From Spinacia oleracea (taxonomy: Eukaryota > Streptophyta > Magnoliopsida > Caryophyllales > Amaranthaceae), in assembly GCF_020520425.1 (NCBI RefSeq), contig NC_079489.1, positions 18,748,001-18,812,000 of the forward strand: a DNA stretch of 64,000 nt, read 5' to 3'. The notes below the pieces were generated by a model. That model saw only the letters and a list, made by a program, of their open reading frames with translations. It did no database searches and was not told the origin of the DNA. Positions 1 to 64,000 of this stretch are shown here, one piece after another (within the stretch, counting starts at the first letter, position 1; every line of letters starts with the position of its first letter). Made by a program: the position numbers and the translations under genes.

Positions 1-1234
1 AGCATCAGCTATAAGAAAAAGAAAACGTTAGGGGAGAATGGGAGATAGAATATAGTGCTTAGAGATGTATTATCTTAGGCCGCCTGTAAGAAGTTGTCAT
101 TTTTATAACATTTAATCATTTATGATTTGATTCCAAAGTGCCCCTACTTGAAATAATTGAAGGAGATAGAAATGGCACAAATATTATAAAGTCTCTTCTT
201 GGAAAACAACATCATATTCTTAATTATGAGTTGTTTGAACAATATAACAAATCTTTGGACTGATGGAGTAATTGTTAATGACTAACCTTTTTTTTTTATC
301 CCCTAGAATCCTAGATCCTTAACATTTTAACTGAGAATCTTCATCTTAGCTATGCCTTTCCCTGGATCTCTACCCTTGTTTTATTTCAGTTCACACCTGA
401 TACAAGATTCCGTAACTACCTCCGTCCTTTTGCTTAAATCTTCAAAATCTCACATATCATGTAAGAGGCTAAGAGCATCACAAAGTGTAACACTAACTAG
501 AACATATTAGGTGCACCTGGGTGCACCGTAAACCCTCTCACATTTTCCCTTTACATGTGAGGAGAAAATGTGAGAGGGACCACCAATAGGTATTAAAATA
601 CCCTTGGGTGCACGGTGCACCCTGGTGCACCTAATACTTTTCAAGAGTTAGGGTTCAGCACTGCCTATGCTGCAGACATTTAGAAGCTGCCACATGTAGC
701 GGCACGCTGGCACATGTGTTTTTGCTGGTTGCAAAATGGTGTTTTCCAGCCATGGAGTATGAAGAGGAAACAGATTTCGAATATATCTCAAGTCTGTTAT
801 GGGTGTGGGCATCCCTCTAATAATTTCTGTCCCTCCTGGTTTTATGTATTTTGTATATCAAGATGTGGTTCAAAAGACTATTTGTCCAACCAATTGATGT
901 GTTAGGTACCAATTGTATACCCAGAGTGTTGAGTGTCTGACATGGGCACTTAAGATATACTTCGTAATAAAGAGCCAAAGAAACTTAAGTCCCAAACAAG
1001 GTGGGCAAAATTCACTGATGGGCAAGTGAACTCCAAATTGGATTACAGTGATCCACGGTGTGCATTGCCACCTAGTTTGGTAAAGTCAGTGGATGTTTAT
1101 GAACCATGCTTTTAATTTCATACACAGAAGATAATTTTAATACTTGAAAACTCTGCCTATTATTTACTCCTCTTTCTTTTGGCTGAGTATTATTGGGGTA
1201 TACGTAACTAGTTTTCATTTGTATTCTACTGTAG
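1..1234 (+). other. Upstream intron-like sequence of the SAC9-type gene, no supported exon
   Basis: This stretch precedes the first exon I can support (1235). It ends in a splice acceptor (TACTGTAG at 1227-1234). It contains a foldback element at 505-636. Two pieces look somewhat protein-like: 714-905, where two competing frames are each open for part of the way, and 954-1079, which ends in a GT in a phase that would fit the next exon. I cannot match either piece to the SAC9 family, so I leave them as intron or decayed sequence. Confidence 0.45.
505..636. mobile_element. Foldback MITE with GGTGCACC-rich inverted repeats
   Basis: The left end TATTAGGTGCACCTGGGTGC pairs with the reverse complement of the right end, which reads TATTAGGTGCACCAGGGTGC. 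The inner part is also palindromic (CCCTCTCACATTTTC against GAAAATGTGAGAGGG), so nearly the whole 132 bp folds into one hairpin. The outermost TA pair could be a TA target duplication of the Stowaway type, but the family is not certain. It lies upstream of the visible SAC9 exons, probably in an intron. Confidence 0.6.
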
Positions 1235-3006
1235 GTGCAAATATGGGCCAGCAATAAAATAAGCAAGGAAGAAAGGTCATGCGTGGGAAAGTGGGAAGTG
1301 CAATCTTTCTTGCAATCTTCGCCAGAGTATTATGGACCAGAAAAGTTTGACGCTGTTGGAACTGCTCCCCGGTACATCAATTTTTCCTTCAGGAATCCTG
1401 TTCGGTGTCGCGTCATTTGGATCATGCTACGCCTTCAACGAGCTGGTTCAGCTTCTGTGAATTTTGGGAGTGATTTCAATCTTTTGTCATTGGATGAAAA
1501 TCCTTTTGTTCAACCAACTAGACGTGCGTCTTTTGGGAGCCTAGATGAAAAAGACCCATGTCTTCATGCCAAAAGAATTCTTGTACTTGGAACTCAATTA
1601 AAGAAAGATACGGAGCTCACAGCACCAGAAGGTTCAGAACAGTTAAAATTGCAAAATTGGCTGCAGAAGGCACCTCAGCTTAATAGATTTAAGGTGATTT
1701 GAAACTTCATCTTTGCCTGGTCTTGATATTACTATTACTATTATTCTCCACATGTCAATCTTCATATGAACTGAAACAGTAAGTTTGGCTTCGCATTTCA
1801 GGTTCCAATAGAGACTGAAAGATTAATTGAGAATGATCTTGTCTTAGAGCAGTATCTATCACCTGCTTCGCCGTTGTTAGCTGGTTTTCGTCTTGATGCT
1901 TTTAGTGCTATTAGACCTCGTGTTACTCATTCACCTACTTCTGATGTGATTGCTTGGGATCCCTCTGCTGTACTACTCTTAGAAGAAAGGCATATCACAC
2001 CTGCCGTGTTATTTGTTCAAGTATCAGTACTCCAGGTAATCATGGTCACCAACTGTCGTTTCTTGCTTCATTTATCTATATAAAATCTTGTGATGGAAGT
2101 GTATTGTTTGTTTCAATTGCAAACTTTTACCCGGATACAATAATACTCCATCCAATCTTACAGTACTGTACTCATCTGGTGGACAATTTAAAGCATTGTA
2201 TTGATAAAGGAAATTATATACTCCGTAAAAGAAACCCGGACCAAATTATCAAACCAAGTTAACTAACAGTTAAAGAACAGTATCAAATCTACGTAAACAA
2301 GAAATAGATTCTGGAATAAGAGAAAGCTCAAAGAACTAGATCATTTCCAGTTTCCAGGGTAAAGCTTTCCATGATAAAATCAGATCATATATATGTCTAC
2401 TGGACAAAGGCACTATTAAAGATGCTATTTTTCTTTTGTTGCCAAATGTGCCTGCTAGCTGCAGGCTGGGGGGGTGTTGCTACTGGCTTTATAACTAGGT
2501 CTATATCATCAATGTAATCATTTACAACTTCACTGGCTATCTCATGGATGTGGGACGACCTTCCCAATATCCCAATCGTTGATGTCCTATTCATATGGTT
2601 GCAGAAGTCTGTTTGAAGTTGGTTTGACAGTCTTTTTTGGGGAATTGACATTTTGTATACATGAATTACGCAATTTCATCAAATCCATAACTCGGAGTTG
2701 AAAGTAATTATCTTTGTTACTTTACAGGAATCCAGCATGGTAACGGTTGCAGAATATCGATTGCCAGAGACCAAGCCTGGAACTCCAATGTATTTTGATT
2801 TGCCAAGACAATTGCAGACTCGTAGAATCACGTTTAGACTCCTCGGGGATGTGGCTGCATTTATTGATGACCCAACTGAGCAAGATGATACCGAGTACCG
2901 AAGTTCACCCTTGGCTGCAGGGCTTTCCCTGGCCAATAGAGTTAAGCTATATTATTATGCTGATCCTTATGAGCTTGGTAAATGGGCTAGCCTTTCTGCT
3001 GTCTGA
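1235..3006 (+). CDS. SAC9: SAC9-type phosphoinositide phosphatase, 3' three exons (partial)
   Basis: Three exons read in phase: 1235-1693, 1802-2035 and 2728-3006 (stop at 3004-3006), giving the last 322 residues. The introns (1694-1801 and 2036-2727) have GT...AG borders, all in phase 0. The first exon begins VQIWASNKISKEERSCVGKW, and the protein ends in LYYYADPYELGKWASLSAV; I recognise both as the long conserved C-terminal region of plant SAC9, downstream of the catalytic SAC and WW domains, which lie outside the window. SAC9 in Arabidopsis is a very large SAC-domain protein needed for normal phosphatidylinositol 4,5-bisphosphate levels, endocytosis and stress responses; this is family knowledge, since no catalytic motif is visible here. 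No frameshift or stop interrupts the visible exons, so the gene looks functional. The 5' side is cut by the window or by a long intron. Confidence 0.9.
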
Positions 3007-3202
3007 ATACGAGTCATCCATTCGTGGCTTTGCAGAAAAACCACTTGTTTTTTCTTCTTCTTTGAGCAATGGTGTGTATAGAACTGTGATAATATTTGTG
3101 GCTTTGCAGCTATTTTCCCCCCCTGGCTGCTATTCTTGTTGTATTACTGTAATGTTCTGTATCATTTTTTATTCATTGATTAAATATATTAGGTTTTGGG
3201 GT

Positions 3203-3208
3203 AATAAA
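3203..3208 (+). terminator. Candidate poly(A) signal of the SAC9-type gene
   Basis: AATAAA lies about 200 bp after the stop codon in T-rich sequence, a normal plant 3' UTR distance. Plant poly(A) signals are loose, so the exact cleavage site cannot be read. Confidence 0.4.
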
Positions 3209-3240
3209 ATTCCAGAGTTATGAAGAAGTGTGTATGCTTT

Positions 3241-4227
3241 TGTTTTCTTGCTGGTGATTAGGTTCAGCTCATAGCATTTAACAGTTGTTAGCAAGTGTCA
3301 GAATTCGCTCCATTTCTTTTCATCCATTTCTATCTGAAAACTTGTGTAAAGTTTTACCTTGAAGTTGCTTTAAAAACAATAAGGAAAGGAAACGTTACTT
3401 GTTGTGGATGATAAAGTAAGGATAAGATTGTTGTGTATCATAAATTCATGAATCATAGTAGGATAATTACTCACAACAACAAAAAAATGCAGTATTCCCT
3501 TTTTTTCGCTCTGCCTCGCCTAGCGGCTCGCTGGTGGCCTGAGCGCCCCTTGTTCTCTAATGGCAATCGGCGAGCCAGAAAACACCCCTTTGCCAAAGAA
3601 GTTGACGAAGGAGCGGCTCAGGGTTGCCATCCATCTCCTTATTTGTGGTTTTCTTCCTTTCGCCGGATCTTCCTTTTAAGTAGTTTGTGAAATCATCGTC
3701 AGCCAAAGAACACTAAGTCCAGGTTTGGCGGGGAGGAGTTTGTTGGAGCATATCCACATAACCCTTGGGCGGTTATTCCTAGAACAACCCTAATTGCCGC
3801 AGCCGGTACCGGTAAAGGTAAAATTAAGAATTAGGTTTTCTCATTTGTGGTAGAAATCGCTTGTTTTTTGGGATTGCGATATGTGTTTCTAGAGGTTTTA
3901 GTGTATTTAATTATAAAACTAGCCTAGTCGATGTCTCGTGGTATCGGGAAATGCCAACCTTGACGGTATAGGTAAAGATTAGGGTAGGATATCCAAGTTA
4001 GCCGCGTCGCCGCCGTCTCGTAGTGCCAGAAAACGCCGACCTTGACGGTAAAGGTAACCATTGGGCTAAGGTTTTTGTTGTTGGTCTTAAATTCATTGTT
4101 GGATAATCCTTTGGGTCTGGCTTTGTGGTTCTTGGTTCTGCCTGCTTGCCTTTGTCCTTGGATGTTAGCATAGTTGTCTTTCTTTGGCTTTACGGTGTTA
4201 GTTTTTAATTATGTTGTGTGTTTTTAA
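3241..4227. other. Intergenic sequence, no gene recognised
   Basis: This is moderately GC-rich between about 3500 and 4060, with two similar short stretches (near 3810 and 4045) built around GGTAAAGGTAA. No open frame resembles a known protein and no element ends were found. It may be an old gene or transposon fragment. Confidence 0.4.
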
Positions 4228-4433
4228 GCTTTGTCCTGTTTGATTTTTTTGACTTATTTCGAACAAAATAAGTTCAAATAAGTTCAGTTAAGTTCATATA
4301 AGATCAGATAATATAAGTTCGTAAAAAATAAGTTTATGTTGGACAATTTCACGCAAAAAAAAAGTTTATTTTAAACAAAATAAGTTCAGATAATATAAGT
4401 TTTGGCAAAATAAGTCGAATAGAACGGAACCTT
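4228..4433. mobile_element. Foldback element related to the one at 33313-33375
   Basis: The left end (AGCTTTGTCCTGTTTGAT, followed by GACTTATTTCGAAC) pairs imperfectly with the reverse complement of the right end (AAGGTTCCGTTCTATTCGAC). The interior is repeats of AATAAGTTCA type. The same AGGCT...TTCTATTCGAC ends occur in the smaller element at 33313-33375, which supports a dispersed family. I found no clean target duplication, so the boundaries are approximate. Confidence 0.45.
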
Positions 4434-4488
4434 AGTTTAATTTGGGTAGTTGTTTGGTCTCTTTGTGGTTTTGTCAATCCGTGGACTA

Positions 4489-4740
4489 TGGACCGTGGTG
4501 CACATAGGGCATGGTGCACCAAAAGAATACACGTGCATAAGCAAAAGAGCATGACACTACGGCAAAAGAACATGCGATATAATATTTCACTTTTTTGTTA
4601 TAAAAATAATATATTATTTTACTATTTATTTAAAACCTAAATAAAAAGAATACTCATGTTCTTTTCTTGTAACCGGATGTTCTTTCAATTATATACTAGT
4701 GTTCTTAAGGTGCACCATACTCTATGTGCACCATGGTCCA
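4489..4740. mobile_element. Foldback MITE with GTGCACC inverted repeats
   Basis: Inverted repeats of about 31 bp: the left end TGGACCGTGGTGCACATAGG matches the reverse complement of the right end, TGGACCATGGTGCACATAGA, and both continue into ATGGTGCACC. The 252-bp element has an AT-rich centre. Its GGTGCACC motifs recall the element at 505-636, so the two may be distant relatives. No target duplication is obvious. Confidence 0.55.
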
Positions 4741-7575
4741 CCTTCTAAATTGCGTGATTTTGTTGGTGTGTTCCTTTTGAAGTCGTCGATGTAATTGGTA
4801 AGCAAATGTGGTTTTTGATGTTGTGGATTATAATTGGAGATGGTATGATAGTGGAGAAATCGGGTTTAGTTTATCGCCCCTGGGGGGTAGAGTGGAGTAC
4901 TGTTCTTTGTCATTTTCTTTGGAGAAAGGTTGTTTGTACGTAGTTTTGCGGAGGAAGGAGTTTGTGTAAGAAAGGGTCAGTGTTCACAGGTTCTAGTTGT
5001 TAGTTGGTGTTTGAGATTAACAATTTAATTCTCAATTTAGGTTAGCATGGAGTACGTTTTGTACTCAACGCTTTCAAAATCTTCAATCAAAACGCTACTC
5101 CTTAATTTTTGGGGGTCCATAACATGCTTATCAAGTCACACTTCGTGGCTCAAATGATTCTTGTGAGTTGCTCACAAGATCTTCCCAACTAGCCTGTGAT
5201 AAAGTTAAACTTCCACCTCTTTCTTTGTCCTCCAAGGTTAACAGGTTAACAAGGAAGACTCACATTGGTTATCACCCCAACAATCACTTTATCTCCTATA
5301 AACAACCAACAGTCCCACGCTAATAACCAGTGGGTCACTGAGTTGTGCAAGCAAGGTCATCTCGGTTGTCAATGCTTTGTATTTTTGTTGTACTGTAAGT
5401 GTTGTATTGGTCTCTAAAGACCCTAGTAGTGTTCTAGTTTAGTTTTTTGAAGTTTCTTTAATTAATGCAAATTTATCCCATTTCAAAGAAAAAAAAACAT
5501 TTTTGTAATTGCACATTAATTTAGGGGAGGAAAATAATTAAGATGATGGTTTGTCTTCTAACCTCATTAATTAAGAAAATCAATTTCAATACTTCATAAT
5601 TTTTGAAATTCTCTTGAAAATATTCAAAATTCCTCTTTTCTTATGCATGAATTTGCATATACAACTCAATTCCATAATGGTTGCCAACATTTTCATGTAA
5701 CAATGCAATTACCAAAGTGGAAATTACATTGATAGTCTAAAAGCAACAATTATTTAGGAGCGGAAGAAGTTAATTAAAACGATGATTATTTTGGAACAAA
5801 AAAAGTATATTAATTTATAGAAAGTGTCTAAAACTAATTATCTTCTGAGTAATAGAATAAGTTATAGTAGGTGAAATATAAAGAAAAATATATTGTACTA
5901 TTTCTATTTTGAAATACACATTTTTTATTGACTTGATTTAATAAAAACTGCTCTACGTGTTTATCCTCCAAAAAATAATTGAGGACATATTAGAACACTG
6001 TTAATGTTATTATTTTTTCTTATCAATCAATCAATCAATTTATTTTGTCACCAAAACAATTATTCTTTCTTTATTAATCGGTACTTTCATTTGCATTATT
6101 TAACGACTAAACCATTTATTTTACTCATCTTCTAGATTATTATATGTTTTGGACATATAGGTTTTATATTTATTCTAACTAGTTTTTGGCCCGTTCTACG
6201 CATGGGCTATATTTTAGAAAACTCAATTTAAAAAATGGTAAATTGACATACCATAATGATAAAGGTATAAATGTATAATATTTCACTAAAAACTTTCACT
6301 AATAATTTTGATAGTACGTAGACAAACTAAAATTTCCAAGATATATTGGATGGAAACATTACTTTTATGGAATATATTATGAGCTCCCACAAGACCACAA
6401 ATACATTCTTAATTAGGAGGATATCTTTTTATCCAAGGGTTTTTTTTAAAAAAATGAGAATAAGAGAAATATGCTAGTACGGAGTAACTAAGTTAAACAT
6501 ATGTATTCTTTGGATTAAATCAAAGAAATTCACGAATCTTCAATATGCTAAGAAATTCACCATTGTTATTTTTCAGATTAAAAACTATGTTTCGGTTGCC
6601 AAGTATACATGAAGGTTCGCACCCTATCCTTTGCATCACAATCAAGAAAACTACCAAAAAGGAAAATGACCTAAGAATTAAGAGTTGTTGATCAAGCTAA
6701 ACAAACGGGGTATGTCAAAATTCTGGAAAATATCAAAGACTAAACCATTTTTTTAAAACTCGAAATTATGCTTATAGAGTTAGGGGTGTGGTAGTAGTAG
6801 ATGTCATACAGATTTCAAAACAAAAATGCATCCATGTTTATCGGTTTTTAAGTCGTTTGTAAAAGAACTTGAAATATGATGACGAATGAGGCAAGTCAGA
6901 CAACGTGATGCAAAGAAGATGCCCCGTTGATTTAAATGGGCTAAAAAAATGAATATAATAATAACATTAACTAATACCAACCTCATTAGAAGAAATATGT
7001 TTCCAGAAAACAATGGGGTGGGTTGAATTAGAAGTTCATAACATAGTTTTAACTTCCACCCACCTATAGGAAAATAGTAAAATTCTTCATAATGAAGAAA
7101 GTTTTAGCAAAATAAGTCAGGCAGGAATGCCGGTCTATAAAAAATTGTAAACATGTAGGTTTAATAAAGAGTCAAATTCATTAACGCGAGAATTATAGCC
7201 ATCTGAAACGTTTTTCATTCTTGATTCACCATATATAACCGCCAATATATTAATCAATGTCTCAATGAAATGGTTCTAAATGGTTAAACTAAAATTGGAA
7301 AGGAAATGATGAAATGTTGAGGTGACTTAACTTATTATTATATATTAAATGAAGAATTGATTATGTATTCTTGGCCACGTGTCTTCTAAGTAGTGATGAT
7401 TATGTGTCTGCCATGTGTCTTCAAAATGGTGTTGCTTATGTGTCCTTAAAATGGAGTTGGTTTTCTTTTTGAAATACTAGGTATTGATGGCATATGCAGG
7501 GGAATTCCCAAATGAGTAGGTTTTTTATGCGACATCTTACATATAAGACCGCCTAGGTAAGCAATTAAAAAAACA
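4741..7575. other. AT-rich intergenic DNA, no gene seen
   Basis: No convincing open frame. A short ATCA microsatellite lies at 6022-6040. A GC-richer motif at about 6186-6206 (GGCCCGTTCTACGCATGGGC) looks like the palindromic end of a dispersed repeat, but I could not find its partner. Confidence 0.45.
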
Positions 7576-7577
7576 TA

Positions 7578-8006
7578 CTCCCTCCGTTTCTTTTTGTTGT
7601 ATCCGTTTCCATTTTAAGCGTTTCATATTGTTGTATCCATTTAGAATCTATTCTATTTTTGGACATACATTTTATCCTAAAATACCCTTACATTTCTATC
7701 TAATTACCAAAATACCTAAAGATTCTACTCATATTCCCACCTAATTTTCCCCACCCATAATATTTAATTCTTTTCCCTTCCCCATATACCCACTCTATCA
7801 CCTCCTTTATCACCCATCATTATCTCTCCTCTCTCTTACCTTATTTCTTTATTATTTTCTCACTCCTTTATTTATTATAATCTCTTACACCCAATCATTT
7901 CTCTTACACCCAATCATTACACTTATACCCATACAAACCAAGATTCCAATTTTCTTAAAAACCACACTTGATTCCATATGGATACATCAAAAAGAAACGG
8001 AGGGAG
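7578..8006. mobile_element. Stowaway-type (Tc1/mariner-related) MITE
   Basis: A 429-bp element flanked by TA on both sides (7576-7577 and 8007-8008). The ends are inverted repeats of about 28 bp beginning CTCCCTCCGTTTCTTTTTG on both strands. CTCCCTCCGT termini with TA duplication are the signature of plant Stowaway MITEs. The interior is AT-rich and non-coding, so it depended on a mariner-like transposase elsewhere. Confidence 0.9.
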
Positions 8007-8245
8007 TACTATGATACAAATAACTATTAGAATATAAAGAATAGCTATTTGATTAGAAAGTATAATATTTGGTTGAAAATATAATTAACAAAAACTTTTG
8101 TGTGAGACCGCCTCACAGGAAAGACCGCCTTGTTGGCAGCCTAGTTGGCAGCCATGTTGGCGCATGTGCTGACGGCATGCTGACGTCAGCATTTTATTTT
8201 ACTTTTGAGTTTTTTTTTTTTTTTTGGAAAAAAAAAATTTAGATT

Positions 8246-8345
8246 TTTTTCAGGCTTAACTAATTGGACTTCAGGCTTAACTAATTGGTGTTCAAACTTA
8301 ACTAATTGGATTTCGGGCTTAACTAATTGAATTTCAGGCTTAAAC
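8246..8345. repeat. Degenerate TTAACTAATTG tandem repeats, left piece of element F
   Basis: About five units of roughly 21 bp (GGCTTAACTAATTGGACTTC and variants). The same unit continues at 28660-29110 beyond the insertion of element A, which joins the two halves of F. Confidence 0.75.
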
Positions 8346-8458
8346 TTTTTCTTTTTTTTTCGATTCGAATTTTATTCTAATTTTTTTTCGAAATTAAAAT
8401 TTTCAATTTTTTTGGGTACTAACTAAACTAGTGTAAAACATAACTAAAAGTAATAAAA

Positions 8459-11440
8459 TGTAATCCCCCGTAAATTTATAAATTTTATTAATATATTTTA
8501 ACGTATATTATTTATATTTAAATAGAATTTATGGATTTTAGTAATAAATATATAATTAACGTATATTTATTTTATTTTAAGTATGTTCTTAATATTTAAC
8601 GATTTTTGAACTTTATTATATTTATATATTTAATGTATATTTAATTTTATTTAAATATATTCTAAATATTTTAACGGTTTGTGCAATCAAGAATAATTTT
8701 AGAATTTTATGTCGAAAAGAATTTGAATTAGGAAAACTCATTGAATTCGGAAAAACAATCCGAACCGATTTTTGATTCAAACACTAAAAACTAATATCCT
8801 AAGTCTAGCCCAATTTGGTAAAGCCCAAAATAACAAACCCACAACTCTCCTCCACCCTTCTCCTTCACTTTCACGTGAAACCAAAAAAAAAAAAGAAAAA
8901 AAGAAAACCAAAACCCTCATTCTCTCCCCTGCAATCACGTGAAACCCCAAAACCTTCTTCCTCCTTCACGTTCCTTACTCTCAGCCGCCTACTGCACCAC
9001 CGCAGTGACCACCGTCGTCGAGCCACTACCTCCGTCGTCCCTGCTTGTCGCCGGTAATCTCCCTCTCATCTCTTCCCTCTTGTTCTTTTTCTTTTTTTGT
9101 TTTATCTCTCCCCTCACTCGGTGTTTTCTGTTTGCTCAACCACCGTGACCAGTCGCACAGCCACCGCGCCGCTACTCGCCGCATCTCTTCTGTCCCGCCG
9201 GTCAGTCTCCTTCTTCCTCTTCTTCCCTTTCGTCTTTCCCCTCTCTATTTCGTTTTCGTGGTTCTCCTCTAACCGCAACTGTGTTCATCGAACTAGCACC
9301 GGCCGTCCACGCGACCACCTGCACCCAGCCTAGCCACGTCGCTCCTCACGACCACCTGCCGCCCAGCACAGCTGCCGTGCCTCCCTGCCGCCGGCCATCG
9401 CCCTTTCTCTCCTCCTTTTGGTTGTTTCTTAAACCCTAAGTTATTTAAATATTTAATTAAGTTTATTAATTTGAATTTATGCTCTTGAATTTAAATTACG
9501 TTCTTGAATTTAAATTATATGTTTTTATTATTTAACTAGAATTTTCAGATTTACATATTATGTTTAGATAATGAATTTAATAACGTTTTAATAATGTAAA
9601 TTGTGTTTCTTGAACTTAAATGATAAGTTTTATGATTTAATTGTGGATTTCAGAATTTTAGGTTTGCATAATTAAATTATTAATTTTCAGATTAGGTAAT
9701 TGAAATGAAATAATGATTTTAATTATTAAAGTGTGAATTTTTAAGGTTTTTAATGATTTAAATCATAATAGAATGATTATATATTATTAAGCTATTATTT
9801 TTATGATTTTAAGAACGTTGATTGTGTTTTGTGGACGTTTGAAATTATTTTATATTGCTGGAAATTTTAAAAGGGATGTTTTATTGGAGTTTAGAACGAT
9901 TTGGGATCATTAGTTTAATAGTAATTATGCTTGGGGGATATTTAGTTAAATTTCGATATTTGGAATGGTTCGAAATATGTTTAGGGTCTATTTAGAGTAC
10001 TTTAGTATTGCTGTAAATTGTTGAATATTGATTGAGAATTTTATTGGTTGTTTTTAGGCGGAGAATTCTTTGTAGGCGACTTTTGAATTCGTTAAAGTGG
10101 CCTATCAGTTTGTTTACACAAGGTACGTACATACCTGTGTGCTTGGTGATGTGTGATTTATTGAAACTATGTTGAAATTGTTGATAAACTTGGTTATGTT
10201 GAAAGTGCATGTTTAATATTGTTGGATGGACATGTTAAGCATATATATTTCGTTATGAGAATTATAACATGTTAGTAGATGATTGATGCGAACATGTTGG
10301 TTGGGAACATTAGATTTTTATATATATTGATTCAGATCGATTGTTCATTGTTCCCTTTTAGCTTTTCACTACTTTATGAGGGCCGAGGACCTCGTTTAGT
10401 AAGTTGAAACCTTATACCCATATAGAGGGGTTGATCAGTATTAAAGGAAAGGTTGGATTTAATGGGAATGAGTCTTGATTGACATCTCTGTGATCACGTA
10501 CTTAATTCCAAGATAAGAACAGTGGAGAGTAATTGTTGATTGTATGGCTTATGTGATTGTTGAGTCATAACAGAGTTTAATTTGTAAATCATGTAAAGTG
10601 AAACTGAGTAGCAATAGCTTTAGACTGTGCACGTCTAAAGTGACGGACAATCAGGAGTTGGGGTCATGGGTAGCCTATGGCTTTTTCTGGGGCCGGATTG
10701 AACACCGGTTCTAATTTATTCAAAAGTCCCTCGATATCGCAGGTCATTGGGGTTTACGGAGTCGCGCCCGTACCTCGTCTTCCTTAGTGAAGAAGAAGAA
10801 GTTTCTAGTAGCAACTCGGTCCATTGACTATTTCAATTAAAATAATGTTATTGTTATAAAATTCTGGTCCAGTCTAGCATAGTCTAGTCAAGTGTGGTCG
10901 TCAAACTAACATGTTTTGTCTGCCCTTACTCGTGTTTTATTAGAATCATGTTAGGGTTGTTCGTTTATTAGTATCATGTTAGGATTGTTTTTGTTTTAGT
11001 ATGTAGTACTCAGCTTTGCTGATTACGTGCTTTGTTTGTGTGTGTTGATCATGGCTATGCCTTATTGATCCTGTGATGACCCATTTTGGTGAGCAGTCTC
11101 TAAGGATCAATAAGCGTTGCCATCTACAGGTTTGAAGATGATGCATCATGGGGATCGGGATTAGAGAGCTTGTATTTAGTTTCGTTTTGCTAAGTAACTT
11201 GGTTTGTTAATTTAGACTTTAAACTTATCGTACTATTTATATTCCCTTATTTTCGTTGGTTGGTTTTTGGGATTAAACCTGTAATCGATTATTTATAAAC
11301 CTAAAGTTAGTTTTATGTTTTCCGCTGCAAAATTCTGAATAAGCCGTTACGTTTTCACACGGGCGATAATGCCTTGATAATTCTCTACGTTTTATATAAA
11401 AAGGTTATTTTAGAAAAGAGAGAATTGTCGGGGTGTTACA
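8459..11440 (+). repeat. 5' LTR of element A
   Basis: 2982 bp, near-identical to 25654-28636. It begins TGTAATCCCCC and ends GGGTGTTACA. It contains a CT- and GC-rich segment (about 8830-9410) and long AT-rich parts; open frames in the GC-rich part are LTR sequence, not genes. I could not assign a TATA box with confidence. Confidence 0.92.
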
Positions 11441-11443
11441 AAG

Positions 11444-11457
11444 TGGTATCTAGAAGC
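11444..11457 (+). other. Primer-binding site of element A
   Basis: TGGTATCTAGAAGC starts 3 bp after the 5' LTR. It resembles the usual plant initiator-Met tRNA site (TGGTATCAGAGC) with small differences. The same sequence is kept in element B, so the deviation is a family feature. Confidence 0.65.
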
Positions 11458-12209
11458 TAAGGTTTTTTTTAATAAATTTTTAGGCGCCTAACTATCTAGT
11501 TATTTAAAATAAATTTCTTAAAAATCGAGATTCTACGTATTATAGTGATAAAAAATTGGTACTTTTTTTTGGGGGGCCGATTTCCTTTTATCTTGTTTGA
11601 AAGCGTATAATACTCTTTATTTAAGTTCGAAATTAAATTATTATTCAAGTTAAAGTGATACTTTCGACATTTTTATTTTTCTTATTATTTATTATTCAAA
11701 AGAAATAATGAGTACATTTTTAAAAAAAAAAAAAAAAAAAAACAAGTTCAATTTTTTTTTCAAGTTGTTTCAAGAGTTAGAATTCGTTAATTAGGAAATA
11801 TAAATCTTTTCGAATTAATAACTTTATTCTCGAATTTATTCGCTACGCATTTTCTTAACTTATTTCACTTTATTTATTTTATATTTTTATTTATGTTATT
11901 ATTCTATGTTATAATTTTATTATATTTTCGTTCTTTTATTTCGTTATATAAATGATTCTAATGCTTTAGTTTATGAGAGATGGGTAGTATAAGAAGGGCA
12001 TATAAGATAGAATTATATGTGCATTAGTAGCTAGTCAATGATAAGAAATTGATTGTTATGTATGTGCATGTGCAAATTGTTTAAGTGTTACATTTACATG
12101 TGCATAAAGAATTGTTTGATTCCACCAAACTTATTGATTATTGAACCTTGTTTATGTTTTGGCTGGAAAATCGTTAGTGAGACCTTGAATTGTTTATTTC
12201 AGGAATAAA
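11458..12209 (+). other. T-rich leader of element A, ending in a splice-acceptor-like site
   Basis: This non-coding stretch contains homopolymer A and T runs (about 11715-11760). It ends with TTGTTTATTTCAG (12190-12202), a good plant splice acceptor, 7 bp before the start codon at 12210. The same acceptor and spacing occur in element B. Confidence 0.5.
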
Positions 12210-12854
12210 ATGTTTCTTTCCAAGTATACCAACATAGGATCCTTCGAGAAACTTGATATAGAAACCCCTGATATTTACGTAAAGAAAATTGTGTTTGGAT
12301 GTGAATATTATGCTAAAGTTCAAGGGCAACCTATCTTAATGAGAAAGGATATCATAGCAGCCACTATCATTAATTGCTTACCTAACAAATTTCCATACCT
12401 AGAACTCAAGGAAAAGTTTAAAGACATGCATTCTGATAATGGAACTCCAAACTTGGCTAAGTATGTGACTTGGGATGGTAGATGGAAATATGACTCAGAA
12501 ATTCTGACCACCATTATTGAGGCGGCAGAAAGTGGGTTTAGAGACAGTAAAATCGTAGGGAGTCATGTTGGAGATTCAGTTACAGAAGAACCTATGGGAA
12601 TAAGTGTAAATAATGACCTAGAGGAAAATGATGTAGCTGTGGAGAATGAGAATGTAGGTGTTGAGGCAGAGAATCCTAACCTAGCGGCTCATGAGCCAAC
12701 CATTGAGATTTCTAGTGATTCAGATGCAGAGCTCGAAAGTGAACAGGAGATGGCAAGTGAGCCTAATCAAGTTGAAGACATGGGAGAAGATGCAAACCAT
12801 GAGGAAGACCCCAATGAAGACCCTGAAGAAGAGTTTGATGATCTTGAGATCTAA
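12210..12854 (+). CDS. Uncharacterised 214-residue acidic-tailed protein of element A, upstream of gag
   Basis: An intact ORF from MFLSKYTNIG to EEEFDDLEI. Residues 1 to about 120 are mixed in character; from about 125 the chain becomes strongly acidic, with many E and D and no predicted membrane span or zinc knuckle. I recognise no family. The start is chosen because element B has the same Met and the same upstream acceptor-like sequence. The B copy (42692-43336) has the same length and differs at eight residues: one in the first 157 (V28M) and seven in the acidic tail. Some Ty3/gypsy lineages, notably Ogre/Tat, carry an extra ORF before gag; whether this one is related is unknown. It is the only ORF intact in both copies, which hints at a function in the element's life cycle, or simply at recent age. 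Confidence 0.75.
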   Translation: MFLSKYTNIGSFEKLDIETPDIYVKKIVFGCEYYAKVQGQPILMRKDIIAATIINCLPNKFPYLELKEKFKDMHSDNGTPNLAKYVTWDGRWKYDSEILTTIIEAAESGFRDSKIVGSHVGDSVTEEPMGISVNNDLEENDVAVENENVGVEAENPNLAAHEPTIEISSDSDAELESEQEMASEPNQVEDMGEDANHEEDPNEDPEEEFDDLEI

Positions 12855-13530
12855 AGTTCACTCCGAAAGCTTTCAGGAGCAATGGATAGGCAAGAGGCCA
12901 CAAATATTTTGAAGTCATAAATAGTTAACTAGCTCTTTTATGTTTTAAAGAATAAGTAGCAAAGCTACAACAGTTTAAGGTTAAAGTTTATTGAAGTTTG
13001 AAATGTTCTTTATTATTTTCAAGGATGTAATAAACCTTTATGGAGTTAGCAATAAAAGTTAAAGTTTTCCAGGGATTGTTCATTATTCTATTTTGAGGAT
13101 TCCATAATACTCCAACCTCTAGGTAGTACGTCATGGATTAATTTTTCTATTGGTTGCATACTCAGTGTGAATTGTGGATCAATTTAATCGCCACAAAAAT
13201 ATTAAATGATTTGAGTACATAAAGGAAGTGAGGGCCAATCTAGACCCTCATGACCAATATGATTCAAAATGTTATGCCTTATGTGCAGTGTGTGAATGTC
13301 TTTCGTGAATTATTGAGGATGATTATTTTTCAATGATTATTGCATCTTGTAGACGATCGTTGCACCTTCGTAAACGATTGTCGTGCCTTCGTAAATGATG
13401 TGTATTAATGTGAACATTGTTGGTTGAGGCGATCTTTATGGTCAATTCAAATATTAAATTGTATGGGATAACGTATAAGTGGTGTTTCAAACCTAAATTA
13501 GAGTATACTAATTGCAGGTCGCGTTCTAGA
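12855..13530 (+). other. Spacer between the upstream ORF and gag in element A
   Basis: No gene. It ends with TACTAATTGCAG (13506-13517), another acceptor-like sequence, 13 bp before the gag start at 13531. It is conserved in element B. Confidence 0.5.
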
Positions 13531-14706
13531 ATGGCTAACAACAATGATCTAGCTGCTGCGATTCGCCTCTTGGCGGAAAAGCTAACCCAGGAAAGAACTG
13601 AGCGCCCCGATTCTGCAGGGGAAATGTTTGAAAGACTTTCTAAGGTTAAGCCACCGTATTTCAAGGGGCAAGCAGATCCAACCTTCCTGGAAAACTGGAT
13701 TAGGGAATTTGAGAAACTATTTGAGGTTGTGAGTTGCCCTAGGAGTATGAGAGTAAGTCAAGCTGTCCTTAATCTGAAAGATGAGGCCAACCTTTGGTGG
13801 AAGGAAAATGGAACTAGACTAAGTGCTGCTGAGGGATTCAATTGAGATTCATTTATTGTTGCATTGAGGGGAAAGTTTTATCCTCCTTTTATGAGAAAGC
13901 AGAAAGCGCAGGAGTTCATCAACCTTAGGATGGGGAATATGACTATTGCTGAATACTATAGCAAGTTTATAGCTTTATCGAGGTTTGCACCTGAGGTTGT
14001 AGCTACGGAGGAGCTGAAAGCTCACAGGTTCGAGCAAGGGCTGACTGATGAAATTCAACGGGGATTAGGTGGGGAAACTTTTACATCCTTAGACATAGTG
14101 TATGGGAGAGCCGCTCATATTTATGGTCTGCAGTCTAGAAGGGACAAGAAAACTGTGGTAATTGGGGAAAAGAGAAAAGATTTTAATACTGGGGGAAACC
14201 AAGAGAACTTTAAAAGGAATAGGAACGGAAATGGAGATGGAAATTTCCAAGGAGGAAACAATCAGGGGCACCACAACAACTCGAACCAATCTAAGAGAGT
14301 GCATCATTGCAAGATGTGCAGTAACAATCACCCTGGTAAGAACTGCAAAGGAGAATTAGTGACCTGCAACTATTGTCAGAAAAGGGGACATAGGGAGTAT
14401 GAGTGCTTCACTAAGCATAGAAAGGAACAAAATAGTAATGGAGGTGGAAACCAAGTGAGGTTTAACCAATCTGGAGGTCAAAATTCAAAGCCTGGAGGGG
14501 CACAAAACAATCAAGAGAACTATAATAAGCCTGCAAATGATAACAATAACCCGAATAAGGCTCCAGGAAAGTTGTACATGATGAATCAGAATGAGGATGA
14601 ACGATCTGCCAATATAGATTCTGGTACTTTTTCTATTAACTCCGCGCAAGTTAAGCATTATTTAATTCGTGGTGACTTATTTTTTTTGTTTCGTCATCTG
14701 TTGTGA
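13531..14706 (+). pseudogene. gag of element A, broken by an in-frame TGA
   Basis: A Ty3/gypsy-type Gag beginning MANNNDLAAAIRLLAEKL. The retrotransposon gag domain includes RVSQAVLNLKDEANLWWKEN and INLRMGNMTIAEYYSKF. Two zinc knuckles follow (CKMCSNNHPGKNC and CNYCQKRGHREYEC, about 14310-14406), between N/G/Q-rich linkers. At 13843-13845 the reading is stopped by TGA where element B has TGG (FNWDSFIV in B), so this is a Trp-to-stop mutation; the frame is otherwise open to 14706. The start is set by homology to B. Gag would package the RNA and form the particle; this copy could make only a 104-residue fragment unless the stop is bypassed. Confidence 0.85.
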
Positions 14707-14738
14707 AAAGTCTAAAGTTAGTAGTTTTAGTGAAATAG
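14675..14738 (+). pseudogene. Retropepsin relic after gag in element A
   Basis: Overlapping the end of gag in another frame, the DNA reads a remnant ending VSSSVVKSLKLVVLVK and a stop. In many Ty3/gypsy elements the protease active site runs into a stretch such as ATHSFVSSSVVKSL, so this is most likely the start of a protease cut off by deletion of pol. Element B keeps a cleaner version at 40813-40875. Copy A has one extra T in a T-run compared with B. Confidence 0.55.
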
Positions 14739-14788
14739 GAATTTTGAGGAAAAAAATTCGTCGAAAGAGAATTTTGGTTAGTTATTCC

Positions 14789-16169
14789 TGAAGGAAATAA
14801 TGCCCTTGGTCCAAGTATGCATTCAATGTTAAGTCTAATAAATGCGGTTCAGTATTAATTAACAAGTTAATAATTCAGTGAGATCAAGTGAGCTGAATGC
14901 CTAGCTAGAGGCCGCTTCAGTTCAAGTGGAATTAATGATATTAATCCACAGCTTACTCTTGACTGAACCCGTAGGGTCACACAAATAGTACGTAAACGGA
15001 TCAAGTATTTAATGGCATTAAAAACTCCATCTATGGATATTCGGAATCGACGGATCTTGGTTTCAGTGGGAGCTGAGATCGTCACAGGCAAGAAATGAAT
15101 ACTCCGGAAACGATGATATTGCCGGAAACGGAAATATGGATCGTATCGGAAATATAAATATTATCCAAGTCGTAGATGTTGCCGGAAACGGAAACATGGT
15201 ACGTATCGGAAAATATTATCGGAAATGGAAATATTGCCGGAATCAGAAATATTGCCGGAAACGGAAATATTGTCAGAAACGGAAATATTATCGGAATCGG
15301 AAAATAATTCCGGAAACGGAAATATTAAATATTTGTTCGAAACGGAAATTAATTCCGGAATCGGAAATATTAAATATTGTTCGTATCGGAAATAAATTCC
15401 GGAATCGGGAATTTAATCGAAAGCGTATCGTACGAATTAGCATCGGACGAGGCTCGCTAGACGAAGGCCCAGCACGAAGCCAGGCCATCGCCCAGCAAGC
15501 CACACGCATCACCAACACACGCCAAAGCCTCGACCAGGCCCAGCGCAAGCCAGGCCCAGCCGAAGCCATGGGCGCGCGCGGACAGTAGCATGGGCCGAGC
15601 GCTGTGAGCTCAGCGTGGGCCGCAAGGCCTGCGCGGGTGTACGGTGCTCGTGCGATGCTCGTGTGCGAATCCTAAAGCTACCGGGATTCGATAAAGGATT
15701 AAATCCTAAACCTATTAGATAAAGTTTATTTAAATATAGTCCTAGCAGGATTCTAATTAAATAAATTAGTATCCTAATAGGATTCCAATTCCTTTTCCAT
15801 ACCTCTATAAATAAGGGCCTAGGGTCATTATTTATACACAACTTTTCAAGTATTCAAAGCTAGGATTTTTAAGCAGAAAAATCAGCCATAACTCTTGCCC
15901 ATTTAGCCGAAAATAAGTAGTACCTTAAGGGCGATTCTAGTTGGTCAATCTTAAGGCGGATCCGGACGTGCTGTGGACTATCTACGGAGGGACGACACTT
16001 GGAGTCCTAAAGACTTGTTCTTGTTCGGTTCGGGCGCAGCTAGGGAAGGCACGCAACAAAGAGTATGCATCTAAACTATGCTAAATGATTATGTGTAAAT
16101 AATATGTTTTCCTGGCTTTATGGTTTTTCCGCATGATTTATGAATTGTCATATGTATCATAACCTAACA
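14789..16169 (+). repeat. 5' LTR of element E
   Basis: 1381 bp. It contains a CGGAAA-type tandem array (15116-15425), a GC-rich block (about 15430-15660) and a TATA box TATAAATA at 15806-15813 followed by AGGGCC, which probably drives element transcription. Confidence 0.94.
15116..15425 (+). repeat. CGGAAAYGGAAATATT minisatellite in the 5' LTR of E
   Basis: Many imperfect units of about 15-18 bp, such as CCGGAAACGGAAATATTG, with spacing variants. Its translation gives a monotonous RKYYRNRK pattern that is not a real protein. The array lies upstream of the TATA box in U3, so it could affect transcription. Copies also lie in the other LTRs of E and D. Confidence 0.85.
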
Positions 16170-16170
16170 G

Positions 16171-16184
16171 TGGTATCACGAGCC
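16171..16184 (+). other. Primer-binding site of element E
   Basis: TGGTATCACGAGCC starts one base after the 5' LTR. It is close to the initiator-Met tRNA 3' end complement (TGGTATCAGAGCC). Element D has the same sequence. Confidence 0.75.
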
Positions 16185-19105
16185 TCTTATTATTTTCATA
16201 ATCTAAATTGCATGAACATGGTTAAATATTACAAATTTGCAAGAATTAAAAGGGGTGATTAATTTTCGTAATTGTTAATTAATTGCAAATAGCGTTTATT
16301 TAATTATACGTACGCAGTTTTTCGGCAGTTTCTTCGTTACTCATCCAAATCGAGTGATTTTTGTGTCAATTCCGCATGTAAAAGGCATTCTAAAATTTTG
16401 ACAAAATTATTATTTTCGGCCGAACCTAGAATTCTCAAATTCGAAGCCTAACTATGACTTTTCGGAGGTTTTAGTTTTTCGAATGCAAAATTTCGTAAAT
16501 TTAAGATGTTAAATTAAATATTTGCGATTCTTGTTGATAAATCTTGAATTTTTGATTGACCTACTGTATATGTTTAACAAGTTTGAATGCCTAACCTTGT
16601 TAATTATGCAATCTAATTTGTAATTATGATTAATTTGTTGAAAATTGGAATAATTTAGAATTAATTTGATTTTCATAATTAGTTATAATTTAATTAGATA
16701 CCTATGATTAAAAACCACCATAAAAATTGTAAATTTATGTTAAATTTTAAATTTTTATGACCTAGACTTGAATCCATGTTAATCGGAAATCAATTGAATA
16801 ATAAATTTTCGATTTTTTCGCCCTAAAATTATGAAATTAATATTATTTATTAATTTGTCATTAATTTTGAATATAAATTTTAATTTTTTATGCGATTCGC
16901 TCATATAACTTGCACGCACAAAGCAATGGACGCTACGTGTTACCCTTAAGGGGTGTTGTATAGTGCGGGCATGTGACGACGAGCAAGGGAGCTCGTCGCC
17001 CATGCGGTACGAATGCAATGAGCAAGGCCATGGTGCACGAGCACAAGGCAGCAGCCCTGCCTTGTGTCGTGGGCTGTGTGCAATGGGCGAATGGGCAAGG
17101 GCGAGAGCAAGGCACGAGCAGTCGCGTGTGGGCAGCAAGCGAGCTGCGCCACAGCGCGCACTGCCTCGCGCAAGCGTGCGGAGCCTCGCGCGCAGCGAGT
17201 GTAAGCTCGCGTGCCACGAGTGCTGCGCCAAGCATCGATCGCTCGCGCGCAGCGAGCGCTGTTGTGCGTACGACGAGCGCTGCGCCCAGCGATGGCGTGC
17301 GAGTGCTATTGTGCGTGCGACGAGCGCTGCGCCCAGCGATGGCGTGCGAGCGCTATTGTGCGTGCGACGAGCGCTGCGCCCAGCGATGGCGTGCGAGTGC
17401 TTGTTGTGCGTGCGACGAGCGCTGCGCCCAGCGATGGCGTGCGGGTGCGTGTTGCGACGTGCGACGAGCGCTGCGCCCAGCGATGGGCTGCGGCAGCATG
17501 CTCGTGCGTCGAGCGCTGGCGCGCGCAGCGAGCACCATGCGTGATGCCTTGCGATGGTGAGCAGCAGCGATGCGAGGCAGCGCATGGGCTGCGCGCACAT
17601 GGCCAGCGATGGCTGTGTGCGTGTGGCCCATGGGCGTGCGTTGCGTGGGATTGTTGCGTTGCGATTAGATCGTTTTGAAATTTTAATTTGAAATTTTCAG
17701 TTTACGTAATTTTAATTAATTTTAAAATTAATAATTTAAATTATTTTCTTGGATTTTAATTTTGAATATTGTAATTATAATAAATTTTATTTATTCTAAT
17801 TATTTTACTAAAATTAAAATCATGAATTAATTTAAATACGACTGAAATTAAATTAAATTTTGTGGATTCAATTATAAATTTATATGAGCTTTAAATTTTA
17901 ATTAAATTTGTAGGTTTCCGGTTAGACTAGAAATACATTTTTATGTTTAAAATTAGTAAAGCATATGAATTTATTAGTTTAAGTGGGAGCCCTTTTTAGT
18001 CATAAACTCTTGATTAGGTCTACAAAACCTTAAGGTTAAAACAACTTGATTAGAATTAATAAGGACTGAATAATTTGTAGATTATTGGTGCCCTTGATTA
18101 ATTGATGCAAATGTTTATGTGATGCATAATGTGTTTTACTAACCAGCTATGTGGGCCATTCATGTTAATGAATGGATGAATGGTATATATTGTATATGTA
18201 CTGTTTTGCAGGTTATGAAGTGACTAGTATGGCCCAAATAGGATAGAAAATATGGTATGCGTACCATTAATTTGAATGTAATTGGTCTAAAGGACCAAAG
18301 TTGTTTTTCAATTCAAATATGGTCTGCGTACCATCAAATAGTTGTAATTAGTTTTAATTATAGCTTATTCTATTTGAAGAAAATGGTGCCTCCCACGGAG
18401 ATTTTCAAGACGGACTTTGAAGTTAAAGCTTCAAGATGAAGTCGGGCTATACTAGATCACATTTATCTTATGCATGTTTTAAGTTATTTATTGCTTTTAA
18501 ATATGTCTTAAAATGCATGAGATCAAAAGCTTGATTATGTTGCATGATTAAGGAGTTTAGTTCACTTAAAATCTAACCAACATAGTAAGAGCCTTAAGTT
18601 CCAAAATTAAAAATTGAGTTAAAAGGTGCCATGCCAAAATATACACTTGCTTGGATATCCTTTACATCAATCTAGTAATAGTTTTCGCTCAGCGAGGTGT
18701 TACTTATTGGTCCTAAAGGGGCAAGGTACACAAATAATTGTGAGTACATGTTAGTTTTGGTGAAACTCAACGATATAAGTAAGGAGTCCTTTTATGTCGT
18801 GGCAAAATCGATAGGTTTACCTAATAAGTTCTTAGACGTACCTATCAACCAAGAATAGTTCCTAGACTATTAGCAAAAGGCTTTTGCTTACCTAAGATGT
18901 TTTAGGATTAAGTCGACAAACTGTGCTTAGTTCTTCAATGATTTTAGGATCTTGGAATCATTTTATTCACACCTGCCGGAACACATAACTTGAATAAAAT
19001 GCTTAATGAACATTGAATTATGCATGTATGCTAGAATTTAAGTTTATTAAGAGAAACTGTGAATGGTTATTTATTTGTTTATTCTTTTCAATTGTATTTT
19101 TAAAT
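16185..19105 (+). other. Long leader of element E
   Basis: About 2.9 kb before gag. Its parts are AT-rich DNA (16185-16900), a very GC- and CpG-rich block (about 16920-17680), AT-rich DNA, then a segment (about 18480-19000) that is also well conserved in element D. Open frames on both strands of the GC-rich block reflect base composition and tandem repetition rather than genes. Confidence 0.7.
17255..17510 (+). repeat. 47-49-bp GC-rich tandem repeat in the leader of E
   Basis: Five units sharing GACGAGCGCTGCGCCCAGCG. The core recurs at about 17281, 17328, 17375, 17423 and 17472, so the periods are 47, 47, 48 and 49 bp. Element D has a different, shorter tandem repeat at the equivalent place. 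Confidence 0.88.
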
Positions 19106-20812
19106 ATGGCAAACAACAATCAAAACATCATCATAGGTTCTGAGCTTATGGTCAAGCTGAACCTGGCAAATTTTCTTGAATGGGAAGCTAAGCTAGTTGA
19201 AATAGTCAAACTCAATGGACTTGAGTATGTACTGTCACATCCCATGCCAAGCTACTATGCCAGAGACATGACCCCTGAGAGATTTTACGCCTGGGATGCG
19301 GATCTCAAAAAGGTTATGAGTCTCATGCTGAACAATATCCCTGATGATTGGGCTAGAAGGTTTGTAGCCTATGAACCTTTTACGCTCATCAAGAATCTGA
19401 GGGATATCTGTCGTGGAAGCACGGAGGACAGGGACCTGAACGTCCATGAGTTGATTGAATCAATGTCTGGTCTAAAGGTTAGTTCTCCCAATAGGTGTTA
19501 TAGGATGGAAGTCCAAGAAACACATGTTCAGCTCCTTCGCACTAAACAGAGGGTAGGCGTCCCACTGAGGTTCCATGTGGATCTTATGCGTTCATACTTT
19601 GATCGCCTAAGTCTACTAGGAACACCAATAAGCGAAAGGATGGCAGTCTCTATCTTGCTCAATTCACTACACAGTGGGTTTGGTCGCTTCAAGCAACTAT
19701 ACCTAAGTGAACCAAGAGAAGAAACAGTTGCAGAATTTGTTCACCTTGTCAGAAAGGCTGAAATAATACTGGACTGTGAAACCAAAGATTTACTCAAGGC
19801 TAAAAAGAGACCATTCAAGAAAAGTGGAAAGTCCAAGGGCAATGCTAAATCAAAGCAGGACAAGTCCACATCAAGCTGTCTTTATTGTGATGGAATAGGC
19901 CATTACAAAAGAGAATGTCCAAAGCTAAAGGAAGATCAGAAGAACGGAACAGTCGTTCCATCTTCAGGTATTTTCGTTATAGACTGTATACTTGCTAATT
20001 CAACTTCTTGGGTATTAGATACAGGTTGTGGCTCACACTTATGTTCCAATCCACAGGGACTAAGAAGAAGTAGAAAGTTAAGCAAGGGTGAAGTCGACCT
20101 ACGAGTGGGAAATGGAGCACGGATTGCTGCATTAGCTGTAGGAACTTACTATTTGTCGTTGCCCTCCGGGCTAGTTTTGGAACTGGAAGAGTGTTTCCAT
20201 GTTCCAAGTCTTACTAAAAACATCATTTCAGTTTCTTGCTTAGATGCTAAGGGATTTTCCTTTTTAATAAAAGACAATAGTTGTTCGTTTTATTTTAAAG
20301 AGATGTTTTATGGATCTGCTAGATTAGTCAATGGACTTTATTTATTAGATCACGACAAACAAGTATATAACATAAATACCAAAAAGGCCAAAAAGGATGA
20401 TTCAGATCTCACCTATCTGTGGCATTGTCGATTAGGCCATATAAACTTGAAACGCTTAGAAAGACTTCAAAAGGAAGGAATTCTAAAACCATTTGACTTA
20501 GAGGATTATGGTAAATGCGAATCATGTTTACTTGGCAAAATGACAAAGCAACCTTTCTCTAAAGTTGGAGAAAGAGCAAATGAACTATTGGGTTTAATCC
20601 ATACAGATGTATGTGGACCAATGAGTACAAATGCTAGAGGTGGTTTCAGCTACTTTATCACTTTCACTGATGACTTCAGTAGATATGGTTATGTCTACCT
20701 AATGAAGCATAAGTCTGAATCCTTTGACAAATTCAAGGAATTTCAGAGTGAAGTAGAGAATCAATTAGGCAAGAAGATTAAGGCACTGCGGTCTGATAGA
20801 GGCGGTGAATAA
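19106..20812 (+). CDS. E gag-protease-integrase (5' part of a frameshifted copia polyprotein)
   Basis: The start at 19106 (MANNNQNIIIGSEL) is preferred over an upstream in-frame ATG at 19013, because the added 31 residues look like translated leader. Domains in order: gag; a zinc knuckle CLYCDGIGHYKREC (about 19880-19920); aspartic protease with VLDTGCGSHLC (about 20010-20042); GAG-pre-integrase with LWHCRLGHINLKRL (about 20420-20460); and the integrase core with HTDVCGP, FTDDFSR and LRSDRGGE. Reading stops at TAA (20810-20812) because one A is inserted at about 20810; the correct frame continues into the next entry. The intact parent protein would cut, integrate and package the element. Domain assignment is firm; the copia lineage is not assigned. 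Confidence 0.9.
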   Translation: MANNNQNIIIGSELMVKLNLANFLEWEAKLVEIVKLNGLEYVLSHPMPSYYARDMTPERFYAWDADLKKVMSLMLNNIPDDWARRFVAYEPFTLIKNLRDICRGSTEDRDLNVHELIESMSGLKVSSPNRCYRMEVQETHVQLLRTKQRVGVPLRFHVDLMRSYFDRLSLLGTPISERMAVSILLNSLHSGFGRFKQLYLSEPREETVAEFVHLVRKAEIILDCETKDLLKAKKRPFKKSGKSKGNAKSKQDKSTSSCLYCDGIGHYKRECPKLKEDQKNGTVVPSSGIFVIDCILANSTSWVLDTGCGSHLCSNPQGLRRSRKLSKGEVDLRVGNGARIAALAVGTYYLSLPSGLVLELEECFHVPSLTKNIISVSCLDAKGFSFLIKDNSCSFYFKEMFYGSARLVNGLYLLDHDKQVYNINTKKAKKDDSDLTYLWHCRLGHINLKRLERLQKEGILKPFDLEDYGKCESCLLGKMTKQPFSKVGERANELLGLIHTDVCGPMSTNARGGFSYFITFTDDFSRYGYVYLMKHKSESFDKFKEFQSEVENQLGKKIKALRSDRGGE

Positions 20813-22883
20813 TCTGAGCTATGAATTTGATGACCATCTGAAAGAATGTGGAATTCTATCAGAATTGACTCCTCCTGGAACACCACAATGGAACGGTGTG
20901 TCGGAACGGAGGAACAGAACCTTGCTAGACATGGTCAGGTCAATGATGGGTCAGGCCAAACTTCCATTAGAATTTTGGGGACATGCAATAAATACAGCTG
21001 CACTCACTATAAATAGAGCTCCGTCTAAAGCTGTCGAAAAGACTCCATACGAATTATGGTTTGGAAAGCCTCCAAATGTGTCTTTTCTTAAGATTTGGGG
21101 ATGTGAAGTATACATCAAACGATTAATTTCAGAGAAACTTCATCCAAAATCTGACAAATGTATCCTTGTGGGCTATCCAAAGGAAACAAAGGGGTATTAC
21201 TTCTACAATACATCTGAGAACAAGGTGTTTGTTGCTCGAGATGGTGTCTTTTTGGAGAAAGATCACATTTCCAAAATGACAAGTGGGAGAAAAGTAGACC
21301 TCGAAGAAATTCGAGTCGAACAACAAACTCTAGAGAATGCTCAAGATGACATTCAGGATGAAACTCAGAGATCTTTAGAAGAATCTGGTGAGAATCATGG
21401 TCAATCTAGAAATGTTACCCCGCGTAGATCGCAAAGATATAGATCTCAACCGGAAAGGTACTTAGGTATTTTGACGAACGAGAGCTATGACGTTCTATTA
21501 CTTGAAAGTGATGAACCTGCAACTTACAAACAAGCTATGACGAGCCCTAGCTCCAAGCAATGGCAAGAAGCCATGCAATCTGAATTAGACTCCATGTCTG
21601 AAAACCAAGTATGGGATTTGGTCGATTTGCCAGATGGCTACCAAGCCATTGGAAGCAAATGGGTTTTCAAACTGAAAAAGGACAAGGATGGGAAACTTGA
21701 AGTTTTCAAAGCTAGATTGGTTGCAAAAGGTTACAGGCAAGTCCACGGTGTGGATTACGATGAAACCTTTTCACCAGTTGCAATGCTAAAGTCTATTCGG
21801 ATAATGTTAGCAATCGCTGCATATTACGATTACGAAATATGGCAGATGGATGTCAAAACTGCTTTCTTAAACGGTGTTTTAACAGAAACTGTGTTTATGA
21901 CACGGCCTGAAGGTTTTGAGGATCCAAAGAATGCTAAAAAGGTATGCAAGCTAAAGAAGTCAATCTACGGATTGAAGCAGGCATCCAGGAGCTGGAATAT
22001 ACGTTTTGATGAAGCAGTCAGTGACTTTGGTTTCATCAAGAACGCAGACGAATCTTGTGTATACAAGAAGGTCAGTGGGAGCAAAATTGCTTTCCTAGTA
22101 TTATATGTCGATGACATATTACTTATCGGAAATGACATTCCTATGTTGAACTCTGTCAAGATTTGGCTTGGGAAATGTTTTTCGATGAAAGATTTAGGAG
22201 AAGCACAGTACATATTGGGCATCAAGATTTACAGAGATAGATCTAAAAGGATGATTGGACTTAGTCAAAGCACTTATATCAATAAGGTGCTTGATAGGTT
22301 CAAGATGGCAGACTCCAAGCGAGGCTACCTACCCATGTCTCATGGAATAACTCTAAGCAAGACTCAGTGCCCAAAAACACTTGATGAGCGTAGACGAATG
22401 AATGGGATTCCATATGCATCATTGATTGGTTCAATAATGTATGCTATGATATGTACACGCCCGGATGTTGCGTACGCACTCAGTGCTACGAGAAGATACC
22501 AGTCAGACCCAGGAGAGGCACATTGGACTGCTGCCAAGAATATTCTGAAGTACCTGAAAAGGCACAAAGATGACTTCCTGGTCTATGGTGGAGATGATGA
22601 ATTAATTGTTAAAGGCTATACGGACGCAAGTTTCCAAACCGACAAAGATGATTTCAGATCACAGTCTGGGTTTGTCTTCTGCCTCAACGGGGGTGCAGTA
22701 AGCTGGAAAAGTGCTAAGCAAAGCACCATTGCGGATTCTACAACTGAAGCGGAGTACATTGCTGCACATGAAGCAGCAAAGGAAGCTATATGGCTAAGGA
22801 AGTTCATAGGTGAACTTGGTGTAGTCCCCTCCATTAAAGGACCAATAGCCCTGTATTGTGATAATAACGGAGCTATTGCATAG
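20805..22883 (+). CDS. E integrase C-terminus, reverse transcriptase and RNase H (3' part of the frameshifted polyprotein)
   Basis: This continues the polyprotein in the shifted frame. The integrase catalytic Glu region is PQWNGVSERRNRTLLDM. Reverse transcriptase (RVT_2 type) starts at GSKWVFKLKKDKDG, with QMDVKTAFLNG and the active-site motif YVDDILLIG (about 22104-22130). RNase H has YTDASFQTDKDD and STTEAEYIAAHEA. A TAG at 22881-22883 interrupts the RNase H; the same frame is open again from 22884 to a TAG at 23106-23108 and reads a normal copia C-terminus (AKEPRHHQRVKHVLRRFHLL). The stop is probably a CAG-to-TAG change. With the upstream frameshift this makes the copy defective. Confidence 0.9.
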   Translation: MNNLSYEFDDHLKECGILSELTPPGTPQWNGVSERRNRTLLDMVRSMMGQAKLPLEFWGHAINTAALTINRAPSKAVEKTPYELWFGKPPNVSFLKIWGCEVYIKRLISEKLHPKSDKCILVGYPKETKGYYFYNTSENKVFVARDGVFLEKDHISKMTSGRKVDLEEIRVEQQTLENAQDDIQDETQRSLEESGENHGQSRNVTPRRSQRYRSQPERYLGILTNESYDVLLLESDEPATYKQAMTSPSSKQWQEAMQSELDSMSENQVWDLVDLPDGYQAIGSKWVFKLKKDKDGKLEVFKARLVAKGYRQVHGVDYDETFSPVAMLKSIRIMLAIAAYYDYEIWQMDVKTAFLNGVLTETVFMTRPEGFEDPKNAKKVCKLKKSIYGLKQASRSWNIRFDEAVSDFGFIKNADESCVYKKVSGSKIAFLVLYVDDILLIGNDIPMLNSVKIWLGKCFSMKDLGEAQYILGIKIYRDRSKRMIGLSQSTYINKVLDRFKMADSKRGYLPMSHGITLSKTQCPKTLDERRRMNGIPYASLIGSIMYAMICTRPDVAYALSATRRYQSDPGEAHWTAAKNILKYLKRHKDDFLVYGGDDELIVKGYTDASFQTDKDDFRSQSGFVFCLNGGAVSWKSAKQSTIADSTTEAEYIAAHEAAKEAIWLRKFIGELGVVPSIKGPIALYCDNNGAIA

Positions 22884-23108
22884 GCAAAGGAGCCTAGACA
22901 CCACCAGAGAGTCAAGCATGTACTTCGTAGATTTCACCTTCTACGAGAGTTCGTTGAAAGAAAAGAAGTCGAGATAAACAAGATTGGAACTGATGACAAC
23001 ATATCAGATCCAGTCGCAGGCGAAGCACAACTCGCACACTGCAGTTATGGGAATCAAGCATATTGGAGAATGGCTTTGATATCCCTGTTTAATGTTTTAA
23101 AGTTTTAG
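22884..23108 (+). pseudogene. C-terminal tail of the E polyprotein after the nonsense codon
   Basis: In frame with the preceding ORF. It contains TDDNISDPV, a form of the conserved NIADPLTK motif at the end of copia RNase H, and ends at TAG 23106-23108. Confidence 0.8.
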
Positions 23109-23944
23109 AGTTTAAATCTTTGTAAAACATTATTGGTTAATCATTCACAATAAATGAAAAGAATTCATTTTTCCATTTAATTTGTGGTTTATTAAATGAT
23201 GAGTCCCTTCAATTTGACAATATATTCAAGATAGACTGTCAGGACCAGTCCTGTGACTAAGAAATGTCTATCAAGTGAACTTGAATGTCAAAGGTTGAAA
23301 ATGGTCCCTAGTCGGAGTTTTCTATAAAATTGGACGCATAGAAAACGTTAGACGATTAGAATGCAAGATGACTAGTAGTTCTGTTTCTTGAACTATGTGG
23401 GCATGGCAATGTCATAATCATTTGCATAGATACTTACTTTGGGAAGACTAGTATCGGACAAGACCTATGAAACTTTACTGTAAGAGATGAAAATCTGTCA
23501 TAAGTAAATTTCATTAAAATTATTAGACATTAAATCCTCAATACCTGAGTGATTTGAGATTACTTGTTTGAGAACTGATTACTTTGACGTTGACCAACCG
23601 TCGCACCGTAAAAGGAGGCTATAAAGGCAACGCTCAGGTAATCACCTATCAAACGAAGTCTAATCTCAAGATCGCAAGATTGGGATTGTCCTCCCATAAA
23701 TCGGGATGAGATGCTTAAAAGTTGTACAAGGCCACTCGGAGAGCTAGAAACTGTGAAATGCATGGCCGTGCTCGGATGAATCATAGGCTATGATTATCTG
23801 TTTATTTGATCAGTTGAACTCTGAAACCTAGGAACACCTCTGGACATAATAAGGATGACAACTCTTACCTTATGTTCAAGAGCAAGCATCGAGCGACAAA
23901 GGAATTAGGAAATGCACACTTGTCCCTAAGGACAAGTGGGAGAC
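23109..23944 (+). other. 3' untranslated region and polypurine tract of element E
   Basis: This 836-bp non-coding stretch ends in AAGGACAAGTGGGAGAC (about 23928-23944), a purine-rich primer for plus-strand synthesis directly before the 3' LTR. It is conserved in element D at 49459-50230 although D's coding part is decayed, which suggests it matters in cis. Confidence 0.7.
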
Positions 23945-25325
23945 TGAAGGAAATAATGCCCTTGGTCCAAGTATGCATTCAATGTTAAGTCTAATAAATG
24001 CGGTTCAGTATTAATTAACAAGTTAATAATTCAGTGAGATCAAGTGAGCTGAATGCCTAGCTAGAGGCCGCTTCAGTTCAAGTGGAATTAATGATATTAA
24101 TCCACAGCTTACTCTTGACTGAACCCGTAGGGTCACACAAATAGTACGTAAACGGATCAAGTATTTAATGGCATTAAATACTCTATCTATGGATATTCGG
24201 AATCGACGGATCTTGGTTTCAGTGGGAGCTGAGATCGTCACAGGCAAGAAATGAATACTCCGAAAACGATGATATTGCCGGAAACGGAAATATGGATCGT
24301 ATCGGAAATATAAATATTATCCAAGTCGTAGATGTTGCCGGAAACGGAAACATGGTACGTATCGGAAAATATTATCGGAAATGGAAATATTGCCGGAGTC
24401 GGAAATATTGCCGGAAACGGAAATATTGTCAGAAACGGAAATATTATCGGAATCGGAAAATAATTCCGGAAACGGAAATATTAAATATTTGTTCGAAACG
24501 GAAATTAATTCCGGAATCGGAAATATTAAATATTGTTCGTATCGGAAATAAATTCCGGAATCGGGAATTTAATCGAAAGCGTATCGTACGAATTAGCATC
24601 GGACGAGGCTCGCTAGACGAAGGCCCAGCACGAAGCCAGGCCATCGCCCAGCAAGCCACACGCATCACCAACACACGCCAAAGCCTCGACCAGGCCCAGC
24701 GCAAGCCAGGCCCAGCCGAAGCCATGGGCGCGCGCGGACAGTAGCATGGGCCGAGCGCTGTGCGCTCAGCGTGGGCCGCAAGGCCTGCGCGGGTGTACGG
24801 TGCTCGTGCGATGCTCGTGTGCGAATCCTAAAGCTATCGGGATTCGATAAAAGATTAAATCCTAAACCTATTAGATAAAGTTTATTTAAATAGAGTCCTA
24901 GCAGGATTCTAATTAAATAAATTAGTATCCTAATAGGATTCCAATTCCTTTTCCATACCTATATAAATAAGGGCCTAGGGTCATTATTTATACACAACTT
25001 TTCAAGTATTCAAAGCTAGGATTTTTAAGCAGAAAAATCAGCCATAACTCTTGCCCATTTAGCCGAAAATAAGTAGTACCTTAAGGGCGATTCTAGTTGG
25101 TCAATCTTAAGGCGGATCCGGACGTGCCGTGGACTATCTACGGAGGGACGACACTTGGAGTCCTAAAGACTTGTTCTTGTTCGGTTCGGGCGCAGCTAGG
25201 GAAGGCACGCAACAAAGAGTATGCATCTAAACTATGCTAAATGATTATGTGTAAATAATATGTTTTCCTGGCTTTATGGTTTTTCCGCATGATTTATGAA
25301 TTGTCATATGTATCATAACCTAACA
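23945..25325 (+). repeat. 3' LTR of element E
   Basis: 1381 bp, colinear with the 5' LTR. It contains the CGGAAA array (about 24272-24581) and a TATA box at 24962-24969. Confidence 0.94.
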
Positions 25326-25330
25326 ATTCC

Positions 25331-25653
25331 CTGAGGTGAGTTACGAGGGCGTAACTCGTTTTCTTTAAGGGGGTAGAATGCGATAGAAATTCGCGCTTTT
25401 TACCTATTTTATGGCATTTTTATGCATTTTATTGCTTATTTTTACAAAATTTACAAGTTGATGCCAAGAAAATAGATTCTCCGCATAAAAAAAAAGGTGT
25501 TCATGAGTAACACAAACAGCTTTGAGTTTGCAAAAGAGTGCACATAGGTGGCACAAGTACTTCTCTAGTAATAATAAGTTAAAAGCTTTTGGGGAAAATG
25601 TGGGAAATTTCATGTCAAGTTTCCGGACGAAACTTCTTTTAAGAGGGGTAGAT
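25331..25653 (+). other. Tail of element A between gag and the 3' LTR, with polypurine tract
   Basis: This resumes element A after the E insertion. It is non-coding and ends in CTTTTAAGAGGGGTAGAT (25636-25653), a purine-rich tract touching the 3' LTR. Element B keeps the same tract. Confidence 0.7.
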
Positions 25654-28636
25654 TGTAATCCCCCGTAAATTTATAATTTTTATTAATATTTTTTAACGTA
25701 TATTATTTATATTTAAATAGAATTTATTGATTTTAGTAATAAATATATAATTAACGTATATTTATTTTATTTTAAGTATGTTCTTAATATTTAACGATTT
25801 TTGAACTTTATTATATTTATATATTTAATGTATATTTAATTTTATTTAAATATATTCTAAATATTTTAACGGTTTGTGCAATCAAGAATAATTTTAGAAT
25901 TTTATGTCGAAAATAATTTGAATTAGGAAAACTCATTGAATTCGGAAAAACAATCCGAACCGATTTTTGATTCAAACACTAAAAACTAATATCCTAAGTC
26001 TAGCCCAATTTGGTAAAGCCCCAAATATCAAACCCACAACTCTCCTCCATCCTTCTCCTTCACTTTCACGTGAAACCAAAAAAAAAAAGAAAAAAAGAAA
26101 ACCAAAACCCTCATTCTCTCCCCTGCAATCACGTGACACCCCAAAACCTTCTTCCTCCTTCACGTTCCTTACTCTCAGCCGCCTACTGCACCACCGCAGT
26201 GACCACCGTCGTCGAGCCACTACCTCCGTCGTCCCTGCTTGTCGCCGGTAATCTCCCTCTCATCTCTTCCCTCTTGTTCTTTTTCTTTTTTTGTTTTATC
26301 TCTCCCCCTCACTCGGTGTTTTCTGTTTGCTCAACCACCGTGACCAGTCGCACAGCCACCGCGCCGCTACTCGCCGCATCTCTTCTGTCCCGCCGGTCAG
26401 TCTCCTTCTTCCTCTTCTTCCCTTTCGTCTTTCCCCTCTCTATTTCGTTTTCGTGGTTCTCCTCTAACCACAACAGTGTTCATCGAACTAGCACCGGCCG
26501 TCCACGCGACCACCTGCACCCAGCCTAGCCACGTCGCTCCTCACGACCACCTGCCGCCCAGCACAGCTGCCGTGCCTCCCTGCCGCCGGCCATCGCCCTT
26601 TCTCCTTTTGGTTGTTTCTTAAACCCTAAGTTATTTAAATATTTAATTAAGTTTATTAATTTGAATTTATGCTCTTGAATTTAAATTACGTTCTTGAATT
26701 TAAATTATATGTTTTTATTATTTAACTAGAATTTTCAGATTTACATATTATGTTTAGATAATGAATTTAATAACGTTTTAATAATGTAAATTGCGTTTCT
26801 TGAACTTAAATTATAAGTTTTATGATTTAATTGTGGATTTCAGAATTTTAGGTTTGCATAATTAAATTATTAATTTTCAGATTAGGTAATTGAAATGAAA
26901 TAATGATTTTAATTATTAAAGTGTGAATTTTTAAGGTTTTTAATGATTTAAATCATAATAGAATGATTATATATTATTAAGCTATTATTTTTATGATTTT
27001 AAGAACGTTGATTGTGTTTTGTGAACGTTTGAAATTATTTTATATTGCTGGAAATTTTAAAAGGGATGTTTTATTGGAGTTTAGAACGATTTGGGATCAT
27101 TAGTTTAATAGTAATTATGCTTGGGGGATATTTAGTTAAATTTCGATATTTGGAATGATTCGAAATATGTTTAGGGTCTATTTAGAGTACTTTAGTATTG
27201 CTGTAAATTGTTGAATATTGATTGAGAATTTTATTGGTTGTTTTTAGGCGGAGAATTCTTTGTAGGCGACTTTTGAATTCGTTAAAGTGGCCTATCAGTT
27301 TGTTTACACAAGGTACGTACATACCTGTGTGCTTGGTGATGTGTGATTTGTTGAAACTATGTTGAAATTGTTGATGAACTTGGTTATGTTGAAAGTGCAT
27401 GTTTAATATTGTTGGATGGACATGTTAAGCATATATATTTCGTTATGAGAATTATAACATGTTAGTAGATGATTGATGCGAACATGTTGGTTGGGAACAT
27501 TAGATTTTTATATATATATTGAGTCAGATCGATTGTTCGTTGTTCCCTTTTAGCTTTTCACTACTTTATGAGGGCCGAGGACCTCGTTTAGTAAGTTGAA
27601 ACCTTATACCCATATAGAGGGGTTGATCAGTATTAAAGGAAAGGTTGGATTTAATGGGAATGAGTCTTGATTGACATCTCTGTGATCACGTACTTAATTC
27701 CAAGATAAGAACAGTGGAGAATAATTGTTGATTGTATGGCTTATGTGATTGTTGAGTCATAACAGAGTTTAATTTGTAAATCATGTAAAGTGAAACTGAG
27801 TAGCAATAGCTTTAGACTGTGCACGTCTAAAGTGACGGATAATCAGGAGTTGGGGTCATGGGTAGCCTATGGCTTTTTCTGGGGCCGGATTGAACACCGG
27901 TTCTAATTTATTCAAAAGTCCCTCGATATCGCAGGTCATTGGGGTTTACGGAGTCGCGCCCGTACCTCGTCTTCCTTAGTGAAGAAGAAGAAGTTTCTAG
28001 TAGCAACTCGGTCCATTGACTATTTCAATTAAAATAATGTTATTGTTATAAAATTCTGGTCCAGTCTAGCCTAGTCTAGTCAAGTGTGGTCGTCAAACTA
28101 ACATGTTTTGTCTGCCCTTACTCGTGTTTTATTAGAATCATGTTAGGGTTGTTCGTTTATTAGTATCATGTTAGGATTGTTTTTGTTTTAGTATGTAGTA
28201 CTCAGCTTTGCTGATTACGTGCTTTGTTTGTGTGTGTTGATCATGGCTATGCCTTATTGATCCTGTGATGACCCATTTTGGTGAGCAGTCTCTAAGGATC
28301 AATAAGCGTTGCCATCTACAGGTTTGAAGATGATGCATCATGGGGATCGGGATTAGAGAGCTTGTATTTAGTTTCGTTTTGCTAAGTAATTAACTTGGTT
28401 TGTTAATTTAGACTTTAAACTTATCGTACTATTTATATTCCCTTATTTTCGTTGGTTGGCTTTTGGGATTAAACCTGTAATCGATTATTTATAAACCTAA
28501 AGTTAGTTTTATGTTTTCCGCTGCAAAATTCTGAATAAGCCGTTACGTTTTCACACGGGCGATAATGCCTTGATAATTCTCTACGTTTTATATAAAAAGG
28601 TTATTTTAGAGAAGAGAGAATTGTCGGGGTGTTACA
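25654..28636 (+). repeat. 3' LTR of element A
   Basis: 2983 bp, near-identical to 8459-11440, with small differences such as a slightly longer TATA run near 27515 and an extra TTAA near 28390. Open frames here are shadows of LTR sequence. Confidence 0.92.
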
Positions 28637-28659
28637 TAAAATCATAACTAATTGAATAA

Positions 28660-29110
28660 CAAAATAGTTAAACTTATGAGTCAAATAGTTATTAATTTAA
28701 AACAAATATATTATTAACTATAAAACTCATAAAAGCTTAACTAATTAGTTGCAATGCTTAACTAATTAGTTGCAATGCTTAACTAATTGATTTCATTGCT
28801 TAACTAATTGGTTTCAGTACTTAACTAATTGGTTCATTGTTTAACTAATTGGATTCGTTGTATAACTAATTAGTTTCATTGCTTAACTAATTGAATCTCA
28901 AACTTAACTAATTAGTTCCAGTGGTTAACTTAATTAAATCCAGTGCTTCACTAATTGCTTCCAGTGCTTCACTAATTGATTGCATGGTTTTACTAATATG
29001 TTACATTGCTTAACTAATTTATTACATTGTTTAACTAATTGATTCTGAAGCTTAACTTAATAGTTTAATATTTTAACTAATTGATTCAATTTCTTAACTA
29101 ATTGGTTTCA
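28660..29110. repeat. TTAACTAATTG tandem repeats, right piece of element F
   Basis: About 20 imperfect units of roughly 20-22 bp (for example GCTTAACTAATTGATTTCAT). They continue the array of the left piece at 8246-8345. Confidence 0.8.
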
Positions 29111-29660
29111 ATGCTTAAAAATTTTACATCTTAACTAAAACTCTGAATTCGTTATCTAAAACTCAAAAATACATAACTAAAAGTCAAAAAATCTTAACTA
29201 AAACCAAGAAAATCGTAACTTAAACTCGTGAAACTCAAAAAATCGAAACTAAAGCCCTGAATTGAAACTAAAAAATACGTAACTAAAACTCAAAAAACTT
29301 TCACTAAAACCAAGAAAATCGTAACTAAAACTTACAAATTCATAACTAAAACATAGAAAATCAGAAATTTTAAATTATACTTGAAAATTCGTAACTAAAA
29401 TGAGAAAATATTAACTAAATTTCAGAAAATCTTAACTAAAACTCAGAAATTTAATCTTAACTAAACAAGATTATTCTTAACTAAAATGAAATAATTCTTA
29501 ACTAAAATGAAATTATTGTAACTAAAACAACAATATTGGTAACTAAAACAAAATAAATTATAACTAAAAGAAGCATTCAAAATGAAATTAACTAAACCAT
29601 CAACATTCTTAACTAAACCATCAACATTCTTAACTAAAAGAACCATATTCTTAACTGAAA
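29111..29660. repeat. TAACTAAAA tandem repeats in element F
   Basis: Degenerate units of about 18-22 bp built on TAACTAAAAY followed by an A/T-rich spacer (such as AACTAAAACTCAGAAAATCT). The minus-strand open frame over 29461-29718 is a translation of these repeats and not a gene. Confidence 0.75.
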
Positions 29661-30096
29661 CAAAAGACCTAAAACTAATTAAATAACAGCAATCAATTGC
29701 TAATTCGCGACACTGCAAGTCTTAGCAGCCACCGCAAGGCTTAGCAGCCATCGACAAGGCTTCCCTTCTGCATCAATTGGTCCGATTACCACACCAACAA
29801 CATGAACAACACCGAGCACCAGCAAGCCCGAGCACCGCAACTTCCAGCACCAGGGTGGCGACTGTAGCCTTCACGGCAACCACCAGTGGCAAATCCTCCT
29901 CCTGTCAGAAATTCAAAAAGAGAAAAAACCTAAATCAAAAGAGGAAATTAGAAAAAACCTAAACAATTCAATCGAAACGAAACATAAACCTAATCAAAAC
30001 AAAAACAAAATCACATACATAAAAATCAAAATCCAAATATTCCAGCAACATGATAATTTCAGATAAATAAAATTAAAATCTACAGATTGTAGAAAA

Positions 30097-30680
30097 TCAA
30101 ACATGTTTCCTTCGCCATTTATCATCATAACCGACTTCTCGGCTGAGGCGGACACACGAGAAACCTTGGTGGCGGGCGAAGGCTTCCATTACCACCATAT
30201 TCGACTTCTTTTTCCTTCGTTGTTCTACTCCACGCTTCCGCCCCGTCGCAGTCACCGCCGATAACGTCGAGGCCGAAACCGCAGCGACTCGCCGTAGGTT
30301 TGCCAGGAGGTGAATCGCCGCCACTGCTCCCCGCTTCCACCATCCGCGTGGCTCTCCTCCTTCCTCGCCGCTCTCCTCCTTCTCGAATCTTGACAAGCAG
30401 CGGCGGCGTGATAAAAAAGCATAGGCTGTGGTGGATCTTGCGGTGGCCAACCGCTGTAAGATAACACCAAAAAATCAATCGAAATTCGAAATGAGGAAAA
30501 ATGGAGGAGAGATGAAGGAGATAGGGAGAAGAATTACCTCAACAACCAACCATTGATGTCTTCTCCGTCATCTGCTTCGTGATCTCTGTTGTAGAGTTTT
30601 GGAGGAGATGGAGGTCGAGAGAACGAGAGGAGAGAGAAAGGGAGGAGAGTTCGAGAGGAGAGAGAAAGACTGCCAAAAAT
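30097..30680 (-). pseudogene. Gene-like segment carried by element F (possible captured gene fragment)
   Basis: On the minus strand this reads like the 5' end of a plant gene: CT-rich 5' UTR-like sequence (about 30680-30580), a short ATG frame that soon stops, a donor-like GAG/GTAATT near 30535, an acceptor-like TTATCTTACAG near 30457, and then an open frame from 30450 to 30097 (117 residues, basic, no recognised domain). GC content is higher than in its surroundings. Pack-MULEs often carry such fragments. The source gene is unknown, and I do not claim that it encodes a working protein. Confidence 0.4.
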
Positions 30681-30836
30681 TAGGGTTTAGAAATAGAAAA
30701 TGGGTGCATATATATTTTTAAAATAAATAAACAATAAAATAAATGCTGATGTCATTAATTCCACGTGGCAGGTTGGGTGACAACAAAGCGGTCTTATCGG
30801 TAAGACCGCCTTATACAAAAGTTTGTATATAATTAA

Positions 30837-31096
30837 TAGACATATGCATAAGACTAGTACTACGTACGTACAATAAATCGAAGAACAAAGCAAGACAAAT
30901 TCTCAACGGGTCCACGCAATATGAAAACCTTATCTTGAACAAATAGACATCACATTTTATGAAACAACATATCCTCTATATTTTTTAACATATGGTTTTA
31001 ATTTTGTATGAACAAAAACAATGTAAGAACATGTCATAATCCACTTGATTTGAGACAAATTTTCAAACCAAACAACAACATTGAGAGAGGTGAAAA
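30837..31096 (+). promoter_or_regulatory. Promoter and 5' UTR region of the plastid-protein gene
   Basis: This is the 260 bp between element F and the start codon. It is AT-rich; no single TATA box is clear. Element F therefore sits right at the gene's promoter. Confidence 0.4.
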
Positions 31097-33879
31097 ATGA
31101 GCCAAGCATTAACAACAATTTCTAGCTTAATCACAAGAACATCATCATTAACAGTCTCTAAGCCTAACAAAACTCCTACACCATGTTTGGATGTTCGTAT
31201 GATTTCATTGCCTCCTAAAATTAGTGTCTCAGTTGAAGCACCAACTGGTCTCTCTCCTGTTCCACGCAGGTATCCTTCATCTGATCTCTTACTCTAATCC
31301 CCTTTTATTTTGTCGAATACGTTTTATTTAGTGAGATTGTAATAAAAATAACAGTTCTACATGTGCAATGTTATGTTAATTTTGGGAGTGACTCAAGTAT
31401 AGACCTGCGTAATGGGTTGATTAACTTGTAATTATTATTGGTTTAGTAACGTCCCTTCTTCTTTTCAAATAAAATAGTAAAAATGTTTATACGGTGTATT
31501 ATGCAGAGTAGGACTAGAGGTTAATTAAGAAATGTAATCCCCTTCAACCCATACCTAATAAAATAAAATATTTTTTCAAAAAAATTTGAAGTACTAGTAA
31601 TTGGGTACAGAGTAGTTAAATGTATCATGTATGTCATACTCAGACACTCTATAACTCTTTCACAAGGTTGTCGATTTTCTGATGGTTAATGAATAATTCT
31701 TTTTGAGAATAAAGTTGGAACCACTGTTACCTAGTTCGATAGTATGAGATTGGGTATGAGTTCGCAATTCGCTATCTAATTTGCTAAATTAGACTAAAAT
31801 TATGCTATTTTGATGTTATAATTTGCTTTTTCAGTTCGCAATTCGTGAGCTGATTGAAAGATTAGGTAACACTTGTGGGAACTTAATGATTAGGAATTTA
31901 GGATCCTTGCGTCTAACAAAGTGTCGGATGGAGGAAGTATTTTCGGATATCAGATATGTGTGGGCAAATACATATCATAGTAAAAGACAAAATAAGAAAA
32001 ATGATAAAAAAGAAATTAAATGGTACTTTTTTAAACAAAAATGGTACTTTTTTTAACTGAATGGTACTTTTTTTTTACAGAATGGTACTTTTTTAACATA
32101 AATGGTACTTCCTTTTTTGTCTTTTAGCTATTTGTCTTTTAGCTGATATGTGTGTTGCCACACATATCTGATATCCGAAAAAACAACCTCGTGTCGGATG
32201 TGGCTAGTAAATTAGAATAATAATTCCATGAAAGGGGTGAAAAGTATCCAATTTATATAAATTACCTTATGAGTTAATGAATTATAGATAAAAGACATTC
32301 GTTACATTGTGGCTAGCTGTGGGTTTCAATTAAGTTTAGCAGTCGAAGAATACTACCTCCGTTTCATAAAATTCTTTACAGTTACTATTTGCACGGACTC
32401 CAATGCAATATTTAACTACTAATATATTCAATTTCGTATGTGAGAAAATTATAAAAAGTTGATATGCTCACAATGAATAACGAGACCAATCTAACAAGAT
32501 CTTACATGTAATATTTTGATGTATATAATAGTGAGAATTTACGGTTAAAGTTTTCATACTTTGGACACATTTTCCAAAGCGTAAAGAACTTTCTGAAACG
32601 AAGGTAGTATTTGTTAAGATAGAATATAGGAGATATTATATTGTGAATATTGTGTAGAGTCTTAAATATGGTATGTTACCTAATATGTATGCTAGGGTTT
32701 AGGTAACTGAGATGTACTATATATATGTTTGTGATTAATGAGAATAGATACGAGATTACACAATATTTGACAGTATTACATGTCTCCGGAATATGCCTCA
32801 ATTCTTCAAGTATAAGTCGACCAAACAACTACTCGTACTAAGTACTACACTTGTCACATTGTTTTCCTTACAATTTACGGTTTTATATACTATACCAAAA
32901 AGATATTTTAAACAACTATTCACAACTCTCAAGTCATTAATTTCCATCCTATTCCACCATTTCATTTAAGTTTAGCCATATTGAACAACATGTATAGTTA
33001 AAACCATATTACAACAAAAACATACTTCCTCCGTCTTTTAATACTCGCAATTTTTGTTAGTTTCACGCATGTCAATGCACAACTTTGATCATTTATATCT
33101 TAAATTCTCTTTATGCAAAAATTATAAAAAGTTAATATTTTGAAAATACACATTGAGACGAATCTAACAAGATCCCACATGACTATGTTTTATCTTATAT
33201 AAAAAACACTAAGAATAGTCAAAGTAGATTATATGAATAGTGGCAAAAGTCCAAACGTTGCGAGTATTAAAAGACGGAGGAAGTATGTAATAATTTTTTT
33301 CACATATTTTAAGGCTATGTTCTATTCGATTTATTTGACTTATTTCAGACAAAGTAAGTCGAATAAAACGGAGCCTAAATGAGAATTGGTGTCACAGTAG
33401 AGCTTTCTTTAAAGTTGGTAAACGTGTCATGTCGTATTCGTGTTTGGTCTTCTATACATTCGTACTCATGTCGTGTTAGTTACAATCGATGTTATTGTGT
33501 CGTGTCTGATATTGTAAGCTCTAATGTTATTGTCCATTTAAGGCATTATATTGGACTATGAACAATAGTATCTTTGAATAATACTCCAATTGGGTGCAGG
33601 AATGCAATAGTATTGGGGATTGCAGTGGGAATAGCAGGTGCATTTTGGGGCTTAAATGTTTGTGAGAATGCATGGGCTGCAGCAAGAAGACCACCACCAC
33701 AACAAGTTGAAAAAGAGAAAAAGGATCCAAATGTAAGTGGAGTCCTTGCCAAAGTTCTAGCAAGTAAAAAGAGGAAGGAAGCCATGAAACAACAAATGGC
33801 CATGCAAAGAGAAAGAGGGAAGAAAGTTGATGATTCTTCTACTTCATCCCCTCCCTCTCAAGAATCTTCACCTTCTTAA
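31097..33879 (+). CDS. Small probable chloroplast-targeted membrane protein, two exons
   Basis: Exon 1 is 31097-31269 and exon 2 is 33600-33879. The intron is bounded by CGCAG/GTATCC and GGTGCAG/GAATGC; the split codon (AG+G) restores the frame, giving 150 residues. Residues 1 to about 57 are rich in S, T, K and P with few acidic residues, like a chloroplast transit peptide. A single hydrophobic span follows (about 60-78, AIVLGIAVGIAGAFWGLNV), then AWAAARRPPP, which could be a processing site or a membrane-flanking segment. Next comes a charged, probably helical stretch with VLASKKRKEAMKQQMAM, and an S/P-rich tail. I do not recognise a named family; similar small plant proteins are, as far as I recall, annotated only as transmembrane or unknown. 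A thylakoid or envelope location is inferred. The 2.3-kb intron holds four small transposable elements. Confidence 0.75.
31931..32190. mobile_element. Mutator-type foldback MITE with 10-bp target duplication
   Basis: The direct repeats GTGTCGGATG lie at 31921-31930 and 32191-32200, a perfect match. The ends are inverted repeats of about 60 bp: GAGG(A/T)(A/T)GT followed by TTTTCGGATATCAGATATGT on both strands. The centre has about five copies of AATGGTACTTTTTT (about 32018-32110). A 10-bp duplication and long inverted repeats suit a Mutator-like MITE. It lies in the intron of the plastid-protein gene. Confidence 0.85.
32018..32110. repeat. AATGGTACTTTTTT tandem repeat inside the foldback MITE
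   Basis: Five imperfect units of about 18-21 bp share AATGGTACTTTTTT. They separate the two arms of the hairpin. Confidence 0.8.
32353..32607. mobile_element. Stowaway-type MITE in the intron
   Basis: 255 bp with TA at both sides (32351-32352 and 32608-32609). The ends CTACCTCCGTTTCATAAAAT and (reverse complement) CTACCTTCGTTTCAGAAAGT pair over about 28 bp, and both continue into TTCTTTAC. No coding capacity. Confidence 0.85.
33025..33283. mobile_element. Second Stowaway-type MITE in the intron
   Basis: 259 bp with TA at 33023-33024 and 33284-33285. The ends CTTCCTCCGTCTTTTAATAC match on both strands, and the repeat goes on into TCGCAA. No coding capacity. Confidence 0.88.
33313..33375. mobile_element. 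Short palindromic element, relative of 4228-4433
   Basis: 63 bp: the start GGCTATGTTCTATTCGAT pairs with the reverse complement of the end, GGCTCCGTTTTATTCGAC. GACTTATTT lies inside. It looks like an internally deleted member of the 4228-4433 family. Confidence 0.45.
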
Positions 33880-34447
33880 GTTTTGTATCTATTATTTGTA
33901 AACATACTTGATTGATTAGCTATATTATACTCTAATAATCCTTAATTCATTCTTTTTTTTAACTAGATTTTGATGTGTGTATGTTAGTTTAATAGTTGTG
34001 TACGTAGGAAGATGTCTTTGAGTAGAGTTTGATTTATGCTTTTTGTATTTTTGTCCAAATTAATTAAATGAATTATAAGAGCATTAAAAATTGGGCAGAG
34101 GTTTCGAGCACGTGACTTATCATAAACAGGTCCTTAACTACTTTGCTCACAAAATGATCAAACCAATATGAAAATTAATTTTCGAACAATCTTTAATCTT
34201 AAGTTAAGGGCGGATGTCGAAGGGAGTTGTTGAAATCCAACGTTGTCAACATGTGACTTGTCTCACATTGATAAAAAAAAGAAAAAAAACGAGAGAGTTA
34301 ATCACTTAATAAGGTTAAGGGGCTATTCCCCTTATTGTCATATGGTTTTAAGGTGGAACCTCTTATCTCACTTTCAATGACGGGTGCGGCCCAGTCCAAA
34401 CTCCATAGTTGATCACTCTTTCTATTTACATAATTGAACATTTGTCA
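33880..34447 (+). other. 3' UTR of the plastid-protein gene and intergenic DNA
   Basis: The first about 80 bp are probably 3' UTR. The stretch at about 34080-34440 has a retrotransposon-LTR flavour (for example ACATGTGACTTGTCTCACAT and GACGGGTGCGGCCCAGTCC), but no ends were found. Confidence 0.35.
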
Positions 34448-34452
34448 TTCAC

Positions 34453-34644
34453 TGAAGAAACTGAAAGAATTTAGAGAAGCAAAGCAGAGAGAATTTCGCA
34501 TTAAGATTGAACATAAAGAATTGCTTAAGCTTCAAGCAATACAAGAGGGTATAAATACTAGTCAGTAAAGGACTTCTAACTAACTGATAACAGAATTCAG
34601 TTAGAGTATATATTAAAATAATAATATAAAAGCTATTTCCTATA
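34453..34644 (-). repeat. 3' LTR of element C
   Basis: 192 bp. The neighbouring internal sequence, read on minus, is CAGCTTGAAGGGGAG (about 34645-34659), a polypurine tract touching the LTR. Confidence 0.92.
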
Positions 34645-36862
34645 CTCCCCTTCAAGCTGGACCTTGGATAAAAGTCCAAGCTTGGCAGATAGCATATGAT
34701 GAAGTGAGGAAGCAAGAGGTTTAGTGAGTAAATCTGCCAGTTGTTGAGAGCTAGGAACATGGGATGTTTTGATAAAACCAGCTTCAACTTGCTCCCTTAT
34801 GTAATGCATTTCTCTTTTGAGATGTTTGGTCTTGTCATGATAAACTGGGTTGTGTGCAAGATGCTCAGCTGAAGTGTTATCACAGTGAAGAGTGATAGGT
34901 AGCTGAATATTAACTTGAAGATCCTCTAGAAGACCTTGTATCCAAACTAACTCACTAGCAGTTGCAGACATACTTCTGTATTCTGCTTCAGCAGAGGATT
35001 TGCTGACACTCTTTTGCTTTTTGGTTTTCCAAGAAACCAAATTAGAACCAAGGAAAACAGCATAGGCAGTAAGAGATCTACTGCTGTACTGACAAGAACT
35101 CCAGTCAGCATCACTATAAGCAGATAGCTGCAAATCAGTGTTAGAAGAATACCATAATCCATGTTCCAAAGTGCCTTTAAGATATTTGAGAACATGAAGT
35201 GCAGCACGCAAATGTGGCACCCTTGGAGAATGCACAAACTGACTTAAATGTTGGACACAATAAGATAAATCTGGTCTTGTGATGCTTAGGTATAATAACC
35301 TTCCAACAAGTCTCCTGTATACATCTGGTTCATCTATGAGATCACCAATATCAGTAGACAATTTAAGTCCACAAGAGAGAGGGGCAAGAGCAGACTCACA
35401 ATCTAGCATACCAGCATCTGCAAGAATGTCACTAATATACTTCTTTTGTGAGAGAAAAATGCCCTTATCAGTTCTGTGAACCTCAATCCCCAAGAAATAA
35501 GTCAGTTGGCCTAAATCCTTGATTGTAAATTCTTGATCCAGAGCAGTTTTGACTTCTTCCATTTGAGTTAAAGAAGTACCAGTCAGCATAATATCATCAA
35601 CATAGACTAAAAGCACCAAAAATTCTCCATCAAGATTTCTGGTGAACAAAGAATAATCCTGTGTAGATTGCTGAAATTTCAACAGTTTCAGAAATTTACT
35701 AAGTTCCTTGTTCCATTGTCTTGAAGCCTGCTTTAAACCACAGATTGACCTTTTAAGTCTACAAACCTCACCAGGTTTAGCTTTTGTATATCCAGCAGGA
35801 GGCTTCATGTACACCTCTTCATCCAAGAAACCATGCAGAAAAGCATTGTTCACATCAAGTTGACACAAAGACCACCCTTTAGCAGTAGCTAAGGCTATAA
35901 CTATTCTCACAGTAGCTAGTTTAGCAACAGGAGAGAAATTTTGAGTGAAATCTCTCCCTTCAACTTGTTGATAACCAATGGAAACAAGTCTGGCTTTGTG
36001 TTTATCAATGCTGTAGTCTGGATTCAGTTTAGTTCTGTACACCCATTTTGAACCTATGGCCTTCTTGTCTTTAGGCAACACAGTTAAATCCCAAGTATCA
36101 TTACTTTCAAGGGCAACTATTTCCTTTTCCATGGCTGCTATCCAATTGTCATTATCTTTAGCTTGAAGATAGGTTTTTGGATCATTTGGAGATTGAAAGA
36201 CAGAGAAAGCAAGAGAATCCCAAGTATCATAGCTATCTAGAGCTAATCCCAATACCCAATTATCATCTGTGTGAAGAAAATGATCTCCTTTATTAAGCAA
36301 AGAAGGGGCAACAGAAAAAGAGAGAGATTCACTAGTTTGTGGTTCTGGCACATCCCTGTGAGGAATGTAACTACCAACAAAATTCTGTAGAATTACAGAA
36401 GGTTTGATGAGTCTTGTAGATTGTCTTTGGGGAGAAGGAATAATTTCATTCTGAGTAATGTCAGGCTGAGAAATAGGAGATGTATTAGAAGTAACAGAAT
36501 CAGGTATAGATTCCGCAGAATTAGATGGAGTTGAGTGAGTGTGAGTAGCAGGAGAATATGGAGGAGAAGAATTTGTAAGGTCATTATGGTGAGTAAGAGA
36601 AACAGAAGGACTAGAAGAATCAAGTGGTGTAAAGGTTTGAGTGGGAGATGGACAAGAACTGGTACTAAAATCAACCAATTGAGAAGTGAGAGTAACAGAA
36701 GGAAAAGTTTCAGAAGATAGTTTGTAGGGAAAAATTGTCTCAAAAAAGATCACATCCCTAGAAACAAACACCTTGTGAGTATCAAGATCATATAATTTAA
36801 AAGCTTTGCAACCAGCAGGATACCCAATGAACACACACCTTTTTGTTCTGGAATCAAATTTA
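34633..36862 (-). CDS. C integrase C-terminus, reverse transcriptase and RNase H
   Basis: Minus-strand frame entered after a frameshift near 36865 and open to a stop at 34633-34635, inside the LTR. It starts with KFDSRTKRCVFIGYPAGCKA, the usual copia integrase tail, then an S/T/P-rich linker. Reverse transcriptase begins at GSKWVYRTKLNPDYS, with QLDVNNAFLHG and the active site YVDDIMLTG (about 35585-35612). RNase H has SAYSDADWSSC, SKSSAEAEYRSMS and SSQQLADLLTKPL near the end. This region is otherwise uninterrupted. At the frameshift the minus strand reads AAGAGATAAA where AAGAGAGATAAA would keep the frame, so a 2-base GA loss is the likely lesion. Confidence 0.9.
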
Positions 36863-37458
36863 TCTCTTTGAATTATGAGCAAAACAAAGAGATCCAAAAA
36901 CTCTAAGAGTGTCATAAACAGGCAATGTATGGAACATAATTTCAAATGGTGTTTTGCCATTCAAAACTTTGGATGGAATCTTGTTGAGCAGATGAGTAGC
37001 TGTAAGAATACATTCACCCCAGAACTTTTTAGGTAGACCTGCATGAAACCTTAAAGCTCTGGCAATCTCAAGCAAACTCCTATGTTTTCTCTCAACTCTA
37101 CCATTTTGTTGAGGAACATAAGGTACACTCTTTTCAAGCAAAATTCCTTTATTAGCAAAAATGCTTCTGCAGGACTCATTGACTATTTCAGTGCCATTGT
37201 CAGATCTTATTTTCTTAACCTTTTGGTTAAACTGAGTTTGAACCATTGAAAGGAATTCAGATACAACATTCTGAACCTGCAATTTGTTATGAATCAAATA
37301 TGTCCAAGTGATTCTGCTATGATCATCAACTATAGTTAAGAAATATGAGGCACCATCCAGATTTCTGATTCTATATGAACCCCAATGTGTATCAAATCAA
37401 AACATGCAGCAGCTCTGCTAGTACTCACATTAAAAGGAAATTTATGATGTTTAGAACT
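36863..37458 (-). pseudogene. C integrase core, interrupted
   Basis: The frame open from 37297 to 36860 (and upstream without a Met to about 37390) shows FLTIVDDHSRITWTYL, the Asp motif IRSDNGTEI and the Glu motif PQQNGRVERKHRSLLEIARA, which are the copia integrase core. Near 37390 the segment that should read as the first catalytic Asp (LIHIDTWG in relatives) is short by a few bases and shifts the frame. The upstream side is cut at 37463 by element B. Confidence 0.8.
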
Positions 37459-37463
37459 ATAAC

Positions 37464-40442
37464 TGTAACACCCCGACAATTCTCTCTTTTATAAAACAAC
37501 ATTTTAATATAAAACGTAGAGAATTATCAAGGCATTATCGCCCGTGTGAAAACGTAACAGCTTATTCAGAATTTTGCAGCGGAAAACATAAAACTAACTT
37601 TAGGTTTATAAATAATCGATTACATAGTTAATCCCAAAACCAATCAACGAAATAAGATCAACTAACAAGTTTAAAGTCCAATTAAACAACCCAAGTAAAC
37701 TTAGCAAATCAAAACTAAATACAAGCTCTCTATTCCCGATCCCAATGATGCAACATCTTCAAACCTGCAGGACTTTTGAGTCTTTACTCTTTAGTCTTCC
37801 TAGAAGTAGTAGGAGTACCCGTCGGATGGACAATGCTTATTGATCCTTAGAGACTGCTCACCAAAGATTGGGTCATCACATGATCAATAAGGCATAGCCA
37901 TGATCAACATGCACAAGCAAAAGCACGTAATCAGCAAAGCTGAGTACTACATACTAAATCAATAATAATCCTAACATGATTCTACTAAACGAACAACCCT
38001 AACATGGTACTAAATAAAACATAAGCAAGGATAATCAAGATATACTGACTTGAAGACTATACTTGACTGAACTAGACCTTTGTATCATTAACATTATTTT
38101 AATTGAAATAGTCAATGGACTGAGTTGTCTACTAGAAACTTATTCTTCTTCACTAAGGAAGACGAGGTACGGGCGCGACTCCGTAAACCCCAATGACCTG
38201 CGGTATCGAGGGACTTTTGAATAAAATAGAACCGGTGATCAATCCGGCCCCAAAAAAAGCCATAGGCGACCCATGACCCCAACTCTTGATTGTCCGTCAC
38301 TTTAGACGTGCACAGTCTAAAGCTATTGCTACTCAGTTTCACTTTACATGACTTAACTTTAATACTTGGTTATGACTCATCAAACGTAAATATTATATTC
38401 AACAAGTAAACACAACTTCTTTTATCTTTGAATTAAACCAGTGATCACAACATTCAACCAAGAGCCAATTCCAACTATTTTAATCCTCCCTTTATCCATA
38501 TTTTAAAAACCTTTATTAGGTATAAGGTTCAACTACCAAACAAGGTCCTCGGCCCTTATAAAGTAGTGAAAATCTAAAGAGGAACAACGATCAATAAAGA
38601 TCTAAACCAATATTAAATACTATAAACTTCCCCAAAACCAACATGCTTGCATCAATATTCCATGATAACATGATTCAATTCTTATAAATAAAGTTCTATG
38701 TTCAACGCATTAATTCAACGACATTAAACATGAATCTCCAACATAAACAAGTTCATAAATATATTCATCATATTCTCAATACAACACACATCCAAGCACA
38801 CGGTATGTACGTACCTTGTGTAAACAAACTGATAGGCCACTTTAACGAATTCAAAAGTCGCCCATAAAGAATTCTCCGCCTAAAATAATCAAGAAACGTA
38901 CCCAAATCAATTCCTAATAATTTACAGCAACACTAACGTACTCTAAACACATCCTAAACATATTTAGAACATTCCCCAATATCGAAACTTAATTAATTAA
39001 CTTTCTAGAATAGTGATTAATTCCCTAACGGCCCCTAATTATCATAACCTCCAATAAAGCATCCCTTTTTAAAATTCCAGCAATATAAAATAGTTTAAAA
39101 CTTCGCCAAACCATAATTAACATGCTTAAAATCATAAAAACAATAACCTTAATAACTCATAAACATCATACCATGATTTTAAAACTATTAAAACCTTAAA
39201 AATTCATGCTTTAATAATTAAAAATCATTATTGCAATGCAATTGCATAATCTGAAGATTGAATTTATTATTTAAACATAATATATAATCTGAAAATATAA
39301 TTTAATCATAATAACTTAAAATTTTCATTCAATAATCATGAATTAAATCACTGAACTAATTAAAACCCTAACTTATATATTAATCAACCAAAAACTGAAA
39401 ATAATTAATTTATAACATCAACACCAAATCTGAAAATTATAATTTAACTATAAAGATCAATAAATTTAATTCAAGAACATGATTTAAATTATCATACTAT
39501 AATTAAAATAATTAGTTACTTAGGGTTTAAGAAATAACCAATGAAAGGAGGGGATGAGTGCTGGCCGGCGGACAAGGGCGGCGGCAGTAGATATGGAGGC
39601 GCGGCCACGGAGGATGGACACCGCAGATGGTGGTACAGGTGGGTCGCGACGGCGTTGGTTGCTTGCGAAAGAAGGGAACCTAGCAACGAGCAAAAGGCGA
39701 AAAGAGGAGAGACAAACGAGAGGGAGACGGAAGACGAGCCTCGCCGGCGGCAGTGCAGCGCGACGGGGGAGATGGGCGGTGGTGCGGCGACTTTGGTGGC
39801 TGTGCAAGAAAACAGGACATTAAGGAGGAGAGAAATACGCAAGAAGAAGTAAGAAACAGAGAAGGAAGAGGACGACGAAGAAGACGGTCGAGGGAGAGGG
39901 GTAACTTACCGGCGGCGGCAGAGATGGAGGTCCGGCGGCTGACAGAAGCAACGAACGTGAAGGAGAGAGAAACGGCAGTGTGAGGGAGGAGGAAAATTTT
40001 GAGGGTTCTTATTTCTTTACGTGAATAGTGAAGGGGTGTTGGTTCACGTGAATTAGAGGTAGGAAAGGAGGATTTGTTTGGGCTAATGGTTTGGGCTTTG
40101 CAAAATGGGCTAGAATTAGGATTTGAGTTTTAGTGTTTGAATCAAAAATCGAATAGGATAGTTTTTTCCGAATTCAACGGGTTTTCCTAATTCAAATTCT
40201 TTTCAACATAAAATTCTAAAATTATTCTTGATTGCACAAACGTTAAAATATTTAGAATATATTTATATAGAATTAAATATACATTAATTATATAAATATA
40301 ATAAAGTTCAAAATAATTAAATATTTAGAACGTACTTAAAATTAATTATATATTTATTACTAAAATTCATAAATTCTATTTAAATATAAATAATATACGT
40401 TAAAATATATTAATAAAATTTATAAATTTACGGGGGATTACA
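37464..40442 (-). repeat. 3' LTR of element B
   Basis: 2979 bp; in element orientation it runs TGTAATCCCCCG to GGGTGTTACA. It carries a 55-bp segment (37770-37824) that is missing from the other LTR of B and from both LTRs of A. Open frames at 39516-39983 lie in the GC-rich part and are not genes. Confidence 0.92.
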
Positions 40443-40460
40443 ATCTACCCCTCTTAAAAG
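40443..40460 (-). other. Polypurine tract of element B
   Basis: Read on minus, CTTTTAAGAGGGGTAGAT abuts the 3' LTR. It is identical to the tract of element A at 25636-25653. Confidence 0.75.
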
Positions 40461-40812
40461 AAGTTTCGTCCCGAAACTTGACACGAAATTTCCCACATTT
40501 TCCCCAAAAACTTTTAACTTATTCTTACTAGAGAAGTACTTGTGCCGCCTATGTGCACTCTTTTGCCAACTCAAAGCTATTTGTGTTACTCATGAACACC
40601 TTTTCTTATGCGGAGAGTCTATTTGCTTTGGCTAAACTTGTAAAATTTGCTAAAATAAGCATACAAATGCATAAAAATGCCATAAAATAGGTAAGAAGCG
40701 CGAATTTCTATCGCATTCTACCCCCTTAAAGAAAACGAGTTACGCCCTCGTAACTCACCTCAGGGAATAGCTAACCAAAATTCTCTTTCGACGAATTCTA
40801 TTCTCAAAATTC
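40461..40812 (-). other. Non-coding tail of element B between the protease relic and the polypurine tract
   Basis: No gene. It matches the corresponding tail of element A, including the sequence around 40730-40760 that reads ACGAGTTACGCCCTCGTAAC. Confidence 0.6.
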
Positions 40813-40875
40813 CTATTTCATTAAAACTACTAACTTTAGACTTTTCACAACAGATGACGAAACAAAAGAACAAGT
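40813..40875 (-). pseudogene. Retropepsin relic after gag in element B
   Basis: One frame reads TCSFVSSSVVKSLKLVVLMK and a stop. This resembles the sequence that follows the catalytic DSGA of Ty3/gypsy proteases (ATHSFVSS type). It is offset from the gag frame. It is the clearest sign that the family derives from an element with a full pol. The assignment rests on a short match. Confidence 0.6.
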
Positions 40876-42024
40876 CACCCACGAACTAAATAATGCTTAA
40901 CTTGTGCGGAGTTAATAGAAAAAGTACCAGAATCTATATCGGCTGATCGTTCATCCTCATTCTGATTCATCATGTACAACTTTCCTGGAGCCTTATTCGG
41001 GTTGTTGTTATCATTTGCAGGCTTATTATAGTTCTCTTGGTTGTTTTGTGCCCCTCCAGGCTTTGAATTTTGACCTCCAGATTGGTTAAACCTCACTTGG
41101 TTTCCACCTCCATTACTATTTTGTTCCTTTCTGTGCTTAGTGAAGCACTCATACTCCCTATGTCCCCTTTTCTGACAATAGTTGCAGGTCACTAATTCTC
41201 CTTTGCAGTTCTTACCAGGGTGATTGTTACTGCACATCTTGCAATGATGCACTCTCTCAGACGGGTTCGAGTTGTTGTGGTGCCCCTGATTGTTTCCTTC
41301 TTGGAAATTTCCATTTCCATTCCCATTTCCGTTTCTATTCCTTTTAAAGTTTTCTTGGTTACCCCCAGCATTAAAATCCTTTCTCTTTTCCCCAATTACC
41401 ACAGTTTTCTTGTCCCTTCTAGACTGTAGCCCATAAATATGAGCAGCTCTCCCATACACTATGTCTAAGGAAGTAAAAGTTTCTCCACCTAATCCCAATT
41501 GAATTTCATCAGTCAGCCCTTGCTCAAACCTTTGAGCCTTTAGCTCCTCAGTAGCTACCACCTTAGGCGCAAACCTCGACAAAGCTATAAACTTGCTATA
41601 GTATTCAGCAATAGTCATATTCCCCATCCTAAGGTTGATAAACTCCTGCGCTTTCTGCTTTCTCATAAGGAGGATAAAACTTCCCCCTCAAGGCAACAAT
41701 AAATGAATCCCAATTGAATCCCTCGGCAGCACTTAGTCTATTTCCATTTTCTTTCCACCACAAATCGGCTTCATCTTTTAGATATAGGACAGCTTGACTT
41801 ACTCTCATACTCCCAGGGCAACTCACAGCCTCAAATAGTTTCTCAAATTCCCTAATCCAGGTTTCCAGGAAGGTTGGATCTGCTTGCCCCTTAAAATACG
41901 GTGGCTTAACCTTAGAAAGTCTTTCAAACATTTCCCCTGCAGAATCAGGGCGCTCAGTTCTCTCATGAGTTAGCTTTTCCGCCAAGAGGCGAATCGCAGC
42001 AGCTAGATTATTGTTGTTGGCCAT
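40875..42024 (-). pseudogene. gag of element B, broken by a 2-base deletion
   Basis: Starts MANNNNLAAAIRLLAEKLTH at 42024. The first frame runs to 41629 and the second from about 41666 to 40875. At about 41667 copy B reads CCTCCTTATGAG where A reads CCTCCTTTTATGAG, so two T bases are missing and the frame shifts (FYPPYEKAES in B, FYPPFMRKQKAQ in A). Downstream it has both zinc knuckles (CKMCSNNHPGKNC and CNYCQKRGHREYEC) and ends HYLVRG. Copy B has Trp (FNWDSF) where A has the stop, so the two gag genes died by different mutations. Confidence 0.88.
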
Positions 42025-42691
42025 TCTAGAACGCGACCTGCAATTAGTATACTCTACTTTAGGTTTGAAACATCACTTATACGTTATCCCATACAATTTA
42101 ATACTTGAATTGACCATAAAGATCGCCTCAACCAACAATGTTCACATTAATACACATCTTTTACGAATGCACGACAATCGTTTACGAAGGTGCAACGATC
42201 GTCTATAAGATGCAATAATCATTGAAAAATAATCATCCTTAATAATTCACGAAAGACATTTACACACTACACATAAGGCATAACATTTTGAATCATATTG
42301 GTTATGAGGGTCTAGATTGGCCCTCACTTCCTTTATGTACTCAAATCATTTAATATTTTTGTGGCAATTGAATTGATCCACAATTCACACTGAGTATGCA
42401 AACAATTAATCCATGACGTACTACCTAGAGGTTGGAGTATTATGGAATCCTCAAAATAGAATAAAGAACAATTCCTTGAAAACTTTAACTTTTATTGCTA
42501 ACTCCATAAAGGTTTATTACATCCTTGAAAATAATAAAGAACATTTCAAACTTCAATAAACTTAAACCTTAAACAGTTGTAGCTTTGCTACTTATTCTTT
42601 AAAACATAAAAGAGCTAATTAACTATTTATGACTTCAAAATATTTGTGGCCTCTTGCCTATTCATTGCTCCTGAAACTTGCAGAGTGAAAT
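42025..42691 (-). other. Spacer between the upstream ORF and gag in element B
   Basis: No gene. Just before the gag start the minus strand reads TATACTAATTGCAG (acceptor AG at 42038-42039), as in element A. Confidence 0.5.
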
Positions 42692-43336
42692 TTAGATCTC
42701 AAGATCATCGAACTCTTCTTCAGGTTCTTCATCGGGGTCTTCCTCAAGGTTTGCATCTTCACCCATGTCTTCATCTTGATTAGGCTCACTTGCCATCTCC
42801 TGTTCACTTTCGAGCTCTACATCCGAATCACTAGAGACCTCAATGGTTGGCTCATGAGCCGCTGGGTTAGGATTCTCTGCCTCAACACCTACATTCTCAT
42901 TCTCCACAGCTACATCATTTTCCTCTAGGTCATTATTTACACTTATTCCCATAGGTTCTTCTGTAACTGAATCTCCAACATGACTCCCTACGATTTTACT
43001 GTCTCTAAACCCACTTTCTGCCGCCTCAATAATGGTGGTCAGAATTTCTGAGTCATATTTCCATCTACCATCCCAAGTCACATACTTAGCCAAGTTTGGA
43101 GTTCCATTATCAGAATGCATGTCTTTAAACTTTTCCTTGAGTTCTAGGTATGGAAATTTGTTAGGTAAGCAATTAATGATAGTGGCTGCTATGATATCCT
43201 TTCTCATTAAGATAGGTTGCCCTTGAACTTTAGCATAATATTCACATCCAAACATGATTTTCTTCACGTAAATATCAGGGGTTTCTATATCAAGTTTCTC
43301 GAAGGATCCTATGTTGGTATACTTGGAAAGAAACAT
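42692..43336 (-). CDS. Uncharacterised 214-residue acidic-tailed protein of element B
   Basis: Intact homologue of 12210-12854: same length, same start (MFLSKYTNIG) and same end (EEEFDDLEI). The frame is open for a further 42 codons upstream, to a Met at 43462, but that part is not open in element A and precedes the conserved acceptor-like site, so 43336 is chosen as the start. Eight residues differ from A: V28M in the body and seven in the acidic tail after residue 157, including L158P. No family recognised. The pattern of a fixed body and a drifting acidic tail suggests that the body is under constraint. Confidence 0.75.
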   Translation of the reverse strand: MFLSKYTNIGSFEKLDIETPDIYVKKIMFGCEYYAKVQGQPILMRKDIIAATIINCLPNKFPYLELKEKFKDMHSDNGTPNLAKYVTWDGRWKYDSEILTTIIEAAESGFRDSKIVGSHVGDSVTEEPMGISVNNDLEENDVAVENENVGVEAENPNPAAHEPTIEVSSDSDVELESEQEMASEPNQDEDMGEDANLEEDPDEEPEEEFDDLEI

Positions 43337-44060
43337 TTTATTCCTGAAATAAACAATTCCATGTCTCACTAACGATTTTCCAACCAAATCATAAACAAAG
43401 TTCAATAACGCAATAAGTTTGGTGGAAGCAAACAATTCTTTATGCACATGTAAATGTAACACTTAAACAATTAGCACACGCACGTACATAACAATCAATT
43501 TCTAATGCTAGCGTTGACTAGCTACTAATGCACATATAATTCTATCTTATATGCCCTTCTTATACTACCCATCTCTCATAAACTAAAGCATTGGAATAAT
43601 TTAAATAACAAGGTAAAAGGACGCTAATATAATAGAATTATAACATAGAATAATAATATAAAAAAAAATATAAAATAAATAAAGTAAAATAAATTAAGGA
43701 AATGCGTAGCGAATAAATTAGAAAATAAAGTTATTAATTCGAAAAAGATTTATATTTTCTAATAACGAATTCTAACTCTTGAAACAACTAAAAAAAATGT
43801 ACTCATTTTTTTTTTTTTTTTGAATAATAAATAATAAGAAAAATAAAAATGTCGAAAGTATCACTTTAACCTTAATAATAATTTGATTTCGAACTTAAAT
43901 AAGAAATATTATATACTTTCAAACAGGATAAAAGGAAATCGGCCCCCCAAAAAAAGTACCAATTTTTGAACAATATAATACGTAGAAGCTCGATTTTTAA
44001 GAATTTTATTTTAAATAACTAGATAGTTAGGCGCCTAAAATTTATTAAAGTAAAACCTTA
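43337..44060 (-). other. Leader of element B
   Basis: Non-coding, A/T-rich, with a run of T near 43808-43825. The acceptor-like TTGTTTATTTCAG of element A is conserved on minus (AG at 43344-43345). Confidence 0.55.
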
Positions 44061-44074
44061 GCTTCTAGATACCA
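44061..44074 (-). other. Primer-binding site of element B
   Basis: On minus, TGGTATCTAGAAGC lies 3 bp after the 5' LTR, identical to element A. Confidence 0.65.
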
Positions 44075-44077
44075 CTT

Positions 44078-47001
44078 TGTAACACCCCGACAATTCTCTC
44101 TTTTCTAAAACAACATTTTAATATAAAACGTAGAGAATTATCAAGGCATTATCGCCCGTGTGAAAACGTAACGGCTTATTTAGAATTTTGCAGCGGAAAA
44201 CATAAAACTAAGTTTAGGTTTATAAATAATCGATTACATAGTTAATCCCAAAACCAATCAACGAAAATAAGATCAACTAACAAGTTTAAAGTCCAATTAA
44301 ACAACCCAAGTTAACTTAGCAAATCAAAACTAAATACAAGCTCTCTATTCCCGATCCCAATGATGCAACATCTTCAAACCTGCAGATGGACAATGCTTAT
44401 TGATCCTTAGAGACTGCTCACCAAAGATTGGGTCATCACAGGATCAATAAGGCATAGCCATGATCAACATGTACAAGCAAAAGCACGTAATCAGCAAAGC
44501 TGAGTACTACATACTAAATCAATAATAATCCTAACATGATTCTATTAAACGAACAACCCTAACATGGTACTAAATAAAACATAAGCAAGGATAATCAAGA
44601 TATACTGACTTGAAGACTATACTTCACTGAACTAGACCTTTGTATCATTAACATTATTTTAATTGAAATAGTCAATGGACTGAGTTGTCTACTAGAAACT
44701 TCTTCTTCTTCACTAAGGAAGACGAGGTACGGGCGCGACTCCGTAAACCCCAATGACCTGCGATATCGAGGGACTTTTGAATAAAATAGAACCGGTGATC
44801 AATCCGGCCCCAGAAAAACCCATAGGCGACCCATGACCCCAACTCCTGATTGTCCGTCACTTTAGACGTGCACAGTCTAAAGCTATTGCTACTCAGTTTC
44901 ACTTTACATGACTTAACTTTAATACTTGGTTATGACTCATCAAACGTAAATATTATATTCAACAAGTAAACACAACTTCTTTTATCTTTGAATTAAACCA
45001 GTGATCACAACATTCAACCAAGAGCCAATTCCAACTATTTTAATCCTCCCTTTATCCATATTTTAAAAACCTTTATTAGGTATAAGGTTCAACTACCAAA
45101 CAAGGTCCTCGGCCCTTATAAAGTAGTGAAAATCTAAAGAGGAACAACGATCAATAAAGATCTAAACCAATATTAAATACTATAAAGTTCCCCAAAACCA
45201 ACATGCTTGCATCAATATTCCATGCTAACATGATTCAATTCTTATAAATAAAGTTTTATGTTCAACGCATTAATTCAACGACATTAAACATGAATCTCCA
45301 ACATAAACAAGTTCATAAATATATTCATCATATTCTCAATACAACACACATCCAAGCACACGGTATGTACGTACCTTGTGTAAACAAACTGATAGGCCAC
45401 TTTAACGAATTCAAAAGTCGCCCATAAAGAATTCTCCGCCTAAAATAATCAAGAAACGTACCCAAATCAATTCCTAATAATTTACAGCAACACTAACGTA
45501 CTCTAAACACATCCTAAACATATTTAGAACATTCCCTAATATCGAAACTTAATTAATTAACTTCCTAGAATAGTGGTTAATTCCCTAACGGTCCCTAATT
45601 ATCATAACCTCCAATAAAGCATCCCTTTTTAAAATTCCAGCAATATAAAATAGTTTAAAACTTCGCCAAACCATAATTAACATGCTTAAAATCATAAAAA
45701 CAATAACCTTAATAACTCATAAACATCATACCATGATTTTAAAACTATTAAAACCTTAAAAATTCATGCTTTAATAATTAAAAATCATTATTTCAATGCA
45801 ATTGCATAATCTGAAGATTGAATTTATTATTTAAACATAATATATAATCTGAAAATATAATTTAATCATAATAACTTAAAATTTTCATTCAATAATCATG
45901 AATTAAATCACTGAACTAATTAAAACCCTAACTTATATATTAATCAACCAAAAACTGAAAATAATTAATTTATAACATCAACACCAAATCTGAAAATTAT
46001 AATTTAACTATAAAGATTAATAAATTTAATTCAAGAACATGATTTAAATTATCATACTATAATTAAAATAATTAGTTACTTAGGGTTTAAGAAATAACCA
46101 ATGAAAGGAGGGGATGAGTGCTGGCCGGCGGACAAGGGCGGCGGCAGTAGATAGGGAGGCGCGGCCACGGAGGATGGACACCGCAGATGGTGGTACAGGT
46201 GGGTCGCGACGGCGTTGGTTGCTTGCGAAAGAAGGGCACCTAGCAACGAGCAAAAGGCGAAAAGAGGAGAGACAAACGAGAGGGAGACGGAAGACGAGCC
46301 TCGCCGGCGGCAGTGCAGCGCGACGGGGGAGATGGGCGGTGGTGCGGCGACTTTGGTGGCTGTGCAAGAAAACAGGACATTAAGGAGGAGAGAAATACGC
46401 AAGAAGAAGTAAGAAACAGAGAAGGAAGAGGACGACGAAGAAGACGGTCGAGGGAGAGGGGTAACTTACCGGCGGCGCAGAGATGGAGGTCCGGCGGCTG
46501 ACAGAAGCAACGAACGTGAAGGAGAGAGAAACGGCAGTGTGAGGGAGGAGGAAAATTTTGAGGGTTCTTATTTCTTTACGTGAATAGTGAAGGGGTGTTG
46601 GTTCACGTGAATTAGAGGTAGGAAAGGAGGATTTGTTTGGGCTAATGGTTTGGGCTTTGCAAAATGGGCTAGAATTAGGATTTGAGTTTTAGTGTTTGAA
46701 TCAAAAATCGAATAGGATAGTTTTTTCCGAATTCAACGGGTTTTCCTAATTCAAATTCTTTTCAACATAAAATTCTAAAATTATTCTTAATTGCACAAAC
46801 GTTAAAATATTTAGAATATATTTAAATAGAATTAAATATACATTAATTATATAAATATAATAAAGTTCAAAATAATTAAATATTTAGAACGTACTTAAAA
46901 TTAATTATATATTTATTACTAAAATTCATAAATTCTATTTAAATATAAATAATATACGTTAAAATATATTAATAAAATTTATAAATTTACGGGGGATTAC
47001 A
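44078..47001 (-). repeat. 5' LTR of element B
   Basis: 2924 bp, colinear with the 3' LTR apart from the 55-bp segment. Open frames at 46076-46501 are in its GC-rich part and are not genes. Confidence 0.92.
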
Positions 47002-47701
47002 ATAACACACATCACAGTTATATTTGTGACACCTTTGCAATATTCAGCATTTACAAACTTCATTTTTGACAAAGAAGGATGTCCCAATCTAGCATGTAAC
47101 AAATCCAGATGATTTTTAGTATCACCCTTTGATTGAGAAACACTGGTAGCAGTTTTATTTGGCAATCTGGTCATATGTACATCAACCACACTATCAACAG
47201 CATTGCAACTTGGCAATTGAGAAGATATACCTTGATTGACATCAGTTGTAGTTCTGACAAAATAATAGAGTCCATTTGTCCTTTTTCCAGCACCAATTAT
47301 CTTGGAATTAGAAGGGTCCTGGAAAATGTATCCAGTTCTAGTGAATGTTACCACAGTACCAGCATGCTCAATCAATCTTCCAAGAGACAACAGATTATGT
47401 TTAAAACCTTTGACAAGCAACACATCATGCAAGGTCAGATTATCACTAAGCTGAGTGTCTCCTAATTTCTCCACTGTCATCTGAGTTCCATCAGGCAAAC
47501 CAACTTTGATAGGCTGGTTAAGAACTCTTATGTTGGTCAATATACTCTCATCAAAAGTCATATGATCACAAGCACCAGAATCAACTATCCACACACCATG
47601 ATTATATTTAGCTGTAGTACAATTGAAAAAATGAGAGATTGTACCTGCATAGTTTGCATAAGAACAACTGGCTCCATTTGTGTCACTGTTTTGTGGCTAT
47701 T
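47002..47701 (-). CDS. C protease and GAG-pre-integrase part
   Basis: Minus-strand frame. The aspartic protease motif is WIVDSGACDHMTF (about 47590-47553), followed by LHDVLLVKGFKHNLLSLGRL, typical of the region between copia protease and integrase. The GAG-pre-integrase motif LDLLHARLGHPSLSKMKF lies at about 47110-47057. The frame continues without a stop from the TAG at 47699-47701 and is cut by element B at 47002. Confidence 0.85.
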
Positions 47702-48074
47702 GTCCTTTCATTACCTTCATAACTTCCTGACAAATAGCATTGAGCATTGCATTGTTTACCATACCAGCATCACCAGCAGAATTATCAAGAGGATCATCAC
47801 TAACATCATTTGCAGAATTAACATGAACAGCAAATCTGGTGCCATTTGAACCACTACCTTTAGCAGCCTTGATAGAATTGTACCAATCAGGATAACCAAT
47901 TATCTTGAAACATTGTTCTACAGTGTGTCCCTTCCCCTTACAATGAGAGCAAGTTTTGTTCAGTTTTTCTTTCTTCAGATCTTTCCAGTCTTTCTTTCCA
48001 TGATTTCCAGTATATTTCTGAACTTGGCTTCCTTTGTAAGATTGTGCTGCCATAGCACTACTGCTCGTGGTGTT
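47699..48074 (-). CDS. C gag, C-terminal part with zinc knuckle
   Basis: Continuation of the C gag after the D insertion. It has QSYKGSQVQKYTGNH, the zinc knuckle CSHCKGKGHTVEQC (CX2CX4HX4C) and FKIIGYPDWY, a common copia gag sequence. It ends at TAG (47699-47701) in the sequence MKVMKGQ-stop; the same frame then opens directly into the protease. Related copia elements use a single long ORF, so this is probably a CAG-to-TAG mutation. Confidence 0.85.
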
Positions 48075-49458
48075 TGGTAGGTTATGATACATATGACAAT
48101 TCATAAATCATGCGGAAAAACCATAAAGCCAGGAAAACATATTATTTACACATAATCATTTAGCATAGATTAGATGCATACTCTTTGTTGCGTGCCTTCC
48201 CTAGCTGCGCCCGAACCGAACAAGAACAAGTCTTTAGGACTCCAAGTGTCGTCCCTCCGTAGATAGTCCACAGCACGTCCGGATCCGCCTTAAGATTGAC
48301 CAACTAGAATCGCCCTTAAGGTACTATTATTTTCGGCACTTTATAGGCAAATGTGTGACTGAATTTTTCTCTCAAAAACTCACTTTGAATACTTTGAAAC
48401 TTGTGTTATAAATTGTGAGCCCTAGCCTCATATTTATAGCGGTATGGAAAGGGAATCGAAATCCTATTCAGATACAAATTAATTAAACCTAGAATCCTAC
48501 AAGAACTCTAATTTAATTAATTTATCAAATAGAATTAGGAATTGAATCATTAACCGAACTCTGCATGTTTTAGGAAACGTGCACGAACACAAACACTTGC
48601 ACACACACGCACGGCAGCCACGATGGGCCCCATGCGTGCGCGCGAGCAGCAGCCCACTCAGCGCCCGCGCGCGCTGCGCGCTGCGCGCAGCCTGCTGGGC
48701 CTGGCCTTGCGCTGGGCCTGGCGTGGCTGTTTGTGCGGCGCGCTTGGCTTGCTGGGCGATGGCCTGGCTTCGTGCTGGGCCTCGTCCGGCAGGCCTCGTC
48801 CGATGCTTATTCGTACGATGCGCTTCCGATTAAATTTTCCGATTCCGGAATTCATTTCCGATACGAACAATATTTAATATTTCCGATTCCGGAATTAATT
48901 TCCGTTTCGAACAAATATTTAATATTTCCGTTTCCGGAATTATTTTCCGATTCCGGTAATATTTCCGATTCTGACAATATTTCCGTTTCCGGCAATATTT
49001 CCGATTCTGGCAATATTTCCATTTCCGATAATATTTTCCGACACGTACCATGTTTCCGTTTCCGGCAACATCTACGACTTGGATAATATTTATATTTCCG
49101 ATACGATCCATATTTCCGTTTCCGGCAATATCATCGTTTCCGGAGTATTCATTCCTTGCCTGTGACGATCTTAGCTCCCACTGAAACCAAGATCCGTCGG
49201 TTCCGAATATTCATAGATGGAGTATTTAATGCTATTAAATACTTGATCCGTTTACGTACTATTTGTGTGACCCTACGGGTTCAGTCAAGAGTAAGCTGTG
49301 GATTAATATCATTAATTCCACTTGAACTGAAGCGGCCTCTAGCTAGGCATTCAGCTCACTTGATCTCACTGAATTATTAACTTGTTAATTAATACTGAAC
49401 CGCATTTATTAGACTTAACATAGAATGCATACTTGGACCAAGGGCATTATTTCCTTCA
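48075..49458 (-). repeat. 3' LTR of element D
   Basis: 1384 bp. It contains the CGGAAA-type array (48826-49145 on the plus strand as TTTCCG) and a TATA box on minus at about 48432-48439. Confidence 0.92.
48826..49145 (-). repeat. CGGAAA minisatellite in the 3' LTR of D
   Basis: Same family as the array in E, read on minus. Open frames over it on either strand are repeat translations. Confidence 0.85.
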
Positions 49459-50230
49459 GTCTCCCACTTGTCCTTAGGGACAAGTGTGCATTTCCTAATT
49501 CCTTTGTCGCTCGATGCTTGCTCTTGAACATAAGGTAAGAGTTGTCATCCTTATTATGTCCAGAGGTGTTCCTCGGTTTCAGAGTTCAACTGATCAAATA
49601 AACAGATAATCATAGCCTATGATTCATCCGAGCACGGCCATGCATTTCACAGTTTCTAGCTCTCCGAGTGGCCTTGTACAACTTTTAAGCATCTCATCCC
49701 GATTTATGGGAGGACAATCCCAATCTTGCGATCTTGAGATTAGACTTCGTTTGATAGGTGATTACCTGAGCGTTGCCTTTATAGCCTCCTTTTACGGTGC
49801 GACGGTTGGTCAACGTCAAAGCAACCAGTTCTCAAACAAGTAATTTCAAATCACTCAGGTATTGAGGATTTAGTGTCTAATAATTTTAATGAAATTTACT
49901 TATGACAGACTTTCATCTCTTACAGTAAAGTTTCATAGGTCTTGTCCGATACTAGTCTTCCCAAAGTAAGTATCTATGCAAATGATTATGACATTGCCAT
50001 GTCCACATAGTTCAAGAAACAGAACTACTAGTCATCTTGCATTCTAATCGTCTAACGTTTTCTATGCGTCCAATTTTATAGAAAACTCCGAATAGGGACC
50101 ATTTTCAACCTTTGACTTTCAAGTTCACTTGATAGACATTTCTTAGTCACAGGACTGGTCCTGACAGTCTATCTTGAATATATCGTCAAATTTGAAGGGA
50201 CTCATCATTTAATACTAAACCAAGATTAAA
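49459..50230 (-). other. 3' untranslated region and polypurine tract of element D
   Basis: Close match to 23109-23944 of element E. On minus it ends in AGGACAAGTGGGAGAC (about 49474-49459), directly before the 3' LTR. Confidence 0.75.
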
Positions 50231-53200
50231 TGGAATATGAAAATATATTTCATATATGATAAATGTTCAACCCCAATGTTTTATAACCATGGGCCTCAAA
50301 CCCATCTTCTAAAACAATTCATGGAATTCAAAGCTATGCTTGATTTCCAGTGCGACAATGTGAGTGTTGCTTCTCACTTGTTGCATAGGTTTAGTTATCA
50401 TTCTTTGCCAATCTTAATATCCTTTTTCATCGAATGTTCTTCGAGATATGATGAATAAGATCTTTTGAGTTTGTTTAATATGCGATCTAGTCTTTCTTAC
50501 TTCGATGGTGGTTTTACTCATTTTGCAATGAAGAACCATCAAGTTAGCAGACGTTTTTCTTGCTTCAAGAGTGGTTCTACGCATTTTTCAATGAAGAACC
50601 ATCAAGCCAGCAGATAGGTGATCTACCCAAGTTCAGTGAAGAACTTTAAACAACCCTGTTTTATTGCTTCTTAGGCAACAATCACTTTTACTTCAACTAT
50701 ATAGGTTGCTAGTGATGCTTTGTTTGGATTTACCTATCCAAGCAGTTCATAGATATGTGGAAGACTCTCCAACTATATCTTAGAACATAGAAATTAATAT
50801 TTTAATTTCCCACGCAACAACTCATGGTCTCCAATCCATGTTGCCATTTCAAAACACGATGCTCTATAGCTCGTCCTTATCAATGGTTAACTCCAAAGGG
50901 TCTTGCTTGATCCTTTGCCAATGTTTATGCGTGTAGCATCAATATTTAGCATATCTTTATTTCCTTGAATCAAGAACTATTCCTATGTACTTTTTCAAGT
51001 ACCATAAGTATTCTTGATCTCAATCTAGTTGATCTTCACTTAGATCAATAGAGATTGGTATATGTTCGTCATGCCTAAAGTCATACGATACGTTTTTGGC
51101 GATCCTCATATTATATCATACATGATAAATTCTTTTGCAGAATAATTCCCAATTGAATTCTATTCATGTAACTTTAGCTTATCTAGTTTCAGTAGATACT
51201 AAATTTAGCTAAATTCTTTGACATATAATATAGGTTAAGAATCTCATTTAGACTCTTTGATGTTTAACTTAGTAAATGCTTATACATAGTTCAAACATCC
51301 TTTTCTTAGATTTATTCACATGGGTCGAATATCTCCAATGGAGACTTTCGTGTTTGATTTAGTAAATGCCATTACTTAATCCAAAACAATATCATAAGAT
51401 CTTTGTAAATAGATCTTAATACCCAGTATGTACTAAGTTTCGCCATGGTCCATCATTGATGAATAATTTCAAATCTAAGTCATTAGCATTTGAATGTTAT
51501 TTTACAATAGAGAGATATGTGTGTGATACACATAGGACCAATTAAGTTTTATGTACTCCCACTAAACTTCTTATATATCTATAAGAATCATGTACATTTT
51601 TATGAAACTAAAATACTTATTAGCTTCACTAAAATACATTTCTAATTCCCAATTGCTTGCTTAAATCTGTACTTAGATTTCATAAGCTAGCTTTCCTTTT
51701 TAAGCATTTATTTGGATCCACAAATTCTATGACATACCATGTACATATTATATTCCAACATTTGATTGAGGAATACGTTTTGTCATCCAATTGCCATATG
51801 TACCAATATGCAATCATTGCTTGAATTATAGACTTAAGCATTACGATTTTGCATGAGGTTTCAACACAATCCACGCCGTGAATTTGCTTGTAACCTTTAG
51901 CAACTAATCTAGCTTTGTGTGTGAACACAATTTCATGTTTGATGGTTTTTATCCTTAAAACAAACTTGCAACTAATAGGTGTGAAACTATTCTTGCAAAT
52001 CAACAAAATTTCAATTTTGTCATCAAAACATTGAGTATGTTTTATGGCCTCTAACCATTTAAAACATTTGAGTCTATATATGGCCTCTAACCATTTTAGG
52101 GAATCTGGGTTTCGTCATAGCTTTCAAGTCACAAACTCATTAATCTACATGATAATAGTTTGACTGCAAGTTGTAGGTTTCTTCACTATTTAATAGAAGA
52201 ATCTCATAGTTTCATTGACCTGATCTCTATGTTTCTTTACTATCTAATAGAAGAATCTCATAGTTTCAGTGACTTGAATTCTATGCCTACTTGGGTATAG
52301 AACATCAAACATTAGAATATCAATAGCCACTTAAAGTCCTTTGAATATTCTGTTCTCCTTGAAGCACTTGTAAAGTCTTCTAAGAGATGTCTATTCTTTA
52401 AAGCCACTTCTAAAGTCTTAAACAATAAGTTCGGATTTTCTGAAGCACTTCGAAAAGCCTCCGGAATGTCCGTTTATGTTTGTTGTTCGCCTCGAAAACT
52501 TTCGAGGTCTATTTTCTCCCACTTGTCATTTTGGAAACGAATCTCCAAAAGGACATCATTTCGAGCAAACAAACATTATGTTCTCAAAAATTCGTGGTAG
52601 AAACAATACCCTTGTGTCTCATTTGAATAAATCACAATGAAACATATATCTATACTTGGGCCTTAGTTTGTCGAATGACAAACACTAAGCTCCCACTGAG
52701 TTTTACAACTCTCTAGATATATTTTATGAAAAGTTATTCTGAATTTACTTTTCAATAGCTTTGACGAATTTTGGTTTAGTTTGGTGGTAGTTGAGCATTT
52801 TGTTTTAGAAATTATAGGAAAAGTCTTTATGATTCATCATTAATCGAATCAAGTACTAATTGACTTCGATTATTCCAACTAAGATATGCCATATCTTATG
52901 GACCTAGATTGTGAAATTACACCACACAATCATTGATGATCATATTTGGTCTCAAGTAATCATCAACATGATCTAACCTAGATCTTTATGATTTCTTGCC
53001 AAGTGGATTTTATACTTCTGAATCTTTGAACTAGCCAAACAGATTCAACTTATATCACATTTGAGTAAATAAACCTATATTCACTCAAATCCATGTGAAA
53101 TAATAAAGTCATAAAACCTTTCTTTAGCTTTGAACTCTATTGTCTAGGCGTTCTAACAATAGTTCATATTCTTTGTTACTTTCAACAAGTAAGACTAGCT

Positions 53201-54359
53201 TGTCTTAAGTTGATCTAGAAATCAACCACCTTTCAAAAGTCCATTTAAAATAGAGCTTGTGAATGTTAACTTGTTGATATGGTCTAAGCAACAATGCCAA
53301 AGATTAGTGGAACTCAAATCAAGGGATTGATTTGAACCTAGTAAAGTTCTTTAAAGAGTTGTTTGTTTTAATCAAGCATATTGACTCAACCTGTAATTGA
53401 CCATTTCATTCAAATAAACAAACAAACATTGTTTTTGTTTTTCTTGAATGTGAGTCTTTCTGTGTTTGAAAACAGAAATTTAGGTATGTTGATTATGGAA
53501 CAAAATAGCCATTAAGTTCCAGCCTTTGAAAGGACTTAAAACAAACTTAGATGACCCTACAATTAATGTAGCATTGCCATGCTTCATTTCCCACTTGTAG
53601 GTCATTAGTGTATCCTAGCTTCCATTGTTTGAGTTATTACCGAAGTAAGAACCTCAAGCGGTATATGATACCAAGGAAGTTTGATTGCTAGGTCACTTCT
53701 CTTTAAACATAAACTTGTAGGTAGAAACGGAATCGTAAATTCCTTTCATTTGTTCCTCGTTTTCCTATTTCTTGTACCTTTTCTTATAGGCTTAAGAATT
53801 AAATTCTTTAGTGTTGACTTTTATACTTTGTTAGACATGTCCAATGTCACCAACAAGGTTCTTTACCATTTTAATTTATGTTGAATATTTTGTTTCAACT
53901 AGATGATCTTACCAGAAGCTTCTAAAGTTCTCTAAGCATCGATCTATTCGAATGTCTAGGGACTAGACTCATTCGAGAATTAAATGGACAAAGATATTAG
54001 GTTGTTAACCATTGGTAAAGCTGAGCGTATTAAACTCAATGCTTCATGATTTCAAAACTACAGTGTATTTTGAATTCACAAGCACCAATTGGTTTGCCAT
54101 TCGATTTTGATATTCGAAAACAACCATAAAAGTCGATATAAGAAACGTACATTTTAAATTGCTCACTTTCTCTCTTTTCCGTGAATCGTTCTTGGATTCA
54201 CCACCAATCGAGAAAATTTACTGTTACCTTTCTAAAAGGATTTATTGCAGTGCAAGATATTTAATTATAAACAATAATTAAAACATACATTGAAGCATGC
54301 AAAGTCTAAACATTTATCATGAATAATAACTTGAAATTAAAGCAACCATGCAATTCAAA
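50231..54359 (-). pseudogene. Decayed interior of element D, former copia coding region
   Basis: About 4.1 kb with no long frame. The only recognisable piece is on minus at 51680-52006, which contains KARLVAKGYKQIHGVDCVET, MLKSI and IWQLDDKT, matching KARLVAKGYRQVHGVDYDET and IWQMDVKT of the element E reverse transcriptase. Tandem-like pieces such as GAAGAACCATCAAG recur near 50530-50600. The rest is AT-rich and too degenerate to name. Some of it may be a separate, older insertion. Confidence 0.65.
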
Positions 54360-57033
54360 CAAGTTATTAGCATTTTATTCGATTTTATTGTTCCGGCAGG
54401 TGTGAATAAAATGATTCCAAGATCCTAAAATCATTGAAGAACTAAGCACAGTTTGTCGACTTAATCCTAAAACATCTTAGGTAAGCAAAAGCCTTTTGCT
54501 AATAGTCTAGAAACTATTCTTGGTTGATAGGTACGTCTAAGAACTTATTAGGTAAACCTATCGATTTTGCCACGACATAAAAGGACTCCTTACTTATATC
54601 GTTGAGTTTCACCAAAACTAACGTGTACTCACAATTATTTGTGTACCTTGCCCCTTTAGGACCAATAAGTAACACCTCGCTGAGCGAAAACTATTACTAC
54701 ATTGATGTAAAGGATATCCAAGCAAGTGTATATTTTGGCATGGCACCTTTTAACTCAATTTTTAAGTTTGGAACTTAAGGCTCTTACTATGTTGGTTAGA
54801 TTTTAAGTGAACTAAAATCCTTAATCATGCAACATAATCAAGCTTTTGATCTCATGCATTTTAAGACATATTTAAAACAATAAATAACTTAAAACATGCA
54901 TAAGATATTTGTGATCTAGTATGGCCCGACTTCATCTTGAAGCTTTGACTTCAAAGTCCGTCTTGAAAATCTCCGTGGGAGGCACCATTTTCTTCAAATA
55001 GGATAAGCTATAACTAATTACAACTATTTGATGGTTCGCAGACCATATTTGAATTGAAAAATAACTTTGGTACTTTAGACCAATTACATTCAAATTAATG
55101 GTACGCAGACCATATTTTCTATCCTATTTGGGCCATACTAGTCACTTCATAACCTGCAAAACAGTACATATACAATATATACCATTCACCCATTCATTAT
55201 CATGAATGGCCCACATAGCTGGTTAGTAAAACACATTATGCATCACGTAAACATTTGCAGCAATTAATCAAGGGCACCAATAATCTACCAATTATTCAGT
55301 CCTTATTAATTCTAATCAAGTTGTTTTAACCTTAAGGATTTGTAGACCTAATCAAGAGTTTATGACTAAAAAGCGCTCCCACTTAAACCAATAAATTCAT
55401 ATGCTTTACCAATTTTAAACATAAAAATGTATTTCTAGTCTAACCGGAAACATACAAATTTAATTAAAATTTAAAGCTCATATAAATTTATAATTGAATC
55501 CAAAAAGTTTAATTTAATTTCAGTCGCATTTAAATTAATTCATGATTTTAATTTTAGTAAAATAATTAGAATAAATAACATTTATTATAATTATAATATT
55601 CAAAATTAAAATCCAAGAAAATAATTTAAATTATTAATTTTAAAATTAATTAAAATTACGTGAACTGAAATTTTCAAATTAAACATTCAAAACGATCTAA
55701 TCGTAACGCAAACACCCTACGCGTAGCACGCCCATGGGCCGCACGCACACAGCCATCGCTGGCCATGCGCGCGCAGCCCATGCGCTCGTCGCATAGCTGC
55801 TGCATCCCTATCGCAAGCCTCCGCACGCATTGGTGCTCGCTGCGCGCGCCAGCGCTCATCGCACGCGGGCTATCGCTCGCAGTGCGCGCGCGACATCGCT
55901 CGCTGGGCGCGCGAGCCATCGCTCGCAGGGCGCGCGACATCGCTCGCTGGGCGCGCGACATCGCTCGTTGTGCGCGCGAGCAATGCTAGGCGCAGCGCTC
56001 GTGGCACGCGAGCTTGCGCTCGCTGCGCGCGAGGCTGCGCGCTCTTGTGCGAGGCAGCGCGCGTTGTGGCGCAGCTCGCTTGCTGCCCACACGCGACTGC
56101 CTTGGCTCGCCCTACGCCCATGCCCATTCGTCCATTGGTCGTGGCACACGACACAAGGCAGGGCTGCTGCCTTGTGCTCGTGCACTACGCCCTTGCTCAT
56201 TGCATTCGTGCCGCACGGGCGACGAGCTCCCTTGCTCGTCGTCGCATGCCCGCATTATACAACACCCCTTAAGGGTAACACGAAGCGTCCATTGCTTCGT
56301 GCGTGCAAGTTATATGAACGAATCGCATAAAATTTTAAAATTTATATTTAAAATTAATGACAAATTAATAAATAATATTAATTTCATAATTTTAGTGCGA
56401 AAAATCGAAAATTTATTATCCAATTGATTTCCGATTGTTATGGATTCAAGTCTAGGTCATAAAAATTTAAAATTTATCGTAAATTTACAATTTTTATGGT
56501 GGTTTTTAATCATAGGTTTCTAATTAAATTACAATTAATTATGAAAATCAAATTAATTCTAAATTATTCTAATTTTCAACAAATTAATCATAATTACAAA
56601 TTAGATTGCATAATTAACAAGACTAGGCATTCAAACTTGTTAAACATATGCAGTAGGTCAATCAAAAATTCAAGATTTATCAACAAGAATCGCAAATATT
56701 TAATTTAACATCTTAAATTTACGAAATTTTGCATTCGAAAAACTAAAACCTTCGAAAAGTCATAGTTAGGCTTCGAATTTGAGAATTCTGGGTTCGGCAG
56801 AAAAATATTATTTTTGTCAAAATTTTAGAATGCCTTTTACATGCGGAATTGACACAAAAATCACTCAATTCGGATGAGTAACGAAGAAACTGCCGAAAAA
56901 CTGCGTACGTATAATTAAATAAACGCAATTTGCAATTAATTAACAATTACGAAAATTAATCACCCCTTTTAATTCTTGCAAATTTGTAATATTTAACCAT
57001 GTTCATGCAATTTAGATTATGAAAATAATAAGG
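54360..57033 (-). other. Leader of element D
   Basis: On minus it matches the E leader, including the segment CAATGATTTTAGGATCTTGG near 54435-54416 and the GC-rich block (about 55690-56290). The part flanking the block is colinear with E; the block itself has different repeats. It is non-coding; the open frames on both strands reflect composition. Confidence 0.75.
55868..55985 (-). repeat. 21-23-bp GC-rich tandem repeat in the leader of D
   Basis: On plus, the core ATCGCTCG recurs at about 55872, 55895, 55918, 55939 and 55960, so the period is 23, 23, 21 and 21 bp (for example GACATCGCTCGCTGGGCGCG). It lies in the same place as the 47-49-bp repeat of E but has a different unit. Confidence 0.85.
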
Positions 57034-57047
57034 GGCTCGTGATACCA
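57034..57047 (-). other. Primer-binding site of element D
   Basis: On minus, TGGTATCACGAGCC, identical to element E, one base from the 5' LTR. Confidence 0.75.
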
Positions 57048-57048
57048 C

Positions 57049-58459
57049 TGGTAGGTTATGATACATATGACAATTCATAAATCATGCGGAAAAACCATAA
57101 AGCCAGGAAAACATATTATTTACACATAATCATTTAGCATAGATTAGATGCATACTCTTTGTTGCGTGCCTTCCCTAGCTGCGCCCGAACCGAACAAGAA
57201 CAAGTCTTTAGGACTCCAAGTGTCGTCCCTCCGTAGATAGTCCACAGCACGTCCGGATCCGCCTTAAGATTGACCAACTAGAATCGCCCTTAAGGTACTA
57301 TTATTTTCGGCACTTTATAGGCAAATGTGTGACTGAATTTTTCTCTCAAAAACTCACTTTGAATACTTTGAAACTTGTGTTATAAATTGTGAGCCCTAGC
57401 CTCATATTTATAGCGGTATGGAAAGGGAATCGAAATCCTATTCAGATACAAATTAATTAAACCTAGAATCCTACAAGAACTCTAATTTAATTAATTTATC
57501 AAATAGAATTAGGAATTTAATCATTAACCGAACTCTGCATGTTTTAGGAAACGTGCACGAACACAAACACTTGCACACACACGCACGGCAGCCACGATGG
57601 GCCCCATGCGTGCGCGCGAGCAGCAGCCCACTCAGCGCCCGCGCGCGTTGCGCGTGCTGTGCGCGCTGTGCGCGCTGCGCGCTGCGCGCAGCCTGCTGGG
57701 CCTGGCCTTGCGCTGGGCCTGGCGTGGCTGTTTGTGCGGCGCGCTTGGCTTGCTGGGCGATGGCCTGGCTTCGTGCTGGGCCTCGTCCGGCAGGCCTCGT
57801 CCGATGCTTATTCGTACGATGCGCTTCCGATTAAATTTTCCGATTCCGGAATTCATTTCCGATACGAACAATATTTAATATTTCCGATTCCGGAATTAAT
57901 TTCCGTTTCGAACAAATATTTAATATTTCCGTTTCCGGAATTATTTTCCGATTCCGGTAATATTTCCGATTCTGACAATATTTCCGTTTCCGGCAATATT
58001 TCCGATTCTGGCAATATTTCCATTTCCGATAATATTTTCCGACACGTACCATGTTTCCGTTTCCGGCAACATCTACGACTTGGATAATATTTATATTTCC
58101 GATACGATCCATATTTCCGTTTCCGGCAATATCATCGTTTCCGGAGTATTCATTCCTTGCCTGTGACGATCTTAGCTCCCACTGAAACCAAGATCCGTCG
58201 GTTCCGAATATTCATAGATGGAGTATTTAATGCTATTAAATACTTGATCCGTTTACGTACTATTTGTGTGACCCTACGGGTTCAGTCAAGAGTAAGCTGT
58301 GGATTAATATCATTAATTCCACTTGAACTGAAGCGGCCTCTAGCTAGGCATTCAGCTCACTTGATCTCACTGAATTATTAACTTGTTAATTAATACTGAA
58401 CCGCATTTATTAGACTTAACATAGAATGCATACTTGGACCAAGGGCATTATTTCCTTCA
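57049..58459 (-). repeat. 5' LTR of element D
   Basis: 1411 bp, 27 bp longer than its partner because of extra GCGCGCTGTGCGCGCT-type sequence near 57650-57690. It also has the CGGAAA array at 57835-58146. Confidence 0.92.
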
Positions 58460-58464
58460 GTGTT

Positions 58465-59205
58465 ATACTCAGCAACAGCATTGCTCACTTCCTTCTGTTT
58501 TTCAATTTGTTGAGTAATTGAAAAAACTCTATTCAGATTAGGCATAGGATCCATAGCCAAGACATTGGTGATTGTGCTATCAAAACCTCCATTCAAGCCA
58601 AGTAGAAACTTCATCATTTTGTCTTCCTCTTCAAATTCAGCCATCTTCTTCAAGAACTGACAATTACAAGCCAGCATTGCACCACAAGTACAAGTAGGAA
58701 AAGCTCTCAAAGTTTGCATTTCATCCCACAACTTCTTCGGCTTACTGTAATATGACACTATAGTCATATTTTCTTGAGTTAAATTCTCTATTTCCTTCTT
58801 TAGCTGATAGATTAATGGACCATTAGATTGTCCAAATCTTTCAGTTAATTCTTGCCATAATTCAGCAGCATTATCAATATAGCCAAAATCATCAGCTAGA
58901 TCATGATTCATAGAACTCAGAATCCAGCTTACAACCATGAAGTCAGCTCGTTTCCACTTCAAGTAATCCTTATGATTAACAGCAGGTTTAGTCAATTCAC
59001 CATTTATAAAACCTTCCTTATTCTTCGCAATCAAAGCTCTCTTAACATTTCTACTCCAGCGAACAAAATTCACACCAGAAAATGGAATTACAACTAAACT
59101 AGAAGTAGGATTATCTGAATTAGCTATGAAATAAGGATCAAAATTGTTGCTGTTACCTCCAGAATTTGTTTGAGAACCATCACTGTCATTGTTTTCAATC
59201 GCCAT
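58465..59205 (-). CDS. C gag, N-terminal part
   Basis: Starts MAIENNDSDGSQTNSGGNSN at 59205 on minus. It contains the copia gag N-terminal motif VVIPFSGVNFVRWSRNVKRA and the UBN2-type gag region (WQELTERFGQSNGPLIYQLK and FLLGLNGGFDSTITNVLA). The frame is cut after residue 247 or so (AEYNT) by element D at 58459 and continues at 48074. The last residues of the open frame past that point come from D's LTR. Confidence 0.88.
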
Positions 59206-59392
59206 TTGCAGTAATCAACACCAGCAATAATCCTTTCAATCGATTTTTGTGCAAGAAATTTCGCAATCGCAAGAAATTTCGCAACAGAAATTCAGCAATT
59301 CTCTAATATCAAACACTTTCAGTTTAGGAAATCAGGATCAAAGAATACAATTCTCGAATTTTAGAGAAACCTCAACCTCTTAACAGAGATTA

Positions 59393-59405
59393 GGCTCTGA
59401 TACCA
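59393..59405 (-). other. Primer-binding site of element C
   Basis: On minus, TGGTATCAGAGCC directly abuts the 5' LTR: a perfect initiator-Met tRNA type site. Confidence 0.85.
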
Positions 59406-59597
59406 TGAAGAAACTGAAAGAATTTAGAGAAGCAAAGCAGAGAGAATTTCGCATTAAGATTGAACAGAAAGAATTGCTTAAGCTTCAAGCAATACAAGAG
59501 GGTATAAATACTAGTCAGTAAAGGACTTCTAACTAACTGATAACAGAATTCAGTTAGAGTATATATTAAAATAATAATATAAAAGCTATTTCCTATA
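59406..59597 (-). repeat. 5' LTR of element C
   Basis: 192 bp, one visible difference from the 3' LTR (GAACAG against GAACAT near 59464). Confidence 0.92.
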
Positions 59598-59602
59598 TTC
59601 AC

Positions 59603-60180
59603 CAATCTAACACACTCTCTCTAGATCAAAAGCCTTATAGTTTTACGGCAATAACTTTAGGTCATCAACAATATCAAGCAAAAATAAAAGATTTTGATTT
59701 ATGAATAATTATGGCCATAATCACCCTTCATCTTTATTGGTTCAATTTTATAACGATATATTTTTCTCTATCACACGAAAGGATGAGTTAGGTTAGTATT
59801 GTGTCGGTAAACAGTGTAATTGAAATAACTGTGATTTGTGAATGATGCAAATAACAATTAATTCGGTAAAGAGAAAAAAAAAGATGAAATAAATAAATAA
59901 AAATAAATAAATTTTAGATGAATATTTCAAAAGTACTTATTTATGTTTATACAATGTGATTTATATTTTCTTCGTTTCATCAATGACAGATCGAATTGTA
60001 ACCACCGTAAACAATCGATGATATCATACTTTGTTTTATTTACTCAAAAAGAAAGTTGTAAAAATGTGTTTTACTTGAAAAAAGACAACACTCCAAAATT
60101 CTAAAAATCCAACGCAACTCCCTCGATATCTTCTCTGATTTAGCATTAGCATTAGCATCGTCAGACATCAGGTGGTGAAG
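59603..60180 (+). promoter_or_regulatory. Intergenic DNA, promoter and 5' UTR region of the HAD hydrolase gene
   Basis: AT-rich. No gene and no element end was found. The last part (about 60100-60180) is probably 5' UTR. A TATA box cannot be chosen with confidence. Confidence 0.4.
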
Positions 60181-63100
60181 ATGGTGCCCAGATGTGCCGT
60201 TTCAGCGAATGATGTTCAGTTCTTCTCTGGTATTCAACACCTTGCTGAAACTCATCGTTTCAAGGTCCAAACTCCTTCATTTTCAACTAATTATTTTGCT
60301 AATCTGTAATTCTAACTACTAATCTCACTGTTCTTTTCACTTCCTTTTTCCCAGAATTAATTTTGATCAATCTCTATTTATGTTTATGTTTATGTGGGTT
60401 GATTACATTATGTCTCTGTTAATCGGACATCATTATTCAGCTTAATTTTGATAATCTGAAGTATTAGTTTTTTTTATCAATCTTGATGTATAATTTTATT
60501 GGCAATTCATATTTTTTCTTTGCTAGTAGAGTATTAGTTTGTCGATTGATGAACTGATTAATAAATGTTGAAGAGTTAAAAAGTAATGGATTTATTTTTA
60601 TTCATTCTGTTTAATAATGTACTAGAGTTGTTAATTGTGTTGGGAGTTTGTTCCTCCAAAAAAGGAATGCTTCAAAAGAATGAAAACCCAATTGTCCCAC
60701 ATTGATAAAAAACCCACATACTACCTTCTTTATATATTGCACTACCCTTTAATCATTTGTTTAAGAGTGCTTGAGAGTGGCATGGGTGGTCACAACACAC
60801 ACGCGCGCGCCGGGCCGGGCTCGGGCGAGGGCCGTGGGCCTTGGTACTTGGTACTTGGCGAATGCGGTTCGCGGGCGTGGGGTGGGTTTTGTGGACCGGG
60901 TTATTCTTTTTGGTCAAGGGCAGTTTGATTAAGTCAGGAGACTTAATCAACCCACTAACTCTGGAAACTGCTCCATTAACCCCACTAGCCGTTTTATGAC
61001 TGTTGGAGTTCCCCATTACTCCGGTAACTGCTCCACTAGCCGTTTATGGCTGTTACAGTTTCCCAAAAACTCTCTATAAATTCATCATCTTTTTCCACAG
61101 AAAACACACAGAAAATTTAGTTCTTCTCCTCTTCTCCGAAATAAAAACACAAAACCTCCATTGTTCTGGGCATTGCTTAAGGGTGTTCTCAATCTAGTTC
61201 TTCGTCGTACACCGAAGGATTGGAGTCGTGTATCCCTGGGGGTCGGTTGCTACGAGTCCGCGTGTACTTAGCGGGGCAAATTCGACTTTAGGGCAGTGAT
61301 TGGTGTCACGCCACGACATTGTTACAGATAAGCTTGTTCTAATTATTGTTCTTATTAGTCATAGTTCCTACAAATTGCTGCATCATGTGATTGTTTATTG
61401 CAATATACAGAATAAATGATACTCAATCCGACCGAATTAGGTTGTGACATTACTAGTTCAAATTATGCTATCAACATGACTACTAATTCCGGACAAAGGG
61501 AGTAGATTGAAACTACCATTGTGCATTCTTCATTTTCTAGTTTGGGATGAATGGCTATGGAGCCAAAGATTCATTTGTTCTTTTGGTTGCGGATGTAATG
61601 GACTAAATCAAAATGGCTCTTAAAACCTCTTCGCTTCCTTTCCATGAAGTAGAAGATGGTCGTCCCGTTATCGCTTTTGGGTCAATTGGAAACAATCTCT
61701 CTGCAATTGCAGGGGTAAGGTTGCGTACGTCCGACCCCCCTTACCCCGCTTCTCGCGGGAGCCTCTTTGAGGCAATGGGGTAATGATAATGATAATGATA
61801 ATGATGGATGAATGGCTTGTGTAGTTGCATAATTTGCATTTCATGATTTTAGTTTCTCATCTCACTCACCCCTAATGCCCAAATTTGTAGACCTTTACTG
61901 TCATTTTCTAGCTCCCCCTGTGAGTTTTCCTCGCCTGTGAGTACTGTTTGTGCAGCGTAGAACTTGGTCACATCCATGAGCATGAGCCAAGATGATTACT
62001 AGTTTGCTATTGTCGTGTTTCTATCGCTTTTATTTTTCTTACTTAACATTACGAGTTTATGACTTCCAGGTGAAGAAAATAATTCCTTGTTGAAAATAGA
62101 ATATAAGTTTCCACTCTTCTCCGGAAAAATATTTATGGGTCTTACAATAACTGTTTTTGAAAATATTTATGGCCATTATTGGTCTTACATGTCTTACTGG
62201 GTAAGGCTGTGTCCATCTGAACTTTCCCCAACCCTACTTCTAAGTGATGTTCTTACTGTCTTATACCACTATTCTCAAATGTCACAACAAGACAGTCATT
62301 TTGCAATACAACCAGTTTGGGTGTTTATGGAATCAAGGTTTTAATACAGAGTAATTTGTAGTATGGAATTAATTGGAAAGGGATGAAAATTGCTGAAGCT
62401 GACCATTACCAATTTATGTAGCACTATGTTTATTTGATAGCTTATGTAAACTATGCTCGATGGTAAGTTGGTATGCACGAAATTGAGAAAATAATTTTGA
62501 TGCATGTTTTTTGTTGATGTGCTGACAGGCATGGTTTCTAGATCAGTTCGGAGTTCTTCATGATGGGAAAAGGCCATACCCAGGTGCTATTTCAACATGT
62601 ATGTTTACCACATTTTAAGTATTTGGTAAGCAAGTTTGTTGATATATGTATTTGTTCTAGTTAACTTGGTAGTGTCTTTGATACTCAGAAACTTTTGTTT
62701 GGCAACAGTGGAAACCCTAGCAAAAACTGGGACTAAGATGGTGATTATAAGTAACTCCTCAAGACGAGCATCTGTAACAACCGAGAAAATGAGAAATTTG
62801 GGATTTGATCCTTCTCTCTTTTTAGGCTCTATCACCAGTGGGGAATTGACGCATCAATACCTTGAAAGGTTGAGTTTCTTACTGTTTTATAAAGACCATA
62901 TCATACAACATTAGACCAGGCAAGAGATTGATGCCGTTAAAGAATTTGCACGTAGAAGATGAGGAGCTCATCATTGCACTTATGATATTTGTTACACTTT
63001 TTACCCATTAGCACCAAGGAGTATGGCTGCCACAGGGACATGATTTATGCTTCATACCTGCAGCCTAACAGCCTTGCATATAGAATATCATTGAAGCTAT

Positions 63101-63759
63101 TTGTATAGGCATGCCCTCAACTACTTATGTAGCGAATATGATATGGCAAACTTGTTCATGGAAGTTTATGTTACAAGAAGTAACTATGGGATATTATATG
63201 CGAATCATAAATTTTGTTGGTATACACGAAGCATTATTTTACACATGTATAACATGGTGGCTGAGGCATAGAAGCTTTGATGTTGCTTTGTCAATTTTGT
63301 AAAAATCCTCTCGCGGAATAAAAAATGAGAAGGGTTTCTTTGTATGCTGGTATACTCGTAAATTTTCAAATTTACTGTCTGGATAAACAAAGCTACTTAT
63401 GCTCTTTTTTTACGCCTGGTGTTGTGCTTCTGGGTACCCGGATTTCTTGAGCAGATGTACTAAGATGCACACGTCATAAATGCATGCACTTCGACTATTT
63501 CCTGCTTTAGGTGTCTTCTGAATATTTTATCTCTTCAATTTTTTTCTTTTAAAATGGGTTATTTAGGATTGCATTCATTTCCTAATGGTTGTATTGCTTT
63601 TATACTCTTACCATTATGATAGTGCTCTGAAATGTAAACTCTTGCTTGAAATTACGCTTCTTTGTCACTGTGGACAGGCGAGATGATGCTTGGTTTGCAG
63701 CACTCGGAAGGTCATGCATCCACTTGACCTGGAGTGACAGGGGTGCCATATCTCTTGAT
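60181..63759 (+). CDS. HAD-superfamily hydrolase (class IIA type), first four exons, partial
   Basis: Exons 60181-60264, 62529-62598, 62709-62868 and 63678-63759 join in phase into 132 residues; all introns have GT...AG ends. HAD motif I is LDQFGVLHDG (Asp at about residue 33, the nucleophile in active HADs). Motif II is VIISNSSRRAS (Ser at about 66). ITSGELTHQYLERRDDAWFA and IHLTWSDRGAISLD follow, leading to the cap region. I recognise this as the plant homologue of the hypothetical HAD-IIA subfamily (Arabidopsis At5g10460-like). The substrate is unknown; the fold suggests a phosphatase. The rest of the gene, with motifs III and IV, lies beyond 64000. Intron 1 is 2.26 kb and contains three mobile elements. 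No damage is visible. Confidence 0.88.
60638..61372 (+). mobile_element. Solo LTR in intron 1 of the HAD gene
   Basis: 735 bp from TGTTGGGAGTTTGTTCC to CATAGTTCCTACA, flanked by AATTG at 60633-60637 and 61373-61377. It has TG...CA ends, a TATA box (TATAAA at 61075-61080) and a GC-rich block (60795-60870), but no internal region. Such single LTRs arise by recombination between the two LTRs of an element. The strand is given from the TATA box direction. Confidence 0.85.
61422..61502. mobile_element. Short Stowaway-like MITE remnant
   Basis: 81 bp between TA dinucleotides (61420-61421 and 61503-61504). The start CTCAATCCGACCGAATTAG resembles the reverse complement of the end, CTCCCTTTGTCCGGAATTAG. 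Degenerate and probably internally deleted. Confidence 0.5.
61557..61805 (+). mobile_element. SINE-like retroposon with 12-bp target duplication
   Basis: The direct repeats GGATGAATGGCT at 61545-61556 and 61806-61817 bound a 249-bp segment that ends in a GATAAT repeat tail. The body has CAATCTCTCTGCAATTGCAG, GGGTAAGGTTGCGTACGTCC and GGGAGCCTCTTTGAGGCAAT, motifs I associate with widespread plant SINEs of the Au type. I could not identify clear tRNA-like A and B boxes, so the 5' part may be altered or chimeric. Confidence 0.7.
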
Positions 63760-64000
63760 GTATGTTGCATATTTGATCGCCTGTTCCAGTTTCCCCTCCC
63801 TTCCTTTATAATTGAAAGGCCAGGTTGTAATTTCATATAATTACAGAAAATTGGATTGGAGCATTACTTATTTTCTTCCTGTTCACAGAAATATAATTTC
63901 CTCTTCTTGTCTTCTTTTTGAAATGCTTCTGGTTGAATGGATTCATAATGTTACTGAGGAACAATAATACTAGTGTTATTTTTTTCTTCTTATTCTGCAT
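63760..64000 (+). other. Intron 4 of the HAD gene, running off the window
   Basis: Begins GTATGTTGC after exon 4. No acceptor that continues the protein is visible before the window ends. Confidence 0.6.

What the first reader, a model, noticed from the sequence alone, without database searches (positions are those of the whole stretch)
12210..43336. Unknown acidic-tailed 214-residue ORF conserved in both members of a pol-less LTR element family
Elements A and B each carry, before gag, an intact ORF of the same length and the same start and end (12210-12854 plus, 42692-43336 minus). Only one of the first 157 residues differs, while seven of the last 57 do. In both copies gag is broken and pol is absent, yet this ORF is intact. 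It matches no family I recognise. An extra ORF before gag is known in Ogre/Tat-type elements, but that does not explain a pol-less element keeping one. It may act in trans or in RNA handling, or may be intact only because the elements are young.
Basis: partly seen in the sequence, partly recalled or inferred. Interest (0 to 1): 0.8.

Follow-up and report, generated by a model that had tools for sequence, protein, structure and literature searches.

The report
Accessory ORF kept by crippled retrotransposons
A small, otherwise unknown protein gene in spinach jumping elements has stayed readable, and its main part looks mildly protected from change, even in relatives whose usual capsid and enzyme genes are dead, which suggests that the elements gain something from it.

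Summary
Observation confirmed. Elements A and B in this spinach window are full-length LTR insertions (TSDs, LTRs about 99% alike), each with an intact 214-codon ORF before a broken gag and no pol. In 18 genome copies chosen by the neighbouring spacer the ORF is intact in 14, gag in 4. In 29 copies chosen by a dead gag (subfamily C, with dead pol remnants) the ORF is intact in 16 and open but start-less in 5. A second gag-dead type (E) keeps it in both copies fetched. A third (F) is the reverse: gag open, ORF deleted or not found. Variants shared between copies show fewer amino-acid changes than neutral in residues 1-157 (24 N:24 S; neutral about 2.6:1; dead gag 46:24), not in the acidic tail (31:13). 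So the core seems moderately constrained; some tests are borderline and recombination moves the ORF between subfamilies. No homologue outside spinach, domain or fold was found. The nearest known kind is the 5' additional ORF of Tekay-clade Ty3/gypsy elements; clade membership could not be tested because pol is dead. Most likely a trans-shared accessory factor acting on element expression; function is inferred.

The parts
8459..11440 (+). Element A 5' LTR (TSD TAAAA at 8454-8458)
   Evidence: 98.8% identical to 25654-28636; TSD
12201..12209 (+). Splice-acceptor-like TTTCAG|G ending at 12202, 7 nt before the ORF's ATG (inferred function)
   Evidence: AG kept at this place in 42 of 43 copies; no transcript data
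12210..12854 (+). ORF of element A, 214 aa: core 1-157, acidic tail 158-214
   Evidence: constraint
12855..13530 (+). Spacer between ORF and gag; AATAAA at 13029 and 13051 (poly(A)-like, inferred), acceptor-like TACTAATTGCAG|G ending 13517, 13 nt before gag ATG
   Evidence: sequence; an AATAAA lies between 45 nt before and 225 nt after the usual stop in 41 of 43 copies
13531..14706 (+). gag of element A (capsid and zinc-knuckle parts), interrupted by a premature stop
   Evidence: Retrotrans_gag PF03732 above cut-off on the downstream piece
14789..25325 (+). Nested Copia-type element inside A (TSD ATTCC), not part of the finding
   Evidence: LTRs 99.2% identical; TSD read
25326..25653 (+). Remaining 3' internal part of A with purine-rich tract before the 3' LTR
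25654..28636 (+). Element A 3' LTR
37464..40442 (-). Element B 3' LTR
   Evidence: largest stretch 99.1% identical to 44385-47003; TSD ATAAC
40875..42024 (-). gag of element B, broken by frameshift between its two pieces
42692..43336 (-). ORF of element B, 214 aa
44078..47001 (-). Element B 5' LTR

Best explanation
The ORF is a genuine accessory gene of a Ty3/gypsy family in spinach, of the kind described as 5' additional ORF in Tekay elements. Supported here: it lies in sense between 5' LTR and gag, its core shows moderate purifying selection, and it stays open in most copies of recently inserted subfamilies whose gag and pol are dead, while another subfamily keeps gag and has lost it. Inferred: it is made from a short, probably spliced LTR-driven transcript (acceptor-like site before its ATG, poly(A)-like signals after its stop), works in trans within a community of complementing non-autonomous subfamilies, and acts in the nucleus on element expression or RNA fate (for example escape from silencing) rather than in capsid building or reverse transcription. 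The strongly acidic tail (24 D/E, 0 K/R in 57 residues), with a motif like a SUMO-interacting site (IEISSDSD, recalled), would be a low-specificity contact arm, which fits a tail that keeps frame and charge but not sequence.
For: ORF intact in 14 of 18 spacer-chosen copies, gag in 4 of 18; scaling by length alone (by hand) would predict about 0.43, seen 0.78. Intact in 16 of 29 and open without start codon in 5 of 29 copies chosen by the dead gag of C. Those 29 have gag cut short because the query spans that deletion; in addition 25 of 25 aligned share one in-frame stop. L031 and L032 have LTRs 99.8% and 99.5% alike over the stretch held, L082 99.9%: they moved recently with dead gag-pol. Core shared variants 24 N:24 S against neutral 2.57:1 and dead gag 46 N + 2 stops:24 S; ORF core pN/pS 0.23 in C against 0.53 for dead gag by the same method. 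Synonymous sites vary as much as or more than the flanks, so RNA constraint alone does not explain the open frame. F: ORF deleted in L083 and L087, no ORF match in L085 and L086, gag open in the fetched part in 4 of 4.
Against: Constraint is moderate and partly borderline: core shared variants against dead-gag shared variants p 0.087 for all 45 copies, 0.0375 for C alone; private against shared p 0.018 for all but 0.128 for the spacer set alone; the bootstrap range of the core (0.14-0.38 in C, 0.22-0.62 in the spacer set) overlaps that of dead gag (0.33-0.85). Within the five D copies ORF pN/pS is 0.74 (0.38-1.78). Recombination moves the ORF between subfamilies (C1-C2 ORF pS 0.16 against dead-gag pS 0.07), so selection may have acted in other, gag-bearing elements and the ORF in C may be a recent import. 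Group C3 (5 copies) shares a lost start codon and still spread. Neither protein nor transcript was observed; no fold was obtained (pLDDT 42.5 and 35); no autonomous partner was found.
Confidence: 0.45

Rival explanations
1. Hitch-hiking relic: the ORF once served an autonomous ancestor and survives because it sits in the 5' half (U5, primer site, leader) that every mobilised RNA must keep and that is exchanged by template switching with elements where it is still selected. In gag-dead subfamilies it does nothing.
For: The conserved block shared by A and L031 runs from U5 through the ORF to about 13060 (86-98% per 200 bp from 11059) and then falls to 38-76%. ORF types cross subfamily borders. 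C3 spread without a start codon; F spread without the ORF.
Against: F and C3 show that elements spread without the ORF, yet 21 of 29 gag-dead C copies keep it open. C-set shared core variants are depleted in amino-acid changes (16 N:20 S, p 0.00058 against neutral).
Confidence: 0.28
2. Gag or packaging cofactor: the acidic protein binds the basic nucleocapsid part of Gag supplied by other subfamilies and favours packaging of the RNA it came from.
For: Tail net charge -24; subfamilies with and without gag coexist.
Against: The core has no net positive charge (15 K/R against 16 D/E in 1-112); gag-bearing F elements spread without it; no structural hint.
Confidence: 0.15
3. A cis-acting RNA element (splicing, dimerisation, packaging) that happens to be open.
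For: The 3' flank just after the ORF is unusually conserved in the spacer-chosen set (0.033 against core pS 0.063 and tail pS 0.11); in the C set it is not (0.058).
Against: Synonymous sites vary as much as or more than the flanks and the core is depleted in nonsynonymous shared variants; the tail indels seen in more than one copy keep the frame.
Confidence: 0.07
4. Intact only because the copies are young.
For: LTR pairs are 98.8-99.9% identical in the five elements compared.
Against: Gag in the same 18 copies is intact in only 4 while the ORF is in 14. Dead-gag divergence between C groups is 3-15%; a rough neutral simulation gives a chance of an intact ORF of 0.24 to 0.61 at 2% per lineage and 0.06 to 0.38 at 4% (with and without indels), so this evidence is suggestive, not strong.
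Confidence: 0.05

Closest known systems
5' additional ORF (5'aORF) of Tekay-clade Ty3/gypsy elements (sunflower Tekay group 2; maize Tekay, sorghum Sb7, rice Retrosat-2, RIRE3, RIRE8; PMC11728184, passages and section 9 read)
   Same: Sense ORF between 5' LTR and gag, no known domain, biased composition, conserved through the family (500 of 523 in sunflower), no amino-acid likeness between sunflower and grasses
   Different: 214 aa against 402 aa in sunflower; acidic and without a basic cluster seen by eye; here it persists in elements with dead gag and pol. That paper's likeness of the maize and sorghum proteins to a DRBM protein (TM 0.35-0.37) could not be tested here
RLG_Quinta / RLG_Cereba of wheat (PMC11302176, passages read)
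   Same: Non-autonomous chromovirus derivative coding GAG plus a domain of unknown function, proposed to share proteins with an autonomous partner
   Different: Quinta's DUF1 is in the same ORF as GAG; here the unknown protein is a separate ORF and outlives gag
RLG_Sabrina_SA of wheat (PMC9744471, passages read)
   Same: Semi-autonomous: codes GAG and protease, lacks RT and INT; close to subfamily F here
   Different: No accessory ORF in the passages read
TR-GAG elements (Chaparro 2015, not held; described in PMC8704663, passages read)
   Same: LTR element with gag and no pol; one shown to transpose in Arabidopsis
   Different: TR-GAGs have a single ORF, gag; here two, and in C and E gag itself is dead
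VANC anti-silencing proteins of VANDAL DNA transposons (PMC10398659, abstract and outline read)
   Same: Accessory TE protein that benefits specific related copies; working model for the inferred role only
   Different: Encoded by Arabidopsis VANDAL elements, no sequence relation shown; sequence-specific loss of silent marks not tested here

Membership tests
Tekay 5'aORF | Sense ORF between 5' LTR and gag | tested here: met
Tekay 5'aORF | Present and open in most members of the element family | tested here: met
   14 of 18 spacer-chosen; 16 of 29 C copies, 21 of 29 if start-less open frames count; deleted or not found in 4 of 4 F copies
Tekay 5'aORF | Element belongs to the Tekay clade by RT/INT tree and has a type II chromodomain | tested here: inconclusive
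   gag is Ty3-like (Ty3_capsid PF19259 E 2.1e-08 on L071), but pol is absent in A/B and dead in the C, E and F copies read; only fragments. No intact partner found: one search scored 40 of 3322 candidates and the three fetched for it have broken pol
Tekay 5'aORF | Predicted nuclear localisation | not tested
   no localisation predictor available; no basic cluster seen by eye
TR-GAG | Only ORF between LTRs is gag | tested here: not met
   second intact ORF
Semi-autonomous chromovirus derivative (Quinta/Sabrina type) | Intact gag, no RT or INT, termini and PBS shared with an autonomous partner | tested here: inconclusive
   gag open in some copies, no RT/INT in A/B; partner not identified
VANC-like anti-silencing factor | Loss of silent chromatin marks on related copies when expressed | not testable with these tools
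   needs plants

The most novel reading that the evidence does not exclude
In large retrotransposon subfamilies an accessory protein of unknown fold is the only gene still maintained: each subfamily keeps a different part (ORF only; ORF plus gag; gag-protease only), parts are swapped by recombination, and the ORF protein, perhaps a silencing antagonist, is what lets gag- and pol-dead elements keep multiplying. A multipartite, division-of-labour retrotransposon community.
Probability: 0.3. Interest if true: 0.78.

Novelty: new variant of a known kind. Interest (0 to 1): 0.55.

Why it matters
Additional ORFs are common in plant LTR elements and most have no recognisable domain (314 groups in Ty3/gypsy; 21.4% of the sequences matched a domain; PMC6317226, passages read). 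Here is a natural experiment: copies that have lost gag and pol but kept the additional ORF, copies with the reverse, and copies with both, in one genome. That separates the ORF's own contribution from that of gag-pol and makes the open question 'do additional ORFs do anything?' directly testable.

Tried and rejected
Identity of the protein: Pfam, PDB by sequence (the CroV588 hit is a sum of weak repeats, best single i-Evalue 7.1, rejected), 5.8-billion-protein search with one sequence and with an 11-row alignment (only one cluster, a spinach protein), AlphaFold2 on 3 near-identical rows and on residues 1-124 alone (too poor), Foldseek on the poor model (best E 2.1, meaningless). A guessed likeness to Copia gag was dropped: no search supported it.

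Autonomous partner: DNA search with the dead pol of L031 scored 40 of 3322 candidates; L082, L083 and L084 were fetched from its list and have broken pol, so no partner was seen; a diverged partner would not appear among the best 40. Of the L031 pol pieces sent to Pfam only one matched (RVT_1, E 0.0024, below its cut-off); the 138-aa RT-like and 43-aa integrase-like pieces matched nothing and are read by eye.

Which rows were used. Copies returned by the ORF search itself (150 scored of 3295 candidates, 4 of 150 with an inside stop) were not used for the intactness counts because they are ranked by ORF likeness; 29 of the 30 fetched entered only the first pN/pS (L017 dropped). Spacer-chosen: of ranks 2-24, 18 were fetched; the 5 skipped are three whose ORF lists as open, one listed with a stop (L017) and one tandem mate. 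Dead-gag-chosen: of 40 places, 29 were fetched; of the 11 skipped, 9 have an open ORF and 2 are tandem mates not looked at. The skipping therefore works against the ORF. For one search L066, L069, L075 and L078 were left out of the alignments (deleted or badly broken ORF); they count as broken in the 29. L069 shows no stop at the shared gag place in its match.
Full report
What is there. The window lies in a spinach genome (the only protein relative found is a spinach protein; window place). Elements A (8459-28636, +) and B (37464-47001, -) are complete LTR insertions with 5-bp target duplications and LTR pairs 98.8% and about 99.1% identical. Each carries, between the 5' LTR and gag, an intact ORF of 214 codons. 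A also contains a Copia-type element at 14789-25325. Per 200 bp, A and B are 89-100% alike from 11459 on (5' leader to gag) but 52-59% in part of the LTR (8859-9658). A's gag has a premature stop, B's a frameshift; the capsid and zinc-knuckle parts are recognisable (Ty3_capsid on the gag of relative L071). No pol follows.

Is it a gene? Two sets of copies were chosen by other parts of the element. (i) Spacer-chosen: one search scored 40 places of 985 candidates; 18 were fetched (L033-L050). ORF intact from ATG to the usual stop in 14 of 18; broken in L033, L034, L035, L044. Gag open to at least codon 379 in 4 of 18 (L036, L042, L044, L045). Gag is about 1140 nt and the ORF 645 nt; scaling by length (by hand) would predict the ORF intact in about 0.43, against 0.78 seen. 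(ii) Dead-gag-chosen (subfamily C): one search scored 40 places of 2195; 20 were fetched and 9 more, 29 in all. ORF intact in 16 (L052-L057, L059, L061, L063-L065, L067, L076, L077, L079, L081), open but without start codon in 5 (L068, L070, L073, L074, L080), broken in 8 (L051, L058, L060, L062, L066, L069, L075, L078). The skipped places (listed under Tried and rejected) would mostly have added intact ORFs. All 29 match L031 through the place where its gag is cut short, as the query spans it; besides, 25 of 25 aligned copies share one in-frame stop, so gag died before most of C split into its groups. L031 also holds remnants read by eye as RT and integrase in broken frames (one piece RVT_1 E 0.0024, below cut-off, the others without a Pfam match); L032 matches it along that stretch. 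Their LTRs are 99.8% and 99.5% identical over the stretch held, so C was mobilised recently, presumably by proteins from elsewhere.

Selection. Pairwise Nei-Gojobori pN/pS (45 copies: A, B, 18 and 25): core 0.37 (bootstrap 0.22-0.62) within the spacer set with A and B, 0.23 (0.14-0.38) within C, 0.26 (0.16-0.42) between; tail 0.31-0.45. The same measure on the dead gag of the C copies gives 0.53 (0.33-0.85), so the neutral value here is nearer 0.5 than 1 and the ORF core in C is about half of it; the ranges overlap. A second test splits variants into private (mostly after insertion) and shared (mostly inherited through the element lineage). Core: private 69 N + 1 stop: 29 S, shared 24 N: 24 S, with about 2.6 N per S expected from composition with an assumed transition bias; private against shared p 0.018, shared against neutral p 0.0018. 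Dead gag shared 46 N + 2 stops: 24 S; ORF core against dead gag p 0.087 (all) and 0.0375 (C only). For the spacer set alone private against shared is p 0.128. Tail: shared 31:13, neutral-like (C only 14:11, p 0.071). So the core is moderately constrained, with some tests borderline, and the tail is not clearly constrained for sequence, although its recurring length changes keep the frame and it stays acidic. The capsid part of gag in the A/B type (12 copies) is constrained at least as strongly (0.17). Within the five D copies the ORF gives 0.74 (0.38-1.78), against the reading but imprecise.

A community of partial elements. D (L034, L040, L042, L047, L049; L071 and L072 are longer fetches of L042 and L040): the one profiled, L072, is 93-98% like A except for a capsid patch of 80-89%; pS between the two gag types is 0.45. 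E (L082, L084, both with the ORF already listed) has dead gag with lesions other than those of C, dead pol and an intact ORF; of 11 places that by match pattern look like E, 9 have an open ORF in the list and 2 do not appear there, which shows nothing. F (L083, L085-L087) is the reverse: gag open in the fetched part in 4 of 4, in L083 running on into a protease motif (recognised by eye); the ORF is deleted in L083 and L087 (99.7% alike to each other) and no ORF match was found in the fetched part of L085 and L086. Gag loss with ORF retention thus seems to have happened at least twice, and ORF loss with gag retention at least once. Recombination is plain: L031 and L032 are 48-59% alike over 600 bp of the LTR while much of their internal region is 97-100%, and ORF types cross the borders of the C groups.

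How it may work (inferred). An acceptor-like AG stands before the ORF's ATG in 42 of 43 copies, an AATAAA lies near or after its stop in 41 of 43, and an acceptor-like site precedes gag; a short spliced ORF mRNA and a separate gag mRNA are plausible but no RNA data were available. The protein has a near-neutral core (net -1 in 1-112) and a tail of net -24, so it is unlikely to bind RNA through charge. My preferred model is a nuclear factor that raises expression or blunts silencing of the family and is shared in trans. That F and C3 spread without it says that it is not needed by every copy, which fits trans supply and equally fits dispensability.

Place among known things. Extra ORFs before gag are known in Tekay chromoviruses (PMC11728184, passages and section 9): sense orientation, unknown domain, conserved in 500 of 523 sunflower elements, no amino-acid likeness between sunflower and grasses. 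The survey PMC6317226 (passages and section 9) counted only ORFs of at least 250 codons, so a 214-codon ORF would fall below its cut. Spinach repeat papers were listed; in PMC6337768 a term search found no 'ORF' and 'open reading frame' only for gag and pol. Non-autonomous elements with gag plus an unknown domain are known (RLG_Quinta, PMC11302176), as are GAG-protease elements (RLG_Sabrina_SA, PMC9744471) and TR-GAGs (PMC8704663). In the seven answered paper searches (listings and the passages named above) I saw no report of an additional ORF outliving both gag and pol in amplified subfamilies; the library lacks most subscription papers, and Steinbauerova 2011 and Chaparro 2015 are not held. 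Hence: a new variant of a known kind, with Tekay membership untested.

Noticed in passing
Genome places: At least 15 tandem arrays (32 of 150 ORF places, counted by eye) with ORFs 6.5-7.4 kb apart on one strand, i.e. LTR-internal-LTR-internal-LTR units; similar mutual-LTR arrays are described for sunflower elements (PMC11728184 passages).
   Followed up: partly
window 8859-9658 and L031/L032 LTRs: The upstream part of the LTR is hypervariable: 48-59% alike over 600 bp between L031 and L032, which are 97-100% alike in much of the internal region; this suggests promoter shuffling.
   Followed up: partly
L042/L071, L040/L072, L034, L047, L049: Capsid part of gag of a diverged type (80-89% alike in L072) inside otherwise A-like elements.
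   Followed up: partly
L051, L068, L070, L073, L074 and, separately, L080: Lost start codon of the ORF, shared by a small amplified group, with the frame otherwise open in four of these five and in L080.
   Followed up: yes
window 12855-13045: Noncoding stretch after the ORF is unusually conserved in spacer-chosen copies (3.3% mean difference; 5.8% in C), perhaps a 3'-end or packaging signal.
   Followed up: no
window 15136-15588 and 24292-24744: A repetitive 150-aa ORF lies inside both LTRs of the nested Copia-type element.
   Followed up: no
window 17002-17678: Tandem repeats give overlapping long ORFs on both strands inside the nested Copia-type element; probably compositional.
   Followed up: no
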